A stretch of DNA of 64,000 nt from Clostridium sp. 1001271st1 H5 (GTDB taxonomy: Bacteria > Bacillota > Clostridia > Lachnospirales > Lachnospiraceae), in assembly GCF_005845215.1 (NCBI RefSeq), contig NZ_SPHO01000011.1, positions 62,001-126,000 on the forward strand, given 5' to 3'. The notes beneath the pieces are model-generated. The model saw only the letters and a program-made list of their open reading frames with translations, did not search any database and was not told the DNA's origin. Numbering within the stretch: position 1 is the stretch's first letter; every line of letters starts with the position of its first letter. Shown piece by piece: positions 1 to 64,000 of the stretch. Both the position numbers and the translations under genes were made by a program.

Positions 1-10
1 GGCAGAGAAT

Positions 11-97
11 CCGGACGAACTCCATTAGAGTTCGAAGCGTTGTTGTAGTTCGTATTGCCATTGTTGTTCACATTAGCGAAATTAGCCGAAGAAACGA
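11..97 (-). repeat. DGR template repeat (TR)
   Basis: Non-coding template of a diversity-generating retroelement. Read on the minus strand it is rich in AAC/AAT triplets; in the frame of the targets it would encode ANVNNNGNTNYNNASNSN, the Asn-rich signature of DGR templates. By hand alignment it matches 1180-1266 (VR1) and 50109-50192 (VR2). It contains 25 template-strand adenines; 10 differ in VR1 and 14 in VR2, while only one non-adenine position differs (VR1, C to T, silent). It lies directly downstream of the Avd gene, the usual place for a TR. The reverse transcriptase expected next to it would be beyond base 1. Confidence 0.93.
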
Positions 98-112
98 CGC
101 ATAAATTAGACA

Positions 113-598
113 TTACCCTCTTAACTGTGACTTGATTCGGTTATCTCGTTGACGCCACTTCTTTATCAATCCGATTTCTCGGTCGATAGCTTTAACATAA
201 CGACTGTAGAGATTAACGTCCACTTCGAATATCTCAACGATTCGTTGCAGCTCTTTTAAAAGCTGCTCGCAGTTTACTATGGCTGTATTCTGATAATCTC
301 TTCTTTGTTCATACTCGTGTAGCGTAGTTGGATAGATAGAGTTTGCTGCTCGAACATTACTGGTCAGCATAGAAGCCAACTGATCAATACGATTTTTGTA
401 GTTCAGCATCAAATATCTATACCTTGAAAAATCTTCTGTCGCATCCTTTCCGTGAGCATATCTTACTCGGACAAGCTGATCCAAGTCTTTCACTCCGAAA
501 CTACGCTGCATGAAATCAATCAACATATCATGTAATTCGATGGAATATGTAATTGCTTCGAATTTAGATTCAGTCCGATCACTCACAAGAACACTCAT
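113..598 (-). CDS. avd: DGR accessory variability determinant (Avd-like)
   Basis: 161 residues, nearly all helical by composition, with charged/aromatic heptads as in the four-helix-bundle Avd family, a partner of the DGR reverse transcriptase that binds the template RNA. The call rests mainly on context: the stop lies 15 nt before the TR, the gene is downstream of VR1, and size and basicity fit. Its ATG overlaps the TGA of the XkdX-like gene (ATGA, 595-598), so translation is probably coupled to the tail operon. It is longer than a minimal Avd (about 120-130 aa). Confidence 0.8.
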   Translation of the reverse strand: MSVLVSDRTESKFEAITYSIELHDMLIDFMQRSFGVKDLDQLVRVRYAHGKDATEDFSRYRYLMLNYKNRIDQLASMLTSNVRAANSIYPTTLHEYEQRRDYQNTAIVNCEQLLKELQRIVEIFEVDVNLYSRYVKAIDREIGLIKKWRQRDNRIKSQLRG

Positions 599-738
599 GC
601 ATAATCCTTGTCTGTGATCTCTTTGAATTCTTCTTCCGTAATCCAGTTCTTTTTCACTGCATTCCGAACCCGTACTTCATTCCACATACCCAAATTGTAG
701 TAGCGTTTTACCTTGTCGTAATTCTTGCTATGTTCCAT
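595..738 (-). CDS. XkdX family small tail protein
   Basis: 47 residues beginning MEHSKNYDKVKRYYNLGMW. A small aromatic/charged N-terminus is followed by a stretch with NAVKKNWITEEEFKEITDKDY, the conserved 'AV..g.IT.eef.eITG' pattern of XkdX proteins found at the end of tail/baseplate operons in Firmicutes phages. AGGAGG is placed well upstream of the ATG at 736-738. The TGA overlaps the start of the Avd gene by 4 nt. Role in the tail is unknown in the family. Confidence 0.82.
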   Translation of the reverse strand: MEHSKNYDKVKRYYNLGMWNEVRVRNAVKKNWITEEEFKEITDKDYA

Positions 739-753
739 AACTGTTTCCTCCTT

Positions 754-1062
754 TTATAGTTCGATTTCAGACATCATGGCAACATATTCGATATCTGACT
801 GCATTTTAACAAAGGCCAGCTCTGTTTCTGGAACCTCCCGCAAGACAAACCAATACTTGTCATTGACCTTGGTAATCTGGACAAGTTCCATGTTCATGTG
901 AACTTCATCCTTTTCTCCATCGTTGATTGTTACGATCGAACAATTTCCGTCAAAAACGGACTCATTGATTTCCGATGAAGATATAAAGTTATTACCGTTC
1001 AACCTCAAATTATCAAGAACAGTTTCATCGGACAGAGTAATCTTATAAATCTTATCCTCCAT
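754..1062 (-). CDS. phage tail-module protein of unknown function
   Basis: 102 residues, acidic, with no recognised motif. It lies between the DGR-diversified tail protein and the XkdX-like gene, a position usually held by a short conserved tail-operon protein. The sequence looks like a small beta-rich domain (ITLSDETVLDNLRLNGN, then a KYWFVLREV strand). RBS AAAGGTG precedes the ATG. Function is not known. Confidence 0.7.
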   Translation of the reverse strand: MEDKIYKITLSDETVLDNLRLNGNNFISSSEINESVFDGNCSIVTINDGEKDEVHMNMELVQITKVNDKYWFVLREVPETELAFVKMQSDIEYVAMMSEIEL

Positions 1063-1137
1063 TTTGATTCACACCTTTCATTTAGATTTTTCTTTTTTTA
1101 TAGCACAGATTGTTGTCACCTGTGTACGGTTTTCGTG

Positions 1138-1152
1138 GGGGCACAGGGCCCC
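1138..1152 (-). other. GGGGC/GCCCC hairpin downstream of VR1
   Basis: Perfect 5-bp inverted repeat GGGGC-ACAGG-GCCCC just after the stop of the tail protein. 27 nt separate it from the end of the TR-VR homology. The same 15 bases occur at the same distance from VR2 (50067-50081). In the Bordetella phage DGR a hairpin/cruciform 3' of the VR promotes retrohoming; this is the likely counterpart. Confidence 0.75.
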
Positions 1153-1162
1153 TGGATTCAGA

Positions 1163-2134
1163 CTAACCAATAGCGAAGACCGGACGAACTCCATAAGAGT
1201 TCGAAGCGTAGTAGTAGTTCGTAATACCATAGCCGTACACAAAAGCGAAATTAGCCGAAGAAACGATATCTCTGAGCCAGAACGTTGCACGATTTGAGAT
1301 CATCTTCGGAACCACCGTAAACAAAGCAAGCTGCGTCTTTCCGATCGTATAACGGTTCACAACGACCGTACCATCTCCTGCCGGAGTAAAGACAAGGCTT
1401 CCGTACATCATAATTTCATTCGGAAGTTCCAGCGTAGAATCAAACCAAGCACCAGCCGAAGGATATCCATTCGAAACGGCGTTTGTCAGATATTCACGGT
1501 GGGTGAGAATCAAGTCACCAAAGGCACTCGCCGCCAACGTTTTCGCCTGCGCCAGATTCTTGGTGTACATTTTAGAACCAACATAGCCGCCGGTTGTGAT
1601 GTTCGTCTCATTCATCTGTGCGTTGTAAAGAGGTTTATCCGGCATGATAACCAGATGGGGCGTGGTGAAAGCCGTATCGCCGCAATTATACCAGTAATCA
1701 AAATCTACGATTCTCCATGTATAGCTGCCGATAGACCAGTAATCTCCAAGGAAAAATCCTTTGAAGGTTCCGTTCTTGATATTTGCCTTCTGGTCGTCTG
1801 TAATAACGCTCCCCAGATTTTTTCCTCTGTAAATCATGCGGCGCTGCTCCTTCGGAACAAAAGCGTCCAGAATTGCAAAGAGTGCATCGTCCGCACCAAT
1901 CGCTTTGTTCCCTGCTGCGGTGCCAATCAATAACTTATCATCCGCAGACAACGTATTGATTTGCGTAAGTTCCGACAGATTGACGCCGGAAATGAAATCC
2001 TGAGAACTGGTAAGCCCAATCAAGGATTTAATAAAATCAGTCACCATAATTGTTTTGGTTCCATTGTTACCATCAATCAAGACGATGTTGCTTTCATCTA
2101 GTGTCTGGACCTTCTGATAATCCGTAATTTTCAT
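1163..2134 (-). CDS. DGR-diversified tail/receptor-binding protein (target 1)
   Basis: 323 residues. The N-terminal 100 residues are probably a tail-attachment segment. The C-terminal 200 residues contain aromatic motifs (GDYWSIGSYTWRIVDFDYW, near the end FWLRD and YGVRPVFAIG) of the C-type-lectin-like fold used by DGR targets (DUF6273/Mtd-like). VR1 forms the last 30 residues. Placed after the baseplate genes and before XkdX/Avd, it is the best candidate for the adhesin that contacts the host. The receptor is unknown. Start ATG with GGAGG upstream. Confidence 0.85.
   Translation of the reverse strand: MKITDYQKVQTLDESNIVLIDGNNGTKTIMVTDFIKSLIGLTSSQDFISGVNLSELTQINTLSADDKLLIGTAAGNKAIGADDALFAILDAFVPKEQRRMIYRGKNLGSVITDDQKANIKNGTFKGFFLGDYWSIGSYTWRIVDFDYWYNCGDTAFTTPHLVIMPDKPLYNAQMNETNITTGGYVGSKMYTKNLAQAKTLAASAFGDLILTHREYLTNAVSNGYPSAGAWFDSTLELPNEIMMYGSLVFTPAGDGTVVVNRYTIGKTQLALFTVVPKMISNRATFWLRDIVSSANFAFVYGYGITNYYYASNSYGVRPVFAIG
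1180..1266 (-). repeat. DGR variable repeat VR1 (C-terminus of tail protein)
   Basis: Aligns base for base with TR 11-97. It differs at 11 positions, 10 of them template adenines. Eight of eleven template Asn codons are changed (F, Y, G, Y, I, Y, Y, Y) while the scaffold codons SSA, AS, GVRP are kept. It encodes about residues 290-318 of the 323-residue tail protein, the ligand-facing end of a C-type-lectin-like fold in known DGR targets. Confidence 0.93.
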
Positions 2135-2151
2135 CTCGATATGTCCTCCTT

Positions 2152-3282
2152 TTACCTAATACAAAAAATAACGCGGCCATCAATTGGCTGTCCGTTGCTA
2201 TCCAGAATTAAGGAGCTGGAATATGCACGCGCCACAATCGGGTCCACGTTACTATCAATGATAGTTCCTTCTGATGAATCGAGAAGATTATCGTAATTCT
2301 CGTATCCATTGTCATAAAGATTGTTGTATACGGTGAATTCCGTCCGAATCCCCTCTACAATTTCTTCAAGAATCGATGTCCTTTTTTGTAACTCTAATAT
2401 CTGGTTTGCCAGATTTGCTTCTACATCCTTCGAAAGAGTATCCTTCAACTGCTGGAACCACTCATCAAACAATGCCTGAGCATTTTCTCTCCATGCAGCC
2501 ATTTCAGATGTATTATTGTTTGTGTACTCGTTAAACCAGGTCGCCCATAACTGTTTCCAGTAAGCACTTGTTTCCTGCATATCTGCCGTTTGAGCAGCAT
2601 ACCAGTCGTTCCATTGTTTTTCCCATGCCAGATAAGATTTCTGGATTTCTTCCGTCTGGGTGCTGAACCATTTTGACCACTGGTCTTTCCAGAAAGCATT
2701 TGTCGCTTCCATATCAGATGTCTCTTTTTCATAAAATGCATCCCACTGGTCTTTCCACTGAGCAACCAAGGCGTCAATGGACATTTTCTCCAGTGGAGCT
2801 GTTACGAACGGACACTCCGATGTACCAACAGCATTGGTGATATTCGCCTGACGGATGGATGTAACGCCAGAATTTACCCGAATATAGGCCAATGGATACT
2901 GCCAACGGTCGGTCGTGCTAATCATTGTTGGTTTCGCTGGATTAGTAGCTGGCGTACCTTTGATGATTTTAATCGCATTTGCACGAACAGATTCACGAGC
3001 ATCTACTTCCAAAACAACCACATCAATCCGATTTAGAATAACTTCCGATTGTGGTACAGTCAAAGGAAGCAAGGCGTCATTCAACGTCCATGTATGATTA
3101 AACCAAGCTCGACCAATTCCGACATTCACCATCATGCCAGTAGACTCTTTCACCATCATAGCAGTCCCAACATGCTGCAAAATGCCGTCACGTATGATCC
3201 CGTCAAAAATGCTTGACATTTGAATGGCATCGTATCTCCGATCTTTATTCTTTGAGTTATAGAACCCATAAGTGACACTCAT
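2152..3282 (-). CDS. baseplate/tail fibre structural protein with Trp-rich repeats
   Basis: 376 residues. The N-terminus (MSVTYGFYNSKNKDRRYD) resembles baseplate upper-protein-like proteins of Firmicutes siphophages. Around residues 165-290 are four or five imperfect repeats of 25-30 residues with the pattern W..QW..W......d (for example FWKDQWSKWFSTQ, AWEKQWNDWYAAQ, YWKQLWATWFNEY), probably a long helical or coiled-coil stalk. The C-terminal region is beta-like and may carry the adjacent adhesin. It lies between the Gp37-like gene and DGR target 1. Confidence 0.7.
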   Translation of the reverse strand: MSVTYGFYNSKNKDRRYDAIQMSSIFDGIIRDGILQHVGTAMMVKESTGMMVNVGIGRAWFNHTWTLNDALLPLTVPQSEVILNRIDVVVLEVDARESVRANAIKIIKGTPATNPAKPTMISTTDRWQYPLAYIRVNSGVTSIRQANITNAVGTSECPFVTAPLEKMSIDALVAQWKDQWDAFYEKETSDMEATNAFWKDQWSKWFSTQTEEIQKSYLAWEKQWNDWYAAQTADMQETSAYWKQLWATWFNEYTNNNTSEMAAWRENAQALFDEWFQQLKDTLSKDVEANLANQILELQKRTSILEEIVEGIRTEFTVYNNLYDNGYENYDNLLDSSEGTIIDSNVDPIVARAYSSSLILDSNGQPIDGRVIFCIR

Positions 3283-3302
3283 TTTTCTTCACCCCTTTCC
3301 TG

Positions 3303-4373
3303 CTATTCTACGGTAACGAATGTCGGATACGAGTCGAGTCCTTCTTTGCTTTGAGAGCGAATGAATTCCGTTACCCGAGCTTTCCCCTCAATTCCGTATT
3401 CATTCACAATCTGTACCATATCTCCTAAGAAGAAATCCTCTCCATATCGGTACATCCTCGTTGTTTCAACCTTTCCTTCGAAAGATTTAGTTAAAACATT
3501 CTCTGCCAAGTTCTCCAAACCTCTTTGGGAAAGCTGCGCTTTATACTCAGCATCTGTCAGAGTTTCGTTATCTACGGTCGAAGAAACATCTCTGGCATCT
3601 GTGTAAAGTTCCCGTCGCTTCAAACCTGTTCCAGCTCCGGACGAGCAAGCCACGGTCGTAGTTCTCCGATCAGCCCCCTCTCCCTCTCCGGCAACCAAAG
3701 TGACTGTTTTCAAAGTTTTCTTTGATTCCAGATAATTGGTATTGATCACATTCTCAAATTTAGGAGAGAAAATGACATAGGGATTAGTAAACTGATCGTA
3801 GGAACGGTCTGTGCCGGCGTAGAGTTTAAAGACGAATTTGTTATCATCAGATAGTTTGATTCGGAAACCAATATTCTTAGAATCGCATAGCTTTTTTATA
3901 GCATCATACAGATTGTCTCCGGTAAACTGCGCGTCTACCGTCAGTCCAGTAATCGCTGGGTCTGTAGAAGCCTCGAATATCAGTCCTTCCACCTTTCGGG
4001 AAGCATCAGAAGGATTGATGATGTTCTCATCCAGCAGCTTTTTGATTCCATTTTGAAAGTTTCCGCTCAGAATCGTTTGCTTCCAAATGATGCGGCGTTC
4101 CAGAATGGATTCCAATGACCTTCCAGTGACCGTGAAGTGGTTTCCGTTTTCAGCATCAGACTCGATCTTTCTATCCTCGACAATCATAGTCTGGTCAGAT
4201 TCTTTCAGCCAGAGATAGTAGTCATCTTTCAGGATTTCAAGAACAGAATCGTTGATGCTTGTATATACCTCAAAATCTCCATAGGCGGAAAACCGCTCCG
4301 TCCATATCAATGACTCAAAGGTATCAAGCACAGAAAGCATTTTCAGAGAAGTATCCAGAACAATCAATTCCAT
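3303..4373 (-). CDS. tail-associated protein, siphovirus Gp37-like
   Basis: 356 residues. The opening (MELIVLDTSLKMLSVLDTF, then ESLIWTERFSAYGDFEVY) and the internal TGRSLESILERRI are typical of siphovirus ReqiPepy6 Gp37-like tail proteins, baseplate-hub components next to the distal tail protein. It follows the Dit-like gene (2-nt spacing) in the usual order tape measure, Dit, Gp37-like, fibre. Confidence 0.82.
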   Translation of the reverse strand: MELIVLDTSLKMLSVLDTFESLIWTERFSAYGDFEVYTSINDSVLEILKDDYYLWLKESDQTMIVEDRKIESDAENGNHFTVTGRSLESILERRIIWKQTILSGNFQNGIKKLLDENIINPSDASRKVEGLIFEASTDPAITGLTVDAQFTGDNLYDAIKKLCDSKNIGFRIKLSDDNKFVFKLYAGTDRSYDQFTNPYVIFSPKFENVINTNYLESKKTLKTVTLVAGEGEGADRRTTTVACSSGAGTGLKRRELYTDARDVSSTVDNETLTDAEYKAQLSQRGLENLAENVLTKSFEGKVETTRMYRYGEDFFLGDMVQIVNEYGIEGKARVTEFIRSQSKEGLDSYPTFVTVE

Positions 4374-4375
4374 AA

Positions 4376-5290
4376 CTATGCCCCCTCAAACGCCGTTCTG
4401 TTTTCAATCTTAAACTGCACGTTGGTTGTTCCTTCTTCAACCACATAAGCGAAAATATTATCGCCTTTTGATAGCTGAAACCAATCGGAATCTTTGTCAA
4501 GGCAGTTTAAAATATTAGTGTAGATACCGTTTCGAAGAAGCGTGATTGATTTATCCCCTTTGATTGTTGAGATAATGATTTCATCGCCAGCAACCATTCC
4601 AGAACCAGTTAGCTGCTTTAATTTATCAGTATCAATACGCATTACCTCTCTCGTCCCGGTATTGTAAATCGTGATGTTTCTCACATTTCCAATGGCATGG
4701 ATGGTAATCACAACCCCGATCTCGGCATCACCGGAGTAATATACCGTCTGCTCGGTTTCATTCTTAATCTCGCCAAATTCAATCAAGGACTCGGTTAAAG
4801 ATTCATTCGAAAAAGCGAACTCAAACAGAGGTTCCACTCCATAGAAGATAGTGGTATTAGTTCCATCCGGACCAGCAGAATAAAAATAAGGATCAGGACA
4901 CACGATTGAAATCTGCGTCGTCTCATCGCTGCTGAAAATATCTGGTTCATTTGATTCCACATAACCATAAGTCTCACAAATACGATTATCAGTCTCTATG
5001 AGAAGTGTTACTTTCTTCTTTATCGGAAAGTATTTGTAGGAGTCATGTCTTGTGTCTTCAATCTGAGGATTAAACATCAGTTTCAGAGACATAACGATAT
5101 TTCTGGAATTTACTCTTGCCGAGTTATACAGCGATCCGTCATTCGTAGAGATTTCGGTCGTGTTAATATCTGCCTTGCTCGGTCCCAATCCGCTGATAGA
5201 TTGAACAGCGAACCCGGATTCCTCCGGGAACGCTAATTCAAATCTTTTTGATTCGCCCAAGTAATTAGTTACAGTTACTGCTCTAATCAT
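4376..5290 (-). CDS. distal tail protein (Dit-like) / phage tail family protein
   Basis: 304 residues beginning MIRAVTVTNYLGESKRFEL, with the early pattern FAVQSISGLGPSKADINTTE characteristic of Dit-like tail proteins, which form the ring at the tail tip. A central part (about 90-140, 'DNRICETYGYVESNEPDIF', 'CPDPYF') matches the conserved Dit core. The start overlaps the end of the tape measure gene by 4 nt (ATGA), as expected for coupled tail genes. Confidence 0.82.
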   Translation of the reverse strand: MIRAVTVTNYLGESKRFELAFPEESGFAVQSISGLGPSKADINTTEISTNDGSLYNSARVNSRNIVMSLKLMFNPQIEDTRHDSYKYFPIKKKVTLLIETDNRICETYGYVESNEPDIFSSDETTQISIVCPDPYFYSAGPDGTNTTIFYGVEPLFEFAFSNESLTESLIEFGEIKNETEQTVYYSGDAEIGVVITIHAIGNVRNITIYNTGTREVMRIDTDKLKQLTGSGMVAGDEIIISTIKGDKSITLLRNGIYTNILNCLDKDSDWFQLSKGDNIFAYVVEEGTTNVQFKIENRTAFEGA

Positions 5291-8200
5291 GTGTTACCCA
5301 CCAGCCCTTTCATCGCCGAAAATTGATTCTTTGTCTGCCGATAAATATCAATTCTCGACAGAGCTTTAGGCGAATAATTATTTTGCGTGAATTGATAGGT
5401 ATTTCCCGTAGGAGAACTTTCTCCATTTTGAACTTCCATTTCAGAAACACGATCATTCATCCCAGTGCTGACAGATAATGCCTGATTTCTGCTAAACAAA
5501 GTATTCAGCCTTCCGGTCCCTGCTTCTACAGCGGATAGGTCAAGAACCGGTCGAATGGTGGGCTGAACATCCATGTCTGCATCTACATAGTCTGCAATCT
5601 TGGAAATGATGTCATTCAGTCCATCGATAGAAGATCTGGCAATTTCCCGTCCAGCCTTTCCAGCCTTGGAAACATTGTCAATCAACGCATTTATGAAGCC
5701 GACTCCTGCAAAGTTACCGATTCCATAAAAGCGTTTAGAAGGAGAATGCTCGTCCAATTCGTCTTCCGCTGCTTCAGCGGCTGCGGCTGCCATAGCTCTT
5801 GCTTTTGCTTCTGCTTTCCAGGTATTTTCGCTGATACCATCACAGAAACCATCGACCAAGTATGAACCGGCAGATTTGAACTGACTATAATAGTCTTTGA
5901 TGGCAGTTACAGAGCCACTCAGCGTAGTTGTAAAAGCTGTTCGGAGTTCACTATCTTTGCTTCTCACACCGGCGATAAACTTAACCATGCACTCTCTACC
6001 AGTCGAGGTAAACTCCGCATATTTATTTTTAATCACCGTAAGACAAGCGCTGATAATGTTTGTAAACGCCAGCCTCGCACTACTGTCCTGCGATCTGACG
6101 CCGGCAATAAGCTTCACCATCGTCTGGGTTCCAGTTGACGTAAATTCCCCGTACTTATTTCGTATTGCAGTCAAACAACCGCTAACGATATTGGTAAAGG
6201 TTGTTCTGGAAGAACTATCCTGAGACCGTACACCGGCGATAAACTTAACCATAAGTGTAGAGCCACTGGTTTGGAACTCTCCCTGTTTCCCATTGATTGC
6301 CGTCAGCACAGCCTGAACCAGCGTAGTGAATGTCGTTGTCAGTTCGGATTTCTTCGCATTTGCGCCATTGATGAAGGATGACAACATACTTGAAGCTGCG
6401 GCTGTTACTTTCGATTCTGCATTATTGAATGCATTGATAAATCCGGTTACACCGGTTTCGCCAAGCGTTGTCAACGCAGAGCTGAAGGAAGTCATACCGC
6501 TTGTATCCAGACCAACCATCCCATTTGCCATACTGACAAGCCGGTTTGTCTGGGTAATCACTCCGGACAACAACGTCGTATCAATACCACTGATGCTGTT
6601 GTAATAATTACTGAAATGAGAACCGAACGAAGCCATATCGCTACCGAAGCTGGAAAGTGTCATATCATCGGAGAACCATCCGCCTTCTTTTGGAAGACTT
6701 TTCTGAAGCTCAACAATGGATGTAGCAGCATTAGTTGTAGTGGTAACGATGTTCGCATCCACATCTTTCATATAGTCGGAATATTGTGCGAAGCTCTTAC
6801 CAAAGGAGACCAAACTTGTGCCAAAAGCAGCAATATCATTGTCTCCGGTAAACCAACTCACCAATCCACCTGTATTCGGTAACGTATTCGCCAACTCAAC
6901 CACTGCTTTGCCAGCCGTTGCGGAGTTCGTAACGGCCTCCACATCAATGCCCGCAATCGCATCAGAGTAGGATTTCATCGCTCTGCCAAATGGCACCAAC
7001 TTCTCCCCGAACGTGTCCATGTCGTTCTCTCCGGTAAAGAAGCCCACGACACCGCCACTGTTGGGAACAGTATTTGCCAATTCGATTAAAGCCTTTCCCG
7101 CAGTAGCAGATTCCACGATTACATTCGCATCCAAACCTCTTACCGCCTGAGAGAACAGCATCATCGCCTCGCCGAACGGTACAAGCTGCTCGCCAAACGC
7201 ATCCATATCATTTTCGCCAGCAAAGAAACCTACCACGCCTCCAGAATTCGGAATTGTGGTTGCCATTTCAGCCATAGCCTTTCCTGCGGTAGCAGCATTC
7301 GTTACGGTATCTGCATCTAGTCCTCTTACGGCATTTGCAAACCCCATCATTGCTTCGCCAAATGGAATAAGCTGGGCGCCGAAAGCACTCATATCGTTCT
7401 CACCCGTAAAGAAGCCGATGACTCCTCCGGAATTCGGAAGGGTTGCCACCATCTCCGCAAGTGTCCTTCCCGCCGTAGCCGCATTTGCCACCAATTCCCC
7501 GTCCATACCAGCAATGGCAATAGAGAAATCTCGCATCGCTTCACCAAATGGAACGAGTTGAGTAGCAAAGTCGCTCAGAGAAGATCCTCCTGTAATCCAG
7601 GAAGTCAATCCGTTCAAAATATCGGCAGCGGTCAGAATAAGAATTGTTTCTGCCAATGCTTTTACGCCATCCAGCATAGAAGGATTAAGCTGTGTAGCAC
7701 CTTCGATAAATGGCTGCACATTCGTCATAAACGCAGAAAGATCTGAACCAATTTGAGGGAATTGACTTGAAACTCCAGACATGAAACCGCCGACAATTCC
7801 GCCAACAAATTGACCGATAGCCGTACCAATTCCCTGCAATAGATTTCCGCCCTCACCGATAAGCCATTCCAATCCCGGAATCTGAGCCAAGGCACCGACA
7901 GCCGCCAGAACCAATGCCAACTCTGCAATGACTGCTCCCATCCCGAGAACGCCAAGCATGGCTCCTGGTACCAACGATGCCACTGCACTAAGAGCAAGCA
8001 TGATTGCTGAAAGCAAACCAATTCCAGCGATTCCTTTGATGAGTACATTTACGTCAATACCACTCAAAGCATCGATTACGCCATCAAAGAAAGCCATCAG
8101 CAGCTCCACACCGGCTACAATCAGTTCTGGCAATTTTGTCGTGATAGCCTGGATAATTCCGATCAGAATATCGAATAACTGCTCTACGATGATCGGCGTA

Positions 8201-11200
8201 TGCTCAACCAGAGCCGAAAGCACACTGTCAACCAAGACAAATAGTCCGTCCACGACTGCTGGAACAGCCGTAACCAAAGCCTCAACTGCTGCAAGTACCA
8301 ATACTGTAAATGCCTCGGCAATAGCCGGTCCCCCATTTGCAATTACTCCTGCGAGAGAAAGGATTCCTTCGCCTATCGCTTCAAACAGCAATGGAATCAG
8401 ACTGAGAATACTGGATACCGCCACTACAAGGGATGCCGCTCCCGCTGCTCCGGATACTGCCAGAGCAGAAAGTCCAGTGGAAAATGCGAGAATACCAGCA
8501 CCTGCGGCCAGACATCCTACTCCCAATACGGCAATAGCGGCTGAAAGTCCTAAAATAGCCGGAGTCAATGGTCCTAATGCCACTCCTGCAACACCGAGAA
8601 CGGTGAAAGAGCCGGCCAGTGCCACCAACCCTTTGGCGATGCTCTCCCAAGACATATTCCCCAATGACTTGAGAACCGGGGTAAATATCGCCAATGCAGC
8701 GGACACGGTAAGAACCGCTGCCGCACCCGGAAGTGCAGTTTTCATTGCGTTGAGTGCCACAACAAGAATGGTCATGGAACCTGCAAGGGTTACCAGTCCT
8801 CTGGCAATTTCATCCCAAGACATTCCGCCCATATTTCGAACTGCTTCGCCAATAATGAGTAATGCTGCACCGACCTCCACCATTCCAGTCGCTTTCGACA
8901 TCATTCCTTTTGGAAGTAGATTCATCGCAACCGTTACAGCAGCCATAGAACCAGCCATTGTGGTAAGACCTCGTCCAATCTCCCCCCATGTCAAGTTCCC
9001 CATCTTTTCCACTGCTTCCCCAAACACGAGCATAGCCGCCCCAAGAATTGTCATTGCTGTAGCGGTAGAAATCACATGCTTCGCATTGGCTGTCACTTTG
9101 GTGAATACCGCCAGTTCGGTAAGAACCACCGCAACCGCAGATAATCCCTTCAAAAGAGTGGAAATATCCAAAGCACCAAATGCTCCAACCGCATTCGCCA
9201 GAATATTGATGGACGCCGCAAGAAGAACCAAACCAGTTCCTTTCAGAACACCCATCCCATCCAAATCCGTAGCTTTCAGGAACAACGCCAGTTCGGTGCA
9301 AAGAACGCCGACTCCAATCAGACCTTTCGCCAAAGAGCCTACATCCAACGCTCCCAAATCTTCAACTGCTCCTACAAGCACTCGAATCGCTGCTGCAAAT
9401 ACTACTAAACCAGCAGAACCTTTTATCAACCCCTTCGATGTTTTGGAAAGAGCTGTCGCAGATGCTACCAGAATAGCGGATAACCCGGCAACGCCAACCA
9501 ATCCTTTCAGAAGCTCATCCCAATCCAAACCGGATAATTTCTGAACTGCGCCTGCAAGAATAAGAACAGCGGTAGACATCCCAATCATCGCAATGGTCAA
9601 CTGTCCCATTCCTTTGATTGCCGCTCCGTTCATTATCTTTTCAAAGATGGCCATTGAACCAAGCAGTTCGACGAACAGAACACTCAAAGCTCCCAAGGAC
9701 GCATTCAGCTTTTCGGAATCAACCAGGGATAACGCCACAATCGCTGCGGTCAGGATTGCCATAGCTCCGGCAATCTTCAGAAGAGTGCCAGCTTTCAGAC
9801 TTGACTGCCATGCTTCAAGACTCCCCTTAACTCCATCCAAAATATCTTTGAATGAACCAAGAATTCCGCCGCCGTTTTCGGTGATTTCCGATAGAGAGTC
9901 AATAAACTTTTTCACCCCGATTAGAATTGCAGAAAACAATCCGGTATTGATTAAATCCAAAATTGGGTCAAAACTTGCGGTATCAAATGCTGTGAGAATT
10001 GCTTCCCCAAGGTTTCCAAACGCATTTGCGACAATGGAACCCAGCTTCAATAAAACAGGCGCTGCCTTCTCGACAATCCCAATAATTCCTTCAAATGCCT
10101 TCTTTACCAGTTCGCCTAATTTTACAAACGGTTCAAACCGAGTCTGTACCTTATCCGCAAAATTATCGAGACCACTGGTATCAACATTCGCAAACTCGCT
10201 GAACGCATCGGCAACTGTTTTTACAAAAGTCTTTATTCCATCCGCAATTGGTTTCAGGAAATTCCCGATTCCTTCGATAGCTTTGTTAAAGGCATCGGAC
10301 GATTTAATAGCTTCATCGATACTAACAATGAAATCTCCAATGCTGGCCGTAAACCCGAGAATTCCATCTCCGGCCGGAGCCACATAACCAATCAGATCTG
10401 CAAATCCACCAACAAGCGCTTTGACACCTTGAAGTCCAATATCAAATAAAGCGAATACCCCTTTGAATGTTCTCTTCAGGTTATTCGCTGTTTCTTCGCC
10501 CATTTTGAATTTTTCGGTAAGTTCCTGTAATCCTACAGTGAGATTGTAAAGCTGTTCTCCGGTCATCGGCGGAAAGACTTCTCTAAACGCTTCTTTAACT
10601 GGCTTTATAATGCTTAAAACACCCTCGAAAGCATTCCTTACCGCTTCAATCAACGCAGTTCGTCCGCCAAGATCTTTCCAATCCTGCAACATCTTATTTC
10701 TCGCTTCGGCAGAAGCATTTACCATGTTGCCAAGGGCGTTGCTAACCTCAGTTAAAAGTTCTTTTGCCTCTTCGAAATCACCAATGATGATTTCCCAACT
10801 CTGAGTCCAACCAGACTGAACCGATTCTTTCAGGGTGTCCCATAACTGCGTGAATGTCTTTACCTTGGTAGCTGCATCCAATGCTGTCTGAGCCAGTTTT
10901 GTAATCTCTTTAGCTTGTTCTTCGGTATATCCCTGAGCGATAAGATCTGCTTCTGAGTAAGCTCCAGACAACTGTGTCAGAGTTTCGGTCAACACCTCTG
11001 TTGTCAGCCATCCACCTTCGGTCAGAGAAGCTCTGAATGAACCATACTGTTCAATCATCGCATCCATGTTGGTTCCGAAATGTTCTGCGGTTCGAGTTAA
11101 GGCGTCTTGAAATAGCTGACCGCCCATTCCCGCATTTACAACGGAATTCCAGTCTTGCAAACTAACCTTGCCCGCTGCAATCGCCTGCGAAAGCTGATAC

Positions 11201-11799
11201 ATAGCGGTACTGGCCTGATAAGCATTAGAACCCGAAGCTGCTGCTAAGTTGGCAATACCTTTGATTGATGTTACTGATTTATCCAAGTCAACACCGGCAG
11301 CTGTGAAAGTGCCAATGTTACGGGTCATTTCCGTAAAATTGTAAATCGTCTGATCAGCGTATTTGTTCAACTCATCAAGAGCAGCATTTACCTGGTCAAT
11401 GGTTGTCCCCTTGCTCTGTGTATTAGCAAGAATGGTCTGAACTGCATTGATCTGTGTTTCATACTCCTGAAATCCAGTCTTAATTGGATCGATTGTCAGT
11501 GCAGAAACAATATTTTTACCAGCATTTAACGCTGAATTTGTGATGTTCGCCAGAGCCGTAACTGCCATGACTTCCAACGCCGAAAACCGCATCTTTACGG
11601 TTTCGACCGCATTGGAAAGCGGAGTCATATTGCAATTTTTTGCTGCGGCATTAACGTCATCCAATCCTTTGGAGGCACCTTTTAAGTTTAAGCTTTTTTC
11701 GAGCTTTTCAATTGAAGATATACTGGTCTGAACATTCTGCTCAAACTGTTTGTTATCGAATCGCATTTCAACGACTCTTTCATCAATCGTCTTACTCAT
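5287..11799 (-). CDS. tape measure protein
   Basis: 2170 residues; sets tail length. The N-terminal part (about 60-350) holds the tape-measure core, including a Gly/Ala-rich segment GKVSLQDWNSVVNAGMGG. A hydrophobic middle (about 660-1250) contains repeated Ala/Leu/Gly helices of about 75 residues. Then come about five tandem repeats of roughly 62 residues around 1410-1700 (core TLPNSGGVIGFFTGENDM) and four repeats of about 42 residues around 1800-1960 (core MVKFIAGVRSQDS). The length implies a tail of roughly 300 nm at 1.5 A per residue. The start overlaps the end of the gp10-like gene by 4 nt. Confidence 0.93.
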   Translation of the reverse strand: MSKTIDERVVEMRFDNKQFEQNVQTSISSIEKLEKSLNLKGASKGLDDVNAAAKNCNMTPLSNAVETVKMRFSALEVMAVTALANITNSALNAGKNIVSALTIDPIKTGFQEYETQINAVQTILANTQSKGTTIDQVNAALDELNKYADQTIYNFTEMTRNIGTFTAAGVDLDKSVTSIKGIANLAAASGSNAYQASTAMYQLSQAIAAGKVSLQDWNSVVNAGMGGQLFQDALTRTAEHFGTNMDAMIEQYGSFRASLTEGGWLTTEVLTETLTQLSGAYSEADLIAQGYTEEQAKEITKLAQTALDAATKVKTFTQLWDTLKESVQSGWTQSWEIIIGDFEEAKELLTEVSNALGNMVNASAEARNKMLQDWKDLGGRTALIEAVRNAFEGVLSIIKPVKEAFREVFPPMTGEQLYNLTVGLQELTEKFKMGEETANNLKRTFKGVFALFDIGLQGVKALVGGFADLIGYVAPAGDGILGFTASIGDFIVSIDEAIKSSDAFNKAIEGIGNFLKPIADGIKTFVKTVADAFSEFANVDTSGLDNFADKVQTRFEPFVKLGELVKKAFEGIIGIVEKAAPVLLKLGSIVANAFGNLGEAILTAFDTASFDPILDLINTGLFSAILIGVKKFIDSLSEITENGGGILGSFKDILDGVKGSLEAWQSSLKAGTLLKIAGAMAILTAAIVALSLVDSEKLNASLGALSVLFVELLGSMAIFEKIMNGAAIKGMGQLTIAMIGMSTAVLILAGAVQKLSGLDWDELLKGLVGVAGLSAILVASATALSKTSKGLIKGSAGLVVFAAAIRVLVGAVEDLGALDVGSLAKGLIGVGVLCTELALFLKATDLDGMGVLKGTGLVLLAASINILANAVGAFGALDISTLLKGLSAVAVVLTELAVFTKVTANAKHVISTATAMTILGAAMLVFGEAVEKMGNLTWGEIGRGLTTMAGSMAAVTVAMNLLPKGMMSKATGMVEVGAALLIIGEAVRNMGGMSWDEIARGLVTLAGSMTILVVALNAMKTALPGAAAVLTVSAALAIFTPVLKSLGNMSWESIAKGLVALAGSFTVLGVAGVALGPLTPAILGLSAAIAVLGVGCLAAGAGILAFSTGLSALAVSGAAGAASLVVAVSSILSLIPLLFEAIGEGILSLAGVIANGGPAIAEAFTVLVLAAVEALVTAVPAVVDGLFVLVDSVLSALVEHTPIIVEQLFDILIGIIQAITTKLPELIVAGVELLMAFFDGVIDALSGIDVNVLIKGIAGIGLLSAIMLALSAVASLVPGAMLGVLGMGAVIAELALVLAAVGALAQIPGLEWLIGEGGNLLQGIGTAIGQFVGGIVGGFMSGVSSQFPQIGSDLSAFMTNVQPFIEGATQLNPSMLDGVKALAETILILTAADILNGLTSWITGGSSLSDFATQLVPFGEAMRDFSIAIAGMDGELVANAATAGRTLAEMVATLPNSGGVIGFFTGENDMSAFGAQLIPFGEAMMGFANAVRGLDADTVTNAATAGKAMAEMATTIPNSGGVVGFFAGENDMDAFGEQLVPFGEAMMLFSQAVRGLDANVIVESATAGKALIELANTVPNSGGVVGFFTGENDMDTFGEKLVPFGRAMKSYSDAIAGIDVEAVTNSATAGKAVVELANTLPNTGGLVSWFTGDNDIAAFGTSLVSFGKSFAQYSDYMKDVDANIVTTTTNAATSIVELQKSLPKEGGWFSDDMTLSSFGSDMASFGSHFSNYYNSISGIDTTLLSGVITQTNRLVSMANGMVGLDTSGMTSFSSALTTLGETGVTGFINAFNNAESKVTAAASSMLSSFINGANAKKSELTTTFTTLVQAVLTAINGKQGEFQTSGSTLMVKFIAGVRSQDSSSRTTFTNIVSGCLTAIRNKYGEFTSTGTQTMVKLIAGVRSQDSSARLAFTNIISACLTVIKNKYAEFTSTGRECMVKFIAGVRSKDSELRTAFTTTLSGSVTAIKDYYSQFKSAGSYLVDGFCDGISENTWKAEAKARAMAAAAAEAAEDELDEHSPSKRFYGIGNFAGVGFINALIDNVSKAGKAGREIARSSIDGLNDIISKIADYVDADMDVQPTIRPVLDLSAVEAGTGRLNTLFSRNQALSVSTGMNDRVSEMEVQNGESSPTGNTYQFTQNNYSPKALSRIDIYRQTKNQFSAMKGLVGNT

Positions 11800-12173
11800 A
11801 GCTTAGTAACCTCCTTCCATGCGTTATTTGCAATTTCGTCAAAAATAGGCTGGATAGCAGGATTGATGTAATCTCGCCCCTGTACCCAGCCGCCGTTTCG
11901 AGTTCCGTGTCCATACTGCAAAATAACAGCGATTGGAACTCCATTTTGAACATTCGAATTATGAAATGAAATTGTAACCGAACCTTTTCGATTCTCAATT
12001 TCGTAATACCAGGAATTCGCCGTCTCCCCAGAATCCACTGGTGTTGCAGACGCAAGGGCGGCTACTCCCTCTTTACCAAACTTGTCCAGGTCTCCGATGT
12101 GAACCGCTTCTTTTGCTCTCTCCAGAAAGCGTGTCAACTTGGAGAAGTCACCCTTTTGTCTGAAACTTATCAT
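11796..12173 (-). CDS. HK97 gp10-like head-tail/tail-completion protein
   Basis: 125 residues with the gp10-family layout: N-terminal helix, ATPVDSGETANSWYYEIE ('TPVdTG.l..sw'), then LQYGHGTRNGGWVQG ('lEyGTr...') and a C-terminal helix. gp10-like proteins normally sit between connector and tail tube genes; here the gene lies after the endolysin and directly before the tape measure, a displaced position. Translationally coupled to the tape measure gene. Confidence 0.75.
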   Translation of the reverse strand: MISFRQKGDFSKLTRFLERAKEAVHIGDLDKFGKEGVAALASATPVDSGETANSWYYEIENRKGSVTISFHNSNVQNGVPIAVILQYGHGTRNGGWVQGRDYINPAIQPIFDEIANNAWKEVTKL

Positions 12174-12185
12174 CGTGCGTCCTCT

Positions 12186-13190
12186 TTAAATTCGAGTTGC
12201 GTAATCCAGTGAGATCCATCCTGCTCCGGATTTCAACTTACCCCATCCAGCATCAGAACCAGCACCGGTTTTAACCTCGACGATGGTGTAGACTCCTTTC
12301 GGACAGAAACCATTGGTTCCGTAATTCGTTCCAGGACCTTTACGGATATACAGATCGGAAATGTCCACCTGAACCAGAAAATTTCCAGAAGGCTTCTCTA
12401 CTGATCCACCAGAATCAGAAGAAGCTGCGCCTTTATAGGTACAGTAAGCTTCATGAACGCTGATCCATCCTGCTCCGGATTTCAACCTACCCCAGTAACC
12501 GTTCTGAATTTCGGTAATCGTGTAAGTACCTCGGTCAGTAATCATCCCATTGGTTCCGTAATTCGTCCCAGGGCCTTTGCGAATATTCAAATCACCGATG
12601 TTGACTTTGTAAAGTCCAGTTTTGTAGGTTTTCTGGACGCTGTCAGTCGTACTTCCGCCAAGCTGAGCAGTTACCCGATTTGCAAGATTCCCCAGCCTGG
12701 AATACAGCCAATCCCCAGGACAAGATTTGTTGGCAAACCACCGATGAACCGTAAGGATCATCTCGTTTGATTTGGGACTGTAGTTCAGAGATTTGTCCTT
12801 GTCGCCAAACCAAAGGAGTTTTGTCTTACCATTTCTCCGGCAGATATCAACGCACAGAGCAACCAACTTTTCATATACCGCATTTGTCATGGCATACGGA
12901 TCGGTCATATCACTGGCACACTCAATCGTCACAGCCCGCTGGTCATTCGCGTTACTGGAAGAGCACCAGCTTCTGTTTGCCTCATCCACGCAAAGAACCA
13001 CACGTCCGTCACTACCAATTCCATAGTTGCAAGAAGCCTGTACGTTACTACTGTCAAAACAGCCCCCAATAGATTCTGCTGAAAGCTGACCGACTACACA
13101 ATGCGGAGTGATCCGGTCAATTGAATGCGTCCTAGCTCCGCTATGGTTTGGACTTTTTACTGTACAATTCACCAAGCTGCTATTACTCAT
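12186..13190 (-). CDS. endolysin, N-acetylmuramoyl-L-alanine amidase with two SH3b repeats
   Basis: About 334 residues. The catalytic domain (1-165) carries Amidase_2-type motifs RTHSIDRITPHCVVGQ, QASCNYGIGSDGRVVLCV and SWCSSSNANDQRAVTIEC. Two cell-wall-binding SH3b repeats follow, each with IRKGPGTNYGTNG and LKSGAGWIS. The ATG at 13188-13190 has AAAGGGTGA upstream; a GTG eight codons earlier overlaps the previous gene and is less likely. Its place inside the tail-assembly block, far from any lysis cassette, is unusual. Confidence 0.88.
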   Translation of the reverse strand: MSNSSLVNCTVKSPNHSGARTHSIDRITPHCVVGQLSAESIGGCFDSSNVQASCNYGIGSDGRVVLCVDEANRSWCSSSNANDQRAVTIECASDMTDPYAMTNAVYEKLVALCVDICRRNGKTKLLWFGDKDKSLNYSPKSNEMILTVHRWFANKSCPGDWLYSRLGNLANRVTAQLGGSTTDSVQKTYKTGLYKVNIGDLNIRKGPGTNYGTNGMITDRGTYTITEIQNGYWGRLKSGAGWISVHEAYCTYKGAASSDSGGSVEKPSGNFLVQVDISDLYIRKGPGTNYGTNGFCPKGVYTIVEVKTGAGSDAGWGKLKSGAGWISLDYATRI

Positions 13191-13195
13191 AGTAA

Positions 13196-13738
13196 TCACC
13201 CTTTCGTATTCCACTTCTTTTTGCGGGCCGCATTTAATGCCGCATTCCGTTTCATAATTTCTCTGCGGCTATGTTTCTTCGGCGGCCTGCTCTTCACATC
13301 GCATACTCTTATCAAAGTGAACAGTTTATTGAGATGCCATTTCTGACATTCAAATGGAATGTTTAAAGCTATCATCCAGTAATAAACGAGTTCTGCCGTA
13401 ATCTGCTCTCTGCTCCCCTGCGTTTTTTTCTCCTCGAAAAACCGGGTGGCGGTCATAGGAAGAGCAATATACCGATTGACCTCATTGATATTGCTGTTCG
13501 TCAGATAGTTATAAACTTCCGGGTTCACGTTCTGTGTAAGAGTCATACATTTTACATAATCGATGGTTTCTTCCAAAGTTTTTTCCTGCTTCGTCAGAAA
13601 CGGCTTATTCCATCTCGATTCCCATTTTGAAAGAGAAACAAGAGAATGCTCCAATTGCAAGGTCTGAGCCTTTGTGTAAACAAACTCTTGCTTCACCTCC
13701 TCCCAGAATTCCGTGGATGGTATTGTGATTCGGAGCAT
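13196..13738 (-). CDS. tail assembly chaperone-like protein (downstream partner)
   Basis: 180 residues, helical, ending in the very basic tail SRREIMKRNAALNAARKKK. It sits just after the small chaperone-like protein and upstream of endolysin and tape measure, the position of the gpGT/Gp15-type tail assembly chaperone in Firmicutes siphophages. The two genes are separated by 14 nt rather than joined by an obvious frameshift. Confidence 0.6.
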   Translation of the reverse strand: MLRITIPSTEFWEEVKQEFVYTKAQTLQLEHSLVSLSKWESRWNKPFLTKQEKTLEETIDYVKCMTLTQNVNPEVYNYLTNSNINEVNRYIALPMTATRFFEEKKTQGSREQITAELVYYWMIALNIPFECQKWHLNKLFTLIRVCDVKSRPPKKHSRREIMKRNAALNAARKKKWNTKG

Positions 13739-13752
13739 CTCTCACCTCTCCT

Positions 13753-14154
13753 TTAATTCTGAGTGTTTGCTGCGATTGCAGGAACTGTGGCAGAATTGCC
13801 GATGTTCATCACCGCATTCACAAAGTCTGCTGCTGCCTTGTCATTCGTAACCAGTTCCTCAAAGAGAACCTCATAAGCAGGAGATTCCATAAAGGATCTG
13901 GAAATCTCCTCAGACTTCATAAAGCGACGGCCATCTTCACTCTTGACACCGTAAGCTTTCGTAATGAGATCTTCAAAGAATTCCATAATCTGGCCGCCAT
14001 CAGCACCGGCGCCAATACTCTTGAGCTGTACATCATAGCCACCCTTCACGCTTGTCTGCATCTTGACAATTTCCGGCTTTGACAGGTGGAAATAGAAATC
14101 CTCTTTTCTTTCGACACCATTCAGATCGATATAGGGAATGGTTTTCTTCAGCAT
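13753..14154 (-). CDS. tail assembly chaperone-like protein (upstream partner)
   Basis: 133 residues from MLKKTIPYIDLNGVERKEDF. The beta-hairpin-like N-terminus (Y.d.nG..r.e.fyF.l) followed by a helical domain with FFEDLITKAYGVKSEDGRRF matches small tail-assembly chaperones that follow the major tail protein. The start at 14154 has GAAAGGAG upstream; a longer reading frame overlaps the preceding terminator and is rejected. Confidence 0.75.
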   Translation of the reverse strand: MLKKTIPYIDLNGVERKEDFYFHLSKPEIVKMQTSVKGGYDVQLKSIGAGADGGQIMEFFEDLITKAYGVKSEDGRRFMKSEEISRSFMESPAYEVLFEELVTNDKAAADFVNAVMNIGNSATVPAIAANTQN

Positions 14155-14170
14155 AATTTTTTCTCCTTTC

Positions 14171-14209
14171 AAATAAAAAGAAGCCCCGCACATTGAATAC
14201 GAGGCTTCC
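14171..14209 (-). terminator. rho-independent terminator after tail tube genes
   Basis: Inverted repeat GAAGCC(TCG)...(CGG)GGCTTC followed on the minus strand by TTTTTATTT. It lies between the tail-tube extension ORF and the first chaperone gene, so it would set a high level of tail tube mRNA over downstream tail genes. Confidence 0.75.
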
Positions 14210-14215
14210 TATACG

Positions 14216-14356
14216 TTATTCTTCAACATAACCATTGACATACTTCAGAGTGCCTGTCACTTCATCATCAGCAACAACCACCTCACTCTGCAATTCATTC
14301 ACTGCTTTTCCAAATAAAACAGCCTCTCCGTCTTCAGGCTTAACAGAAAGGCTCAT
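14216..14356 (-). CDS. 46-residue C-terminal extension domain behind the major tail protein (-1 frame)
   Basis: Reading frame MSLSVKPEDGEAVLFGKAVN... to GYVEE. The ATG overlaps the TAA of the tail tube gene (TAATG) and no clear RBS is present. It is homologous (26 of 43 identical by hand) to the start of the -1-frame ORF that follows the capsid gene. It could be translated by reinitiation or joined to the tail protein by a -1 frameshift at the shared CCT TAA context. Confidence 0.7.
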   Translation of the reverse strand: MSLSVKPEDGEAVLFGKAVNELQSEVVVADDEVTGTLKYVNGYVEE

Positions 14357-15063
14357 TAAGGGAGGTCTTCAGCAGCCAGAAGCTCAATCACTTCATCAGG
14401 AAACGGCAGTCTGGGATCAACGCCATCGTTACCCTCTGGAGTAGTCGGGTCTTTACCATACAGGATTTCTTCCAGAGCTGCCAGCTTCTTCGCATCAATC
14501 TTAGTAGAATCCAGTGTAAGGATTGCGGTAGGTTTCAGCTTCTTACCATCGATTATCTTCGCAATCTCCGCCGGAGTCGTGCTGAATTCCCAGGACAGAG
14601 CGATTGCCTCCGGGCTGTCATTCACAGTGGTATAGCCTTTCTCAGAAACAGAGGCAAGGCAATTATAAACAAGATGCAGCTTATAACCATAGTCATTGGA
14701 ATCTACATCATTGCCAAGAATAGTGCGATAAGAAAGTCCAAACTGCTTCCTGCTCTGCTGGCCTGCAAAGACACCAGGAGCGACTTCAACGGAACCGTCA
14801 CACTCCGCAAATTCATCCGGAGAAGTATAAGCCTCAATCGTTCCGCCGAAATCCTCTGCGGACATCAGGTTCAGATACTTGATGTTATCCGCATAGATCG
14901 GGGAGGGCTCCGCCCCGGAAGGGCTCTCTGTCACCGCGCTCAGACCGTTCCAAGCAACACCTTTGTTATACTGTCCACCAGTCTGAATCGGGTAGAGAAC
15001 ACCATGATCAACACCAGTTTCGTAGAGGCGTTCCCCAACTTTATCCCAAATAAGCTTACTCAT
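14356..15063 (-). CDS. major tail (tube) protein
   Basis: 235 residues, beginning MSKLIWDKVGERLYETGVDH; contains VYNCLASVSEKGYTTVNDSP and a TTPAEI segment typical of Firmicutes siphophage tail tube proteins. Located after two head-tail/tail-terminator genes and before the chaperones and tape measure. It ends CTC CCT TAA; the -1 frame continues into a 46-residue domain that is also present behind the capsid gene, as seen with frameshift-appended domains in other siphophages. Confidence 0.85.
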   Translation of the reverse strand: MSKLIWDKVGERLYETGVDHGVLYPIQTGGQYNKGVAWNGLSAVTESPSGAEPSPIYADNIKYLNLMSAEDFGGTIEAYTSPDEFAECDGSVEVAPGVFAGQQSRKQFGLSYRTILGNDVDSNDYGYKLHLVYNCLASVSEKGYTTVNDSPEAIALSWEFSTTPAEIAKIIDGKKLKPTAILTLDSTKIDAKKLAALEEILYGKDPTTPEGNDGVDPRLPFPDEVIELLAAEDLP

Positions 15064-15081
15064 TGAATTATTCCTCCAATC

Positions 15082-15408
15082 TTAGAAATACACATTAAAA
15101 ATGTAGTGATTCAGGTTATCTTTTTTGAAATGCCGGTCAAACCGGCTCATCGGTAAATTCGTTACTTTCTGCACCAAGGATGTATCCGGATCTTTATCAA
15201 TAACGGTAACGGCATATCTTCGATTAGATAAATATACCCCGTCGTTTGCATATGTCTTGTCTACATCATCAAGGCTATATACAATAGCGGGGTAATTCAT
15301 CTTAATAGATTCCGGAGGCTGAAAATAACATCGGCACTGTTCACCTTCTATCGGGCAAGATAAAATCTCGCACAACAGTTTATGAAACAGGATTCGTCGA
15401 TCAGTCAT
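15082..15408 (-). CDS. tail terminator/tail completion-like protein
   Basis: 108 residues from MTDRRILFHKLLCEIL. A short helix, Cys-rich segment (CPIEGEQCRCYFQPP), 'MNYPAIVYSL' strand and 'NRRYAVTVIDKDPDTSLVQK' fit tail-terminator-like proteins (gpU/Gp12-type), which usually precede the tail tube gene. The start at 15408 has GGAGG eight bases upstream, inside the end of the preceding gene (8-nt overlap). Confidence 0.65.
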   Translation of the reverse strand: MTDRRILFHKLLCEILSCPIEGEQCRCYFQPPESIKMNYPAIVYSLDDVDKTYANDGVYLSNRRYAVTVIDKDPDTSLVQKVTNLPMSRFDRHFKKDNLNHYIFNVYF

Positions 15409-15715
15409 TATACACACCTCCTACCGTCAGAATCAGACGCGGATACTGTACTTCAACACTGGAAATCTTCCACTTCGCTCCCATGAACTCGACATACCGC
15501 ATTGCGTGAAAATTCTGATAAGCAAAAGGATCGGCCACGATGCTGATCTCATTGGAAATGTTGATATCGTCATTGAGTTTATTGGAAGTCTGATACCGAC
15601 TGGTATTCCGAATCAAATCGCCGAAATACTCTCGCTCAGTAATTTCCCCGTCCCAAACACCCGGACGAACGTCCTTTGATATTGCATAGCCGATTTTCCC
15701 AAAAAACTTTGCCAT
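15401..15715 (-). CDS. head-tail joining region protein of unknown function
   Basis: 104 residues. Beta-rich, with YVEFMGAKWKISSVEVQYPRL near the C-terminus, a pattern of head-closure/stopper-like proteins. It lies between capsid-associated genes and the tail terminator-like gene. Family not recognised with certainty. Confidence 0.6.
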   Translation of the reverse strand: MAKFFGKIGYAISKDVRPGVWDGEITEREYFGDLIRNTSRYQTSNKLNDDINISNEISIVADPFAYQNFHAMRYVEFMGAKWKISSVEVQYPRLILTVGGVYND

Positions 15716-15730
15716 TTTGAATTCTCTCCT

Positions 15731-16117
15731 TTACTCTGTCTCCAAAGTCAATCCAATAAGCCCATAAGTCTTCGTAGTGGAATTTTCTCCATTGTCTACC
15801 GTCACCTTAATGCTCTGAGTATCCTTATTCTTAATAAGGAGTACAATGTTCATGTCGTCATCAAGCGTAACCGGTCCTTTGGTACCACCTACGAGTTCAA
15901 CGGTCGCAACTGCATCTTTGGAATCAGCATCAACTTTCAAAGCAAGATAGTTTCCTTCCTGCTCAGAAGTATTACTGCTAAATCCCGTGTATCCAGTAAC
16001 ATGCTTCAATGTACCGGTAATCTCAGACTCTCTGATAGCAATATTCTCCTGTAACGAATTTACCGTTTTCCCGAACAGATTGGCTTCTCCATCTTCGGGA
16101 CTAACGGAGAAGCTGAT
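15731..16117 (-). CDS. Ig-/head-decoration-like extension ORF behind the capsid gene (-1 frame, no canonical start)
   Basis: About 129 residues from the codon aligned with the tail-copy ATG, here ATC. No ATG, GTG or TTG occurs in frame before the TTG at 16009, which would cut the domain shared with 14216-14356. The shared part is SVSPEDGEANLFGKTVNSLQ. It is followed by a beta-sandwich-like region (VATVELVGGTKGPVTLDDDM) known in head-decoration-like phage proteins. Most likely appended to the capsid by -1 frameshifting at 16120-16126; separate initiation at ATC or TTG is the alternative. Confidence 0.7.
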   Translation of the reverse strand: MSFSVSPEDGEANLFGKTVNSLQENIAIRESEITGTLKHVTGYTGFSSNTSEQEGNYLALKVDADSKDAVATVELVGGTKGPVTLDDDMNIVLLIKNKDTQSIKVTVDNGENSTTKTYGLIGLTLETE

Positions 16118-17292
16118 TAAGGGTTTACCGTTACGTCCTCTTCAATCGCAATGGCGGAGTACACTCTGGTCAGAGCGCCGGAGCATCTGGTTTCCAGAAG
16201 GGACTTCTCCTGGTTAAAGTCGATATCAAACTGCGTGAAGTGAGTAACTTCGCCGCCTTTCGTAGCACCCAGAGAGTAGTCATTCAGGTTCGTGATGATG
16301 GCAAGCAGCTTCTTGGTCTTGCTGTCGTCCGTCTTACGAGTCTTGCCTTCGAACTGCTCGGCCGTATGGATTTCCCCAACATTCAGAGCAGAAGCCAGCT
16401 CTGATTTAGAGCTATAAATGCGGCGGCCGTTCATATCACGAGCCAGGAGCATTACATTGAGCATGTGAGGAGTGATGTACATATCGGGAGTGCCAGTACC
16501 CTTATAATCCTCTCTTGCATACAAAACCGCATTGATCATTGCTTCAGCGTAAATATAGTTCTCGCCAAAGTTCACGCCGGTATTAGTACCCTGAAGTTCC
16601 TTTTTTGCGGCGGCAACATCCAAATCTGCATGAATGGTATACAGGTCATCATCGGTCCAGATAGGTCTGATCTTATCCGGATCGATCTTACCCTCATCAC
16701 CATCATCACGACCGTCCCCCAGCATCATCGCAATAGCCAGCTCTTCATTGAGCATCAGGCGGTCGATGTCATACAGATACTTTACATAATCGAAATCCGT
16801 GATATCGACAATGTCGTCGCGATGCAGAGCATTCTTCACATAAACGGTCTGCGGATCGGTGGTTCTGCGTACCAACTTGAAATTTCCGGCCTGCTTCTTC
16901 TCTTTTCCTTTCTTGTAGCCCCTGGCGCGAAGTGTATCAATACCGCGAATATCGGTCTGGCTGGTTCTGATTCTGGAAATCGGGCTCTTATGTACTTTCT
17001 TCATCACATTAGTAATCCAGCCCTGGTCATTGGTAATGAGTTCGGGAGCCCCCGGACGCACTTCCTGATATTCCGGGAACAGACTCGTCACATTTCCGTC
17101 GCCGGTCTGAACAAATCCGCCGCTGACAGCATCATGCTGAAGACCGTTCTGCTCCGCATAAAGCTGAAGCGCTGTCTGGAAAGTACCAACCTGGCTGGTC
17201 TTCGCCGCCTTGATGATGTCTTCCTGTGCGGAATGCGTCAGAAAGCCACCGGTTTCGTTTTTCTTATCGTTGTCAAACACATTATGCTTCAT
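16117..17292 (-). CDS. major capsid protein from internal start
   Basis: Within the fusion gene, the codons for K-G-G-N-T-E contain AAAGGAGG ten bases before ATG at 17290-17292, giving a 391-residue product that starts MKHNVFDNDKK just after the charged scaffold linker. The strength and spacing of this Shine-Dalgarno support a nested start delivering capsid subunits in excess over protease. Confidence 0.55.
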   Translation of the reverse strand: MKHNVFDNDKKNETGGFLTHSAQEDIIKAAKTSQVGTFQTALQLYAEQNGLQHDAVSGGFVQTGDGNVTSLFPEYQEVRPGAPELITNDQGWITNVMKKVHKSPISRIRTSQTDIRGIDTLRARGYKKGKEKKQAGNFKLVRRTTDPQTVYVKNALHRDDIVDITDFDYVKYLYDIDRLMLNEELAIAMMLGDGRDDGDEGKIDPDKIRPIWTDDDLYTIHADLDVAAAKKELQGTNTGVNFGENYIYAEAMINAVLYAREDYKGTGTPDMYITPHMLNVMLLARDMNGRRIYSSKSELASALNVGEIHTAEQFEGKTRKTDDSKTKKLLAIITNLNDYSLGATKGGEVTHFTQFDIDFNQEKSLLETRCSGALTRVYSAIAIEEDVTVNP

Positions 17293-17982
17293 CTCGGTAT
17301 TTCCTCCTTTAGAATCGTCATCATTTTTATCTTCAGGCTTATCGGTTTCCCCAATAGCCTGTCCGATCATTGCATAAACCACATTTTTCTGCTTTTCATT
17401 GAGGGTATTAAATACCTGCTCAATTGTCTCGTCAACTTCCTCAGGTTTTTCTTCAGAAGTCTTATCTTCCTTAGATTTGGATTTCTCCTCCGTCTTCTTT
17501 TCCTCGGATTTGTCATCCTCCTCGGCGGAATGATAAATCATAATGTTCTCGTCATATCCAATAATGGTACGGTCTTCTGAAGTCTCACCGTGAGCCATAA
17601 CAGAATCAATGAAAGCTCCCGGATTAGCTCCAGCCAGAACAAGGCTCAGTTCGTAGATAACGCCATGCATCACATTCGCTCCGGCCTGTTTAAGCTGACC
17701 GGCACAAATAGAAAGTGAACGAACATCTCCGTGCTTAACTAGCTTCTTCGCTGCCTGTCCGGATTCACTGTCATTGAAACTACAGTAGGCATAAACGCCC
17801 TCATCACGATTTTCCAGTACCCCATGACCGAGTACACGATTGGGATCGGAATGATTATGTCCCCAAATTAGTGGAACAGTTTGTCCATTCTGGTTCTTAA
17901 ACGCATCCCTTTTGATGGTACGGCCATCGGTGCAAAGAAGATCGTTTCTAGTGGCCCAACCACTAAAATCGTATTTCTCCAT
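16117..17982 (-). CDS. prohead protease - scaffold - major capsid fusion protein
   Basis: 621 residues. Residues 1-150: HK97-type prohead protease with the His motif (TVPLIWGHNHSDPNRVLGHG) and the Ser motif VRSLSICAG, then LSLVLAGANPGAF. Residues 150-230: highly charged Glu/Lys scaffold-like linker. Residues 230-621: HK97-fold major capsid protein (LFPEYQEVRPG, ITDFDYVKYLYDIDRLML). The ATG at 17982 with AAGGAG is preferred over a GTG four codons earlier. Fused protease-capsid genes allow co-assembly and self-cleavage. An internal start at 17292 probably also makes the capsid alone. Confidence 0.9.
   Translation of the reverse strand: MEKYDFSGWATRNDLLCTDGRTIKRDAFKNQNGQTVPLIWGHNHSDPNRVLGHGVLENRDEGVYAYCSFNDSESGQAAKKLVKHGDVRSLSICAGQLKQAGANVMHGVIYELSLVLAGANPGAFIDSVMAHGETSEDRTIIGYDENIMIYHSAEEDDKSEEKKTEEKSKSKEDKTSEEKPEEVDETIEQVFNTLNEKQKNVVYAMIGQAIGETDKPEDKNDDDSKGGNTEMKHNVFDNDKKNETGGFLTHSAQEDIIKAAKTSQVGTFQTALQLYAEQNGLQHDAVSGGFVQTGDGNVTSLFPEYQEVRPGAPELITNDQGWITNVMKKVHKSPISRIRTSQTDIRGIDTLRARGYKKGKEKKQAGNFKLVRRTTDPQTVYVKNALHRDDIVDITDFDYVKYLYDIDRLMLNEELAIAMMLGDGRDDGDEGKIDPDKIRPIWTDDDLYTIHADLDVAAAKKELQGTNTGVNFGENYIYAEAMINAVLYAREDYKGTGTPDMYITPHMLNVMLLARDMNGRRIYSSKSELASALNVGEIHTAEQFEGKTRKTDDSKTKKLLAIITNLNDYSLGATKGGEVTHFTQFDIDFNQEKSLLETRCSGALTRVYSAIAIEEDVTVNP
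16120..16126 (-). other. possible -1 frameshift heptamer A AAC CCT before capsid stop
   Basis: The last codons of the capsid frame are GTA AAC CCT TAA. A AAC CCT fits X XXY YYZ, and shifting back one base gives AAA CCC TTA and reads into the extension ORF 15731-16117. The tail tube gene ends with the related CTC CCT TAA. No obvious downstream stimulatory pseudoknot was identified by eye. Confidence 0.45.
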
Positions 17983-18025
17983 TTTGAAAATCACTCCTTC
18001 TATCAGTATTGTGCGAAAGCCATTG

Positions 18026-18856
18026 CTACTTCCTCCGTTTCCTCTTCTTTACCGCTTTATATTCGGAAGCTATCTTGTCAAACTCTTGCTGATAAAGATC
18101 TTCATAAGTGGCATCAAGATTTTCTTTTGCCGCTTTATAAGCTTCCCTTGCGGCGGTAACGGCAGCCTTTAACTCTGTACTAACTTTTTCTCTTTCCGAT
18201 TTAGCATTCGCAGAATTATCAGCCCTTTCTTCTTTGGTGTCCTCGGTAATTCGCTTCTTCTTAAGACTTGCGGAAGTTCTCACCTCTTCCTTTTCAGCTT
18301 TCGCCTGCTCACTCACCTTAGATTTATCCTCGCTGGCATCATCACGAAGCTTTGCAATTTTCTCATTTCGCTCCGCTACTCGCTTTACCCTTTCCTCTTT
18401 GGATAACCCGGATGGAATTTCTATCGCCATTAAGCGTTCGATCTCAGTATTCTTCTTTTCATCGATACGCTCTTTCTGGTCTTCTGCTTCTTCTCCAATA
18501 TCCTCCAAATCAGATTTTTTACGGGAGTCAACCCTACTCCTTCTCGACGAAGATTCCTCGGTAAGCTGAGTATTCAGTTCCTTTAATTTAGCCGAGATCT
18601 GCTCTCGGGTCGCCTTGGCCTTTGCTCTCAGCTCAGCAATTTTTTGTTTCCGTTTTTCCTGTTCTTCTTTTACCTTTTCCTTCTTCTCACCAGAAATCTC
18701 ATTTTTTGTATAAGCCCAGACTTTCTTTCCCTCATCGTTAAGCTTCGTTGTGGAACGACGCCCTTTGAGTTCTCTGGTTCTCATATAATATTCATGAGCT
18801 TTCACCGGGTCGTAATAAGGAGATGCATAGTGTTGAAGAGGCTCGTTAATATCCAT
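18026..18856 (-). CDS. capsid-region coiled-coil protein
   Basis: 276 residues. The N-terminus has YYDPVKAHEYYMRTRELKG, a motif repeated in head-region proteins of Clostridia phages. Residues 70-250 are almost continuous Lys/Glu/Arg/Ala heptads with few hydrophobics, i.e. a long charged coiled coil. The C-terminus is KKRKRRK. It sits between portal and protease-capsid genes, fitting a scaffold or internal head protein. The start overlaps the portal stop by 1 nt. Confidence 0.65.
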   Translation of the reverse strand: MDINEPLQHYASPYYDPVKAHEYYMRTRELKGRRSTTKLNDEGKKVWAYTKNEISGEKKEKVKEEQEKRKQKIAELRAKAKATREQISAKLKELNTQLTEESSSRRSRVDSRKKSDLEDIGEEAEDQKERIDEKKNTEIERLMAIEIPSGLSKEERVKRVAERNEKIAKLRDDASEDKSKVSEQAKAEKEEVRTSASLKKKRITEDTKEERADNSANAKSEREKVSTELKAAVTAAREAYKAAKENLDATYEDLYQQEFDKIASEYKAVKKRKRRK

Positions 18857-20196
18857 TAGGTCTCCTCCTCATCATCCGAAAGATAGCTTCCTATAATTTC
18901 ATCAATCTCCTTTTCAAGACCGTCAAGCAGCTCGTTTATGATACTGTCATAATCGGCTCCGGCATCACTTTCATTGGATTCGACATCAGAACTACCGTTT
19001 GAAGGATCAGATTTGGCCTCACTGATATTGCTGTTCTTCAGCGCATCAGCTTTTGGATCATCAGACGGTTTCATACCAATAATCTGGCGAATTTCGTTTG
19101 ATGTCATAATCTCATTTCTTGTGAATTTGTCAGCAATTTCTGACAGATCAGCTACTGGTACAAGTTTGAAGGGGTCACGGAAGAACAGAATCGATTGCTT
19201 TTGAGACCTGGCTGTTTTAGTAAGGAACTTACGTTTCATTTCGTCAACGATTGCTGAAATGATCGGCTCAATAGTACGGTTGTAGTAATTCAGCATGGTC
19301 TTCTCGTCTGCGGAACCATCCAATATACTCTGAGTGATACCTAACTGGCTGTATAGCATACTCGTTAGATATTCAATCTGCTTCATCAGATTATTTTCCA
19401 CAGAACGATTCAACTGTGTGATTCGCTCCGTACCATCGGTATACGCAATACCATATTTAGAACCGGCCAACTGACGCTCAATCTCGACACGCCTCTTCTC
19501 AGCCTGTTGACGCCTTGCTTCTGTTTTTATCACATAGGGAAGCTGGATAATTAAATCGAGTTTTCCTGAACTGCTCTGCTCATCAACAACGTCCAATAAA
19601 TTCAGTTTTCTTATCAAACGCTGCATCGTTGAGTTTGGCTCATTCATCACCGCATAAAGCGGATTTTCAATAATGGCGACCGTATCTTTTGGAACTACAA
19701 TGTCTTCCTTTAATCCAGTCCGCTCATTATAAACTCTTGCTTTGATATGATTCGGAAACCATTCCAGAATCTTCCCGGTTCGCATTGACTCGATTTTATA
19801 GGAGCCTGTAGTGTCAGGGTCATCATCCGTATCCACCGGGATAATCGCCACACATCCCTCATCGAGCATTGACAAAACCACATCCTGAAGGAAAGCCCGC
19901 CCAGTCTGGTCAATGTTGGCTGATAAATTCAGACAATCATTTAGCCCCGAAGAAATTTTTTCAAGAAATCTTTCGGAGTCGTCCAGACGGACATGTTGAA
20001 TGTTAATTGAAGCGCAATCCAATGCGATTCGATTATATACAGAGGTAACGATAGATCTTTCATTTCCTCTTGTGAGTCTTGGACGGTCGGGCCTGTACGA
20101 ATATCCAACCCCTATGTCCCGATAGAAACCTGTTGGGTCTCTATTTAAAAAAGCATTCCAGGCATGTTTAATCCTGGAACCGATTGAAACTTCCAT
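18856..20196 (-). CDS. portal protein
   Basis: 446 residues. SIVTSVYNRIALDCASINIQ near the N-terminus and the C-terminal LGITQSILDGSADEKTMLNY followed by RTIEPIISAIVDEMKRK are the hallmarks of HK97/SPP1-like portal proteins, the dodecameric DNA gate. Located directly after the large terminase as usual. The C-terminal 70 residues are Ser/Asp/Glu-rich. Confidence 0.93.
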   Translation of the reverse strand: MEVSIGSRIKHAWNAFLNRDPTGFYRDIGVGYSYRPDRPRLTRGNERSIVTSVYNRIALDCASINIQHVRLDDSERFLEKISSGLNDCLNLSANIDQTGRAFLQDVVLSMLDEGCVAIIPVDTDDDPDTTGSYKIESMRTGKILEWFPNHIKARVYNERTGLKEDIVVPKDTVAIIENPLYAVMNEPNSTMQRLIRKLNLLDVVDEQSSSGKLDLIIQLPYVIKTEARRQQAEKRRVEIERQLAGSKYGIAYTDGTERITQLNRSVENNLMKQIEYLTSMLYSQLGITQSILDGSADEKTMLNYYNRTIEPIISAIVDEMKRKFLTKTARSQKQSILFFRDPFKLVPVADLSEIADKFTRNEIMTSNEIRQIIGMKPSDDPKADALKNSNISEAKSDPSNGSSDVESNESDAGADYDSIINELLDGLEKEIDEIIGSYLSDDEEET

Positions 20197-20213
20197 TTTG
20201 AAATCGTCACCTC

Positions 20214-21959
20214 CTATTCAAAAGCATCTCTGTTCAGCTTGAAAGCAACAAACGCATCCATCATAGCTGCCACAGCATCAATCTTTGCGTCATATCGCTT
20301 TTTCAGCAATTTACGATTTCCATTCGTATCTTCCATAACGATACAGTTCCCCATTGCAAAGGTCATAAGTTCTTCATCAAACAAAAGCATCCGCTCCTCA
20401 GAAAGTTTCTTTAACTCTCCCAAAGGAACGGATTCTGTCTTAGCACCCTGTATTACCTTTTCGATTCCAAACGGACCATTTTCAGAAGACCATCGCTCAA
20501 TGAACTCCTTTGCGTTGTACGGGTCATACCCCAAGCAACGAACGTCATAGCCAAATTCTGTGATATGGTTATCCAAATCTTCATAGACTTCCATCATATC
20601 CAAAACGGTTCCCTCTAGGACAATCAGGCTTCCTTCATCCATGAATTGGTCGTATTTAATTCTCATTGCTGCCGGAAGTTTCATCAGAGTCGATGAAGAA
20701 ATGTAGTTCCTGGTTTTAACTCCAAAGGAACCATTCGATAACGGGAAAAGGAACGTAAAAGCACAGAAGTCATCCCCCTGCGACAAATCAATTCCCAAAG
20801 AGCAGGGCATCTGCCAATAGCTTCTCTTCTTATGAGGAAGAGTTTCTTCATATGTGAAGTAATAGGTGTAGCCCTCCATCGGCAATCCAAATCTCTTAGC
20901 CAAGATATCGTTTCTGGCCGCCGGAGACTTCTCTGCTCTTTCCACATCGAGCTGATAGGTCTCATAGCTTACCGTTTTACCGATATTGGGATTCGCCTTC
21001 AACCACATGTCTGGATTTCCAACTTCATCAATGGAATCAAGCTTATACCACCAAATGGAAACATGTGGATTGACATATTCTCCTTTAAGAATGTCCATCA
21101 ACTCCATTTTGATTGTATCGCCTGCTCCATTTCTCACTGTTCCCTCTGAACTCGTGGCAACAATGATATAGTCATCCAATTTCGATGCTCCTTGCTCTAA
21201 AGCGCCCACCACATCTTCCCTGGTATCACCGGACAGCCACTCATCCACTGTAGAAATCTTAGGTCGTAATCCCTGAAGCTTTGCGATGGACATTGGCCGC
21301 ACTTCCAAAAGCGAACCTGTGAGAAAATTCTCAATACCCTTTTTGGTGGAGGCCAATTTCATTCTCTTTGCTTTAGAACCAGTCGTATTCTGCAAAGAGC
21401 CCTCTGTCAGAAACCGGAACAATGGACCTCTCGACCTTGTAATCGCAGTGCGAAAAGGTGACATTACTTCATCCGCCTGTTTCATGGTAGGAGCTGTCGT
21501 GACTTGATGAGTCGTGGATGTGTCGATATTCAGCCCATAGGAATGAACACAGGTGTCATACAAAGATTTAGCAGCTCCTCGCCCAATGATAAGATATTGT
21601 TTCTTCGTCAGACGCTGCTTGATTCTTTTATTCACATATCGGCCGCCATGTCCGTCAGAACTTGGCTCCCACACACTTCGTTCGACGAAGTAGTACCATC
21701 CATAAAGCTGCTCACCCCACAATTTAAACGAGTCCAGCAAATTCAAATCAGAACCGTCCGTCAATGTTAGTTCTGATTCGCAATAGGCAATCCATCCTTC
21801 GACGGCCTGGTCATCATAGTAAATACCAGGATTGGCTATTAGGTCGTCAATTCTGTTCATCTCCATAGAGATTTCTTTACAAACCGGTATCTCTCCCCTG
21901 ATTACGGCATCCCGAAACATGCCGTAGTATTTGGGAACGGCAGTGTTTGATAATGCCAT
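20214..21959 (-). CDS. terL: terminase large subunit
   Basis: 581 residues; ATP-driven DNA packaging motor. YLIIGRGAAKSLYDT around residue 125 is the Walker A-like region, ISTVDEWLSGDTRED the Walker B region, and GIDLSQGDDFCAF around 390 the first acidic cluster of the RNase-H-fold nuclease domain. C-terminal DAKIDAVAAMMDAFVAF is the final nuclease motif. Usual position upstream of portal. Confidence 0.95.
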   Translation of the reverse strand: MALSNTAVPKYYGMFRDAVIRGEIPVCKEISMEMNRIDDLIANPGIYYDDQAVEGWIAYCESELTLTDGSDLNLLDSFKLWGEQLYGWYYFVERSVWEPSSDGHGGRYVNKRIKQRLTKKQYLIIGRGAAKSLYDTCVHSYGLNIDTSTTHQVTTAPTMKQADEVMSPFRTAITRSRGPLFRFLTEGSLQNTTGSKAKRMKLASTKKGIENFLTGSLLEVRPMSIAKLQGLRPKISTVDEWLSGDTREDVVGALEQGASKLDDYIIVATSSEGTVRNGAGDTIKMELMDILKGEYVNPHVSIWWYKLDSIDEVGNPDMWLKANPNIGKTVSYETYQLDVERAEKSPAARNDILAKRFGLPMEGYTYYFTYEETLPHKKRSYWQMPCSLGIDLSQGDDFCAFTFLFPLSNGSFGVKTRNYISSSTLMKLPAAMRIKYDQFMDEGSLIVLEGTVLDMMEVYEDLDNHITEFGYDVRCLGYDPYNAKEFIERWSSENGPFGIEKVIQGAKTESVPLGELKKLSEERMLLFDEELMTFAMGNCIVMEDTNGNRKLLKKRYDAKIDAVAAMMDAFVAFKLNRDAFE

Positions 21960-21970
21960 AATTGAATCAC

Positions 21971-22303
21971 CTACTTGCTTGTTGCTTTCTTGATGACCGC
22001 GTCAATTCCCTTCGTCATGTACTTCGATACATAATTGGTGGCGGTCTGCTTTGCGGCATTGGTCAGCACATCCTGTACAAACTTTCTACCGACAGAAATT
22101 TCTGAACTGGTAAGCTGTTTATACTGCTTTTCCATTTGAAGACGGTTGATCTTTGAGCGGAGTTCCGAATCAGACATCTTCTTCACCTCATCATCGGAAC
22201 TCGTCTTCTTTCCGCTTGCTCTTGCAAGCTGTTCGGGAGTTCTTCGGACGCCCCATTTCATTCCAAGAATCCCGTGATGCTGTAGTAATGCTTCATTACT
22301 CAT
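21971..22303 (-). CDS. head-region protein with HHGILGMKWGVRR motif
   Basis: 110 residues. The N-terminal motif LLQHHGILGMKWGVRRTPEQ is a signature of short head-associated proteins (or domains) in Firmicutes phages; the rest is a charged helical domain. Function unknown, perhaps minor capsid or internal protein. Related in style to the RRSGRYPWGSG start of the 915-residue protein at 24146. ATG overlaps the stop of the connector-like gene. Confidence 0.7.
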   Translation of the reverse strand: MSNEALLQHHGILGMKWGVRRTPEQLARASGKKTSSDDEVKKMSDSELRSKINRLQMEKQYKQLTSSEISVGRKFVQDVLTNAAKQTATNYVSKYMTKGIDAVIKKATSK

Positions 22304-22839
22304 TTTGAATCTCCCTCCTTTGCGATATATGATGTCACTCCGTTTGCTGCGTTCCCAGTCTCGTAATACGGAACTTCTGTTACCACAATATTTCGATCCA
22401 GAACTTTATTCTCAGTATCCAGCATTTGAGATTGGAACGCTTTCGGCGTTACCCTATACTCGCCATCGTAGGACTCGTGTTCTTCGGACTTTTCTTCGTC
22501 AGTTTCCGCTGCAACATTCAGTCTCCACTCCGCCTCAGCAATCATCTTTTCCATAGACGCCATTACAGCGGAACTCAAAGGAGGATCAAACAGCAGCTTT
22601 ACCTTCAAATGCATATATGATTTTACTAACTGAAATTTTGTCTCATCGGAGACGAATTCTTTCCATATAGAAGTTTTATCCCGAATGGAAAATCCCGATG
22701 GCGGACCAACCCCAAGTTGTGTCAAAATCATAAACACTGAATTGATATGCATGATAAGATCTGAATCGAAATGTTCATATTCTTCCGTAATACCAAGCAT
22801 CTTTTTGATTGAAGTCAATATACTCTCTATAATTTCCAT
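22300..22839 (-). CDS. gp6-like head-tail connector protein
   Basis: 179 residues from MEIIESILTSIKKMLGI. The pattern FDSDLIMHINSVFMILTQLG, VGPPSGFSI and WKEFVSD is that of Firmicutes phage head-tail connectors, adaptors bound below the portal. The start at 22839 avoids an 86-nt overlap with the HNH gene required by a longer frame from 22947. GGAG is present upstream with a long spacing. The Glu-rich C-terminal third is probably disordered. Confidence 0.72.
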   Translation of the reverse strand: MEIIESILTSIKKMLGITEEYEHFDSDLIMHINSVFMILTQLGVGPPSGFSIRDKTSIWKEFVSDETKFQLVKSYMHLKVKLLFDPPLSSAVMASMEKMIAEAEWRLNVAAETDEEKSEEHESYDGEYRVTPKAFQSQMLDTENKVLDRNIVVTEVPYYETGNAANGVTSYIAKEGDSK

Positions 22840-22861
22840 AATCTCTATGATCTCCTCTCCA

Positions 22862-23275
22862 TCAAAGTTTCCAGGGACATGTATCGTTTCTGCTTCGAAC
22901 AATAGGTTCTGCGACAAGAAGACTTTCATCTCCATAGTGAATGGCATTATGTGTTGTAAGAATTGTTGAGATGAGAAATTCTGGATTTAAAAGAAAATCA
23001 CTTCTCTTTAAAATATCCTCCACGGAAATCGGATTCATATGGTGAATCAATATCTTCCCATATATCTCATGACCTTCTATTCCGAGGTCACATCCGTTAT
23101 CTCTCACAATCACAAAATCACGAACTGACTTCCACTCCATAGACCGATAGAAAATCTGATTCAGATATCGGTCAAACCCAAACGTGTCTGCCCCGATGAC
23201 TCCGCCCAAACGAAGATACTCGTATCGTTCTTTAAAAGTCTTCAATTTTGATAATTCCGAATATGTCCTAATCAT
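22862..23275 (-). CDS. HNH endonuclease
   Basis: 137 residues from MIRTYSELSKLKTFKERYEY. HNH motif: DFVIVRDNGCDLG, LIHHMNPIS and a final THNAIHYG, plus a C-terminal RSRNDTCPW. HNH proteins encoded beside terminase are required with it for cos-site cutting in many siphophages. The start overlaps the stop of the small-terminase candidate by 8 nt; an ATG one codon upstream (23278) is equally possible. Confidence 0.85.
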   Translation of the reverse strand: MIRTYSELSKLKTFKERYEYLRLGGVIGADTFGFDRYLNQIFYRSMEWKSVRDFVIVRDNGCDLGIEGHEIYGKILIHHMNPISVEDILKRSDFLLNPEFLISTILTTHNAIHYGDESLLVAEPIVRSRNDTCPWKL

Positions 23276-23606
23276 CATCGTTACCCTGTCCACTGTATAT
23301 ACGAAACGCATTGATGGCGTCCTTATAGAGATCTTTAATCTCATCTGTGGAGTCAATAGCTCTTACTTTTGCCCGCAACAGATTGTTCTCTTCCTCCAGT
23401 CTCTCCCTCTCAAGCTTCTCTCTGGAAGAGCCCAGTTTCAAATAATGAGTAATGACCTGAGAAGAAGCAGTCCCTTCCAGCAATTGTCTTTCAGCCAGGT
23501 CAACAGCCAAAGAAATCATCTGAAGTTCCCTTGCTTCCGGAGTCAAAGCAGGACGAATCTTTTTGGAAGAACCTGTCGATTCAGAACTCTTTACTTTTCT
23601 AGCCAT
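23268..23606 (-). CDS. putative small terminase subunit
   Basis: 112 residues, basic N-terminus (MARKVKSSESTGSSKKIRP) then helices with LQMISLAVDLAERQLLEGTA and a Glu/Arg coiled coil. This protein recurs immediately before HNH/TerL genes in Clostridia phages; a DNA-recognition role as TerS is inferred from position, size and helical content. It directly borders the putative cos region. Confidence 0.6.
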   Translation of the reverse strand: MARKVKSSESTGSSKKIRPALTPEARELQMISLAVDLAERQLLEGTASSQVITHYLKLGSSREKLERERLEEENNLLRAKVRAIDSTDEIKDLYKDAINAFRIYSGQGNDDD

Positions 23607-23884
23607 TTACTGCCTCCTTCCCGTCTGTTCTTCAATAGTTTCATAAAAGTTTTCCGGCAGTATTTAAAAGAACCCACAAGGCTGACTGTAACTTTTTTAC
23701 CGAAAGGAGAAAAAAGAGTAAAAAGAACCACAGCTTATTACTTAGCCAACCTTATGAGCTCTGTTAAATACTGCCGGAAGGTAAAAACATTCTCCGAAAA
23801 ATACCCCCGGGGAATTTTTAAAGACCGCCGCGATGACGGAGGGGGTGCGATTTTTGCTACCCCCCCCCCTATACCATCTGATAC
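23607..23884. other. putative packaging (cos) region with 16-bp inverted repeat
   Basis: 278-bp gap without a gene. A perfect 16-bp inverted repeat TTCCGGCAGTATTTAA occurs at 23652-23667 and 23764-23779 (96 bp apart). Next to it are a CCCCGGGG-type sequence, GC-rich GACCGCCGCGATGACGG and a run of nine C (23862-23873 region). Position directly upstream of TerS/HNH/TerL is where cosB/cosN lie in HK97-like phages. The exact cut is not determined. Confidence 0.5.
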
Positions 23885-24136
23885 CTAGACAGCCCCCGCG
23901 TCTCGCGTAACTTTTTTGTAAATGTTTCGGAAATCGTATTTTACGATCTCATCAATTGCTCGTTCAACTTCCAAGTCATTCTCTTCATCGGAGAGTTGGT
24001 CCGAGGTTCTGGCAATTCTACCAAGATACGAACATGAATGATAACCTTTTTCCTCATCAAACAGTAACCATGAAGTGAACTGTTCAAATGGATCGAAAGG
24101 ATTGTCAATGGTTGTAAGCATACACTTCTTCGCCAT
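23885..24136 (-). CDS. small conserved phage protein beside packaging region
   Basis: 83 residues starting MAKKCMLTTIDNPFDPFEQF, then TSWLLFDEEKGYHSCSYLGR; acidic C-terminus. The sequence type is common between replication and packaging genes of Clostridia phages; function unknown. RBS is present and spacing to the upstream 915-residue protein is 9 nt, so they are probably cotranscribed. Confidence 0.75.
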   Translation of the reverse strand: MAKKCMLTTIDNPFDPFEQFTSWLLFDEEKGYHSCSYLGRIARTSDQLSDEENDLEVERAIDEIVKYDFRNIYKKVTRDAGAV

Positions 24137-24145
24137 TTACTTTGT

Positions 24146-26893
24146 TCACTCCTTTCCATTCAGATACTTCGACACAGTAGAACTGGAAACACCCAAAGCC
24201 GCTGCTATCTCAGCAGTGCTATAGCCAGAAGCGTTCAGCGCCGCAATACGATTTACTTTGGCAGAACTAAGGGTTGTTGTTGCACGAGGGGTAGCTCTCT
24301 GTCTGACTGTATCTATGTTTGTACTGTTGAGAATCTGGGTAAGCTTGTTCTCGCTGATAGCGCCGGCTTGAATCGCTTCCCATTCACGATCTGTAATCTC
24401 GACAGGGGTTCTCTTGGCACCAACAGCAGTACGGGCCGCAGTAAGGGCCTGTTGATTAGCCTTCTTGATTTCAGCCTTTGTCATATCAGGGTTGTCTATC
24501 TTCTTAGCGGCCACAATAGAATTCGCCATGGTCTGTGCCTGACGCTCGCGGGGGGCGTTCTTTAAAGCTACATTAAGCTTAGCCATAAGAGAATCAACCT
24601 CTGTCTGGTAGGTCTGTTTTGCTGAAGCAGAGTAGGCTATCTTTCCAGTATTAACCATCTCCCTGCGGGCCTGATTAGCCAGAGACTTCATGGTATTTGC
24701 ATAGTCTGCATACGCCTCTTCCTGTGGTGTCCCAGATGAGAGAGTGCGAGCGTCTCTGGTTTCTGCCATCTTGGCACTCTTTTGAGTCCGCACCTGGGTC
24801 TTTCCGTTCTTATCTATGTACTCCTCCCTGACGCTCTTCCAGCTTTGCTCTCCGGTTTCCTTGTCAATGATCGGGCTTCCTTTTCTTTTCAACACAGAAG
24901 TCTCAGACTTGGCACGAGAAATCAGCGTAGAAGCTCCGCCATAACCATCATCGTCATCGTGAGCCTGGTACTTCTTCTTCAAAGCCGTAATACCATTGTC
25001 CTGCTCACTCTTCTTGTAGTCTAGCTTATGCTTCTCTGCATCGATGACGACCATACTGTGACGTACAGCTCTTGCAAGCTCATCTTGAGTAGCACCTTTC
25101 AAAGTCATATCAGTAATCAAGTTTGAAATCTTACCCATTTCTGTCTGGGTATTTTTCATAATCTTAATCTTCTGACCGCTGCTGTTACAATAATCGTCAC
25201 CTTTCTTAACGGTCCCATAAGACATCTTAGGATCGAATCCTTCCAACCCCTTTAATTGTGGAGTAGAAGTAATCTTCACCCTACTATTAGAAGAATTACA
25301 AGGAATCACCATGACAGTATCGCCATCGAAGTCAGCTCCGGAAAGACGGTCAGCAACCTTTTTGTTAATGCCAATAGCGTCTGTCGGTGTATTCCCAAGA
25401 ACTCTTCTTCCTTCTGGCTGCTTATTATTAACAGTTAAGATTGGAATCTCAAAAGTTCCACCATGCGGATACCGCACAAGAGCTACTGTTTCTCCATTCT
25501 TGTAGTTCGGAGCATAGACCTCATTGTCTTTGATAGATGTCAATGGAAGAATAACTTGATACTTCTGTCTGGGAAGAGCGGCTGCCTGTAAATGAACAGC
25601 GGCTGCATCGCAGTCATCAGCAAAAGATTTCAAAAGAACCTTTTTCACTGTTGGATTCGTAAGAGAACAAATCTCATCAAATTCAGACTGCTTGTCTGCG
25701 GCCGCTAAATTCAACTGCTTCTTTATCAAAGTTCTACTCTGTTTCGACAGAAACTGAGATGGAAGCTTGTCTGCCCATTCGCCCCAATCCCCTTCTTCTG
25801 CTCGCTTGTTGATAAGGGAAAGCTGTTTCTTCCCATTTTTATCATAGTAGTAACTCTGACCTCCTCTTTCAGTAGTGGGGTTATCCGGGTCATTAACTCC
25901 CTCTTTAATTAAAGAACCGAACGGGTTATCCGGGTCATCTTTGATTGGTTTCAGAACATCCATTTTAGGTGTCCCTTTTTTCTTATTGGTGTTGAACATA
26001 ACATCCACACCATCAGGAAGGTCATCTGAATAAACCGCCATCCCTTTGATGTAGTGTGTCTTGTCAACTAAGATGCGAACCTGAGCATAATGGGATTCTC
26101 CAAGAGACAGGTCGTCAACACCTCTTCGAATTTCCACAACACCATCCTTCAATTCGCCGCCATCTTCCGAATACCGAATCTGCAACCGCTTTGAATCCAT
26201 GCTTTTGGGATAAACAAATTTGGGATCAAAAGATTCCCCATCATCATGAGAGACATAATCTTTCAGAGAATTGATATTCTCAAAATCGTAAATCTCTTTA
26301 TGCTCTGTTCCAGGAGGACAAATCACACGAAGCGTTGTTTTCTTCCCAGGATTTGTTACCTGATCCACTCGTCCGCCGTAAACAGGATAATCCTCCATCT
26401 CCAGCATATAGAGTGCTTCATTCAGTTTCTCCTTGGAAATTCCAAGTTCACGTTCCACACCGGCACCAACATCAATCATGCCTTTTTCGTCAATTTGCTT
26501 TTTGATAATTTCAGCAGTTGTCTTAGCTTGGTTCATACGAACCTCAGAATTTTCATTCAAAAGCGAACGAACAGAAGAGTCGTTTGCGAAGCCCATTTCT
26601 TTCGCAATTTCATTTAAGCTCAAACCATCTTCTCGAAGAGATTTTGCTCTCGCCACATCCAGCGCACGACGTTCATCTTTTGCTAACGATTTCTGCGTAC
26701 GGTATTGAGTGGTGGTTAAACCCATGGCTTTTGCAATTTCGGTATCACTCATACCCAGACTTTTCAGTTCATCCACTCGACTCAGAAAATCTCCACTATG
26801 CTGATACGGATTATCACCAGATCCCCACGGATAACGACCGGAACGGCGGGGCATTCCATAATGCATCAAAATTTCTTCTGCAATCGGATTCAT
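24146..26893 (-). CDS. large HTH protein with RNA-polymerase-like DFDGD (double-psi beta-barrel) core
   Basis: 915 residues. N-terminus MNPIAEEILMHYGMPRRSGR then YPWGSG, a head-protein-like tag. Two HTH-like segments (SDTEIAKAMGLTTTQYR, about 50-66; SLNEIAKEMGFANDSSVRSL, about 91-110). Core about 430-560: VALVRYPHGGTFEIPILTV (about 470) followed by DRLSGADFDGDTVMVIP (about 515-531). R-P-x...I-x-V then SGxDxDGD is the arrangement of the catalytic barrel of QDE-1/YonO-like single-chain RNA polymerases; the three Asp would bind Mg. C-terminal HTH (STAEIAAALGVSSSTVSKYL). A phage RNA polymerase is inferred, not shown. Confidence 0.6.
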   Translation of the reverse strand: MNPIAEEILMHYGMPRRSGRYPWGSGDNPYQHSGDFLSRVDELKSLGMSDTEIAKAMGLTTTQYRTQKSLAKDERRALDVARAKSLREDGLSLNEIAKEMGFANDSSVRSLLNENSEVRMNQAKTTAEIIKKQIDEKGMIDVGAGVERELGISKEKLNEALYMLEMEDYPVYGGRVDQVTNPGKKTTLRVICPPGTEHKEIYDFENINSLKDYVSHDDGESFDPKFVYPKSMDSKRLQIRYSEDGGELKDGVVEIRRGVDDLSLGESHYAQVRILVDKTHYIKGMAVYSDDLPDGVDVMFNTNKKKGTPKMDVLKPIKDDPDNPFGSLIKEGVNDPDNPTTERGGQSYYYDKNGKKQLSLINKRAEEGDWGEWADKLPSQFLSKQSRTLIKKQLNLAAADKQSEFDEICSLTNPTVKKVLLKSFADDCDAAAVHLQAAALPRQKYQVILPLTSIKDNEVYAPNYKNGETVALVRYPHGGTFEIPILTVNNKQPEGRRVLGNTPTDAIGINKKVADRLSGADFDGDTVMVIPCNSSNSRVKITSTPQLKGLEGFDPKMSYGTVKKGDDYCNSSGQKIKIMKNTQTEMGKISNLITDMTLKGATQDELARAVRHSMVVIDAEKHKLDYKKSEQDNGITALKKKYQAHDDDDGYGGASTLISRAKSETSVLKRKGSPIIDKETGEQSWKSVREEYIDKNGKTQVRTQKSAKMAETRDARTLSSGTPQEEAYADYANTMKSLANQARREMVNTGKIAYSASAKQTYQTEVDSLMAKLNVALKNAPRERQAQTMANSIVAAKKIDNPDMTKAEIKKANQQALTAARTAVGAKRTPVEITDREWEAIQAGAISENKLTQILNSTNIDTVRQRATPRATTTLSSAKVNRIAALNASGYSTAEIAAALGVSSSTVSKYLNGKE

Positions 26894-26896
26894 AAG

Positions 26897-27454
26897 TTAG
26901 CCCTCCTGTTCTTTGATTTTGTTGATTACTTTGTCGAATGTGATGATCTTGTCCATGATGGGAACAATGGTTTCAGCCGTTGGATTCTCATAAAGAATCT
27001 GGTTGTTCTGATAAATCCGAAGTTCCATTTCAATGTCGGCTGGCTTGATTTTGTATTCCAAACAAAAAAGAGCAGCATATATTTCAAGCTGCTCCATGTG
27101 CGCAGGAATGACGCCGGTTTTTAAATCATGAATGCGAAGCATACGATTTCGAAATGCAATCGCATCTGTTGTTCCAAAGCAATTCTCCGAATAGAAAAGA
27201 GGCTGCTCAGGAACCATCTTGAATCCTATGGCATCATTCACATACATATTCAATGTTTTCTGGGACTTCGGAAGTTTCTGTCCAAGTGTGATACATTTTG
27301 CCGCAAAATCGTGAAGCTCTGTTCCTTTTTGAGTTGCAAGGAATTTTGAATACGATTCTGCAACTTTGGATTCGTCATAGTTGATCCAGTGATATTTACT
27401 TGCGCCAAGAAAGGCGTGTTGCCCTTCAAGAGCAGAATGCTTGTTGAAGATCAT
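26897..27454 (-). CDS. PD-(D/E)XK exonuclease, Cas4/RecB-like
   Basis: 185 residues. Motifs of the RecB-nuclease/Cas4-like fold: NCFGTTDAIAF (motif II Asp), LRIHDLKTGVIPAH (motif III D-x-K) and QLEIYAALFCLEY (motif with Gln/Tyr). N-terminal LEGQHAFLGASKYHW contains the early His/Ser motif. Probably a 5'-3' exonuclease for phage recombination. Its start lies inside the end of the VRR-NUC gene (29-nt overlap). Confidence 0.82.
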   Translation of the reverse strand: MIFNKHSALEGQHAFLGASKYHWINYDESKVAESYSKFLATQKGTELHDFAAKCITLGQKLPKSQKTLNMYVNDAIGFKMVPEQPLFYSENCFGTTDAIAFRNRMLRIHDLKTGVIPAHMEQLEIYAALFCLEYKIKPADIEMELRIYQNNQILYENPTAETIVPIMDKIITFDKVINKIKEQEG

Positions 27455-27716
27455 GTAACACTTCCTCCTTATTTTCAGGACAAATAAATCTTGAGAACGA
27501 CATCTCGTTCATTCGTCCAACATAATATTCTTGATTTGGTTGTTTCTTGGCGCGAACACTTTTCTTACATTCTAAAGTGGCCCACTTATTGTTATAAAGG
27601 ATCAGCAAATCAGGAATTCCCTGAATGTGGCTGGAATCCAGTTTTGTTACAATGCAGCCTTTGAACATTTTTTTCAGTTCTTGGATCAGTTTATTCTGAA
27701 ATTCGCTTTCCAGCAT
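27426..27716 (-). CDS. VRR-NUC/Holliday-junction-resolvase-like nuclease
   Basis: 96 residues from MLESEFQNKLIQELKKMF. The core HIQGIPDLLILYNNKWATLE followed by CKKS gives the PD...ExK active site of VRR-NUC nucleases. The start at 27716 has AAAGGAGG upstream. Leader 27745-27777 can form a hairpin AGAGAG...CTCTCT followed by T-rich sequence, a possible attenuator between promoter element 27775-27799 and the gene. Confidence 0.8.
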   Translation of the reverse strand: MLESEFQNKLIQELKKMFKGCIVTKLDSSHIQGIPDLLILYNNKWATLECKKSVRAKKQPNQEYYVGRMNEMSFSRFICPENKEEVLHDLQQAFCS

Positions 27717-27774
27717 AAGTAAGCCTCCTTTCTCCAAAATAAAAGAGAGAATGGCCATTTTAACCCTCTCTCTT

Positions 27775-27799
27775 CATAACAGTCGATGTATTTTTCGCG
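27775..27799 (-). promoter_or_regulatory. 25-nt conserved promoter-like element, copy 1
   Basis: Minus strand reads CGC-N6-TACA-N8-TATG, the fixed-spacing element found ten times in this prophage. Drives the nuclease / RNA-polymerase-like gene block. Immediately preceded by the terminator at 27823-27863. Confidence 0.6.
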
Positions 27800-27822
27800 C
27801 GCAAAAAGAAACAAATGAAAAC

Positions 27823-27863
27823 ATAAAAATAGCCCGTACCCCAATTCCAATAGGTACAGGCTA
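27823..27863 (-). terminator. rho-independent terminator after lipoprotein gene
   Basis: Stem TAGCC(t)GTACC/GGTAC(g)GGCTA with an 11-nt loop, followed on the minus strand by TTTTTATG. Ends the moron transcript before the next promoter element. Confidence 0.8.
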
Positions 27864-27878
27864 AATAATTTCTTTATT

Positions 27879-28673
27879 TTATCGGGACTCAACTTTCACA
27901 GGATTTAGATAAAAAACACCTTCATTCTCACTAAAATACTCAACTTCAGCGGTCACATGTACATTTGATCCGACACTTATATAATCAGGAAGATATAAAT
28001 CCTCGATTCCCATTCCATAAGTATTCACATCTTCAAACTTAAAGATTGGTCCAGGATTGACCATTTCATCATCTACATAATTACCGCCGCTCATCAAAAT
28101 ATCATATCGAGTATCGTAATCGCCATGGTTTGTAATGTAGGTAATACAACCATCGAATACTATCGTTGAGCCTTTATATTGTTCTGCAAAAGTGGAATAA
28201 AAATCGTTTATTTCTCCTTCAGTCGATAAAAGTTTTTCGAGATCAGCACAAGTTTCAATTGTGAGTATCGATTCTACTGCTTTGTCTTCGGCTTTTTCGC
28301 TTATTGACTCCTTCGACTCCTCATCTTCTTCCAAATCACTCTCTTCCGAAAATGTATGGTAAGTAATAATAACCTCTACATCATTTGAATACCATTTATC
28401 AGCGGAATAATTTTCATCACCATCTACAGAAACATTTTCAACTTCTCCATCTTTCGTCAGCCAACCTGTTATTAAATCATCAAGAGCAACTAACGATATG
28501 TTTGTAAATCCACGTTCTTCAAAATCTTCAACAACTGACTGATAATCCCTTCCTTTTTGAGCTCCCGATGCAGAAGGTGTCTTTGCTTCGCCATCATGTG
28601 TCTGAGAATCAGAGCAAGCAATAAGCAAAAACGTCATAATTGCTGCGATCATAAACATAACAATCTTTTTCAT
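27879..28673 (-). CDS. secreted lipoprotein with DUF4839-like C-terminal domain (moron)
   Basis: 264 residues from MKKIVMFMIAAIMTFLLIAC; a lipobox LLIAC with Cys at about 20 predicts a membrane-anchored lipoprotein outside the cell. Middle part (about 40-110) is PASTA-like; acidic linker; the C-terminal 110 residues (FDGCITYITNHGDYDTRYDI) match DUF4839-type OB-like domains. GGAG lies 8 nt before the ATG. Surface exposure from a prophage suggests lysogenic conversion or superinfection exclusion, by inference only. Overlap-free behind the membrane gene 28687-29208. Confidence 0.78.
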   Translation of the reverse strand: MKKIVMFMIAAIMTFLLIACSDSQTHDGEAKTPSASGAQKGRDYQSVVEDFEERGFTNISLVALDDLITGWLTKDGEVENVSVDGDENYSADKWYSNDVEVIITYHTFSEESDLEEDEESKESISEKAEDKAVESILTIETCADLEKLLSTEGEINDFYSTFAEQYKGSTIVFDGCITYITNHGDYDTRYDILMSGGNYVDDEMVNPGPIFKFEDVNTYGMGIEDLYLPDYISVGSNVHVTAEVEYFSENEGVFYLNPVKVESR

Positions 28674-28686
28674 TTTCAATCTCCTT

Positions 28687-29208
28687 TTAATGGTTTTCTT
28701 CTTCGTCATCGCCGGGAATATTGTTTTGCTTAGAAGTTAAATTGACCCCAATGGCGGTACCTAAAACTGTAATAACACCCGCCACCACTCCACTCACAAT
28801 CCCTATTAACTTTATGCGGTTAGCCGACTTTTCGGAATCCTTTTTCGATATTTCATCGGCAACCTCTCTCATTTGTTCGAGTATGTAAGTCTTTTCTTTA
28901 AAGGTCAAATTGTCATTTTCAAGAATACACTCAAGAGAATTCATCACACGATTATACATATCGTAACATATTTCCGCACCATCCCTGTCATCATTCATCA
29001 ACTGTTGTAGAATACCCCGATACTCTTTCATAATTTCAAGAGATATCGATACGAAGTTAGGAAACTGCTCTAAAGCCTTCTTTGCCACTTCAGGTTCCAT
29101 TCCCGGAATCATTGTAGCAAATGCTATGACTTTATCCTTTGTCAGATGACGAAAGTCAGGAATATCTAATTTTTTTAGAACTTGTATTTCTGTATATGGT
29201 CTATCCAC
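28687..29208 (-). CDS. membrane protein of moron cassette
   Basis: 173 residues. Helical soluble N-terminal 125 residues rich in Glu/Lys, then one strong membrane helix (LIGIVSGVVAGVITVLGTAI, about 136-156) and a short acidic tail. It precedes the lipoprotein gene by 13 nt. Both are bracketed by terminators and preceded by a structured leader, so they form an independent unit. No recognised family. Confidence 0.7.
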   Translation of the reverse strand: MDRPYTEIQVLKKLDIPDFRHLTKDKVIAFATMIPGMEPEVAKKALEQFPNFVSISLEIMKEYRGILQQLMNDDRDGAEICYDMYNRVMNSLECILENDNLTFKEKTYILEQMREVADEISKKDSEKSANRIKLIGIVSGVVAGVITVLGTAIGVNLTSKQNNIPGDDEEENH

Positions 29209-29245
29209 AATGTCACCGTCCTCTAGTCAGATAGATTTTGGCGCA

Positions 29246-29402
29246 ATAAAAAAGGTGCGGCCCCAACAAGAGACGCACCTAAAAAAGTGTTCTCCCATTG
29301 TTGCCACACAATCTCGTTCCGTTTAAGGTATGAGTAAAGAGAGAATACACCTTTTACCAAAGTGAATTCCCTTAAACGGATTCTATATTAGATTGTGTGG
29401 CT
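29246..29402 (-). ncRNA. candidate structured RNA (small RNA or attenuator leader)
   Basis: Two stacked inverted repeats: CCACACAATCT (29304-29314) with AGATTGTGTGG (29390-29400), and CCGTTTAAGG (29319-29328) with CCTTAAACGG (29370-29379), enclosing a 41-nt loop. Downstream is an intrinsic terminator (AGGTGCG/CGCACCT at 29253-29280, then TTTTTTATT). An extended -10 box (TGATATACT) lies so that transcription would start at about 29401, exactly at the stem. The next gene starts only 38 nt after the terminator, so it may need read-through. Confidence 0.6.
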
Positions 29403-29407
29403 CTTAC

Positions 29408-29416
29408 AGTATATCA
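29408..29416 (-). promoter_or_regulatory. extended -10 promoter for the structured RNA
   Basis: Minus strand TGATATACT (TGn plus a TATACT hexamer). No good -35 hexamer at 17 nt, which is tolerated by extended -10 promoters. Predicted start about 29401. Confidence 0.45.
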
Positions 29417-29466
29417 CAAATTTTTCCAGAAGAAAAGAAATTTTTCATTATCTCTTGACATTTTCT

Positions 29467-29643
29467 TTAAGCTGTGATATATGCCTGTTTTCTGAGATCA
29501 TCATAGACCATCTTCATTCCATTCTCAAAATACACTACTATACTCATATAACCGAACGGACGAAAATATACGGATGACCGCGACAACCTTGGATAGATTG
29601 ACTTAAAATTTTCATACAAGCTCTCCCAACTAATCTTGCTCAT
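29467..29643 (-). CDS. hypothetical small protein
   Basis: 58 residues from MSKISWESLYENFKSIYPRL, ending DLRKQAYITA. GGAGG seven bases before the ATG decides this start over ATGs further up. Single small alpha/beta domain with many Tyr/Phe; no family recognised. Confidence 0.65.
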   Translation of the reverse strand: MSKISWESLYENFKSIYPRLSRSSVYFRPFGYMSIVVYFENGMKMVYDDLRKQAYITA

Positions 29644-29676
29644 GATTTCCTCCATTTTTTTGCTCGTGGCCAAAAA

Positions 29677-29966
29677 CCCACTTTTTTTGCGCTATTACTA
29701 TATACTTTTAAACTTTCTATCATAATAGTTTAAGAAAAAAAGTGGGAAAGTGGGCTTTGAGCCCGCAAACCCGCATTAATACTGGGTTTTTACTGACCAA
29801 ATCGGGGTTTTAAAAGTGGGCAGAAAGTGGGCAAATGGCCACAAATTTGACCAAAATCGTCCGAATCCTTCCCCAAAATTCCCTGCGTTTCTCAAAAAGC
29901 CCACATAAAAGTGGTCAAAGCCCATTTTTCAAAACCCAAAAGTGGGCGTGATTTTCACCCACTTTC
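29677..29966. repeat. array of AAAGTGGGC repeats (iteron-like)
   Basis: A 313-bp stretch without a gene contains at least eight copies of AAAGTGGG(C) or its complement: 29677-29686 (inverted), about 29737-29746, 29747-29755, 29812-29821, 29823-29832, 29899-29904 (inverted, partial), 29938-29947 and 29956-29966 (inverted). AT-rich stretches lie between 29698 and 29740. Direct plus inverted clustering fits an origin with iterons or a multi-site operator. Confidence 0.6.
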
Positions 29967-29986
29967 AAGCTTTGTACGGACGATTT

Positions 29987-30250
29987 TCAATAGTTCCTTC
30001 TCTGATAAGGTAAGTGTTTCTGAACAATTGGCCGATACGAATACTGCTTAACGAAGGATTCTCTTCGAGATTTCCGCAAAGACATCCCATATCGAGCCGG
30101 AGAACCTAGACTCTTTTTCTTCTCTTTCTCAGGTGTCGAAACTCCAAACGCCTTGTTCAGAGCATCCGCCATCTCTTTTATAGATGCTGTAAACTTTTCC
30201 CAAACTTCTACAAGTGTATCAATCGCTCGCTGTAAATCAGTCATATCCAT
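29987..30250 (-). CDS. hypothetical phage protein
   Basis: 87 residues. An N-terminal amphipathic helix (LQRAIDTLVEVWEKFTASIK) and a basic C-terminus rich in Arg/Tyr. It borders the repeat array, so it could be expressed from there. No family recognised. Confidence 0.65.
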   Translation of the reverse strand: MDMTDLQRAIDTLVEVWEKFTASIKEMADALNKAFGVSTPEKEKKKSLGSPARYGMSLRKSRRESFVKQYSYRPIVQKHLPYQRRNY

Positions 30251-30253
30251 AAG

Positions 30254-30457
30254 CTACCTCCAAATTCGCCCGGTTCGTTTGTCCTTGATGACGATCCGCT
30301 CTTCAACGTGGAAGTCGGACAGTTCACAAAGAGTAAAAATCGTATCCAGCAGCTTATGGAACCGTTCTTCTTCCCGCTCAATGTTTCTCAGTGCTTCACA
30401 GGCAGTCGGATCGGAATACCCTTCTGCATTTTTACGATAATCATTTTTAACGCCCAT
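30254..30457 (-). CDS. hypothetical phage protein
   Basis: 67 residues: GYSDPTACEALRNIEREEER, then a helical core and RIVIKDKRTGRIWR. Small conserved protein type of Clostridia phages; role unknown. Its start overlaps the end of a 45-residue membrane peptide gene by 11 nt. Confidence 0.72.
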   Translation of the reverse strand: MGVKNDYRKNAEGYSDPTACEALRNIEREEERFHKLLDTIFTLCELSDFHVEERIVIKDKRTGRIWR

Positions 30458-30584
30458 CTCGTCCTCCCCACCGGAATGAATCGTCCATATAAGTTGCAGA
30501 AGAGCTGGTCGCCTTTAACACAATCAGTCCGATCAGACCCACGAGCCCAACAATACACGCAATAACTCCCATTACACATTTCAT
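30447..30584 (-). CDS. 45-residue membrane peptide
   Basis: MKCVMGVIACIVGLVGLIGL then IVLKATSSS: one membrane helix with a short polar tail, ending WGGRDGR. The ATG overlaps the TGA of 30581-30955 (ATGA), so translation is coupled. Role unknown. Confidence 0.65.
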   Translation of the reverse strand: MKCVMGVIACIVGLVGLIGLIVLKATSSSATYMDDSFRWGGRDGR

Positions 30585-30955
30585 GTTGCTTCACCCTCAC
30601 TTTCAACTAATTTCACACCACCATATTCCCACAAATCCTCTTTCAGTTTTTCCATATCCAACTCACCATTTTGCCAGCGTTCGTAGTATTCCAGAACTCG
30701 TTCGGTGAACTTCGGAATTCTCTTCGCATAGGATTTTGTCCAATAATGGTCCATCAACACTTCCAATGGCAAAGTCAGAAGCAGAACCATCGCAGTATTT
30801 ACCGCATCATCGGTAGCCTCCTGCTTTACTCTGATAAGTTCGTCTCCGATTTTTTCCCGAACCATGACATCGAGTTGTGCCTTTGTGAGATTGTATGTAG
30901 TGGTTTTCTCTTTTTGCTTTAACTTTTGAGCACGTCTTCTCTCGGCTCGTCCCAT
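30581..30955 (-). CDS. conserved hypothetical phage protein
   Basis: 124 residues from MGRAERRRAQKLKQKEKTTT. Basic N-terminal helix followed by YNLTKAQLDVMVREKIG and a helical domain. GGAGAGGAAGACG precedes the chosen ATG. The upstream membrane-protein frame overlaps its first 149 nt. Confidence 0.7.
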   Translation of the reverse strand: MGRAERRRAQKLKQKEKTTTYNLTKAQLDVMVREKIGDELIRVKQEATDDAVNTAMVLLLTLPLEVLMDHYWTKSYAKRIPKFTERVLEYYERWQNGELDMEKLKEDLWEYGGVKLVESEGEAT

Positions 30956-31127
30956 CGTCTTCCTCTCCTTCATAAATCCAATTCTCTTTCGAAAAGAACA
31001 GATATCCACCTATAATCAGGGTAAATAAAAAGAACGTTGCATCCCATTCAATCGGGACTGACAACGCTCCTAGAAGAATAAACAGAACGGCATGGATTTT
31101 ATTTTTTACTAACTTATGACTCCACAT
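30807..31127 (-). CDS. small two-helix membrane protein
   Basis: 106 residues from MWSHKLVKNKIHAVLFILLG. Two membrane helices (about 10-30 and 33-50), then a basic tail that runs 149 nt into the next gene in another frame. Either the long overlap is real or the tail is dispensable. RBS GGAGG lies 12 nt upstream. Confidence 0.55.
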   Translation of the reverse strand: MWSHKLVKNKIHAVLFILLGALSVPIEWDATFFLFTLIIGGYLFFSKENWIYEGEEDDGTSREKTCSKVKAKRENHYIQSHKGTTRCHGSGKNRRRTYQSKAGGYR

Positions 31128-31332
31128 TTTTTCTTGCATCCTCCTTCTCTTTTCCGATTTTAATAATGCCCGCCTCAACATCGCTCATTTTAGTCATAAC
31201 TCCGTTTTCTCTTAATTTAGAATAAGCTCTGGCGGTAGCACAATGTTCAATGCATTTACAGATTCTACAAATCAGAGCATATACATAAAGATATACAAGG
31301 CTAAATAAAATCACATATTGAATAGATGTCAT
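31114..31332 (-). CDS. small membrane protein
   Basis: 72 residues from MTSIQYVILFSLVYLYVYAL, one N-terminal membrane helix, then CRICKCIEHC cysteines and a charged tail. GGAG seven nt upstream decides the start. Overlaps the next gene by 14 nt. Confidence 0.65.
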   Translation of the reverse strand: MTSIQYVILFSLVYLYVYALICRICKCIEHCATARAYSKLRENGVMTKMSDVEAGIIKIGKEKEDARKNVES

Positions 31333-31334
31333 TA

Positions 31335-31535
31335 TTACGCTCCTTTTAATTTTTTTAGTTTGTAGCAACTCAGTTCAAATTGAGGCTTCACACCACTTCG
31401 ATGTGCGATGGTACTAAATTGAATACCTTCTCCATATTTTGCTTTCAACCGCAAAACATCCGGATGGTTGGGTTTCCAAGTTGCTAATAGTTCTTCCAAG
31501 GTGTTGTAAAATATAGACTCATAGTATTGAATCAT
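31335..31535 (-). CDS. hypothetical phage protein
   Basis: 66 residues, YYESIFYNTLEELLATWKPN and PQFELSCYKLKKLKGA; small soluble protein of unknown role in the accessory block, 3 nt from the next gene. Confidence 0.65.
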   Translation of the reverse strand: MIQYYESIFYNTLEELLATWKPNHPDVLRLKAKYGEGIQFSTIAHRSGVKPQFELSCYKLKKLKGA

Positions 31536-31538
31536 GTT

Positions 31539-32225
31539 TTATCTCCACATTCTACCAATGATAATGTCTGAATATGGAAGCGCCTCAATCCACTTGCAGA
31601 ATTTTACCCACTCATCCAGCTCATGATTTCTTAGCATGGGATAAACACTGGTTAGTGTTTCATAATTCGTCATCACAGTACGTTTCTGATTATGATAGGA
31701 CGCGGGAAGAAGCTGAATCATCTGCCACCAATATTTCTTGTCTTTGGTTATTAAAAACATCTCTCGTGCCGAATTTAATGAATCGATGATGACGTCCAAA
31801 TTACAAAACCAGCAGTTGTCACCTTCGTCGACCAGATGCTCACATGAGAAATCGTCCAATGTAAACGCCTTCGCAGCCAGTTCAGACATCGCAGAGCGAG
31901 TATCAACAGCTATACCAACCTCGTAGGTATAAAAATCTTTCCACCAATACAACGGAGCCGTGATGTCCAGATTCACCGTAATCATTCGCCGATACCTCGC
32001 ATCCGCAAGCCGCATCATCAAATCGTGGTCTGCTTTACCGAGCTGCCAGGAATGATCATATGTATGCTCGCAGGAATCATAATTGGCACAGTTCTCACAT
32101 CCGATACCATCATCCCCACCTTTGCAGATTCCACTATCCGATTTCTCCCAACTGTTCATCGGATTCCGCATTCCGCGGATAGCGTGTTCCCATCCCATAA
32201 CTTCAACATTTTCAATTTTAATCAT
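31539..32225 (-). CDS. conserved phage protein, possibly ThyX-like
   Basis: 228 residues: VEVMGWEHAIRGMRNPMNSW, a Cys cluster (CKGG...CENCANYDSCEH), then MITVNLDITAPLYWWKDFYT and PASYHNQKRTVMTNYETLTS. The latter part is faintly like flavin-dependent thymidylate synthase (R..R and N-rich motifs), but the signature RHR-x7-S is not seen. Common in Clostridia phages. Function uncertain. Confidence 0.6.
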   Translation of the reverse strand: MIKIENVEVMGWEHAIRGMRNPMNSWEKSDSGICKGGDDGIGCENCANYDSCEHTYDHSWQLGKADHDLMMRLADARYRRMITVNLDITAPLYWWKDFYTYEVGIAVDTRSAMSELAAKAFTLDDFSCEHLVDEGDNCWFCNLDVIIDSLNSAREMFLITKDKKYWWQMIQLLPASYHNQKRTVMTNYETLTSVYPMLRNHELDEWVKFCKWIEALPYSDIIIGRMWR

Positions 32226-32493
32226 TGTCTTCTCCTTTCATGGGTTCCGCTGCAACTTTAATTTGATACTCCAATTCCTGAGCCATGTCTTTTAAAAATT
32301 GAACTATAACAAATTCAAACTGATTGCTTCTAATACGACGAAAGTCATCGAACATAACTTTACGAACCAACCTATGCCGTTGATGACAGTCTCTTTTATC
32401 CATCTGAATAACGATAGAATTCGTTGCGCTCTCATATCTCCAAAGAATTTCAAAATGGCGTTCTCCCAGTTCTTTTAACAAACTTTCAATCAT
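32218..32493 (-). CDS. hypothetical phage protein
   Basis: 91 residues; ILWRYESATNSIVIQMDKRD suggests a beta-sheet core; C-terminal helix with FVIVQFLKDMAQELE. Overlaps the following gene by 8 nt. No family recognised. Confidence 0.65.
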   Translation of the reverse strand: MIESLLKELGERHFEILWRYESATNSIVIQMDKRDCHQRHRLVRKVMFDDFRRIRSNQFEFVIVQFLKDMAQELEYQIKVAAEPMKGEDND

Positions 32494-32508
32494 CGCTTTC
32501 TCCTCTCT

Positions 32509-32835
32509 TCATTCGCAATTTTTCCTCTCAAAATAGTCCAATTCTTCTTTAAATAATCTGAAGAACTCGTAATAATCATCAATAGTTCTGTCTTTCTGTG
32601 AGCAAGTGTTTGTCCTTCCGAGATGTTTATACCAATTTACCATCATGCCACTTTCCAAATGGATGATGTAATACTCGTCGGAGTTAGAAAACCAAGCAAA
32701 TTCATCACAAACGACAGTTCCATGACAGAATGCGTCCATAAGTCTATCGTAGCCAACGGTTTCTTTTACAATCTCACACAGTTTATCTCTGTCGATATGA
32801 TACTGTGGTAGAGGACTCAAATGTTTTTCATTCAT
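32509..32835 (-). CDS. hypothetical phage protein
   Basis: 108 residues: WFSNSDEYYIIHLESGMMVN then WYKHLGRTNTCSQKDRT. Acidic alpha/beta protein, no motif. Good RBS. Confidence 0.65.
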   Translation of the reverse strand: MNEKHLSPLPQYHIDRDKLCEIVKETVGYDRLMDAFCHGTVVCDEFAWFSNSDEYYIIHLESGMMVNWYKHLGRTNTCSQKDRTIDDYYEFFRLFKEELDYFERKNCE

Positions 32836-32850
32836 AAACTTTCTCCTTTT

Positions 32851-33123
32851 TTAACTTCCTAATTTCAAGCCTAACCCTGAATATAACTGGAAATAAATCT
32901 GTTTTTCTATTTCGTCTTTATAAACCTTGGTTGGCGTACCGTTTACCATAATTGTCATAGTTTCTCGTAATAAAGGCGCTGCTAAGTTTTCGAAACTTGG
33001 ACCTGCCGCGTTTGCTAAAACTTGTGTTTCAGTCATATACGCCAGTGCTTCCATTCGCTTATTTTTACACCGACTGACAAACGGGCAATTCTTGCATTCT
33101 TCTGAAAGTTTTGATAATCCCAT
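32851..33123 (-). CDS. hypothetical phage protein with Cys cluster
   Basis: 90 residues from MGLSKLSEECKNCPFVSRCK; C-x2-C-x5-C suggests metal binding. The ATG overlaps the stop of the MazG-like gene (TAATG). Confidence 0.65.
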   Translation of the reverse strand: MGLSKLSEECKNCPFVSRCKNKRMEALAYMTETQVLANAAGPSFENLAAPLLRETMTIMVNGTPTKVYKDEIEKQIYFQLYSGLGLKLGS

Positions 33124-33326
33124 TACTGACAATTTCTCCTTTCCCGTTCCAGCTTCACATCAATGGCTTTCTGTAAATCCTCTGGCTTAATATCAAAAAT
33201 GGACTCCAGGAAGTTCGGACAAATATAAGCATCTGCCATCTCTTCCAAGAGTCCAATTCTATCGCCATAACCTCGAACCTGTTTGCTGATCTGCTGCTGA
33301 AGCTCTGCAAATTCCTCCATTGCCAC
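33123..33326 (-). CDS. MazG-like nucleotide pyrophosphohydrolase fragment
   Basis: From the GTG at 33326, 67 residues with MEEFAELQQQISKQVRGYGD and LLEEMADAYI, matching the two E-x2-E / E-x2-D metal-binding motifs of MazG-like enzymes that degrade NTPs or (p)ppGpp. In the same frame 26 further codons (ending KHSWKTKCTV) supply the expected first helix, back to 33404, but the only initiator there is ATT behind AAGGTG. The protein may start at ATT or be truncated. Confidence 0.65.
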   Translation of the reverse strand: MAMEEFAELQQQISKQVRGYGDRIGLLEEMADAYICPNFLESIFDIKPEDLQKAIDVKLERERRNCQ

Positions 33327-33429
33327 CGTACATTTTGTTTTCCAGGAATGTTTTTGAAGGCTTCTGTGAATAATACGCCGTCTTTCTTTTTCAGAAAATT
33401 GAATGTCACCTTTTTATCCCTGGATAAAC

Positions 33430-34497
33430 CTATTCCGATTCATACTGAAGCTCCTCCTCGCAACGCAGACAATCATTATTAGCGGCTCCGAAACAGCCAT
33501 GGCAATGCTTCCTCATATCATACTCAGCCTTGGTTATTTCAACAAATTCGTCATTTTCTTCTTTAAAGAAGCGATTAAGCTCCACTGTACAGTCTTCTGG
33601 TGTAATTGTATAGAAAATTCCAACTGTGTCGTAATCTCCATTTTCCGGATCAACTAAAAAATCTTCGCAATAGACCTTAAATGGTTTACTTGCCGGAAAA
33701 TATGGCATGGTAATAGGGAACTTCTCTTCCATTACCCGATTGATCAAGCTACTATGATAGGAATCATGTGGATTGTTCATATTGATTCCACAGTATCTAT
33801 CTACATCGTGATACTTTACGGTTCCATCAGAATATACATATTTGAAAAGAGAACTCATTCGCTTACACTGATAGTTTACAATTTCACCGCGATATCCCGA
33901 AAGGTCCGTAATATCACTCCAAACATCCTCTGTATCCTCGATCGATGTAAGTGGCTTTCCGTCAATTAGGCGATTCAGAATATATTTAGTCATACCGATA
34001 CTGAAACCGCTATGGCCGTCCTCGGACAGACTGTGATAGGCTTTCAGAGCACTTTCGTAGCAGACGCAACCATAATCCCACTCCCTTTCTTTTGTTCCGG
34101 AGGCTTTTCTTTCGTTCTCACAAGCAATCTCTACCTCTTTTTCAGCCCATGTCTGCGTATTGGATTTTTCCCGGCAGGATGACAAAGGAATATTCCGGTC
34201 ATCTATATACTCATTTGCAAAAATCTTTCTGGTATCAGAACCAAAGTTCTCGATGATTTCCGGAAGATTCTCATTGACCGCATCAAACACCAGATTTCTC
34301 TCCTTACACCACTCAACAGCTTTTTGAAGCATGTCTTCCACGCGGCAGGTCCACAGAATCAACTTATCTCCATCCTTTTTCCGATTACGAAGATACTCTA
34401 TCAGTTCTTCGTTCGGCGCTCCGATCCCTGGCCAGTTGTTCTCACATAAAGTTCCATCGAAATCTACTGCAATAATTTTCACTGATTTAAGATTCAT
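33430..34497 (-). CDS. HAD-like hydrolase fused to a phage domain
   Basis: 355 residues. Residues 1-100 are a HAD-like phosphatase: IIAVDFDGTLCENNWPGIG (motif I), LILWTCRVEDML (motif II) and EYIDDRN (acidic motif). Residues 140-355 are a separate domain with YGCVCYESALKAYHSLSEDG and C-terminal CHGCFGAANNDCLRCEEE Cys pairs. Possibly nucleotide or nucleic-acid 3'-phosphate processing; the substrate is unknown. Confidence 0.8.
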   Translation of the reverse strand: MNLKSVKIIAVDFDGTLCENNWPGIGAPNEELIEYLRNRKKDGDKLILWTCRVEDMLQKAVEWCKERNLVFDAVNENLPEIIENFGSDTRKIFANEYIDDRNIPLSSCREKSNTQTWAEKEVEIACENERKASGTKEREWDYGCVCYESALKAYHSLSEDGHSGFSIGMTKYILNRLIDGKPLTSIEDTEDVWSDITDLSGYRGEIVNYQCKRMSSLFKYVYSDGTVKYHDVDRYCGINMNNPHDSYHSSLINRVMEEKFPITMPYFPASKPFKVYCEDFLVDPENGDYDTVGIFYTITPEDCTVELNRFFKEENDEFVEITKAEYDMRKHCHGCFGAANNDCLRCEEELQYESE

Positions 34498-34600
34498 ACG
34501 TTTTTTCTCCTTTCTTATAGCGGACTCATCCCTTATGCAACTACTATATCCGCCTTGTGGTCGCCCTCATTATTGCTCGACCCTCTCCCAAATTCTCCAA

Positions 34601-35365
34601 TTACTCAAGCCATTTGTTGTCGATATAATAGAAACTGTAGACACAGACTCCAATTAAGACCATCCAAATAATCCAGAATATCCACATTGCAAAATCGGTT
34701 TCTAAGTATTCTACGGTTTCATCAATCTTCATATTTTCATAAAATGGTGAGTTATCGGCTATTGTTTTATCAGCCAGTTCTGTAAATATGGTTCCGGTAA
34801 AGTTTAAACCAACTCCATAATACTTATAACGAATGTGGCTGGATTCTTTAACAGTGTCTATATACTCCTTTCCCGGCAGGTCGATTTTACTAACTGAAAA
34901 AACGTGATTTAAAAATGATATTTCATCACATATCCGTTCCTCACTACCAGCATAATCCCATGTCCAATAGGTTTCCGTTGTATAGTAAGTATGGGTTTTT
35001 CCATTCGTAGTTGTTGTATGTGCAACCTGGCGAGTATGCATTGTATATCGTTCTTTCACTTTTTCAATATAAATGTATTCTCCACCAATTTCAGGATATG
35101 TAACTGTATCGACCGCTTTCAAATCGCCATATACAAAAGCGTTCCCGGCATTAGTCCTCATTCCGTACTCAAACAGTTCCTGCGATTCTATTTTTATCGC
35201 CTTGTTGTATTTTTCATTTTTATCCAATTGATAATCCGAAATTTTTCCAGCAATAAGGACTCCAATCAGAAGCATAATAGCGACAATCGATACACTTACC
35301 AGTATTTCCCGTTTCGTAATCTCGAAATTCCCGAAATCAAAACTTCTACGCTTGCGTCCTCTCAT
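34601..35365 (-). CDS. two-helix membrane protein next to LemA
   Basis: 254 residues. Basic N-terminus, membrane helix about 19-40 (ILVSVSIVAIMLLIGVLIAG), extracytoplasmic domain of about 180 residues with Thr/Tyr-rich HTTTTNGKTHTYYTTETYW, second helix at the C-terminus (WIFWIIWMVLIGVCVYSFYY). Follows LemA by 5 nt; the pair may form an envelope complex. Confidence 0.75.
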   Translation of the reverse strand: MRGRKRRSFDFGNFEITKREILVSVSIVAIMLLIGVLIAGKISDYQLDKNEKYNKAIKIESQELFEYGMRTNAGNAFVYGDLKAVDTVTYPEIGGEYIYIEKVKERYTMHTRQVAHTTTTNGKTHTYYTTETYWTWDYAGSEERICDEISFLNHVFSVSKIDLPGKEYIDTVKESSHIRYKYYGVGLNFTGTIFTELADKTIADNSPFYENMKIDETVEYLETDFAMWIFWIIWMVLIGVCVYSFYYIDNKWLE

Positions 35366-35370
35366 AGCTT

Positions 35371-35925
35371 TTACTCTCCAAACAGATTCTGCGGAGCATC
35401 GGCAGGAGCACTATAGTCAAGATAGGTATATCCCCGAACCTCATATCCGAGAATATTGAGAAAAAATCTTGTCGGGAATTTGCGTATATATCGGTTGTAT
35501 TCTTTTACCTGCTTATTGTAGTTACTCCGATATTCTGCAATTAAATTTTCTGTAATTGAAAGTTCATTCATTAACTCTTTATAATTTTCATTAGATTTTA
35601 ATTCTGGATACGCTTCTGACACCGCCGTGATAGCTGTAGTAACGTTTTCGATATCACCGGTAGAGCCTCTATTTTCAACAATCGCCGTCAATGTTTCCGC
35701 TTCATGCTTATCGTACTGCTTAACACAATTAGCAAGGTTGTAAACCAAATCTACACGTCGTTTTTCCTGAACTTTGATGTCAGAATCAGCAGTATTAACT
35801 TGCTCTTCCAAGGTAAATGCTCTGTTCTGGGAACTCTGTATACAAAACACACCTAACAAAATAATAGCAATAATACCGACTGCTACAATTAAAGCTACTT
35901 TCCAGTTGTTTTTAATTGTTCTCAT
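35371..35925 (-). CDS. LemA family protein
   Basis: 184 residues: N-terminal membrane helix (VALIVAVGIIAIILLGVFCI), then the LemA helical bundle with QEKRRVDLVYNLANCVKQYD (usual 'r.dLip.Lv..vk.y'), AVSEAYPELKSNENYKELMN ('vaeaYPdLka...f..lq.eL') and RYIRKFPTRFF. LemA proteins are membrane-anchored and rarely phage-encoded. Confidence 0.9.
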   Translation of the reverse strand: MRTIKNNWKVALIVAVGIIAIILLGVFCIQSSQNRAFTLEEQVNTADSDIKVQEKRRVDLVYNLANCVKQYDKHEAETLTAIVENRGSTGDIENVTTAITAVSEAYPELKSNENYKELMNELSITENLIAEYRSNYNKQVKEYNRYIRKFPTRFFLNILGYEVRGYTYLDYSAPADAPQNLFGE

Positions 35926-36103
35926 GATTTTTTCTCCTTCTTACTCTTCTGAATTTATCTACACTCTTTATCACACCCGTATTCTTATTGATAATGCGAT
36001 AATAGAACTCTGTCTCCTCAACCAACATCCAATCTTTACAGTTTAAATAATGAGCAGATAAGCATTCTTTTTGCTCTCTGGTCAATTTTTTCGGTTGCTT
36101 CAT
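35912..36103 (-). CDS. DUF6906-like small phage protein
   Basis: 63 residues: KKLTREQKECLSAHYLNCKD then WMLVEETEFYYRIINKNTG, the pattern of DUF6906 proteins in Firmicutes phages. Basic C-terminus. Start overlaps the preceding stop (ATGA-type), end overlaps LemA by 14 nt. Confidence 0.78.
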   Translation of the reverse strand: MKQPKKLTREQKECLSAHYLNCKDWMLVEETEFYYRIINKNTGVIKSVDKFRRVRRRKNHENN

Positions 36104-36300
36104 GTGGTTTTCTCCTCGCTGTAATTGATTTTCTTAGATTTGGGGAATACCAGCTTTTGATAAATTTCTTTGGCTTCTTCCCCTTGATAGGCATTGATAA
36201 TTTCTACCCTTCCTTTTTGCTGCCTTCCAACAATCAGAACGCCAGCGTCTTTCCCATGAGAAAAATCCCAACTCACAATAACACTATCTGTTGATTTCAT
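36100..36300 (-). CDS. hypothetical phage protein
   Basis: 66 residues: VIVSWDFSHGKDAGVLIVGR then KGRVEIINAYQGEEAKEIYQ, a small beta-beta-alpha domain with an RNase-H/actin-like opening but no proven motif. Overlaps neighbours on both sides. Confidence 0.7.
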   Translation of the reverse strand: MKSTDSVIVSWDFSHGKDAGVLIVGRQQKGRVEIINAYQGEEAKEIYQKLVFPKSKKINYSEEKTT

Positions 36301-36811
36301 TCACTATCACCTCCCCAAGCTTATTTTTGATACGTCCTAAGATATCCTCCACCAATCTTCTCGTATTCGGATGCAGTTTTATATAGCTTTTCCGCTCCTC
36401 ATACCAAGAGAAGATCTCCAGCAGGTTCCCTTTAAACCAGCTAAAGGACCACCAATCACAAATCATCTCCAGAATATAACAGTAAGGCATTTCCAAAATG
36501 ATTTCTCCTTCTTCGGGATCGTCATTGATAAGCACCCAATACTGCCAATGATGAGGGTTTCGATGAATATGTAACAGCCAAGCTTTTCTGAAATCCTCAA
36601 CTACTCCATAAGAGCGATTGCCTCCATAAAAATAAATATCATAGGGGCCATACTCATCGGGCTCCGTTTTGGATTGGTCATGTGCAAATACGATATTGTG
36701 TTCCGCACCACTGCCCTCTGTAATTTCAGGAAGATTTTTCTGCAACCAACGAAATCCGGCTTCAACGTTGGATTTATGTTGCGCCAAATATCGGTCATAT
36801 TGATAGCTCAT
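36284..36811 (-). CDS. DUF5662 family protein
   Basis: 175 residues from MSYQYDRYLAQHKSNVEAGF. Conserved HDQSKTEPDEYGPYDIYFYG, FRKAWLLHIHRNPHHWQYWV and MPYCYILEMICDWWSF identify DUF5662, a family with His/Asp metal-site-like residues. GGAGG upstream sets the start at 36811, overlapping the stop of the preceding gene. Confidence 0.88.
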   Translation of the reverse strand: MSYQYDRYLAQHKSNVEAGFRWLQKNLPEITEGSGAEHNIVFAHDQSKTEPDEYGPYDIYFYGGNRSYGVVEDFRKAWLLHIHRNPHHWQYWVLINDDPEEGEIILEMPYCYILEMICDWWSFSWFKGNLLEIFSWYEERKSYIKLHPNTRRLVEDILGRIKNKLGEVIVNEINR

Positions 36812-36966
36812 TTTTTCTTTTCCTCCCACTTCATAGGTTTCTGGGAATTGAGATTGTATCCATAATCCAAGCATTCATTACATGGGTCGAATTTTTCTCC
36901 CAATTCCTTGTGTTTACAGGTTTTACAATACTTTTTAAAATCCACTTCCAAATACTCTTCGTTCAT
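36808..36966 (-). CDS. 52-residue zinc-binding protein
   Basis: MNEEYLEVDFKKYCKTCKHK with C-x2-C, then DPCNECLDYGYN with C-x2-C: a four-Cys metal site. Coupled to DUF5662 by overlapping TGA/ATG. Small Zn proteins of this kind are common in phage replication blocks. Confidence 0.75.
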   Translation of the reverse strand: MNEEYLEVDFKKYCKTCKHKELGEKFDPCNECLDYGYNLNSQKPMKWEEKKK

Positions 36967-36979
36967 GGTTGATCTCCTT

Positions 36980-38218
36980 TCACCACTTCACAAACCTCGA
37001 TTCATTAAAATCTCTCTTATCTTTCAGTGCCTTACTAATTGCCAAATCAATCCCACTACGAGATTTCAAGTGATAGTAATACAAATCTTTGAATGGCGTA
37101 TTCAACCTGTCTATTCGCCCCGCAGATTGCTGCATGATTTTGTAAGAATAGTTCTGTGAGTAGAATATAATGGTATCTGTCTTGATGCAGTTCCATCCTT
37201 CCGCTCCAGCATTGTACTGAACAAGATACACCCAGTTTTTCGACTCTGGGATTGGCTGGTGTTTGTGACCATTCCACTCTGCAATTTCAAAGACTCCATC
37301 GTCTTCATAAATTCGAAACAACCCGTTCAAAAGCTCCAGCTCATAATCAAAGTTGTAAAATATAATGGCTCTGGGATGCTTCTCTACAATTTCCATCAAG
37401 GCGATCTGTCGTGACTCGTCCGTATTCACAATTTTCCGCCATACATAGCAAAGACCGGCGGCATTCGCAATCGGCTCATTCTTATACGGGTCCCATCGTG
37501 TTCGTCCAACATCTTTGTATCGCTCTATGCTGTATCGAACAAATATATCTTCGTGATGAGAAACCGTCTGACGCTTGAAATCCATATTCACCAAAATACG
37601 ATTTCTGAGTCGAATCAATCTCCCAGTATTCAAATATCGGTCAATCTTTGGGTATTTACTGAATCGACTATAAACCACATGTTCTCGGATGAATTCTGTC
37701 CGGTTTTTGTAAAACCCATTTGCGATGAATGCCGGAATATAATCCTGCCAGGTATCTCCCGGAGTTGCAGACAATAGAATCCACTGATTTGATTTGGTGA
37801 TTTTCAAAAACGCCTTCACCCAAGCTCCGGAGCCTATCACTCTCTGCTCGTCAAATATAAAGAAAGCATCCTTTACATCCTCGTACTTCTTGATATTATT
37901 CCAGGAATCCACGACAATCTGATTTGAATATAGATTGACATCCTCGTGAACCGAAAGAAGGAAAGGCGAAAGATCACCCTCCCATTCCATCGTGTCCCGC
38001 TTTCTGGCTGTTGTGATGATGTATAAGTCCTTTGGGGGATCGTCCATCGCAACATAATCCTCAACCCCCATCAAGCAATCCGGATTTCCGCCATTCTGGA
38101 GATAGTAATAAGCTAATGCTGTTCTTGATTTTCCGCTTCCAACGCCGCCACACAGAATACAACCATTTCTCATTTTTTTTACTGCTACTATTTGATAGTC
38201 ATACAATTCAACGGCCAT
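36980..38218 (-). CDS. SF2 DEAD-like helicase
   Basis: 412 residues from MAVELYDYQIVAVKKMRNGC. Walker A GGVGSGKSRTALAYYY (about 25), motif II FIFDEQRVIG, motif III LLSATPGDTWQDY, C-terminal RecA-like domain with QYNAGAEGWNCI and motif VI QQSAGRIDRLN. GAGGAGC precedes the ATG. Likely unwinds DNA in phage replication or recombination. Confidence 0.9.
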   Translation of the reverse strand: MAVELYDYQIVAVKKMRNGCILCGGVGSGKSRTALAYYYLQNGGNPDCLMGVEDYVAMDDPPKDLYIITTARKRDTMEWEGDLSPFLLSVHEDVNLYSNQIVVDSWNNIKKYEDVKDAFFIFDEQRVIGSGAWVKAFLKITKSNQWILLSATPGDTWQDYIPAFIANGFYKNRTEFIREHVVYSRFSKYPKIDRYLNTGRLIRLRNRILVNMDFKRQTVSHHEDIFVRYSIERYKDVGRTRWDPYKNEPIANAAGLCYVWRKIVNTDESRQIALMEIVEKHPRAIIFYNFDYELELLNGLFRIYEDDGVFEIAEWNGHKHQPIPESKNWVYLVQYNAGAEGWNCIKTDTIIFYSQNYSYKIMQQSAGRIDRLNTPFKDLYYYHLKSRSGIDLAISKALKDKRDFNESRFVKW

Positions 38219-38372
38219 TCCGTTGCTCCTCAAGAACCGCTGTTATGCTGTTTTTCAGGTTCGCCATATCCGAATACATCTCGTTTTCATTCTTCGTGCA
38301 GTCATCTTCTATGGGGGCCATATTTAACAGACTATCCAGCTCTTTTTCTAATGCTTTCAATCGTTCATTCAC
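38208..38372 (-). CDS. 54-residue coiled-coil protein
   Basis: GTG start with GAGGAGGG upstream; NERLKALEKELDSLLNMAPI and MANLKNSITAVLEEQRNGR form a short heptad coil. It overlaps the helicase start by 11 nt and may be a helicase partner. Too short for family assignment. Confidence 0.65.
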   Translation of the reverse strand: MNERLKALEKELDSLLNMAPIEDDCTKNENEMYSDMANLKNSITAVLEEQRNGR

Positions 38373-38394
38373 GCTTATCCCTCCTCATAAACTT

Positions 38395-39282
38395 TCATAT
38401 ACTGTGAAATAATCTTCTCATAGTCCACACATCTGAAAAATATATAGGTGTAAACCAGTAATTCTTCAAATCATCAGCCATAGTCATTGGTTTGGTCAAA
38501 GAATTTCCAACTTTAAAATATCCAGCAATTCCTAGAAGAGAAAGTTGAATATAGCACATCAAAGCTGGAACTTCTTCAATGTCTTGTCCGGAAACTAATA
38601 AATGGTTTTGATAATTATAATTTTCTTTTTCTAATTGCTTTCGTGCTTCGTGAATAGCAGCAATCAAGTTGGCTCCCGCTCCGCAACATGGATCGTTGAT
38701 GGTAATATAGCCATCTTTCCTTACTTTCTCAGTTACATCCGTAATGGTGATTTTTGCCATAAGCCGACACATGTCATAAGGAGTAAATATTTGTTTCAAC
38801 TCATCGTAGCCAAGATTTAAGCTCATGTACATCTTTCCTAAAAAATCCTGCTCCGGATTCATTTCTAAAGACATGACCAGATTTGCAAACAACTGTGGAA
38901 AAAGTTCCTGTTTTGACTTACTGTAATGGCGAATGATATCCAAGTATCGTTTCTCTCGCTTATCATATTGAGATTTGTCCACAGAATTTGATATAGAACA
39001 AGCCGACATAACAATAAAGTCTTTCCAAATATCCCACGGTCTGTTTTTTTCTGAAACAAGTTGACGAAAGATGTTCATAAATTCTTTCTCATATCTGTCG
39101 GGTTTGAAAGTGGGAAGATTTTTCATTTTCGGCTTCGGTGATAAGCTTACTTGATGTTCCTCTTTATGAACTACAAAGTCGTGCTTCTCTGATATTTTCT
39201 TTGGTTTTTCGACCTTGGAAATAGAAGCATTGATCTTCGGTTTCGCTGTGGTTCGCTTCTTTTTCCGATTCCAAAATGCCAT
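38395..39282 (-). CDS. N6-adenine DNA methyltransferase-like protein
   Basis: 295 residues. Basic Lys-rich N-terminus (1-60), helical region, then the HsdM-like core: TPYDMCRLMAKI, motif I NDPCCGAGANLIAAI (SAM binding), SGQDIEEVPALMCYIQLSLL. The catalytic NPPY motif expected after this is not seen; the protein ends in a truncated TPIYFSDVWTM segment. This short form is frequent in Firmicutes phages; activity is uncertain. Confidence 0.8.
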   Translation of the reverse strand: MAFWNRKKKRTTAKPKINASISKVEKPKKISEKHDFVVHKEEHQVSLSPKPKMKNLPTFKPDRYEKEFMNIFRQLVSEKNRPWDIWKDFIVMSACSISNSVDKSQYDKREKRYLDIIRHYSKSKQELFPQLFANLVMSLEMNPEQDFLGKMYMSLNLGYDELKQIFTPYDMCRLMAKITITDVTEKVRKDGYITINDPCCGAGANLIAAIHEARKQLEKENYNYQNHLLVSGQDIEEVPALMCYIQLSLLGIAGYFKVGNSLTKPMTMADDLKNYWFTPIYFSDVWTMRRLFHSI

Positions 39283-39374
39283 AACTTTCTCCTTTCGCAG
39301 AAATATAGGGCTGTTTCCTCTAGCCTTAGGACATTTACCTTGCTGGCAATATCAGGCACCCTATTTGTCGCTCA

Positions 39375-39860
39375 TCAGTGGAATGGGACCTCTTCCGGCC
39401 CTTCTTCCTCCGCATACTTCTCAGCAAACTCATCCTCTTCGATGGTGACATACATCGTTTTCAGATAAGCCTTAATACCGCTCTTACCGTTCACGTCCCA
39501 AGAATACGGCCGAATCGTCAAATCAACCTTCCGAATCTCCGCATAGTCCAAAGTGGAAATGGATTCATCATCCAACGGTGTTTTTGTCTTTCTGGTAATC
39601 ATATACACCTTAGGCGGGATATTCTCAAAGCTGACTGCCACCTGGATATAATGTTTCGGCTCTTCGTCCTCGTCTCTCGGAGCCAGCGCTCTTACATTCC
39701 ATCCATCATTGGAGAGTTTCTCCGCCTGCTCCGGATCTTCGATGATGACACAGAAATTCCGATTTCCAGCCCGATTGTATTTAGACTCTTCGCCTCGGAA
39801 GTTTCGAAAAATAATTCTTGCGTTTTCAATAATGATATTGGGTACATTTTTGTAAGCCAT
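39375..39860 (-). CDS. single-strand DNA-binding-like protein
   Basis: 161 residues from [20 protein letters not shown]. Positioned just after the polymerase fusion, with an OB-fold-like beta pattern and acidic C-terminal tail [11 protein letters not shown] resembling the DDDIPF tip of SSB that recruits partner proteins. GGAG precedes the ATG at 39860. SSB function is inferred. Confidence 0.6.
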
Positions 39861-39879
39861 GATATACTTCTCCTTTTCT

Positions 39880-42800
39880 TTAATTAAATGGTATTTCCTC
39901 ATCAGCGTCTTCTGGAATGTTCATAAAATCCTCAAGCTTAGGTTTGGGAATATAAGGATCATCGGATATGAACCATTCAAAGTCACCATATTTGGATATG
40001 GTTTCCACTGCATCGTCTACAAGCTTGTCATAATAAGAACGATCAACGGAATCCTCTTTAGAGAGTTCCTTTACCATCTCAGACTCTAACCACCGATAGC
40101 CCTTTGACCCAGTGGCAGCATAATATCGTCCGTCCTTTTCTCTCATGAGCAATCCGCCACCAGCCCCCGATTTAATCGGACAGAACTGACCAACTCGTCC
40201 AATGAAAATATAATTGTGAGTCGCCTCGTCTTTTTTACAAAGCTCGCTGTATCTTGCTCCTATTTCTTCGTATGTATATCCGTATTTAGATGCGACATCT
40301 TCAAGAGATTTCCCTCCAGCCTGACTATTCCAAGCCTTGTCGATGGCATTTAATTCCCTTTCTTCCTCGGTTGTAAGCCGCGGAAGTTTCTCATTCATAT
40401 CCAAATATAAAGCGCTGCTTACCGACTTGGTTTCACACACATCTTCAAAGGCAATTTCTTCGCCGCTGAAAAGTTTCTTGAAGACATACGGAATCTGGAA
40501 CTGAGTTCCTGTGGCTGTCCATTTTCCGTCTTTATACTTGGCGATATAGACGGCGTCATTTACAAGGCACATCCGGTCGTATGTAGCCTCATGCTCAAAG
40601 GTGTAACCATATCGCTTTCCGTAATCCATAACAAACTGGATAATCTCCGGTGTCGCATCAGGAATCTTGATAGAGTCCGTCTTAATGTGAGCAACAGTAA
40701 AGCCCCGTTCCTGTACCTCGTGTTTAAGGTTAATCATGAACAGAGCTCCTCGTTTGGCTACAATATTATCTTTGTTTCTCGGATCACGGAACGGATTCTC
40801 GAAGTTAGCAGAAGTCAGACCATATACCGAGTTGATTGCCGTCTTCAAAGCATTTGCCAAATCCTTCGCTGTCATCTCTCCGTCAATGACCTTCTGGATA
40901 TATGGTGTCAACTTCCCATCCAGCATATGATTGACTTCGTCCCAAGCTTCGTGTTTGATGCTGACTCGTCCTTCCACAATGTCACGGAAGGCTCTCGTAA
41001 ATTTCACACCGAACAGAACTTCTGCAATTGCACTATGAGGATGCATAGAGGAAATATCCAGCAATGCCACATTTCCGTACATACCAGGTTCTGCATAGAC
41101 ATAACCGCCTTCTCCAACTTCTTCTCCTCGATATGTCGATTTTCCATTCTCATACTTGTATCCAGGAAAATATGGTAAGAGACTTCCTTCATCGCCATGC
41201 GTTTGCGCCATCATTTCGGGACACGCTTCGGCCAAGAAGGAATAGGTTTCTTCATCAAGGTGATGCACTGGCTCTGCCAGATTTCGGTAATTGAACTGAT
41301 CCTGTGGTTTCCGCTCGTTTCCAAATATAATCTTCTGGGTAAGCGTATTGGTCGTATCATTCACTGTCATTCCAGCCAAATCCGCCAGAATCTGTCGAGC
41401 TGTCCAATCAGCTTTCAGATAATGGAATGCCGCTTCGGTTGCAATTACATCGTTATCACAATACTCGGCAACTTTCGTCCACATTTCTTCTGGAACCGGT
41501 TGATCCCAAGGAAGCCCAAGCTCCTGATGATGGATTCCCATCTCAATTTCCAGCTTCTTCAAGCTCTTTTTATTTCCGGCAGATGCAAAGTCATACACAT
41601 CCGTATAGGAAACATTGTAGGCTTCTCCAAAGAAACAATTCGGACTTCCACTGATAATTTTTTGTGAGAGGTTATAAAGCTGCTCGTTTGTATAACCCAT
41701 GAGTCTTGCATACAGAATATGATTATCATATCGCCGACAGTTAAACCCGACCAACCGGAATCGCATCAATTCCTCAATCTCCGTTGGAGTCGGGTTAATC
41801 ATACGCACCACAGGCTTTCCTTCGCCCTCGATTTTCCAGTTTACAAGGAACAGATTTGGAAATACCTCAATATCGTAAAATACCAACTTTGCTTCTTCGT
41901 TTCTCCCCGCTGTGGAAGGGTCTGCTGATTTAAACTGCATCTTATTAACCAGCTTGATACAGTATTCGGCCTGATGCGTACTATTCGCAGCAAATGCTAA
42001 AACCGCATTCCGCATGTCCGTCACGTCATAACTCAAATCGCTGGAATATGCGTCCTCCAGTATTTTGTAGATAAAGTCGATACTGGGCTTAGTACCCGGA
42101 TGGATTTCTTTATTCAGATTTCTCTTGATTAGTGTTCTAAGCCCTTTCTCGCTTTTAATCGCTTCAAAATTTACCATTTTATCTTCTCCTTTCGTCGGTA
42201 AACCAGAGCTAATCGTTGCGATGGGCAAATCATTACACTTTGTAAGTTTTCTTCGTAATGAGCTTTTACCCGTGAACACTTTCACTTCGATGTGGTCGTC
42301 ATAAATACGACTCAGTTTTTTCACATCTCCCGTATAAATATAATGAAGATGAACCCCCTTTCCGCTTTTGCTTAGCTCTGCATAAGTCGCCGGCCACTTG
42401 CTTGCTTCTTCTACATTCCGTTCGAAGGATTTGTTCCCTTCCTTATTTGGAATATCGAAATCAATTACGATGTGGTTTTCCGGGACTTTAACATAGTGGA
42501 TTTTAGAAGTATCCAAATCCGATAGCTTCGTTTTTACCTTGTTCCATTTCATGGAAGGTGTTTCTTTGTCTGTTGCATACTGCGATGGACAATCGGAACA
42601 TACCTGATCGAAAATGGATTTGGCAGTATTAAACTGCAATAATGAAGGCTTCTCTTCCGGCTTTTCAGCAACCATTTCCTCTTCAAATTTTTCAGTCCGG
42701 AATCCGATATAATAACTTCGTACTCTCGAACCGTCCTCCATGTTGAATCGCTCTTTGTAGTCATGGAAATAGTTCTTCAGTTCTTCCTTAAAAATTCTCT

Positions 42801-43980
42801 GAGAAAATGGATAGCCTACTTTGGCTTCATCACAATAGGTCTTATACATCTCCCAGGCAGCTTTCAAAGTCGTGCCGTTTTCCCGTTTGAATACATGGTA
42901 GGAATCAATGATGAAGTTATAGAAATCATTGGATGCGCCCAGCATTGCAATGGGAATATAGTCATCATACAGACCGGGATTGTTTAGATAGATTTCCCGG
43001 CAGTGATATGCAATCGCTCCCAGTTCGAATTCAATCTGTTTCATAATTGCTTTGTATTCCTTCGGGCTCAGCTTATTTCCTGAAGGAGATACGTCAATCA
43101 GTCGTCGAATCAAACCAGATTTTGCATCTGTAATCTTTACCGGCTTGTTGGTACCCATGAACAAAAAACATTTGAATCGGTTGGAGTAAGTCGATTTGAA
43201 CTTCTCATTTACGGTCATCAGCTCATGGGACACCAAGCTGTTTAACCTGGTATTATCCTCAATTCTTGACAAATCGCCATCATGCTGGATCGCAACAAGC
43301 GGATTACTCTTGAATGCCTCCAATGCAAAAGAATTACTGGACGCCCCCAGAGCTTTTGCGTCAAAGACCGAATAATACCCTTCAAAGAGCTGCTGAATAA
43401 TATTGAGAACTGTGGATTTACCTGTTCCGGCAGCTCCATACAGAACCATAAATTTTTGCAGTTTTTTCGATTCTCCACATACCACAGAACCGATAGCCCA
43501 TTCAATTTTCTGTCGCTCAGCCTCAGAGTACAGAGTAGACATCAATTGGTCATAAGCAGACAAATCGCCAGCTTCAAGCGGATATTTCAGCTTTTTACTG
43601 GCGTAATCTTTTTTATCGGTTTTTGTGTTGGAGAATATCAATTTGTCATCCAGCATGTGGAAAGAATCCCGCATTTGTTTCTGACAATATTTGTGCCAGG
43701 AATCAATCATTCCAGACTCTGCATCCCACATGTGAAGAACTTTTATTTCAGAGTCAAAGCGCTGGCGGCTTTCTTCTGCGTACCTATCCAGTTCACGGTC
43801 GATAAGTTGTAAAGCGTCCTGTTCATCAGTAGACCATAAACCTCGTTCCTCAATCCAGATAGCGTAGAAGTCACCACCTCGAATCATCAGATCGGAGCTT
43901 TTCTTAATAATGAACTTCGGATAGATTTCAATTACACCACGCTTTGTACTACGTGTAGAAATCATCAAAAAGTCGATCAT
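39880..43980 (-). CDS. SF3 helicase / primase-like / family B DNA polymerase fusion
   Basis: 1366 residues. About 100-430: DUF5906-type SF3 helicase, Walker [13 protein letters not shown] (about 182). About 490-600: AEP/PrimPol-like segment with IDFDIP and [10 protein letters not shown]. About 695-850: 3'-5' exonuclease, LVFYDIEVF (Exo I), FNCRRYDNH (Exo II), [10 protein letters not shown] (Exo III). About 970-1105: polymerase motifs [12 protein letters not shown] (A), [12 protein letters not shown] (B), HIKTDSIKI (C) of family B. The C-terminal tip is DEEIPFN. Unwinding, priming and synthesis would be joined in one chain. The first ATG after the RBS reads ATG AGA TGA, so the start is uncertain by a few codons. 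Confidence 0.85.
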
Positions 43981-43988
43981 CTCATTTT

Positions 43989-44222
43989 TTACTCTCCTTT
44001 ATCGCACTTCATTTCCTCTATTGTTGATTCCAATTTCTCGATTCTCTTTTTCTGCTCTACTCGATCCAGTTCCAGGAGAACCAGATTAACCGTTACGATA
44101 AGAACAAGCGTACTTAATTTCCGATTATAACGTGCCTGTTTATTCATGGATTTCCGGATAGACCGGATCGCTGTTTCCGAGCTGCTAAGACTTCCAAAAA
44201 TATAATTCATAACCTCGCACAT
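43989..44222 (-). CDS. small membrane protein
   Basis: 77 residues: MCEVMNYIFGSLSSSETAIR, basic linker, membrane helix (LSTLVLIVTVNLVLLEL), C-terminal coiled coil (EQKKRIEKLESTIEEMK). Upstream of the polymerase fusion. Confidence 0.7.
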   Translation of the reverse strand: MCEVMNYIFGSLSSSETAIRSIRKSMNKQARYNRKLSTLVLIVTVNLVLLELDRVEQKKRIEKLESTIEEMKCDKGE

Positions 44223-44223
44223 T

Positions 44224-44436
44224 TTACTTTTTTTCTCCCTTCATTCCATTCAGAAAGCTAGTAATCGTTTCAAATTTCCAATCTTTCTGACCGTGATAAG
44301 TGAATATAAATTCTTGGCCATTTTTCTGGCGGATACGGATACTGTTCCTTCCATTTGGAAACCACATATCAATCCGCTCTCCTGAAAAATCGGGAAAATA
44401 ACTCTCAAACCACTTCATTACTTCACTGTGACCCAT
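44224..44436 (-). CDS. hypothetical phage protein
   Basis: 70 residues from MGHSEVMKWFESYFPDFSGE, with WFPNGRNSIRIRQKNGQEFI. GGAGAG upstream sets the start at 44436. Small alpha/beta protein of unknown role. Confidence 0.7.
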   Translation of the reverse strand: MGHSEVMKWFESYFPDFSGERIDMWFPNGRNSIRIRQKNGQEFIFTYHGQKDWKFETITSFLNGMKGEKK

Positions 44437-44450
44437 GGCAATCTCTCCTT

Positions 44451-44999
44451 CTAAGTATTTTCGTCCAAGTACCAGCACATCTGATACCAGATTTCAACAG
44501 ATCTCAAATCGTATCGGCTGCGATTTACGGTAAACAGTCCTCCGTCACCATTACGGCTATATTTCCGATCCAGAAACTTCTGGACAATGTCCTCGACATA
44601 ATCTCTGTCAAACTTGGAATCATTCATAGAACCCAGCCCAAGATTGACAATCATATTCCAAAACCACTGTCCAGTTCGGTTTCCAATGTCTGGATCATCC
44701 ATAATATGTTCTTCACACCGAATCGCAAGCGCGATCATCATTTCCAGCACACTGCAAGTCCGATTATCCAAATAGGTGGAAACCATAGAGCTGCTGTATC
44801 CGTTTTCATAACCAAACCGATACCTTAAATCCACTCCATCTTCCGCCCGATTTCCATCCATCGGAATACTGTAAGTAAATTCGATTCGATGCAGCTCTCT
44901 TAAAAGCTTTTGATACGATAATCTCTTTGAATATCTCCCATCAAATACAAGCTGATACATCCAGTTAAAATATGCATCATTAAGCTCGTTCTTTGTCAT
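44451..44999 (-). CDS. conserved phage protein of unknown function
   Basis: 182 residues, helical, with YRFGYENGYSSSMVSTYLDN and RTGQWFWNMIVNLGLGSM. The type recurs in replication blocks of Clostridia phages. Starts on the stop of the preceding gene (1-nt overlap). Confidence 0.75.
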   Translation of the reverse strand: MTKNELNDAYFNWMYQLVFDGRYSKRLSYQKLLRELHRIEFTYSIPMDGNRAEDGVDLRYRFGYENGYSSSMVSTYLDNRTCSVLEMMIALAIRCEEHIMDDPDIGNRTGQWFWNMIVNLGLGSMNDSKFDRDYVEDIVQKFLDRKYSRNGDGGLFTVNRSRYDLRSVEIWYQMCWYLDENT

Positions 45000-45613
45000 T
45001 ACTCCTCCATTCGATGTGGCATCGTTTTTACAACATCGGAATAGTTTCTCTGGTCAAGCAGGATTTCATAATCGCACTTTAACCGGTCATTTCGGACAAA
45101 CACAGAGTCGTCTTCATATTCCCCGAAATGATTCAGAGAGCCCTTACCGACAATTTCCTCCACATCGTCTACCTCTTCATCATTCTCGTCAGCCAGAACT
45201 TCGTCTGCATAGTAAGTGAGGCTGATTTTTTCATACTCTTCAAATTCGCCAAATTCCTCTGGCGAGATGACATAAGGTTTTTCCACAAACGCCTCTCCTT
45301 TCTTTTCCTCAACCGTTTTGGAATAATCCGTATAGCCCTCTTTCTGAATGATAGACGCGTACTTTTTGAAATCCATGTCGTCTACATCCTTCGGAGTTCT
45401 ATCTTCCGCTACTTTAAGGCCATCACGAAAACCCTTCACAAAACTCTTTCCCGCTTTCTCTACGCTTTCTCTTTCGGCATAAGCTGCTTTTACGGAGTCG
45501 ATTTCTTCCTGAGCGATCAGCTCATATTTCCGTTTCAGCAGTTGCCATGTACATACAGAACCAATCCCCGCTCCAGCAATAAAAGCAAGGAAAGTCAATC
45601 CTTTACTGCTCAT
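44999..45613 (-). CDS. membrane-anchored acidic phage protein
   Basis: 204 residues. N-terminal membrane helix (LTFLAFIAGAGIGSVCTWQL), helical segment, then very acidic tail (ADENDEEVDDVEEIVG). Shares the form of an anchor plus cytoplasmic coil with several genes nearby. Function unknown. Confidence 0.72.
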   Translation of the reverse strand: MSSKGLTFLAFIAGAGIGSVCTWQLLKRKYELIAQEEIDSVKAAYAERESVEKAGKSFVKGFRDGLKVAEDRTPKDVDDMDFKKYASIIQKEGYTDYSKTVEEKKGEAFVEKPYVISPEEFGEFEEYEKISLTYYADEVLADENDEEVDDVEEIVGKGSLNHFGEYEDDSVFVRNDRLKCDYEILLDQRNYSDVVKTMPHRMEE

Positions 45614-45767
45614 CCTCTTCCTCCTCGTTTTTAATTGTCATTACGGTTATTGCCAAACCGCCAAAAAGAAAGGAGACACTCAACAGAATGCCTCCCATAA
45701 TATGTCTTTTTCTCTTAGTATCCAGAACATAGTCCAGTACCGATATCACATTCTCCAGACCGTCCAT
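45603..45767 (-). CDS. 54-residue membrane peptide
   Basis: From MDGLENVISVLDYVLDTKRK, one membrane helix (MGGILLSVSFLFGGLAITVM) and acidic tail EEEEDEQ. GGGAGC seven nt before the ATG. Overlaps the next gene by 11 nt. Confidence 0.65.
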   Translation of the reverse strand: MDGLENVISVLDYVLDTKRKRHIMGGILLSVSFLFGGLAITVMTIKNEEEEDEQ

Positions 45768-45768
45768 A

Positions 45769-45870
45769 TCAATGCTCCCTTCCCGTTGATAGAATTGCGA
45801 TTCCACCAACAAAGCAGATACCGGACATTGCCGCCAGTGTATAAGACACAAATGCTAAAAGATTACGCAT
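45769..45870 (-). CDS. 33-residue membrane peptide
   Basis: MRNLLAFVSYTLAAMSGICF then VGGIAILSTGREH: a single membrane helix. AAGGAG lies 8 nt before the ATG; ends 1 nt before the next gene. Very short but well placed in the operon. Confidence 0.5.
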   Translation of the reverse strand: MRNLLAFVSYTLAAMSGICFVGGIAILSTGREH

Positions 45871-45886
45871 GATGATTCTCCTTTCT

Positions 45887-46456
45887 TCACTCATACCTTG
45901 AAAAATAATGATTTTCAACTTGGAACATCGGAACGCCATACGCACTGTATTCTCCTGCCGTAAAGAACACAACGTCGTAATTGCTCCTTGACTCCAGTTC
46001 CTCATAGACAAGGTCACAAATATCCGCTCGGACTTCGCACCTGTCCACTCGACCATTCCACATAGATGAAAATTGATTCGGTTGATAAACCACTTCATAT
46101 ACCGTATCGGGAAAATGTTCGGAATCTACCCGATTCAATATAGTATCGATAACAAGGCGTTTTCCTTCTTCACATTCACCTTCGGCTTCTGCCATAGTAA
46201 CTAGGGCGATTAACTCTACATCTTCTCTCGACATTTTCGGTATAACTTCTTCTAATCCCTCCATTTCCTCAGTGGCAATTGGAATGGATTCCTCTTGCAA
46301 AACTGTAATAACCGGTTCTGTCTTTTCGACAACGCTGGCCCTAGGTATTGCTACAACGTCTTCCCCTTCTGAGTGAAATTCAGATACAAAGAACGAAGAT
46401 GCTATCACGATACCACACAAGATCGGAACCGCTATTACTTTGATTAACTTGCGCAT
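45887..46456 (-). CDS. SleB/CwlJ-like cell wall hydrolase
   Basis: 189 residues from MRKLIKVIAVPILCGIVIAS, an N-terminal signal anchor. C-terminal 110 residues: LVTMAEAEGECEEGKRLVID, TILNRVDSEHFPDTVYEVVY and NQFSSMW, the Hydrolase_2 signature with the catalytic Glu. GGGAGG precedes the start. It lies in the early/replication region, separate from the amidase endolysin, so it may act from the membrane rather than in final lysis. Confidence 0.87.
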   Translation of the reverse strand: MRKLIKVIAVPILCGIVIASSFFVSEFHSEGEDVVAIPRASVVEKTEPVITVLQEESIPIATEEMEGLEEVIPKMSREDVELIALVTMAEAEGECEEGKRLVIDTILNRVDSEHFPDTVYEVVYQPNQFSSMWNGRVDRCEVRADICDLVYEELESRSNYDVVFFTAGEYSAYGVPMFQVENHYFSRYE

Positions 46457-46469
46457 AAATTCCTCCCAA

Positions 46470-46513
46470 ATAAAAACTATCCCCAAGAATCGTAATAACT
46501 CCTAGGGATAGTT
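46470..46513 (-). terminator. rho-independent terminator before SleB-like gene
   Basis: AACTATCCC (46475-46483) pairs with GGGATAGTT (46505-46513); TTTTTATTT follows on the minus strand. It ends the transcript of 46527-47486. Confidence 0.82.
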
Positions 46514-46526
46514 ATAAATTTATCTC

Positions 46527-47486
46527 TCACATCAAATCCCAGATGTTCCCATCCACATTAAAATCCAAAAGGATTGCCTGGTCGAATCCATTGACATAAT
46601 CCGAATAACTCAGATTATCAGAATACAGACCGAAATCAATGTAATTATCTCCTTTAGAATTTTCCGGATTATAAACCCAACCAACAATCTGGCCGGCTTT
46701 TGTTCTCGGAAGTCCAAGCATCTCATAGACTTCATTCAGAAATACGCGCTTCTTTGCTTTCAACAAGTCGTTTGCATAACGCTCTTGGGCTTTGATGAAC
46801 ATCAGATTATATTCATTGTTGCTTTCCCAATGAGGATTAAGAATGGAATTTCCATCCTCATCCTGCGTGTACTTTTCAAAGAATCTGGCATAACCGCTGA
46901 TATCCCCCGGACTTACCACAAAACCATTCTTCTTAACTTTCTTCTCTTTTCCAGTCTCTTCATCAATAACCGTTTCATCAAACTTTTTGGCTTTGAGATT
47001 ATATTTCAGTTCACGGTCAACCTCTTCGCCAAATCGTTCGATCACACGGCTGCGATACTCTTTAAATCCTTTATCAATAGCTGCATAAGCCGCACTTAGA
47101 GCTACATTTCTCTTACGAAGAATGTTATTAGATGCCAAAATACTGGTGATTGACAATGCACCGAGTATGACGGAAGGCCCATACAGTTTGGCAAATTTCA
47201 TACCGGTCTGAACATAAACAATCGCCAAATCTTTTTGGGCATCCTCGCTGGAATACCGCTCCTTCACGGATTCGTCTGCTTCACATTTATGAATTGTTTC
47301 GACATCTTCTTTTGTCTTGTCCAGAATTTCACCCACTTTTGTCGTTGCTTTACAAGCCATTACCGCGCTTGTAACCACACCGATAACTCCAGCCACAACG
47401 AGAATCTCCGGACTATGCTTCTTTAACTGGAAACTGGTTTTACTAAGAAAACCATTCATGCTCTTTACAATCTCTGCTTTTTTCAT
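46527..47486 (-). CDS. DUF6353-like phage membrane protein, paralog A
   Basis: 319 residues. N-terminal SFQLKKHSPEILVVAGVIGV then SAVMACKATTK is shared with 48992-49765 and 51221-52000. Two membrane helices (about 25-45 and 105-130), central helical region with IDKGFKEYRSRVIERFGEEV, and C-terminal 'VGWVYNPEN...IDFGLY' region. Likely an inner-membrane protein; role unknown. Confidence 0.78.
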   Translation of the reverse strand: MKKAEIVKSMNGFLSKTSFQLKKHSPEILVVAGVIGVVTSAVMACKATTKVGEILDKTKEDVETIHKCEADESVKERYSSEDAQKDLAIVYVQTGMKFAKLYGPSVILGALSITSILASNNILRKRNVALSAAYAAIDKGFKEYRSRVIERFGEEVDRELKYNLKAKKFDETVIDEETGKEKKVKKNGFVVSPGDISGYARFFEKYTQDEDGNSILNPHWESNNEYNLMFIKAQERYANDLLKAKKRVFLNEVYEMLGLPRTKAGQIVGWVYNPENSKGDNYIDFGLYSDNLSYSDYVNGFDQAILLDFNVDGNIWDLM

Positions 47487-47488
47487 GA

Positions 47489-47749
47489 TTATTTATTCTC
47501 CTCTTCTACTTTTTCTGTTTTCTTTAAATGGTCGATCAAATGCTGGGCGTACCAAAGGATTTTTTCCAAATCCTGGATTCCGTTTTTCTTCTTCCAACGG
47601 CAGGCATATTTGATGATGTTTGCGGTATCGGCAGCCTCAATTCCTTTTAAATCAGAAGTAAAGGCTTCGATTACATCAATAACTTCCATACCCGTTTCGG
47701 AAATATAATGATCCGGATGAGATACCATCCTGTCTTCTGACTCATACAT
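47489..47749 (-). CDS. DUF3310 family protein
   Basis: 86 residues: VSHPDHYISETGMEVIDVIE, then TANIIKYACRWKKKNGIQDL and KILWYAQHLIDHL, the full DUF3310 signature found in many phages (sometimes called nucleotide-kinase-like). GGAGG upstream. Confidence 0.9.
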   Translation of the reverse strand: MYESEDRMVSHPDHYISETGMEVIDVIEAFTSDLKGIEAADTANIIKYACRWKKKNGIQDLEKILWYAQHLIDHLKKTEKVEEENK

Positions 47750-47763
47750 CTTGAATCCCTCCT

Positions 47764-48366
47764 TTACAACGGCATTGGTTTAGGCAATTTTAAAATATAA
47801 CCATCCCTTACTCGAACCGCCCTGCATCCAGCAATATCAGTCCATCCGTATTTATTGGCAGCATAATTGTCATTGGACACGTTTGCCAAATCATAAAGAT
47901 CTGCAACACTAACTACCTCATACTGTGCAATAATTTCGTTCATGGCGTCTAATACCGATTCCGCATCTCCACGAGTTTCGAATAAAAGCTCATCATATTC
48001 GTAGCTCGTCCGGCTCTTCGGTGCTGTATAATCTTTCTTTCCGCTGTCGTAATACTTCTGATAGGATACCTTGGACGCTGTAGAGTTCTTTTTTGACTTC
48101 CCAGTTTCTCCATAGAGGATCATATCAATACCATTGGTAACTATATCGGAAATTGCCTTTTTTATTGCCGGCACCAGAACATCCATCACAATATAAGATT
48201 TTACGTTATTGACATCTTCAGAAATGAATACGTCTGCAAACTTCTGCATTTCTGATTTTTTCTTTGATTTTACCGTCCCAGAAATCACTTTCTCTACACG
48301 TTTTTCGGGAACAAGATTTTTCTGCTCCTCCTTTGATTTGTGGGAATTCGGCTTATATTCCTCCAT
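47764..48366 (-). CDS. conserved phage protein of unknown function
   Basis: 200 residues. Lys/Glu-rich N-terminus, membrane-surface-like segment VMDVLVPAIKKAISDIVTNG then IDMILYGETG, Ser/Tyr-rich linker, and C-terminal YGWTDIAGCRAVRVRDGYIL. Frequent in Clostridia phage early regions. Overlaps the next upstream gene by 1 nt. Confidence 0.78.
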   Translation of the reverse strand: MEEYKPNSHKSKEEQKNLVPEKRVEKVISGTVKSKKKSEMQKFADVFISEDVNNVKSYIVMDVLVPAIKKAISDIVTNGIDMILYGETGKSKKNSTASKVSYQKYYDSGKKDYTAPKSRTSYEYDELLFETRGDAESVLDAMNEIIAQYEVVSVADLYDLANVSNDNYAANKYGWTDIAGCRAVRVRDGYILKLPKPMPL

Positions 48367-48572
48367 TAAGTTGTCTCCTTTCCGCTCACCAAACTGATCT
48401 TTCCAGGCAATATAATCTTTGTACCCGGAAGTCGGTTGTTTTTCTTTTTAAACTGATAAGTAAGGTTTGACCTTGCTTTCTTTTCTGAAACTGCCCGTGT
48501 GGAAGCAATCCAGCGATTTGCAACACAGTTGTCAAATTCCATAACTGGGCCATCATACGAATACATGTTCAT
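48366..48572 (-). CDS. hypothetical phage protein
   Basis: 68 residues from MNMYSYDGPVMEFDNCVANR, with a basic core ARSNLTYQFKKKNNRLPGTK. GGAGG eight nt before the ATG at 48572 decides the start. Short conserved protein of phage early regions. Confidence 0.75.
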   Translation of the reverse strand: MNMYSYDGPVMEFDNCVANRWIASTRAVSEKKARSNLTYQFKKKNNRLPGTKIILPGKISLVSGKETT

Positions 48573-48594
48573 AAATTTCACCTCCGGATAAAAG

Positions 48595-48634
48595 AAGAAA
48601 GGGAAAGCACCTTGTTACAGGTACTCTCCCTCGT
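48595..48634 (-). terminator. rho-independent terminator
   Basis: AGGGA(GA)GTACCT-GTAACA-AGGTGC(TT)TCCCT stem with TTCTTCTTTT after it on the minus strand, downstream of 48655-48921. Confidence 0.75.
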
Positions 48635-48654
48635 GTTGAAACACATTTTTTCGT

Positions 48655-48921
48655 TTAGGCTTCTTCGGAATCCTCTTTTTCATTCTCAATGATTGGTTCT
48701 TCGGGTTCATCCCACTCAGCATCGATAATCTGCTGCTCCTTCTGAGCTTTGATTTTGGCAATCATCGGCTTACCCACATACCTGTAGATTACAACACCTG
48801 CAAGTACGGCTAAACCGATACCGGCCGCAACCTTAAACCCCTTACCAGAACTCGCTTTAACGATTTCCTCTGTGGCTGTTTCCATAACCTCTTCGTTGTT
48901 CATGATTTCATTGGTTTCCAT
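48655..48921 (-). CDS. small membrane protein
   Basis: 88 residues: acidic N-terminus, one membrane helix (GFKVAAGIGLAVLAGVVIYR), acidic C-terminus. Single-gene unit with promoter element 48965-48989 before it and terminator after it. Confidence 0.75.
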   Translation of the reverse strand: METNEIMNNEEVMETATEEIVKASSGKGFKVAAGIGLAVLAGVVIYRYVGKPMIAKIKAQKEQQIIDAEWDEPEEPIIENEKEDSEEA

Positions 48922-48964
48922 GTTTATTCTCCTTTCAATTTTTGAAAATGTGTGGTTCTTCTTC

Positions 48965-48989
48965 CATTAAAGCCACTGTTTTTTTCGCG
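48965..48989 (-). promoter_or_regulatory. 25-nt conserved promoter-like element, copy 2
   Basis: CGC-N6-AACA-N8-AATG on the minus strand (the last tetranucleotide deviates from TRTG). Upstream of the 48655-48921 gene. Confidence 0.55.
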
Positions 48990-48991
48990 CG

Positions 48992-49765
48992 TCACATCAG
49001 CTCACTGAAATTGTATCTCGGAGCAATACTGTAATCAATCACCAGGCAGGGAGTTCCATCGCTGGTCAATTGAGAACTAAATGATAGATCAATATACCCA
49101 TTATCAATATTCCATCCCAACTCATCGCCGATTTTGATATTATCCAGACCGACTTCGTAGTAGAAATCATTTAAGGATACATACATCTCATCGCGCATCC
49201 GACGATTTAATTCACATTCCGCTTTCTTAATTTTGTCGATATCGCCTTTAAAATATCTGCCAGAAATCGCGTCATAGCAGAGCGTATTTCCCTTTTCTGT
49301 AATGATTATCTCTCTTGTTACCACTGGATTTTTCTCGATTTTATCCTTTGCAATAGCATCTTTCACAGTTTCGTGCTTCTTCTCTCCGAACATCTCAACG
49401 ACTTTTCCCTGATAGTCCTTGAGAGCGGATTCCGATAAGGTATATGCCGTTGCGAGTGCTGCATTCCGTTTAGCGTTTACTGAGCTGGCTCCAATTAAAC
49501 ATGCAATGGAGAGGGTTCCCGTAATCACTGCCGGAATATAACAGAACCAAGTTGTTTTTACCACATCTGCGACTTCAAGCTCCTCGGCTCCAATCTCCTC
49601 TTTTCTATCTTCAATGAGAATCAGCGCTTTCGGCGTTGCCCGGACCGCCATGACAGTCGTTGTGATCATACCAGCAATACCAATTCCGGTAAGAATTTCA
49701 GGGCTGTGCTTCGCCATGGATGTTCGAACTGACGACAAAACTTTTGATATGTTCGATTTCTTCAT
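48992..49765 (-). CDS. DUF6353-like phage membrane protein, paralog B
   Basis: 257 residues. MAKHSPEILTGIGIAGMITT then VMAVRATPKALILI; second helix about 75-95; AKRNAALATAYTLSESALKD; C-terminal LGWNIDNGYIDLSFSS. Immediately downstream of DGR target 2, sharing one nucleotide of stop/start, so both are probably made together. Confidence 0.78.
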   Translation of the reverse strand: MKKSNISKVLSSVRTSMAKHSPEILTGIGIAGMITTTVMAVRATPKALILIEDRKEEIGAEELEVADVVKTTWFCYIPAVITGTLSIACLIGASSVNAKRNAALATAYTLSESALKDYQGKVVEMFGEKKHETVKDAIAKDKIEKNPVVTREIIITEKGNTLCYDAISGRYFKGDIDKIKKAECELNRRMRDEMYVSLNDFYYEVGLDNIKIGDELGWNIDNGYIDLSFSSQLTSDGTPCLVIDYSIAPRYNFSELM

Positions 49766-50643
49766 TATCTCATTCCTCCAAATATCACACTGAATATCGT
49801 TTTAACCATGTCAAGAGCCTGATTCTCAGTAAAGCCAGCACGAACAAAGCTGTCCATAATTACTTTGGTTTCCGCTGTTGCTTTATCGTACTGCTTATAT
49901 TTTTCTAACTTCTCAATTTCCTTTCTCAGAGTATCAATCTCGTTTTCTTTATTCCAAATTTCCATCTTTAACACTGCTTCTTTTGTAACCATTACATCAT
50001 TCTGACAATAATGCAGAATGTCTTCTGAACCAGCATCAAAGCCCCAAGGATAACGGCCAGATCTACGGGGCACAGGGCCCCTAGATTCCTGCTTAACCAA
50101 CCAGAATTCCGGACGAACCCCATGAGAGTACGAAGCGCCGTTGCAGTACGTAGTGCCATAGTCGTACACACGAGCGAAATAAGCCGAAGAAAACTCCTCT
50201 TTTGTAGCATTTCTCAGCCATCCCCACGTAAGCTGATCTTCAAAACAAGCAATTCGATTCTTGCACTCTTTCATCAAAGGAAGCTGTTCATCGCTATCTG
50301 GTTCCAGATTCTTGTTATCCCATTCGTCCTCATGACCAACAATCTGTCCAACGGTTGGAATAGTAAGTCCGTAAATCTTATCACGCAACTCTTCTGGGAA
50401 CGCCATAAACAGAACTGTATCCATCCACTTCTTCAGATCGGACTTTTCAAAACCACCTTTGTTTGTAGAGCAGTTATTCATCGGCCGGCAGGTAACATAT
50501 TCGTCAAATATAAACATGACGCCCTCGTCCGTAACCTTGTGAGCGGTCGCGGTAAACTCTCCAAGCTCTGCCAGCGGAATGACTATCTGATCTCCTACCT
50601 GAATGTTGGCTGTTTCGATTTCCTGTTTTCTTAATACCTTCAT
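49765..50643 (-). CDS. second DGR target: C-type-lectin-like protein in the early region
   Basis: 292 residues. About 1-185: DUF6273-like fold (GGFEKSDLKKWMDTVLFMAF, TWGWLRNATKEEFSSAYFAR, GVRPEFWLV). VR2 encodes about 151-178. After the VR the protein continues: ESRGPVPRRSGRYPWG (shared with the 915-residue protein's N-terminus), then DILHYCQNDVMVTKEAVLKM, like an Exo III motif, and a coiled C-terminus. It has no signal peptide and lies between membrane-protein genes, not tail genes. The target may be intracellular or virion-packaged; unknown. Confidence 0.85.
   Translation of the reverse strand: MKVLRKQEIETANIQVGDQIVIPLAELGEFTATAHKVTDEGVMFIFDEYVTCRPMNNCSTNKGGFEKSDLKKWMDTVLFMAFPEELRDKIYGLTIPTVGQIVGHEDEWDNKNLEPDSDEQLPLMKECKNRIACFEDQLTWGWLRNATKEEFSSAYFARVYDYGTTYCNGASYSHGVRPEFWLVKQESRGPVPRRSGRYPWGFDAGSEDILHYCQNDVMVTKEAVLKMEIWNKENEIDTLRKEIEKLEKYKQYDKATAETKVIMDSFVRAGFTENQALDMVKTIFSVIFGGMR
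50067..50081 (-). other. GGGGC/GCCCC hairpin downstream of VR2
   Basis: Same 15-nt sequence as at 1138-1152 and again separated by 27 nt from the VR end. Here it lies inside the open reading frame and is translated (about GPVP), which shows that the DNA/RNA structure has been kept although it costs protein sequence. Confidence 0.75.
50109..50192 (-). repeat. DGR variable repeat VR2 (remote)
   Basis: Aligned with TR 11-94; differs at 14 positions, all template adenines. Ten of eleven template Asn codons are changed (Y, R, Y, D, Y, T, Y, G, Y, H) and one Tyr became Cys; no non-adenine position differs. This is the cleanest evidence of mutagenic retrohoming in the window. Confidence 0.93.
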
Positions 50644-50676
50644 AATGCTTCTCCTTTCGAAATATAAAATTTGTGG

Positions 50677-50982
50677 TTATAAAATAAGACCGAGAAGTGT
50701 CTCGGCCGTATTTTCTGCAACTTGAAATATGTGGTTATTTGCTGGATTTTCCGACAGGTAAAGAAAAAGCTCCATTTTCAATATAAACCCTTCTATCACT
50801 AAATCGGCTTCTGTCATCGGATGATCCATAATGGCCAGTAGAATCTCGTCAACCGCCCACCGTTCATACGAACGTTCCATAATGGCTGATTTAGGCCAAT
50901 TTTCTCCCGGTTCAAACAGATGCATATTCGTATAATTCATGATTTTTTGAATAGCCTCATCATTCATCAGCACTTGCTCCAA
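50677..50982 (-). CDS. hypothetical phage protein, paralog of 52023-52352
   Basis: 101 residues, helical: SYERWAVDEILLAIMDHPMT and HIFQVAENTAETLLGLIL. The end resembles SIFTTAKMVGENIQDLL of 52023-52352, so the two are probable paralogs, each beside a DUF6353-like gene. A C-terminal hairpin CCGAGA/TCTCGG (50688-50706) with T-rich flank could act as terminator. Confidence 0.7.
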   Translation of the reverse strand: MEQVLMNDEAIQKIMNYTNMHLFEPGENWPKSAIMERSYERWAVDEILLAIMDHPMTEADLVIEGFILKMELFLYLSENPANNHIFQVAENTAETLLGLIL

Positions 50983-50984
50983 AC

Positions 50985-51012
50985 TAAAAAGAAAGAGCCC
51001 TTGTTAGGACTC
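50985..51012 (-). terminator. rho-independent terminator
   Basis: GAGTCC-TAACAA-GGGCTC stem with TTTCTTTTT on the minus strand, at the stop of the 56-residue gene. Confidence 0.78.
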
Positions 51013-51174
51013 CTCTTCGTTTTCATCATCTTTTTTGGCAAGTGCCTCGTTTACCTTTTCTTCAATTTTCTCATCCATTTTCTTTTCGTTTACCCAATCG
51101 GTAAGAATACTTACTCCAAATCCGATCGCCGTAACTGCAATCCCAATGGCTTTGATAAAATTTTTGTTTTTCAT
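51004..51174 (-). CDS. 56-residue membrane peptide
   Basis: MKNKNFIKAIGIAVTAIGFG with a membrane helix, then VNEKKMDEKIEEKVNEALAK coil and acidic tail. GGAGG eight nt upstream; promoter element 51194-51218 just before it. Single-gene unit. Confidence 0.75.
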   Translation of the reverse strand: MKNKNFIKAIGIAVTAIGFGVSILTDWVNEKKMDEKIEEKVNEALAKKDDENEEES

Positions 51175-51193
51175 AAAGCATTAGCCTCCTTTT

Positions 51194-51218
51194 CATAATA
51201 CGGTCTGTAATTTTTGCG
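51194..51218 (-). promoter_or_regulatory. 25-nt conserved promoter-like element, copy 3
   Basis: CGC-N6-TACA-N8-TATG; upstream of the 51004-51174 gene, which starts 20 nt further on. Confidence 0.65.
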
Positions 51219-51220
51219 AA

Positions 51221-52000
51221 TCATTCAAATTTGTTGACCGCCATCGTGTCTATAATGATGCACTCCAAGCTATCTTCCAACGTTGATTTGTAATTATCAA
51301 AATCCAACCAATAGCAATCCATTTCTTCTACCATATAGCTGATATCCCATCCGAGTTCATCGCCTCCGTCTATGCCTTCGACACCTAAAAATGACAAGTA
51401 TTCATTTAATGAACAATCGCCTTTAATGGAAAGATTCCGATTTACATGATATTGGGCGTTTAACACCGCTGCCATTGTGGTTCTAAAATACTTCTTTGAG
51501 GCAAGATCATAGAAAAGCAACCGTTCACTTTCAGAATCCATGTCCATGTTGTAAACCTGATAACCCCAGTCGTAGGAAGACACCATGGCATCTTTCGCCA
51601 TTTCCGCATGGATTTTATCATCCGCATCCTCTCCGTAAACTGTCTTGGCTGACTTCCGATATTGCTTATAGGATTCATTGAGCATAACGTATGCACTCAT
51701 CAAAGAAGCCTGTTTCTTTTGATTTAATGCATTCGCTCCAAAGATACAAGCAATAGTTGAAACTCCCAGCAGTACAGAAGGAATATAAGTCGGCCCCGCT
51801 ACTCGGACGATTTCTAATTTAGTTAGATTTTCGCCCTTCTCCAGCTCTGCCTCTTTCAACAATTTTATTGCTTTAGGGGTTGCCTGAACAGCCGTAATGG
51901 TTGTTGCAATGACTCCAATAGAAGCTACTACCGTTAAAATTGTCGGAGATGAGCGATATAATTGACGCCCGACTCTTTTCAAGATTTTAACTTTTTGCAT
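51221..52000 (-). CDS. DUF6353-like phage membrane protein, paralog C
   Basis: 259 residues from MQKVKILKRVGRQLYRSSPT. ILTVVASIGVIATTITAVQA then TPKAIKLL, second helix about 80-100, LNQKKQASLMSAYVMLNESY, and C-terminal GDELGWDISYMVEEMDCYWL. GGAG six nt upstream decides the start. Confidence 0.78.
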   Translation of the reverse strand: MQKVKILKRVGRQLYRSSPTILTVVASIGVIATTITAVQATPKAIKLLKEAELEKGENLTKLEIVRVAGPTYIPSVLLGVSTIACIFGANALNQKKQASLMSAYVMLNESYKQYRKSAKTVYGEDADDKIHAEMAKDAMVSSYDWGYQVYNMDMDSESERLLFYDLASKKYFRTTMAAVLNAQYHVNRNLSIKGDCSLNEYLSFLGVEGIDGGDELGWDISYMVEEMDCYWLDFDNYKSTLEDSLECIIIDTMAVNKFE

Positions 52001-52022
52001 AATATTCTCCTTTCGTTTTATC

Positions 52023-52352
52023 CTATTCCATGGCATATAACAGATCTTGAATATTTTCTCCAACCATCTTAGCGGTGGTAAATATAGAACTGTTCTGTTG
52101 ATTCATAGAAGCAAAGTCATCCATTTTTTCTATAAATGATCGAGCCATCGCTTCTAAATTTTTTATGGACGTTTTGGTCTGGGGAAAAATATGATCGGCT
52201 ACATAATTTCGAAATTCTCCAATCGCCCACAATGTATTGCTCACCCTAGTGAACTCTTTCTTGTCGAATACCGGATTTGGCAACCATTCGTCCATTTCGT
52301 ACATATCACATAGAATCAACGCCAATTCGTCCAAACTCAAATTTCTGACCAC
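52023..52352 (-). CDS. hypothetical phage protein, paralog of 50677-50982
   Basis: 109 residues: LSLDELALILCDMYEMDEWL, RVSNTLWAIGEFRNYVADHI, IFTTAKMVGENIQDLLYAME. Helical; paired with DUF6353-like paralog C as its relative is with the DGR target/paralog B block. Confidence 0.7.
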   Translation of the reverse strand: MVRNLSLDELALILCDMYEMDEWLPNPVFDKKEFTRVSNTLWAIGEFRNYVADHIFPQTKTSIKNLEAMARSFIEKMDDFASMNQQNSSIFTTAKMVGENIQDLLYAME

Positions 52353-52395
52353 CTTCTTAAAATCCCCCTTTCTTGATTGATAAAAAAATAAAAGA

Positions 52396-52464
52396 GAACC
52401 AGTATCGGACTCGAACCGATTACCTCCACGGAAGTGTGGCGCTCTGCCAATGAGCTAACTGTTT
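52396..52464 (-). tRNA. tRNA-like gene, anticodon uncertain (TCC, Gly, best reading)
   Basis: AAACAGT...ACTGGTT acceptor (one mismatch), T8-A9, D stem GCTC/GAGC with TTGG loop, and T arm ATCGG-TTCGAGT-CCGAT are all well formed. The anticodon arm is short (CCAC-ACTTCC-GTGG), giving only 69 nt and an unclear anticodon. CCA is not encoded. Promoter element 52468-52492 puts the transcription start at about the 5' end of the tRNA. Confidence 0.65.
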
Positions 52465-52467
52465 CTC

Positions 52468-52492
52468 CATAATAGGAATTGTAAATTTTGCG
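52468..52492 (-). promoter_or_regulatory. 25-nt conserved promoter-like element, copy 4 (tRNA)
   Basis: CGC-N6-TACA-N8-TATG. Its TATTAT box ends 5 nt before the tRNA, so initiation 6-7 nt downstream would give an almost leaderless tRNA: the best argument that this element is a promoter. Confidence 0.7.
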
Positions 52493-52495
52493 AAG

Positions 52496-52521
52496 TAAAA
52501 AGAAAGAGCCATTGCTGGCTC
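52496..52521 (-). terminator. rho-independent terminator
   Basis: GAGCC-AGCAAT-GGCTC with TTTCTTTTTAC after it on the minus strand; follows the stop of 52529-52747. Confidence 0.72.
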
Positions 52522-52528
52522 AATCCTC

Positions 52529-52747
52529 TTAATTTAAACCGATTTTCTTCAGAATTTTCATGAGTTCTTCTTTACTCATATCTGCATCAATACTCACATG
52601 TACGTGCGCTTTCTCATCTGAAATCGAAGCATTCAACTCGTTTAACTGGATATCTACGTTATATCCAAGCTTTTTATGTAATACCCCTTTTGCTAATTTC
52701 GAAAGCAACATCCGTGTAAATTTTGAGTTGATTTTCATTTCGTCCAT
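52529..52747 (-). CDS. hypothetical phage protein
   Basis: 72 residues from MDEMKINSKFTRMLLSKLAK, with a beta segment AHVHVSIDADMSKEELMKIL. GAGGAAGAGGAG upstream. N-terminus resembles MEELMKINAKI of 54805-55035. Unknown role. Confidence 0.72.
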   Translation of the reverse strand: MDEMKINSKFTRMLLSKLAKGVLHKKLGYNVDIQLNELNASISDEKAHVHVSIDADMSKEELMKILKKIGLN

Positions 52748-52781
52748 ACTCCTCTTCCTCCTCTCAAGATCTATCGGTTTC

Positions 52782-52806
52782 CATAAGAGAAGCTGTAAAA
52801 ATCACG
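52782..52806 (-). promoter_or_regulatory. 25-nt conserved promoter-like element, copy 5
   Basis: CGT-N6-TACA-N8-TATG, preceded by TTTTTG. Upstream of 52529-52747. Confidence 0.62.
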
Positions 52807-52834
52807 CAAAAAGAAAGAGTCCTTGTTAGGACTC
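52807..52834 (-). terminator. rho-independent terminator
   Basis: GAGTCC-TAACAA-GGACTC with TTTCTTTTTG after it on the minus strand; overlaps the stop of the 44-residue gene. Confidence 0.78.
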
Positions 52835-52960
52835 GCTCTTATTGATAATGGTGATCTCTTCAATTTTCTTCTGGCGATCAAGCCAATCTTCGAATTCTTC
52901 TTTGTTTCTAAACTCTCGATAATCCTCGACTCCTGATCGCTTATACGTTATTTTAATCAT
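52826..52960 (-). CDS. 44-residue hypothetical protein
   Basis: MIKITYKRSGVEDYREFRNK then EEFEDWLDRQKKIEEITIIN. Small alpha/beta protein with good RBS (AAAGGAG) and its own promoter element 52978-53002. Confidence 0.7.
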   Translation of the reverse strand: MIKITYKRSGVEDYREFRNKEEFEDWLDRQKKIEEITIINKSES

Positions 52961-52977
52961 AAAAGTCACTCTCCTTT

Positions 52978-53002
52978 CACAATAGGAGATGTAATTTTAG
53001 CG
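52978..53002 (-). promoter_or_regulatory. 25-nt conserved promoter-like element, copy 6
   Basis: CGC-N6-TACA-N8-TGTG; N8 is TCTCCTAT, identical to copy 9. Confidence 0.65.
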
Positions 53003-53004
53003 GA

Positions 53005-53367
53005 CTAAATATTTCTCCTGTCAAAAACAGTCTCCCATCGTTCCCTCTTAATCGGCTTCATTTTTAAAGCCCACATAATCTGACGAAGTGTCACAGTGGG
53101 ATAAAGCCCGTCCGTAGCCATTCCGGAATGTGTATCAAAGTATTCTTTAAAACGAGGATGCAAATATAAATCATCCGTAATCCATGGGTCCACGTCTCCC
53201 CACCAGGTACTCTTTGTTTTCTCGTCAAATCTCTGCTGAATAACTGCCAGTCCCTTTTCTCCGATTTGGAACAGCGTGCAGCAATGATAGACTGGATGGT
53301 CACAAAAATATACTTTTCCGTACATCGACAAATAGATGTTCGGTTTTTCATAATGGTATCGCATCAT
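53005..53367 (-). CDS. conserved phage protein of unknown function
   Basis: 120 residues, aromatic-rich: YLSMYGKVYFCDHPVYHCCT, WWGDVDPWITDDLYLHPRFK, TLRQIMWALKMKPIKRERWE. Typical short early protein of Clostridia phages. The terminator upstream is only 14 nt from the RBS, so it may depend on read-through. Confidence 0.75.
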   Translation of the reverse strand: MMRYHYEKPNIYLSMYGKVYFCDHPVYHCCTLFQIGEKGLAVIQQRFDEKTKSTWWGDVDPWITDDLYLHPRFKEYFDTHSGMATDGLYPTVTLRQIMWALKMKPIKRERWETVFDRRNI

Positions 53368-53375
53368 TTATTCTC

Positions 53376-53408
53376 CAAAAAGAAAAAGCCTATGCCGAAG
53401 CATAGACC
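53376..53408 (-). terminator. rho-independent terminator with TTCG loop
   Basis: GTCTATGC-TTCG-GCATAGGC stem and TTTTTCTTTTT on the minus strand, between 53426-53740 and 53005-53367. Confidence 0.8.
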
Positions 53409-53425
53409 TTCTCTTAATAATATTT

Positions 53426-53740
53426 TTAGTCATCAAATAGCTTACATGACGTTTTGCAATACGGATATGGTCCTCCGCAGGCTCTGCATCCGGCTGGCGG
53501 AATATCTCCTTGTTCCATATCGAGCATTTCTTCCGTCCATTCTACTTCTTCATCGGACTCATACTCGTAATCCTCTTCGTCCACCTTTAATCCACACGAT
53601 GGACAGATATAAATTCCGCATCCAGTCTTCGGATCTTCTGTTTGCCTCATGACGGCTCCACACCGATTGCAAATCGCATATCCGTTATTCAGGTACTCAA
53701 TCAATTCAATACCTTCGGGTTTGATAATTTTGTAGCTCAT
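53426..53740 (-). CDS. zinc-ribbon phage protein
   Basis: 104 residues from MSYKIIKPEGIELIEYLNNG. CNRCG...CGIYICPSCG makes a zinc ribbon; acidic middle; second Cys set CRACGGPYPYCKTSC at the C-terminus. GGAG seven nt before the ATG at 53740; a longer frame from 53837 has its ATG too close to the Shine-Dalgarno. Confidence 0.78.
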   Translation of the reverse strand: MSYKIIKPEGIELIEYLNNGYAICNRCGAVMRQTEDPKTGCGIYICPSCGLKVDEEDYEYESDEEVEWTEEMLDMEQGDIPPAGCRACGGPYPYCKTSCKLFDD

Positions 53741-53841
53741 AAATATTATCTCCTTTCGTTTTTCGAAAGAACCGCTATTATTGTACGGTTTCTTCCGGTG
53801 TACGGTCAAGAGACAAAGAGCTCTTTGTAGCATCTCCTTTC

Positions 53842-53866
53842 CATAATAGCGTCTGTAAAAATCACG
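53842..53866 (-). promoter_or_regulatory. 25-nt conserved promoter-like element, copy 7
   Basis: CGT-N6-TACA-N8-TATG. Leader of about 100 nt before 53426-53740 holds a repeated ACCGTAC sequence. Confidence 0.62.
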
Positions 53867-53920
53867 CAAAAACGAAGAGGACATGTGTAAATCACGCCCT
53901 CCTCATTTCTGACCGGTTAA

Positions 53921-54388
53921 TTATTTCTTTGTCGGTCTAAAACGATTGAATAATCCTCTGAATGTTGTTGAGGTATAGGTTCCCGTTTCTTCAAACTTGA
54001 ATCCTTTCCGCATCCAGATACCATAGAACATTATCGGTATGAGAAGTTCTGCCGCTGCAATCCCCAGTTTGAAATATCGATCCTTCACTTGCTCGTCAAG
54101 CTGAGAACGCTTATACTGCTCATCCTGTACGTCGGCTTTGATCTGTTCGTCCAACTGAGATTTCTTAATCTCATTCTCCCGGACATTTGCTTCACTTTCC
54201 AACGTACGCCGGCTTCGCTTATCCTCTGCGTCCAGCTCACTTTTGGTTTCCTCGATTCTCAAACGGTAGAGTTTTGCCAGATCCTCTATAGCCTTTGATT
54301 TCTCTTCGCTACCCGAATCCAGAGAAGATATTGCTTGAATTTCCGCTGCTATCTCCTCATTCAACAATTCTTTGATGTTTTCACTCAT
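53921..54388 (-). CDS. coiled-coil membrane protein
   Basis: 155 residues. Long Glu/Lys/Arg coil (about 20-100) with two similar segments (KKSQLDEQIKADVQDEQYKR and RSQLDEQVKDRYFK), one membrane helix (LGIAAAELLIPIMFYGIWM), basic C-terminus FRGLFNRFRPTKK. GAAAGGAG upstream. Confidence 0.75.
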   Translation of the reverse strand: MSENIKELLNEEIAAEIQAISSLDSGSEEKSKAIEDLAKLYRLRIEETKSELDAEDKRSRRTLESEANVRENEIKKSQLDEQIKADVQDEQYKRSQLDEQVKDRYFKLGIAAAELLIPIMFYGIWMRKGFKFEETGTYTSTTFRGLFNRFRPTKK

Positions 54389-54422
54389 TTTAGTTCTCCT
54401 TTCGTGAATTCATTAACTGCTC

Positions 54423-54447
54423 CATAAAAGGACTTGTTATTCGTGCG
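54423..54447 (-). promoter_or_regulatory. 25-nt conserved promoter-like element, copy 8
   Basis: CGC-N6-AACA-N8-TATG, partly inside the 3' end of 54437-54661; drives 53921-54388. Confidence 0.6.
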
Positions 54448-54661
54448 AAATATAATTTTTGATGTTGACTTTCAAGACTACATATCTTTTCTTATATATC
54501 GCATCCGCTCCCTTATGGGACAGCTCCAAAAACAAATAAGGTCCGCTGTCCGGATCGGATTGATCAACCCGCAGCGAACCAACGACATCCCTTCGGAATA
54601 CCTGTCGTCCGAAGACAATTCCGATAACAATACCAACGATAATGCAAATAACCAGCTCCAT
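54437..54661 (-). CDS. small membrane protein
   Basis: 74 residues: LVICIIVGIVIGIVFGRQVF membrane helix, then a soluble domain with DPDSGPYLFLELSHKGADAI typical of small phage proteins of Clostridia. Function unknown. Confidence 0.75.
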   Translation of the reverse strand: MELVICIIVGIVIGIVFGRQVFRRDVVGSLRVDQSDPDSGPYLFLELSHKGADAIYKKRYVVLKVNIKNYISHE

Positions 54662-54772
54662 ATTTTGTTCTTCCTTTCAAAAACCTTTTTCCAGATTTCC
54701 CACCCGGGATTTTTTCAAATATCAACATAGCATGTCTTTCGGATACCTTGGTACTGTGTTTTAACCTAGGAT

Positions 54773-54798
54773 AAAAAAGAAAGAGCCATTGCTGGCTC
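54773..54798 (-). terminator. rho-independent terminator
   Basis: GAGCC-AGCAAT-GGCTC with TTTCTTTTTTAT on the minus strand, after the stop of 54805-55035. Confidence 0.72.
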
Positions 54799-54804
54799 AA
54801 TCTC

Positions 54805-55035
54805 TTAAAATTTAGTAACCCCTTCCCGTTCAAATGTTTCTAAAACCTTCGCTGTTAAAGATTCATACTCATCTGGGTAAAACTTTGCTATTGATTTTTG
54901 GCACGCCGTGATACCTTTTTGGTAGCTATAACTCGCTAACAATCCAATACCGCAACACGCACATACCCCAGCCGCAAACAGTCTACCAATTTGTTGTTTT
55001 CTAATTTTCGCGTTGATTTTCATAAGTTCTTCCAT
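54805..55035 (-). CDS. small membrane protein
   Basis: 76 residues: basic N-terminus MEELMKINAKIRKQQIGRLF, membrane helix (AAGVCACCGIGLLASYSYQ), and helical C-terminus YPDEYESLTAKVLETFEREG. Single unit with promoter element 55054-55078. Confidence 0.72.
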   Translation of the reverse strand: MEELMKINAKIRKQQIGRLFAAGVCACCGIGLLASYSYQKGITACQKSIAKFYPDEYESLTAKVLETFEREGVTKF

Positions 55036-55053
55036 TATGTGTCACTCTCCTTT

Positions 55054-55078
55054 CACAATAGGAGATGTTATTTCTGCG
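55054..55078 (-). promoter_or_regulatory. 25-nt conserved promoter-like element, copy 9
   Basis: CGC-N6-AACA-N8-TGTG, partly inside the 3' end of 55068-55277; drives 54805-55035. Confidence 0.62.
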
Positions 55079-55277
55079 TTCCTTCGCCCTCATACACGAT
55101 CTTCTTTCTCATGTCGGACCAGGCAATATATCGCTCTTTCCGACACACGGGGCAATGGAATTTACACACCTTTCCTCCGATATCCACCACCTCTTTGCTG
55201 TCCGCCTCCAATCGACTTTGACAATTCGGACAGTTGAAGCGATAGACTTTTTTGACTGCTATGTCTACAATCTTCAT
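55068..55277 (-). CDS. zinc-ribbon protein
   Basis: 69 residues: FNCPNCQSRLEADSKEVVDI and FHCPVCRKERYIAW, two C-x2-C pairs about 20 residues apart form a zinc ribbon. Follows 55279-55698 by 1 nt. Confidence 0.75.
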   Translation of the reverse strand: MKIVDIAVKKVYRFNCPNCQSRLEADSKEVVDIGGKVCKFHCPVCRKERYIAWSDMRKKIVYEGEGTQK

Positions 55278-55278
55278 T

Positions 55279-55698
55279 TCAATCCCTCACTTTATTCAGT
55301 AACCAGAAGAATCGTCTGTACAAGTTGTAATAAACATCCTTGCAGCATGGAATATTTAACCTAGCTTTCAATATATCGTAGGACCATCCCTCGGTTACTC
55401 CTTTTAAAATGTAAGTGGATAACTCTGCATCTGTCGCAATCGCCGCTTGCTCGACCGTCTTCATACGCTCTAAATAGTGAGATCGAGCTTCTGCACATCG
55501 AGCAGTCGGATCGCCAACCACCCCGTTCTTTGAAAATACTTCCATATCAGAAGGCCGCCGGCTAAGCCCATCCAGGGCGGCGTATGCTTTCTTCCATATC
55601 GGATACTGTAAACAGAAATGCTTCAGTTCATAGTAGCGATGACGTTCAATCCAATATGGATTTTTCTCAGATAATTCCGGGCGAATCGTTGTTCCCAT
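55279..55698 (-). CDS. conserved phage protein of unknown function
   Basis: 139 residues from MGTTIRPELSEKNPYWIERH. RYYELKHFCLQYPIWKKAYA and LKGVTEGWSYDILKARLNIP with YYNLYRRFFWLL: helical, DNA-binding-like composition, common in early regions of Clostridia phages. Start chosen from AAGGAG upstream. Confidence 0.75.
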   Translation of the reverse strand: MGTTIRPELSEKNPYWIERHRYYELKHFCLQYPIWKKAYAALDGLSRRPSDMEVFSKNGVVGDPTARCAEARSHYLERMKTVEQAAIATDAELSTYILKGVTEGWSYDILKARLNIPCCKDVYYNLYRRFFWLLNKVRD

Positions 55699-55699
55699 A

Positions 55700-55951
55700 T
55701 TAACGCTTCTCTCCTTTCCATAAATATCCGGTTTCTTCCCAGAGCCGCTTCGGAGAAATATAAAAGTTAATGCGTCCATACTTCGAATTCATCTCTTCAA
55801 TGTTGGTAATCAACTTTCCGTTTCTAGTAGCCTTTCCAATAGGAAGCCATCCGGATATGATACCGGCTCGAACCCAGGAAGCATCTTTCCCATACACCCT
55901 GGCAACGACCGCTACCGGAACAGACCCCGGCGCAAATATAATTTCTTCCAT
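55700..55951 (-). CDS. putative DNA-binding regulator (excisionase/HTH-like)
   Basis: 83 residues: VPVAVVARVYGKDASWVRAG, IISGWLPIGKATRNG and INFYISPKRLWEETGYLWKG. 'V..A..YGKs..wVr.gi..GwlPig' resembles winged-HTH excisionase-like proteins. First gene of a three-gene unit behind a sigma70-like promoter at 55977-56005, divergent from a plus-strand promoter; a regulator in the switch is plausible. Confidence 0.65.
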   Translation of the reverse strand: MEEIIFAPGSVPVAVVARVYGKDASWVRAGIISGWLPIGKATRNGKLITNIEEMNSKYGRINFYISPKRLWEETGYLWKGEKR

Positions 55952-55976
55952 TGGCTGTTACCTCCTTTCAACGGCT

Positions 55977-56005
55977 ATTCTAGGATAAGAACCGCAATTT
56001 GTTAA
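55977..56005 (-). promoter_or_regulatory. sigma70-like promoter, minus strand
   Basis: TTAACA - 17 nt - TAGAAT on the minus strand, followed by GAAAGGAGG and the ATG at 55951. Lies back to back with the plus-strand promoter at 56029-56057. Confidence 0.65.
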
Positions 56006-56028
56006 AACAACCTCGGTGGCTATTTACA

Positions 56029-56057
56029 TTGACTGAATGAAAAACCACAGTTAGAAT
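56029..56057 (+). promoter_or_regulatory. sigma70-like promoter with inverted-repeat operator, plus strand
   Basis: TTGACT - 17 nt - TAGAAT. TTTACATT (56023-56030) and AATGTAAA (56055-56062) are a perfect 8-bp inverted repeat that encloses the promoter, a likely operator. Directs 56108-56251. Confidence 0.65.
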
Positions 56058-56071
56058 GTAAAGTATCGAAA

Positions 56072-56095
56072 GGAGAACTATTTTTAAAGGGATGG
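56072..56095 (+). repeat. 24-bp inverted repeat, left arm
   Basis: GGAGAACTATTTTTAAAGGG followed by ATGG, an exact reverse complement of 56305-56328. It is adjacent to the RBS of the 47-residue ORF. A shorter related copy (CTTTTTAAAGGGATGG) lies in the leader of 56540-56857 at about 56864-56879. Confidence 0.85.
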
Positions 56096-56107
56096 AGGTG
56101 ATGGTCA

Positions 56108-56251
56108 TTGGTCAAAAAGCAGTACGTCTCTTATTCTAAGTGCTTTAAGCCGAAAGAGGAATCCAAACTTTTACCCGAGTACCTGGTTTTCCTTCTGAAG
56201 AATAAAGACACCAAAAAGCCTATGAATTACAGGCAATGCTACACAAAGTAA
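56108..56251 (+). CDS. 47-residue basic protein on the plus strand
   Basis: TTG start with GGAGG nine nt upstream; VKKQYVSYSKCFKPKEESKL, then LPEYLVFLLKNKDTKK and a final NYRQCYTK. Very Lys-rich. It has its own promoter and terminator (56262-56290) against the prevailing minus strand, flanked by the 24-bp inverted repeats. A tiny regulator (for example excisionase or antirepressor) is possible; no homology recognised. Confidence 0.5.
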   Translation: MVKKQYVSYSKCFKPKEESKLLPEYLVFLLKNKDTKKPMNYRQCYTK

Positions 56252-56261
56252 TTCATCACGA

Positions 56262-56290
56262 GAAGCCGCCACCAACGGCTTCTTTTGATT
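56262..56290 (+). terminator. rho-independent terminator, plus strand
   Basis: GAAGCCG-CCACCAA-CGGCTTC followed by TTTTGATTTTT, just after the 47-residue ORF. Confidence 0.78.
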
Positions 56291-56304
56291 TTTAACCATT
56301 CTCC

Positions 56305-56328
56305 CCATCCCTTTAAAAATAGTTCTCC
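56305..56328 (-). repeat. 24-bp inverted repeat, right arm
   Basis: Exact reverse complement of 56072-56095; lies beyond the plus-strand terminator and downstream of 56355-56513. Confidence 0.85.
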
Positions 56329-56333
56329 AAACG

Positions 56334-56363
56334 ATAAAAAAGAAAGAGCCCTTGTTAGGACTC
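56334..56363 (-). terminator. rho-independent terminator
   Basis: GAGTCC-TAACAA-GGGCTC with TTTCTTTTTTATC on the minus strand, at the end of 56355-56513. Confidence 0.78.
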
Positions 56364-56513
56364 CATTCTCTTGAAATACGATTTTTGTAGTTTTGCTCTC
56401 ATTCTTGTCAATTCAATTTGAATCGCTTCTGCCTGACCAAAATTCTTACATCGTAAAAGCATATCCTCGAATATACGAATCTTAGTTTGTAAGTGCTTTT
56501 CCTCTTTTGACAT
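56355..56513 (-). CDS. 52-residue coiled-coil protein
   Basis: MSKEEKHLQTKIRIFEDMLL, then AEAIQIELTRMRAKLQKSYF. GAAAGGAG upstream of the ATG at 56513; promoter element 56541-56565 before it. Single-gene unit. Confidence 0.68.
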   Translation of the reverse strand: MSKEEKHLQTKIRIFEDMLLRCKNFGQAEAIQIELTRMRAKLQKSYFKRMES

Positions 56514-56539
56514 CCTGAATCTCCTTTCGATTTTGTCTT

Positions 56540-56857
56540 TCACAAAAGGAGTTGTAATTCTTGCGAATTCTTCCATCGAGCCATCGTCATCTCGCATGGA
56601 TAATCTTCATATCCATATGTCTCGCAGGTAATGAATCCCTCTAGTACGCCACGAATCACTTCGGCTTCGTACTGCTTATAAGGGGAAATATAATCCGGCA
56701 ATTCTCTGCGTATCTGTCCGCAGGAAGGACAACGAAACCGATTTACTTTTACCCATGAAGTTTTTCTTCCTTTAGTCCGAACAATTCTCAATACATTATC
56801 GTACCTCTTTAACCTTACTCCGCAATTCCGGCAGGTTAATTCCTCATTGCTAACCAT
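56540..56857 (-). CDS. DUF6431-like zinc-ribbon protein
   Basis: 105 residues: LTCRNCGVRLKRYDNVLRIV, RFRCPSCGQIRRELPDYISP and KQYEAEVIRGVLEG, then CEMTMARW. Two C-x2-C pairs and the 'RELPDyi.PykqYeaevI' signature fit DUF6431. First minus-strand gene next to the integrase promoter, so probably the first early or lysogenic gene. Confidence 0.8.
   Translation of the reverse strand: MVSNEELTCRNCGVRLKRYDNVLRIVRTKGRKTSWVKVNRFRCPSCGQIRRELPDYISPYKQYEAEVIRGVLEGFITCETYGYEDYPCEMTMARWKNSQELQLLL
56541..56565 (-). promoter_or_regulatory. 25-nt conserved promoter-like element, copy 10
   Basis: CGC-N6-TACA-N8-TGTG, inside the 3' end of 56540-56857; drives 56355-56513. Confidence 0.62.
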
Positions 56858-56882
56858 ATACCCATCCCTTTAAAAAGTTTAA

Positions 56883-56920
56883 GTGTAGGAGTTGACAATT
56901 CCTACACTATCATATATGAT
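56883..56920 (+). promoter_or_regulatory. integrase promoter with palindromic operator
   Basis: TTGACA (56892-56897), 17-nt spacer, TATGAT (56915-56920): near-perfect sigma70 promoter. GTGTAGGA (56883-56890) and TCCTACAC (56900-56907) form an 8-bp palindrome around the -35 box, an obvious repressor site. Related GTGTAGRR sequences recur behind the integrase at 58249-58282. Confidence 0.82.
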
Positions 56921-56988
56921 TACTAATGATAAATCAACCTTGCCGCACAAAAATCTCGATTTATAAAATATTTAAGGAGGTATTGAGA

Positions 56989-58239
56989 ATGTTGATAAAA
57001 TGCCCCGAGTGTGATCTACAGGTTAGCGATAAAGCTACTTTCTGCCCGCATTGTGGCTATCCGCTACAACCCGATATCAAACAACGAAAGCCTCGAAGCA
57101 AAAATAACAAGCGAAGGCGACTTCCTAACGGTTTCGGACAGATAAGCGAAATCAAAAATCGTAATCTCAGGAACCCCTTTCGAGCTATGGTCACAGTTGG
57201 AAAGACATCCACCGGACGTCCAATATGTAAACCATTAAAACCGGAGTCATATTTTCCAACGTACAATGATGCATATACGGCCCTGGTGGAATACAATAAA
57301 AACCCGTATGATCTGGAACCAGATATTACGATAAAGGAACTGTATGAAAAATGGCTCAGTGAATACTTAAAAGATGCATCTGATACTTATATACGTTCTG
57401 TAAATTCCGCATGGACATATTGTTCTTCCATATACGATATGCGCGCAAAAGATGTTAGGGCTCGACACATTAAAGGATGTATGGAAGAGGGATTTCGAAT
57501 CGAAACGAGAGGAAAAAAGAAAGGAGAAAAAATCCATCCATCACCAAGTACAAAATCCAGAATAAAATCTTTATTTAATACTATGTTTGACTACGCTCTT
57601 GAGTATGAAATCGTTCCTATGAATTATGCAAGAACATTTGAAATTTCTGGAGACATTATTGTTGAAATAGAGAAAAACAAGAAAAAACACTTTCCATTTA
57701 CCGATGATGAAATGAAAGTTTTGTGGCAAAATGTTGATAATGTAAAATTTGCTGATTGGATTCTCATTCAATGTTATATGGGTTGGCGCCCGCAAGAACT
57801 CGCTACCTTACGGTTGGACGAGGTCAATTTAGAAAAAAGGTATATGCAAGCTGGAATGAAGACAGAAGCAGGGAAGCAACGGATAGTTCCTATTCATCCA
57901 AGAATCCTAAAATTCGTTGAACGTAATTATAAATTTGCAATTTCTATCAATAGTGAATATCTTTTTAATGATAAAGGACAGACACATTCCGGTTCCTGGT
58001 CTGTAACGTACGACAAATACGCTAATCGTTTTGAAAAAGTGATTAGTCAATTGAATCTAAACCCGAATCATAGACCTCATGATCCACGAACAACCTTTGT
58101 TACGATGGGGAAAAAATCCGGTATGGATGAGTATGCACTTAAAGAAATGGTTGGACATACCATACAAGACATAACAGAATCTACTTATACTGTCCGCGAT
58201 TTGGAATGGCTGAGAGAAGATATAGAAAAAATAAAATAG
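56989..58239 (+). CDS. int: tyrosine recombinase (phage integrase) with N-terminal zinc ribbon
   Basis: 416 residues from MLIKCPECDLQVSDKATFCP (C-x2-C...C-x2-C zinc ribbon), basic linker, arm/core-binding domain about 90-230, catalytic domain about 240-416. Catalytic set: Arg in CYMGWRPQELATL, Lys in KTEAGKQ, HDPRTTF (H-x2-R), VGHTIQDITESTYTVRD (H and nucleophile Tyr). AAGGAGG precedes the ATG at 56989; a longer frame from 56926 begins at the transcription start and is not used. Inserts and excises the prophage. Confidence 0.95.
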   Translation: MLIKCPECDLQVSDKATFCPHCGYPLQPDIKQRKPRSKNNKRRRLPNGFGQISEIKNRNLRNPFRAMVTVGKTSTGRPICKPLKPESYFPTYNDAYTALVEYNKNPYDLEPDITIKELYEKWLSEYLKDASDTYIRSVNSAWTYCSSIYDMRAKDVRARHIKGCMEEGFRIETRGKKKGEKIHPSPSTKSRIKSLFNTMFDYALEYEIVPMNYARTFEISGDIIVEIEKNKKKHFPFTDDEMKVLWQNVDNVKFADWILIQCYMGWRPQELATLRLDEVNLEKRYMQAGMKTEAGKQRIVPIHPRILKFVERNYKFAISINSEYLFNDKGQTHSGSWSVTYDKYANRFEKVISQLNLNPNHRPHDPRTTFVTMGKKSGMDEYALKEMVGHTIQDITESTYTVRDLEWLREDIEKIK

Positions 58240-58361
58240 CTTGTTTTTAGTGTAGGAATATGGGTGTAGAAGTAGTGTAGGGATAATGTATGAGTTACAT
58301 ACATTTCCCTACTTTTTTCTACTTTTAACAACATCTTAAATCCTTAATTTTACTGGATTTC
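58240..58361 (+). other. integrase terminator, GTGTAGRR repeats and probable attachment region
   Basis: Contains AGTGTAGGA, GGTGTAGAA and AGTGTAGGG in tandem (58249-58282), then the terminator at 58277-58318. The end of the prophage (attR or attL) must lie here or in the 3' end of the GGGtGRT gene (58319-58400), because the latter is a chromosomal gene. The partner site is outside the window, so the core cannot be read. Confidence 0.45.
58277..58318 (+). terminator. strong rho-independent terminator of integrase gene
   Basis: GTAGGGATAATGTATG pairs with CATACATTTCCCTAC across a 5-nt loop (one bulge-like mismatch), followed by TTTTTT. Confidence 0.88.
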
Positions 58362-59372
58362 TTAGAATTTCCCAGCCTTTGCCGCTTCCTCAATACTAAC
58401 CGCAATAGCCACTGTCATTCCAACCATTGGGTTATTACCAGCGCCGATAAGACCCATCATCTCAACGTGTGCAGGTACGGAAGAAGAACCAGCGAACTGA
58501 GCGTCAGAGTGCATACGTCCCATGGTATCTGTCATACCGTAGGAAGCAGGACCGGCTGCCATGTTGTCTGGATGCAGGGTACGGCCTGTGCCGCCGCCGG
58601 ATGCTACGGAGAAGTACTTTTTACCCTTCTCTACACATTCCTTCTTATAAGTTCCTGCAACCGGATGCTGGAATCTGGTTGGGTTGGTGGAGTTACCGGT
58701 GATGGAAACGTCAACGCCTTCCTTCCACATGATGGCAACGCCCTCTGTTACGTCGTTAGCGCCGTAGCAGTTAACCTTTGCACGAAGTCCCTCGGAGTAG
58801 GATTTTCTCCACAGCTCCTTAACCTCGCCCGTATAGTAATCCATCTCTGTCTCTACATAGGTAAATCCATTGATTCTGGAAATAATCTGTGCAGCGTCCT
58901 TTCCTAAACCGTTCAGGATAACGCGCAGTGGTTTCTGACGAACCTTGTTTGCCTTCTCGGCAATACCGATAGCGCCCTCAGCAGCAGCAAAGGACTCATG
59001 GCCTGCCAGGAAGCAGAAACAGTCGGTTTCTTCTTCCAGAAGCATCTTGCCCAGGTTACCGTGTCCTAAACCAACCTTACGCTGGTCAGCAACAGAACCT
59101 GGAATACAGAATGACTGAAGGCCTTCACCGATAGCAGCTGCAGCGTCAGCAGCCCTTCTGCAGTCCTTCTTAATAGCAATTGCAGCGCCTACTATGTATG
59201 CCCAACAAGCGTTCTCAAAGCAGATTGGCTGAATTTTTTTAACCTGATCATAAACGTCCAGGCCTGCATCTTTCGTAATCTTCTCAGCTTCTTCAATGGA
59301 AGCAATGCCATAGCTGTTTAATACAGAATTGATTTTGTCAATTCTTCTCTCATATGATTCAAATAATGCCAT
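58362..59372 (-). CDS. GGGtGRT protein
   Basis: 336 residues, named after its conserved SVASGGGTGRTLHPDNMA motif at about 275. Other blocks: GLGHGNLGKMLLEEETDCFC, FLAGHESFAAAEGAIGIAEK and HVEMMGLIGAGNNPMVGMTV. A conserved protein of anaerobic Firmicutes, always found beside an iron-sulphur scaffold protein as here; biochemical role not established. First chromosomal gene beyond the prophage; the prophage abuts its 3' end without breaking it. Confidence 0.92.
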   Translation of the reverse strand: MALFESYERRIDKINSVLNSYGIASIEEAEKITKDAGLDVYDQVKKIQPICFENACWAYIVGAAIAIKKDCRRAADAAAAIGEGLQSFCIPGSVADQRKVGLGHGNLGKMLLEEETDCFCFLAGHESFAAAEGAIGIAEKANKVRQKPLRVILNGLGKDAAQIISRINGFTYVETEMDYYTGEVKELWRKSYSEGLRAKVNCYGANDVTEGVAIMWKEGVDVSITGNSTNPTRFQHPVAGTYKKECVEKGKKYFSVASGGGTGRTLHPDNMAAGPASYGMTDTMGRMHSDAQFAGSSSVPAHVEMMGLIGAGNNPMVGMTVAIAVSIEEAAKAGKF

Positions 59373-59399
59373 CTTCTTATTCCTCCTATTCGGTCTTCA

Positions 59400-60092
59400 T
59401 CATTCTTTACGTGGGTCGATAATCTTAACAGCGTCAGCAACGCGGCCGTACTGGCCCTGTGCCTTCTCCCATGCTGTATTAGGATCGTCGCCCTTCTTGA
59501 TGAAATCAGTCATCTTGCCAAGGCTTACGAACTGATAACCAATAATCTGATCGTCTGCATCCAGTGCAATACCGGTTACATAACCCTCAGCCATTTCCAA
59601 ATAGCGGGGACCTTTCTTCAGAGTTCCGTACATAGTTCCAACCTGGGAACGGAGACCCTTTCCTAAATCTTCCAGACCGGCTCCTACAGGAAGTCCATCC
59701 TCAGAAAATGCACTCTGTGTTCTTCCGTACACAATCTGAAGGAACAGTTCTCTCATAGCTGTATTAATAGCGTCACATACCAAGTCTGTATTTAAAGCTT
59801 CCAACACAGTACGTCCTGGCAGAATCTCTGCTGCCATAGCGGCGGAGTGTGTCATACCTGAACATCCGATGGTCTCAACCAGAGCTTCCTGGATGATTCC
59901 TTCCTTTACATTCAGTGTCAGCTTGCAGGCACCCTGCTGAGGAGCACACCAGCCTACGCCGTGGGTCAGGCCGGAAATGTCTTTGACTTCTTTTGATTTT
60001 ACCCATTTTGCTTCTTCTGGAATTGGAGCAGCGCCATGATGAACGCCCTGTGCAACTGTGCACATCTCTTCTACTTCATGTGAATAAATCAT
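59400..60092 (-). CDS. NifU/IscU-like iron-sulphur cluster assembly scaffold protein
   Basis: 230 residues. GVGWCAPQQGACKLTLNVKE and ALVETIGCSGMTHSAAMAAE carry the Cys residues of the NifU_N fold; GRTVLEALNTDLVCDAI follows. Longer than IscU because of a C-terminal extension (about 145-230) shared by the GGGtGRT-associated subfamily. Upstream partner of the GGGtGRT gene in a two-gene operon (27-nt gap). Confidence 0.9.
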   Translation of the reverse strand: MIYSHEVEEMCTVAQGVHHGAAPIPEEAKWVKSKEVKDISGLTHGVGWCAPQQGACKLTLNVKEGIIQEALVETIGCSGMTHSAAMAAEILPGRTVLEALNTDLVCDAINTAMRELFLQIVYGRTQSAFSEDGLPVGAGLEDLGKGLRSQVGTMYGTLKKGPRYLEMAEGYVTGIALDADDQIIGYQFVSLGKMTDFIKKGDDPNTAWEKAQGQYGRVADAVKIIDPRKE

Positions 60093-60443
60093 GTGTTAAA
60101 ACTCCTTTCAAAAATGAATTTGACCAAGTACAGTGCCCATTTGTTAAATTTATCACATCATACTTGGTTCTATTTTCTCACAAAATGCGACATTATGCAA
60201 GTGGTTTATTCTCTGGTATTCCTTATATTTTAGACATGTTTTAGTATCACTTTCACCAAATTGATTGCCAGATATTTGGTGCATCAAAAATTCCAGTATC
60301 ATTTGAGTATTAAAACAGGCGGGAACATATCAATGTGCACGGCCCGCCTGTTGAACATTTTTTAAACGTTAACTCTTCTTTAAAATAGGGATTTCCTTTA
60401 ATCCTCCATCTTTTGAGTTTTACCCCTCTGTTTTCTGCAGTCG
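60093..60443. promoter_or_regulatory. intergenic region with terminator and inverted repeat
   Basis: 351 bp without a gene. ACCAAGTA (60123-60130) and TACTTGGT (60161-60168) are an inverted repeat 30 bp apart, in the likely promoter region of the scaffold operon. The MATE terminator is at 60316-60350. Confidence 0.5.
60316..60350 (-). terminator. rho-independent terminator of MATE gene
   Basis: CAGGCGGG/CCCGCCTG stem with 19-nt loop and TTTTAATAC on the minus strand. Confidence 0.78.
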
Positions 60444-61787
60444 CTATGCCTTCATTTTTTTCATGATATGAAGATAATACACAAAGAAAATAATTCCCTT
60501 TACAACACTGGAAATGGTAAGGGCCCACCAGATACCGTTCAGCCCCAAAACTGTACTTCCCAGAATCACAGCAAGCGGTATACGCGCCGCCGTAAGTATA
60601 ATGGTTATAATGGAAGCTTCCTTTGTCTTACCCATGCCGGACAGAGCCCCTACTGTCATCAATTCAACGCACATGAACATTTCGGAAAAGCCAATAATCC
60701 GCAGATAATCAGCACCAGCGGGTATCACCTCCGGCTCATGGATAAACAGGCTGAATATGGGCGCTGCTCCAAATATAAGGAGGCAGGTCGTAAAAATACC
60801 CCATATGAACATGATGACAGATGCTGTCATATACCCCTTTTTAACCCGTTTCAGGTTTCCCGCACCAAAGTTCTGCCCTACAAAGGCATTGATAGCTGTC
60901 CCGAAGCCGTCTGCTGTCATCCATGATATAGATTCAATCTGTCCTCCTACCCTCTGGACTGCCACCGCCGTATCCCCCCACGCAGTGACGAATCTGGTTA
61001 AAACCATGGATATTCCGCAGTACAGCATACTTTGAATTGCGGCAGGAAATCCAATCCGCACCATTGTTTTAATATTGGATAGAGGCGTGGCAATCCAAAT
61101 CCGCATCTGGGCTGCCAGCACAGGGTCCCTTCTCATGGAAAGCACCAAAACCAACGCAACGATAAACTGGGCTGTCACTGTAGCAATGGCTGCCCCGGCT
61201 ACTCCCATGCCGGGAACAGGCCCCAGTCCAAAGATAAGCAGCGGGTCTAACACGATATTGGCTCCCATACCAATACAGTTGGCCACAAAAGGAGTCCTGC
61301 TGTTGCCGGAGGCCGTATACAGCCCGGTCAAAGTCTGTCCGATGAATGCAAAGAGGATAAGCCCGCATGCGATTCTCAGATACACAATTGCATCTTCCAC
61401 TACCAGAGACGAGTTGAGATGGAAAAACCCTATTAACGGTCCTGCAAAAAGATTTGTGATGATTCCATACACAGCAGCCAGCACAAGGGCCAGCTGCAGG
61501 GCTCCCTTTCCATACTGGACCGCCTCCCTGTGATTCCCTTCCCCATAGGCATGGGCTGATTTCACCTGTCCACCCATTCTGGCCAGGGTTGCGACACCGG
61601 AAGAGAGCCAGGTATACATGGCTGCCGCCCCCACTGCTGCCACTGCATCGCTTCCCACCATGCCAATCCAGGCCATATCCGTCAGATTATAAGCAGTCTG
61701 CACCAGTGACGTGGCCATGATTGGCAGTGCCAGCTCCGTCAGAGATGTCAGTATATTTCCATTCAGTAAGTCTATATTCTTTTTCAC
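60444..61787 (-). CDS. MATE family efflux transporter
   Basis: 447 residues with twelve predicted membrane helices. MATE features: LNGNILTSLTELALPIMATS then LVQTAYNLTDMAWIGMVGSD at the N-terminus, LARMGGQVKSAHAYGEGNHR, FGTAINAFVGQNFGAGNLKR in the second half. Exports drugs or metabolites using Na+ or H+. Starts at GTG (61787) with AGGTGA upstream. Base composition is clearly more GC-rich than the phage. Confidence 0.93.
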   Translation of the reverse strand: MKKNIDLLNGNILTSLTELALPIMATSLVQTAYNLTDMAWIGMVGSDAVAAVGAAAMYTWLSSGVATLARMGGQVKSAHAYGEGNHREAVQYGKGALQLALVLAAVYGIITNLFAGPLIGFFHLNSSLVVEDAIVYLRIACGLILFAFIGQTLTGLYTASGNSRTPFVANCIGMGANIVLDPLLIFGLGPVPGMGVAGAAIATVTAQFIVALVLVLSMRRDPVLAAQMRIWIATPLSNIKTMVRIGFPAAIQSMLYCGISMVLTRFVTAWGDTAVAVQRVGGQIESISWMTADGFGTAINAFVGQNFGAGNLKRVKKGYMTASVIMFIWGIFTTCLLIFGAAPIFSLFIHEPEVIPAGADYLRIIGFSEMFMCVELMTVGALSGMGKTKEASIITIILTAARIPLAVILGSTVLGLNGIWWALTISSVVKGIIFFVYYLHIMKKMKA

Positions 61788-62086
61788 TCATGTCACCTAT
61801 TGTCATCGTATTTGCATAAAGCTTCTATTACTATACTATTTTTCTGCTTTATATGCAATATACATGACATACGGGAACAAAGTTAACTCTCTTTGGACTT
61901 TCTTTGCTGTCTTAACCGCCCTTCCCATGTTCACTTTTGAGGTTGGCTTTTTAACCAAAAGAATATAATACAAATCCTCCCCCCAACATTCCACCCCTCA
62001 TTCCAGTTACCATTCCAATCCCCATTTCAGCTCCCCTCCTCCTCCCCTTTCCCTGCCATCCTAACAAAAACAACAATGTCCAATTA
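61788..62086. other. intergenic region, nothing recognised
   Basis: 299 bp; AT-rich near the MATE start (probable promoter) and pyrimidine-rich (CCCCTCCTCCTCCCC type) near the sortase gene end. No gene, clear terminator or repeat was found. Confidence 0.5.
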
Positions 62087-64000
62087 TCACATATCATTCA
62101 ACAGAGCCTGCACAATCAAATATTGGTCTTTGCCTTGACAAGTCGAAAGAGTTATGAGCTTCTCATCCCCTTTGGGAGTAATTCCGGTTTCATAGAGGGA
62201 CGCCGCCCCCATCTTCTCAAGATAGGGCAGCCACTCTTCCTCCATGAAGTTAGCGCCATAGGCCCCCGCATCATTCTGGTGTCGGAGCTGACAGGAAAAA
62301 ACAGGGCATTCCATCCATTTTCCCCTATAAAATATCCGTATGACAGGATGTTCCCGGAAAAAGGCCTCTTCTCTGTATTTTTTCAAACCGGCAAACATGC
62401 TTCCATCCTTCATGTTATGTCCATACAGCACTGTGTTGTCCACGGCCAGGGGAATCCCTGAGGAATCTACAAAAATACAGCCCGCTATATGTTGTTGCTG
62501 ATAAAAATTGTGATTCAGATAATACTCATTATCTTCATGCCATACCACCGGATAATCGATTCCGGTACCGGGAACAGCCAACCAGAACTGGTATTCAGGA
62601 TTAATTGAACGCAGGGCTGATTCATTTAAGGAAAACATTCCCCAGTCCATCCTACTGCGGGCGGGTTCTCTTTGGGTTGTATCTCTCTGGGCTGAATCTC
62701 CTTGCGCCGTATCTCCCTGCACCAATTCTTCCCCCTTTCCGTACGCCTCATCCCGTACCATGCCATACATTCTGCGTCCGTCAGCATACTCCATCCCTGT
62801 TTTTACCAAAAACTGAAGACTGAACACAAATCCCAACAAAAATGCCGCCATAACCATGGTCATACCCTGCGGTCTGGTCCGCCTTATGATAAGCAAAACC
62901 ATGACCGTAAGTAAGACCGTCAAAAGAATTCCACCTGCAAACTTCATTGTCTCCGCAGAAAATAACGGCTGCATTCTGTCTTTTACAACATGTCTCTCAT
63001 CCATTCCAACGTCTGCAGCCTGGCCACGCTCCTCATTCCTTTCATCGTCATTAAGAAATATATTTCTGCTGACCTCCCCTCCATAAACTGCAGTGCAGTC
63101 TGCAACCATTTTGCGGCCGCTGGCTGTCATATTGCGGCATAACACACCATTATTTTCATAAATCGCTCCATCCCACTGGAACCGGTCAATTTTATATACT
63201 TCCGGATTCAGCCCTGCACGGCTTAAAATTTCCTCTTCATATCCAACCAGTTTGTCTTTTATCTCCTCCCTCTGCGCCTCTATCCTTATCCCCCCAACTT
63301 CATAAAAACCTGCGTCATAATCAACGACTGTCAATTCCAGTTGAAATCCCTCCGTCCAATGCTTATCAGAAAAATGATAACTTATGAGAGGCAGCAGGAC
63401 ATTCCGCTCCTTCCCGGATATGTGGTCCCTGGCTAATATCCAGGCAGTTTGAGGAACAGGTTCTATACTTTCCATGGAAGGGTATACCATCTTCCCTGAG
63501 ACAGATATGGTATCTGTCTCCTCCGCCATTACATTAAATGCCAGAAAAATTGTAATAGGAATCAGAATGAAAATAAATGCCGCCCATTTCCCTCCATGTC
63601 CCCATTTCTTCTTTTGCTTCATACGCAGACATGCAGCAAATCCCGTCATACACAAAATCACCATTGCCGCTGCTGCTGCCAAAGGCAGGTCGTCTCCTGT
63701 CCTTACCGTATTCTTGTAACCGGAGCCGAAATGATATGTCCCTTTTCCAAAACGGTTCCCCACTTCATACACCGCTGTAATACTCCCGATTTTCCTTACC
63801 GGCTGTTTTTTCTTCCAGTTATATATGATTGTACCATTCTGCGCGCTTATGCTATTCTGCATATTCGCATCGCCCTGAATTCCTGTGCCGACCCGCACCT
63901 GCCCCTCTGCATCCAATGTGAAATCATATACCTCATCAGATAATTCATACCCCTGAGGCGCTTCTATTTCACGAATCGTATACAGACCGGGGGATGCCGG
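62087..64000 (-). CDS. surface protein - class B sortase fusion (5' end outside window)
   Basis: At least 637 residues; the frame is open to the right edge. Order: Cna_B/SpaA prealbumin-like end (YTIREIEAPQGYELSDEVYD), short linker, a sorting-signal-like segment VRTGDDLPLAAAAAMVILCM with KQKKK, a second signal-like helix ending VMAEE, a soluble domain, two membrane helices, repeats of QRDTTQ type, then class B sortase (YPVVWHEDNEYYLNHNF, LYGHNMKDGSMFAGL, TLSTCQGKDQYLIVQ). His and Cys are present; the usual catalytic Arg after the Cys is replaced by Gln-Tyr. Presumably membrane bound. Confidence 0.82.
   Translation of the reverse strand, partial: PASPGLYTIREIEAPQGYELSDEVYDFTLDAEGQVRVGTGIQGDANMQNSISAQNGTIIYNWKKKQPVRKIGSITAVYEVGNRFGKGTYHFGSGYKNTVRTGDDLPLAAAAAMVILCMTGFAACLRMKQKKKWGHGGKWAAFIFILIPITIFLAFNVMAEETDTISVSGKMVYPSMESIEPVPQTAWILARDHISGKERNVLLPLISYHFSDKHWTEGFQLELTVVDYDAGFYEVGGIRIEAQREEIKDKLVGYEEEILSRAGLNPEVYKIDRFQWDGAIYENNGVLCRNMTASGRKMVADCTAVYGGEVSRNIFLNDDERNEERGQAADVGMDERHVVKDRMQPLFSAETMKFAGGILLTVLLTVMVLLIIRRTRPQGMTMVMAAFLLGFVFSLQFLVKTGMEYADGRRMYGMVRDEAYGKGEELVQGDTAQGDSAQRDTTQREPARSRMDWGMFSLNESALRSINPEYQFWLAVPGTGIDYPVVWHEDNEYYLNHNFYQQQHIAGCIFVDSSGIPLAVDNTVLYGHNMKDGSMFAGLKKYREEAFFREHPVIRIFYRGKWMECPVFSCQLRHQNDAGAYGANFMEEEWLPYLEKMGAASLYETGITPKGDEKLITLSTCQGKDQYLIVQALLNDM

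Follow-up and report, generated by a model that had tools for sequence, protein, structure and literature searches.

The window analysed here is the whole stretch of 64,000 nucleotides from Clostridium sp. 1001271st1 H5 (contig NZ_SPHO01000011.1, positions 62,001 to 126,000), which carries prophage genes and the components of a diversity-generating retroelement (DGR). The features needed for the argument are listed below in window coordinates, negative numbers lying to the left of its first base.

-1295 to -99, minus strand (beyond the window; L004 10705-11901, G000:C2:60705-61901): DGR reverse transcriptase (RT), 398 aa, from its open reading frame and profile matches
11 to 97, minus strand: template repeat (TR), 87 nt, with 25 adenines and 11 AAY codons
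113 to 598, minus strand: Avd homologue, 161 aa
1138 to 1152, minus strand: hairpin 27 nt 3′ of VR1, stem GGGGC/GCCCC, loop CCTGT, intergenic
1163 to 2134, minus strand: target 1, 323 aa, at the end of the tail module
1180 to 1266, minus strand: variable repeat 1 (VR1), by alignment to the TR, within target 1
48992 to 49765, minus strand: DUF6353 gene (PF19880, E 2e-87), directly downstream of target 2 with a one-base overlap
49765 to 50643, minus strand: target 2, 292 aa, a DUF6273/C-type-lectin-like domain (residues 1-187) plus a C-terminal extension
50067 to 50081, minus strand: hairpin 27 nt 3′ of VR2, identical in sequence to that after VR1, inside the open reading frame and read as RGPVPR
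50109 to 50192, minus strand: variable repeat 2 (VR2), by alignment to the TR, internal in the target 2 gene
56926 to 58239, plus strand: tyrosine integrase
58381 to 58395, no strand: candidate attR core, 15 bp, repeated at attL

The original prediction placed an RT gene left of base 1, and it is present there, 109 nt from the TR. The protein matches PF00078 (E 6e-17) and PHROG 1423 (E 6e-63) in profile searches, and contains YMDD as well as IGxxxSQ, which we take to be the DGR-RT motif. The gene adjoining the TR, predicted to be Avd-like, matches PHROG 3206, ‘Avd protein of DGR’ (E 9.6e-20), and thus supplies the accessory protein. With the TR as query, blastn (E ≤ 0.001) found only three places in the whole genome, namely the TR itself, VR1 and VR2, at the coordinates first proposed.

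VR1 differs from the TR at 11 positions, 10 of them TR adenines, the exception being a silent C > T change (GGC > GGT), while all 14 mismatches of VR2 over 84 shared positions fall on adenines. Overall, 24 of 25 mismatches are at template adenines (Fisher test, A versus non-A: p = 7e-6 for VR1 and 1e-9 for VR2), and of the 11 AAY codons of the TR 8 are altered in VR1 and 10 in VR2, all as originally counted. The 62 non-A positions of the TR match at 61 sites in VR1 and 59 in VR2, against 32 for the next best place anywhere in the window on either strand, which excludes chance similarity. The VRs lie within C-type-lectin-like domains. The two targets had been described as unrelated; this holds for most of their length, whereas their VR-bearing ends are alike (DUF6273/C-type-lectin-like). 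Target 1 follows genes for a tape measure, Dit and minor tail protein, and from this position is likely to be the tail adhesin, the presumed receptor-binding protein.

A G+C-rich hairpin with a CNNGT loop follows 25 of 25 VR1s and 16 of 17 early VRs examined and none of 25 TRs, in a sample comprising our own locus and 24 of the 42 loci that hold both VR1 and TR. Stems are 5–6 bp, with swaps between loci, and the 5-nt loops read CTTGT, CCTGT, CTCGT or CTAGT. Other, A+T-rich inverted repeats lie downstream of 13 of the 25 TRs, and comparison of the 3′ stretches with shuffled sequences gave folding z-scores of -1.8 for our TR, -1.7 for VR1 and -3.2 for VR2. The accessible text of PMC3240598 describes the phage DGR hairpin as a 7–10 bp stem with a 4-nt GRNA loop, which is not the form seen here. 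Because of this difference, the hairpin is assigned a putative role as retrohoming signal by analogy.

These features very probably constitute a two-target DGR carried by a temperate phage that infects Lachnospiraceae-like hosts, with one TR and one RT for the two targets. In the proposed mechanism, the RT would copy the TR transcript with errors at adenines, and the cDNA would replace the VR of either gene by retrohoming, both genes sharing the VR 3′ end and the hairpin 27 nt beyond it. The variable products would be the tail-module protein presumed to bind the receptor and a C-type-lectin-like (DUF6273) early-region protein encoded just ahead of the DUF6353 protein.

Near-identical prophages provide a natural test. 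Between window positions -99 and 58380 (58.5 kb), our prophage and a sister in [Clostridium] citroniae differ at 49 positions; 31 lie inside the two VRs (174 bp), 30 of these at template adenines, with 18 in the remaining 58,306 bp. VR1 accounts for 18 differences, 17 at TR adenines, and the remaining 2,679 positions of its alignment are identical; VR2 accounts for 13, all at TR adenines, with one difference in 4.4 kb of flank. This confinement to VR adenines implies that both targets were rewritten recently. The VR2s of a second pair (G001 and G002) show 14 substitutions, all at TR adenines, plus a 3-nt gap, with 1–2 differences outside over about 5.4 kb, and the 15 differences between L144 and L145 in 11,907 bp all lie within one early-target VR, 14 at adenines of their own TR. 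Adenine-only VR differences also separate L149 from L150 and L136 from L007 (15/15, 11/11 and 14/14, scored by our TR), which are weaker pairs because of 544 and 219 flank differences; the pair L139/L137 was dropped, its aligned stretch excluding that VR. Among 17 VR1 pairs of relatives, five have 13–19 differences, two have one (at an adenine) and ten have none, several of the ten probably being one and the same phage.

Two other origins of this variation were weighed against recent mutagenic copying. VR2 could be a fossil, an old VR duplicate whose divergence was a single past event and whose rewriting has ceased. Its gene continues past the hairpin, an unusual site for a retrohoming signal, and one relative has a broken copy (in G018, target 2 is split and the hairpin mispaired); yet the C. 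citroniae, G001/G002 and L144/L145 pairs, with 13, 14 and 15 differences in the early-target VR and hardly any in the flanks, largely refute this reading, leaving it highly improbable. An equally remote explanation is that VR diversity comes from recombination among phages and not from copying of the local TR. The DGR module is indeed mosaic: over the entire prophage there are 269 differences from the C. citroniae relative, the 2.5 kb to the left of window -400, with 7–9% divergence, contributing 220, and the divergence jumps at window -401, a breakpoint within the RT gene. Recombination would, however, be expected to bring in flanking markers with no preference for adenines, whereas the differences seen are confined to the 87-nt repeat, and 30 of the 31 VR differences between our prophage and the C. 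citroniae one are at template adenines.

The pattern extends to more distant relatives. Pooled VR1s from 12 virus records are changed at 193 of 288 adenines and 16 of 756 other positions, and 14 early VRs (12 virus records) at 214 of 335 adenines and 42 of 883 others, 34 of these 42 falling in the first four bases. The sum, 407/623 adenines against 58/1639 others, agrees with the expectation that VR differences in relatives concentrate on template adenines. G001 and G003, without a TR, were excluded from the pooled counts; G003 was compared with our TR, and a 3-nt gap caused the scan to miss G001.

The 15-bp core has its attL copy at G000:C2:59061 (window about -2939), with a 14-bp copy at C2:57994, and similarity to the C. 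citroniae prophage falls off from 58395 onward. No tRNA was found in the stretch containing attL; there is one doubtful tRNA call, lacking a full anticodon, at 52394-52465. The original description of targets 49 kb apart at opposite ends is correct for the prophage (~49 kb), but in the circular phage the spacing across attP is about 11 kb. The 49-kb gap thus reflects prophage gene order: the targets would be adjacent across attP in the circular phage, and integration would split these neighbours and move them to opposite ends. The integrase is placed between the RT and the early target in 8 of the 10 loci tested (3 of the 8 by record coordinates).

The setting of target 2 supports the prediction of one target in a non-structural early region. 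In 22 of 26 genome loci it is one of a series of small early genes, and a DNA polymerase gene is found downstream in all 19 of those 22 that reach it. Its PHROG matches include none that is structural and none with an assigned function. The DUF6353 product has two hydrophobic stretches and is a probable membrane protein; a search of the accessible literature found no paper mentioning DUF6353, and in profile searches PHROG 21980, PHROG 2152 and DUF6353 had no assigned function and no anti-defence or exclusion family was matched. Of the loci scored for adjacency of early target and DUF6353, 4 of 26 from genomes and 1 of 11 from viruses (out of 14) lack it, as do both phages scored, Fontainebleau and Shimadzu.

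Many target 2 homologues are ~180–190 aa long and consist of the bare VR domain. The C-terminal extension of our protein contains a long predicted helix; the first structure model, from 9 sequences, was poor (pLDDT 53) and was used for this helix only, and Foldseek against the PDB returned nothing at E ≤ 0.001 (best 9qa6, 0.025). Fusion with a neighbour was considered as the source of the extension and rejected, as no match below E 1.6 was found between residues 185-292 and 11 neighbouring proteins. A search of the window and 40 loci placed the extension on the target 2 genes of our own clade and on the second of two tandem targets in L152; L148 has one 15-residue match (E 0.12). The VRs of DGR targets are placed at gene ends, for which the available portion of PMC8144416 gives freedom from coding constraint as the likely reason. 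In our clade the early gene instead continues past the putative retrohoming hairpin and ends in a predicted coiled-coil tail. This arrangement looks new, although we do not claim that an in-frame hairpin as such is unreported, and it suggests that a retrohoming signal can lie within coding sequence.

Phage DGRs are usually explained by host-receptor switching. For target 2 we tentatively favour, as the most likely of the roles considered, a cytoplasmic variable binder; together with DUF6353 it would act, at the membrane, on some changeable factor of the host or of a competing phage. The alternative that target 2 is also a virion protein, as a decoration or fibre tip, with the DGR then varying surface binding only, appears rather unlikely. 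Its C-type-lectin-like fold would suit such a role, as would the long helix of the own-clade extension, which could form oligomers, and the sections of PMC8144416 available report tail proteins as the main viral DGR targets in several clades. Against it stand the small-early-gene setting upstream of the polymerase gene, a Fontainebleau homologue that adjoins DNA polymerase I, the want of a structural PHROG match and the many short homologues with no evident virion-attachment part. Somewhat less probable again is expression in the lysogen, giving variable immunity or exclusion against other phages; the coupling to a gene whose product has two hydrophobic stretches, and the open target 2 gene kept by prophages of many hosts, are consistent with this, whereas the profile and literature searches described above yielded no family of such a role and no paper on DUF6353. 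The cytoplasmic-binder reading can be widened, more doubtfully than in its simple form, to a second DGR arm that is an intracellular variable-recognition module: an early lectin-fold protein coupled to the DUF6353 membrane protein, whose recognition inside the cell (of a defence component, competing phage or host factor) would be retuned by the same template as adsorption, the hairpin having become coding in our clade so that the VR can sit in a longer protein. A conserved, recently rewritten early target, belonging to one protein family in the phages compared, suggests that phages also have to vary rapidly some component probably outside the virion, and the sequenced, named host strains with near-identical prophage pairs make this question directly testable.

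The DGR of Bordetella phage BPP-1 has one target. Like ours, it comprises RT, Avd, TR, a VR in a virion-module gene and a hairpin 3′ of the VR, this hairpin having a 4-nt GRNA loop and a longer stem, per the available text of PMC3240598, than the 5–6 bp and CNNGT seen here. The target pair is not as unusual as the original prediction held, since second small or distal targets are reported for other gut phages in the accessible parts of PMC11792537 and PMC12629997. Roseburia phage Shimadzu (LR596903), whose double target is already in print as cited in the former, has one TR (19579-19720), VR1 in a tail fibre gene and VR2 (33478-33601) 13.9 kb off in orf43. That gene, whose product is distantly homologous to our target 2 (27% identity across 148 columns), has DNA-methyltransferase and recombination genes around it. 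Unlike ours, Shimadzu is a tail-sheath phage, its RT is 29% identical, its VR ends the target gene and orf43 has no DUF6353 match beside it. Acutalibacter phage Fontainebleau (ON453893; RT 43% identical) has its TR at 35101-35203, VR1 (34380-34482) in a DUF6273-like protein (below the Pfam cut-off) after tail genes, and VR2 at 9796-9898, inside a target 2 homologue of 189 aa that is flanked on one side by DNA polymerase I and on the other by a coiled-coil-like gene, after which comes a helicase; this homologue differs in ending at the VR, with no DUF6353 match alongside. The words ‘DGR’ and ‘retroelement’ do not occur in the accessible text of its paper (PMC10197239). By description, the Faecalibacterium prophages Lelie and CP11 also have two VRs per TR, in one large and one small target, both DUF6273 with a C-terminal VR (PMC11792537, in part), and four inducible gut prophages have a second VR distal to the RT, close to genes for counter-defence, a DNA methyltransferase among them (excerpts of PMC12629997). 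Metagenomic phages nd4 and nd12 likewise combine one TR with two DUF6273/C-type-lectin-like targets, although one VR lies in the 5′ part of a tentaclin gene and both targets are described as lying within the DGR cassette (PMC10743442, available portion).

What looks new is the family of phages and prophages, mostly of Lachnospiraceae where the host is named, in which the early target usually lies directly upstream of a DUF6353 gene. The comparison drew on a TR/VR scan of 45 of 47 RT loci, locus searches of 26 records and then of the same 26 plus our own genome, out of 50 loci, and genome-level searches of 20 genomes reached via 22 of the 26 loci, two loci sharing one genome. Of 50,697 phage records searched by tblastn, one matched target 2. 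Some entries are redundant: G009 and the second Cuneatibacter prophage (G030 C5), with identical spacings, are probably the same prophage, and L035, L036 and L049 may be. Some members of the family have three targets, and some have decayed parts: the RT match in Hungatella WAL-18680 is limited to residues 233-397.

Extending the sequence leftward placed a reverse transcriptase (RT) gene beyond base 1, as the original prediction had expected. The window (G000:C2:62001-126000 of our 6.5 Mb genome) holds all but the RT of a diversity-generating retroelement (DGR), which reads on the minus strand as target 1, a small gene, the accessory protein Avd, the template repeat (TR) and then, beyond the window edge, RT. 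Negative positions lie left of base 1.

1163-2134, minus strand: target 1, presumed receptor-binding protein, with variable repeat VR1 at its 3′ end
754-1062, minus strand: small gene between target 1 and Avd
113-598, minus strand: Avd
11-97, minus strand: TR
-1295 to -99 (outside the window), minus strand: RT, 398 aa
past RT as read on the minus strand, outside the window: small PHROG 4105 protein, then holin
49765-50643: target 2, a DUF6273/C-type-lectin-like protein of the early region, with VR2 at 50109-50192

A recount reproduced the mismatch numbers given for TR and VRs in the original prediction; non-adenine TR positions matched at 61/62 sites in VR1 and 59/62 in VR2. There was no third VR-like site in the window, the next best place matching 32/62 non-adenine positions.

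The RT search yielded 47 loci in virus contigs (72–94% identity), and 42 of the 45 scanned showed this arrangement of VR1 and TR. Target 2 homologues (E 2e-26 or better) were found in 14 of 26 virus records searched whole, two of which had two such early targets. Weaker matches elsewhere correspond to TR or to the VR stretch that target 1 has in common with target 2. Pooled over 12 records, each with its own TR as reference, VR1 was changed at 193/288 template adenines versus 16/756 other positions, and the early VRs (n = 14) at 214/335 versus 42/883, with 34 of those 42 non-adenine changes at the repeat's edge, within its first four bases. The predicted concentration of differences on adenines therefore extends to relatives.

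A nearly identical prophage is present in [Clostridium] citroniae WAL-17108. Between -99 and 58380, 18 differences lie outside the VRs in 58,306 bp. VR1 has 18, 17 of them at TR adenines, and VR2 has 13, all at TR adenines; TR itself is identical. Two further pairs agree for early targets alone: 14 adenine substitutions plus a 3-nt gap in the early VR of genomes G001/G002, with 1 or 2 differences outside, and 15 differences in 11,907 bp of loci L144/L145, all within one early VR and 14 at their own TR's adenines. For VR1, loci L014/L016 differ at 13 positions, 12 of them adenines, while their flanks are 99% identical. Several other near-identical pairs have no difference in VR1, so rewriting is not constant. 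Taken together, the sequence comparisons show recent, adenine-specific rewriting of both targets and a conserved arrangement.

Identity with C. citroniae extends left to -400, inside the RT gene. At about -401 divergence, absent over some 1.6 kb, jumps to 7–9% (220 differences over the 2.5 kb to attL, the candidate left prophage end), which indicates exchange of most of RT and the lysis genes, with TR unchanged. Bacterial sequence right of attR, the candidate right end, diverges by about 8%, the first difference being at 58395. Since the prophage is near-identical and both its leftmost 2.5 kb and the bacterial flank have diverged, the alignments point to hosts of different strains or species and to a recently shared, slightly mosaic phage.

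The ends are marked by a 15-bp repeat at C2:59061 (attL) and window position 58381 (attR), the latter directly past a tyrosine integrase gene (56926-58239) and within the 3′ end of a GGGtGRT gene. With a 14-bp copy at C2:57994 as alternative left end, the prophage is about 61–62 kb long. VR2 lies 8.2 kb from attR and TR 3 to 4 kb from attL; the 49 kb of the original prediction holds in prophage order, and in the circular phage VR2 and TR are 11 to 12 kb apart. In 8 virus records the early target follows RT at 7 to 13 kb. The integrase lies between them on the opposite strand in 8/10 loci tested, three of these having the early target beyond the locus and placed by record coordinates, and had no match in the other two. 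In prophage order, 11 distinct cases (our genome, G002, G008, G009, G017, G027, G028, G029, G030 C10, G037 and G044) have a spacing of 48 to 52 kb, and G038 has 58 kb. In G039 the early VRs lie 111 kb from the nearest TR of their contig, and some genomes, e.g. G031 and G032, have TR and early VRs on separate contigs.

A hairpin with a G+C-rich stem of 5–6 bp and a 5-nt loop (CTTGT, CCTGT, CTCGT or CTAGT) lies 23–29 nt past 25/25 VR1s and 16/17 early VRs examined, and past 0/25 TRs, 13 of which have other, A+T-rich inverted repeats. Stems occur as GGGGC/GCCCC (or one base longer), CCGCCC/GGGCGG and CGCCC/GGGCG; pairing, not the letters, is therefore kept. The phage DGR hairpin described in PMC3240598 differs, with a 7–10 bp stem and a GRNA loop. 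The DNA fold after VR2 (z -3.2) was equalled by none of 200 shuffles; z was -1.7 after VR1 and -1.8 for a different fold after TR, the control. By analogy with known DGRs, error-prone cDNA would be made from TR, with the 3′ end of the VR and the hairpin as guides.

Decayed copies also occur. Hungatella hathewayi WAL-18680 (G028:C1:3297985-3298597; genome of locus L133) keeps TR and both VRs, and only RT residues 233-397, adjoining TR, were matched; its RT is probably truncated. In locus L124 (G018) the early target is decayed: the gene is broken into two frames and the hairpin stem is mispaired.

Of 26 genome loci, whose hosts include Hungatella hathewayi, C. citroniae, Cuneatibacter caecimuris and [Ruminococcus] torques, 22 largely keep the gene order around target 2, and 19 of the 22 reach the DNA polymerase gene. 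The target-2-type gene ends in overlap with, or at most 81 nt from, the alignment start of a DUF6353 match in 21/26 genome and 8/11 virus loci; the four genome loci that lack DUF6353 show the lowest similarity. In the window the two genes share one base at 49765, and the early region holds three diverged DUF6353 genes:

46527-47486, minus strand: DUF6353
48992-49765, minus strand: DUF6353
51221-52063, minus strand: DUF6353

All three proteins have two hydrophobic stretches (19-residue means 1.6–2.2), and PHROG 10740 genes (50677-50982, 52023-52352) lie near two of them. Target 2 might, more tentatively than the cDNA steps, act inside the cell together with DUF6353; a role in the virion seems to us less likely. 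The two-target layout also occurs in phages Fontainebleau and Shimadzu, where no DUF6353 match was found, so the pairing is a trait of the present family and dispensable for a second target.

Double targets are already in print, which makes our system a variation on a known theme. Published cases are double targets with DUF6273 in the Faecalibacterium prophages Lelie and CP11 and, as cited in the same paper, a tail and an unknown protein as targets in Shimadzu (PMC11792537); four gut prophages in which a distal second VR lies close to counter-defence genes (PMC12629997); and two targets with DUF6273/C-type-lectin-like domains in phages nd4 and nd12 (PMC10743442).

Three other genes deserve mention, all on the minus strand. 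An N6-adenine methylase-like gene (38395-39282; PF02384, E 3e-9) lies in the early region about 10 kb from target 2. A sortase domain (E 2e-11) was identified in a 609-aa protein outside the prophage (62087-63916), together with a weak match of the Wzy-like type. The 915-aa protein at 24146-26893 matches PHROG 4291 (E 0), whose label is RNA-dependent RNA polymerase; it is probably a YonO-like single-subunit RNA polymerase of phage type.
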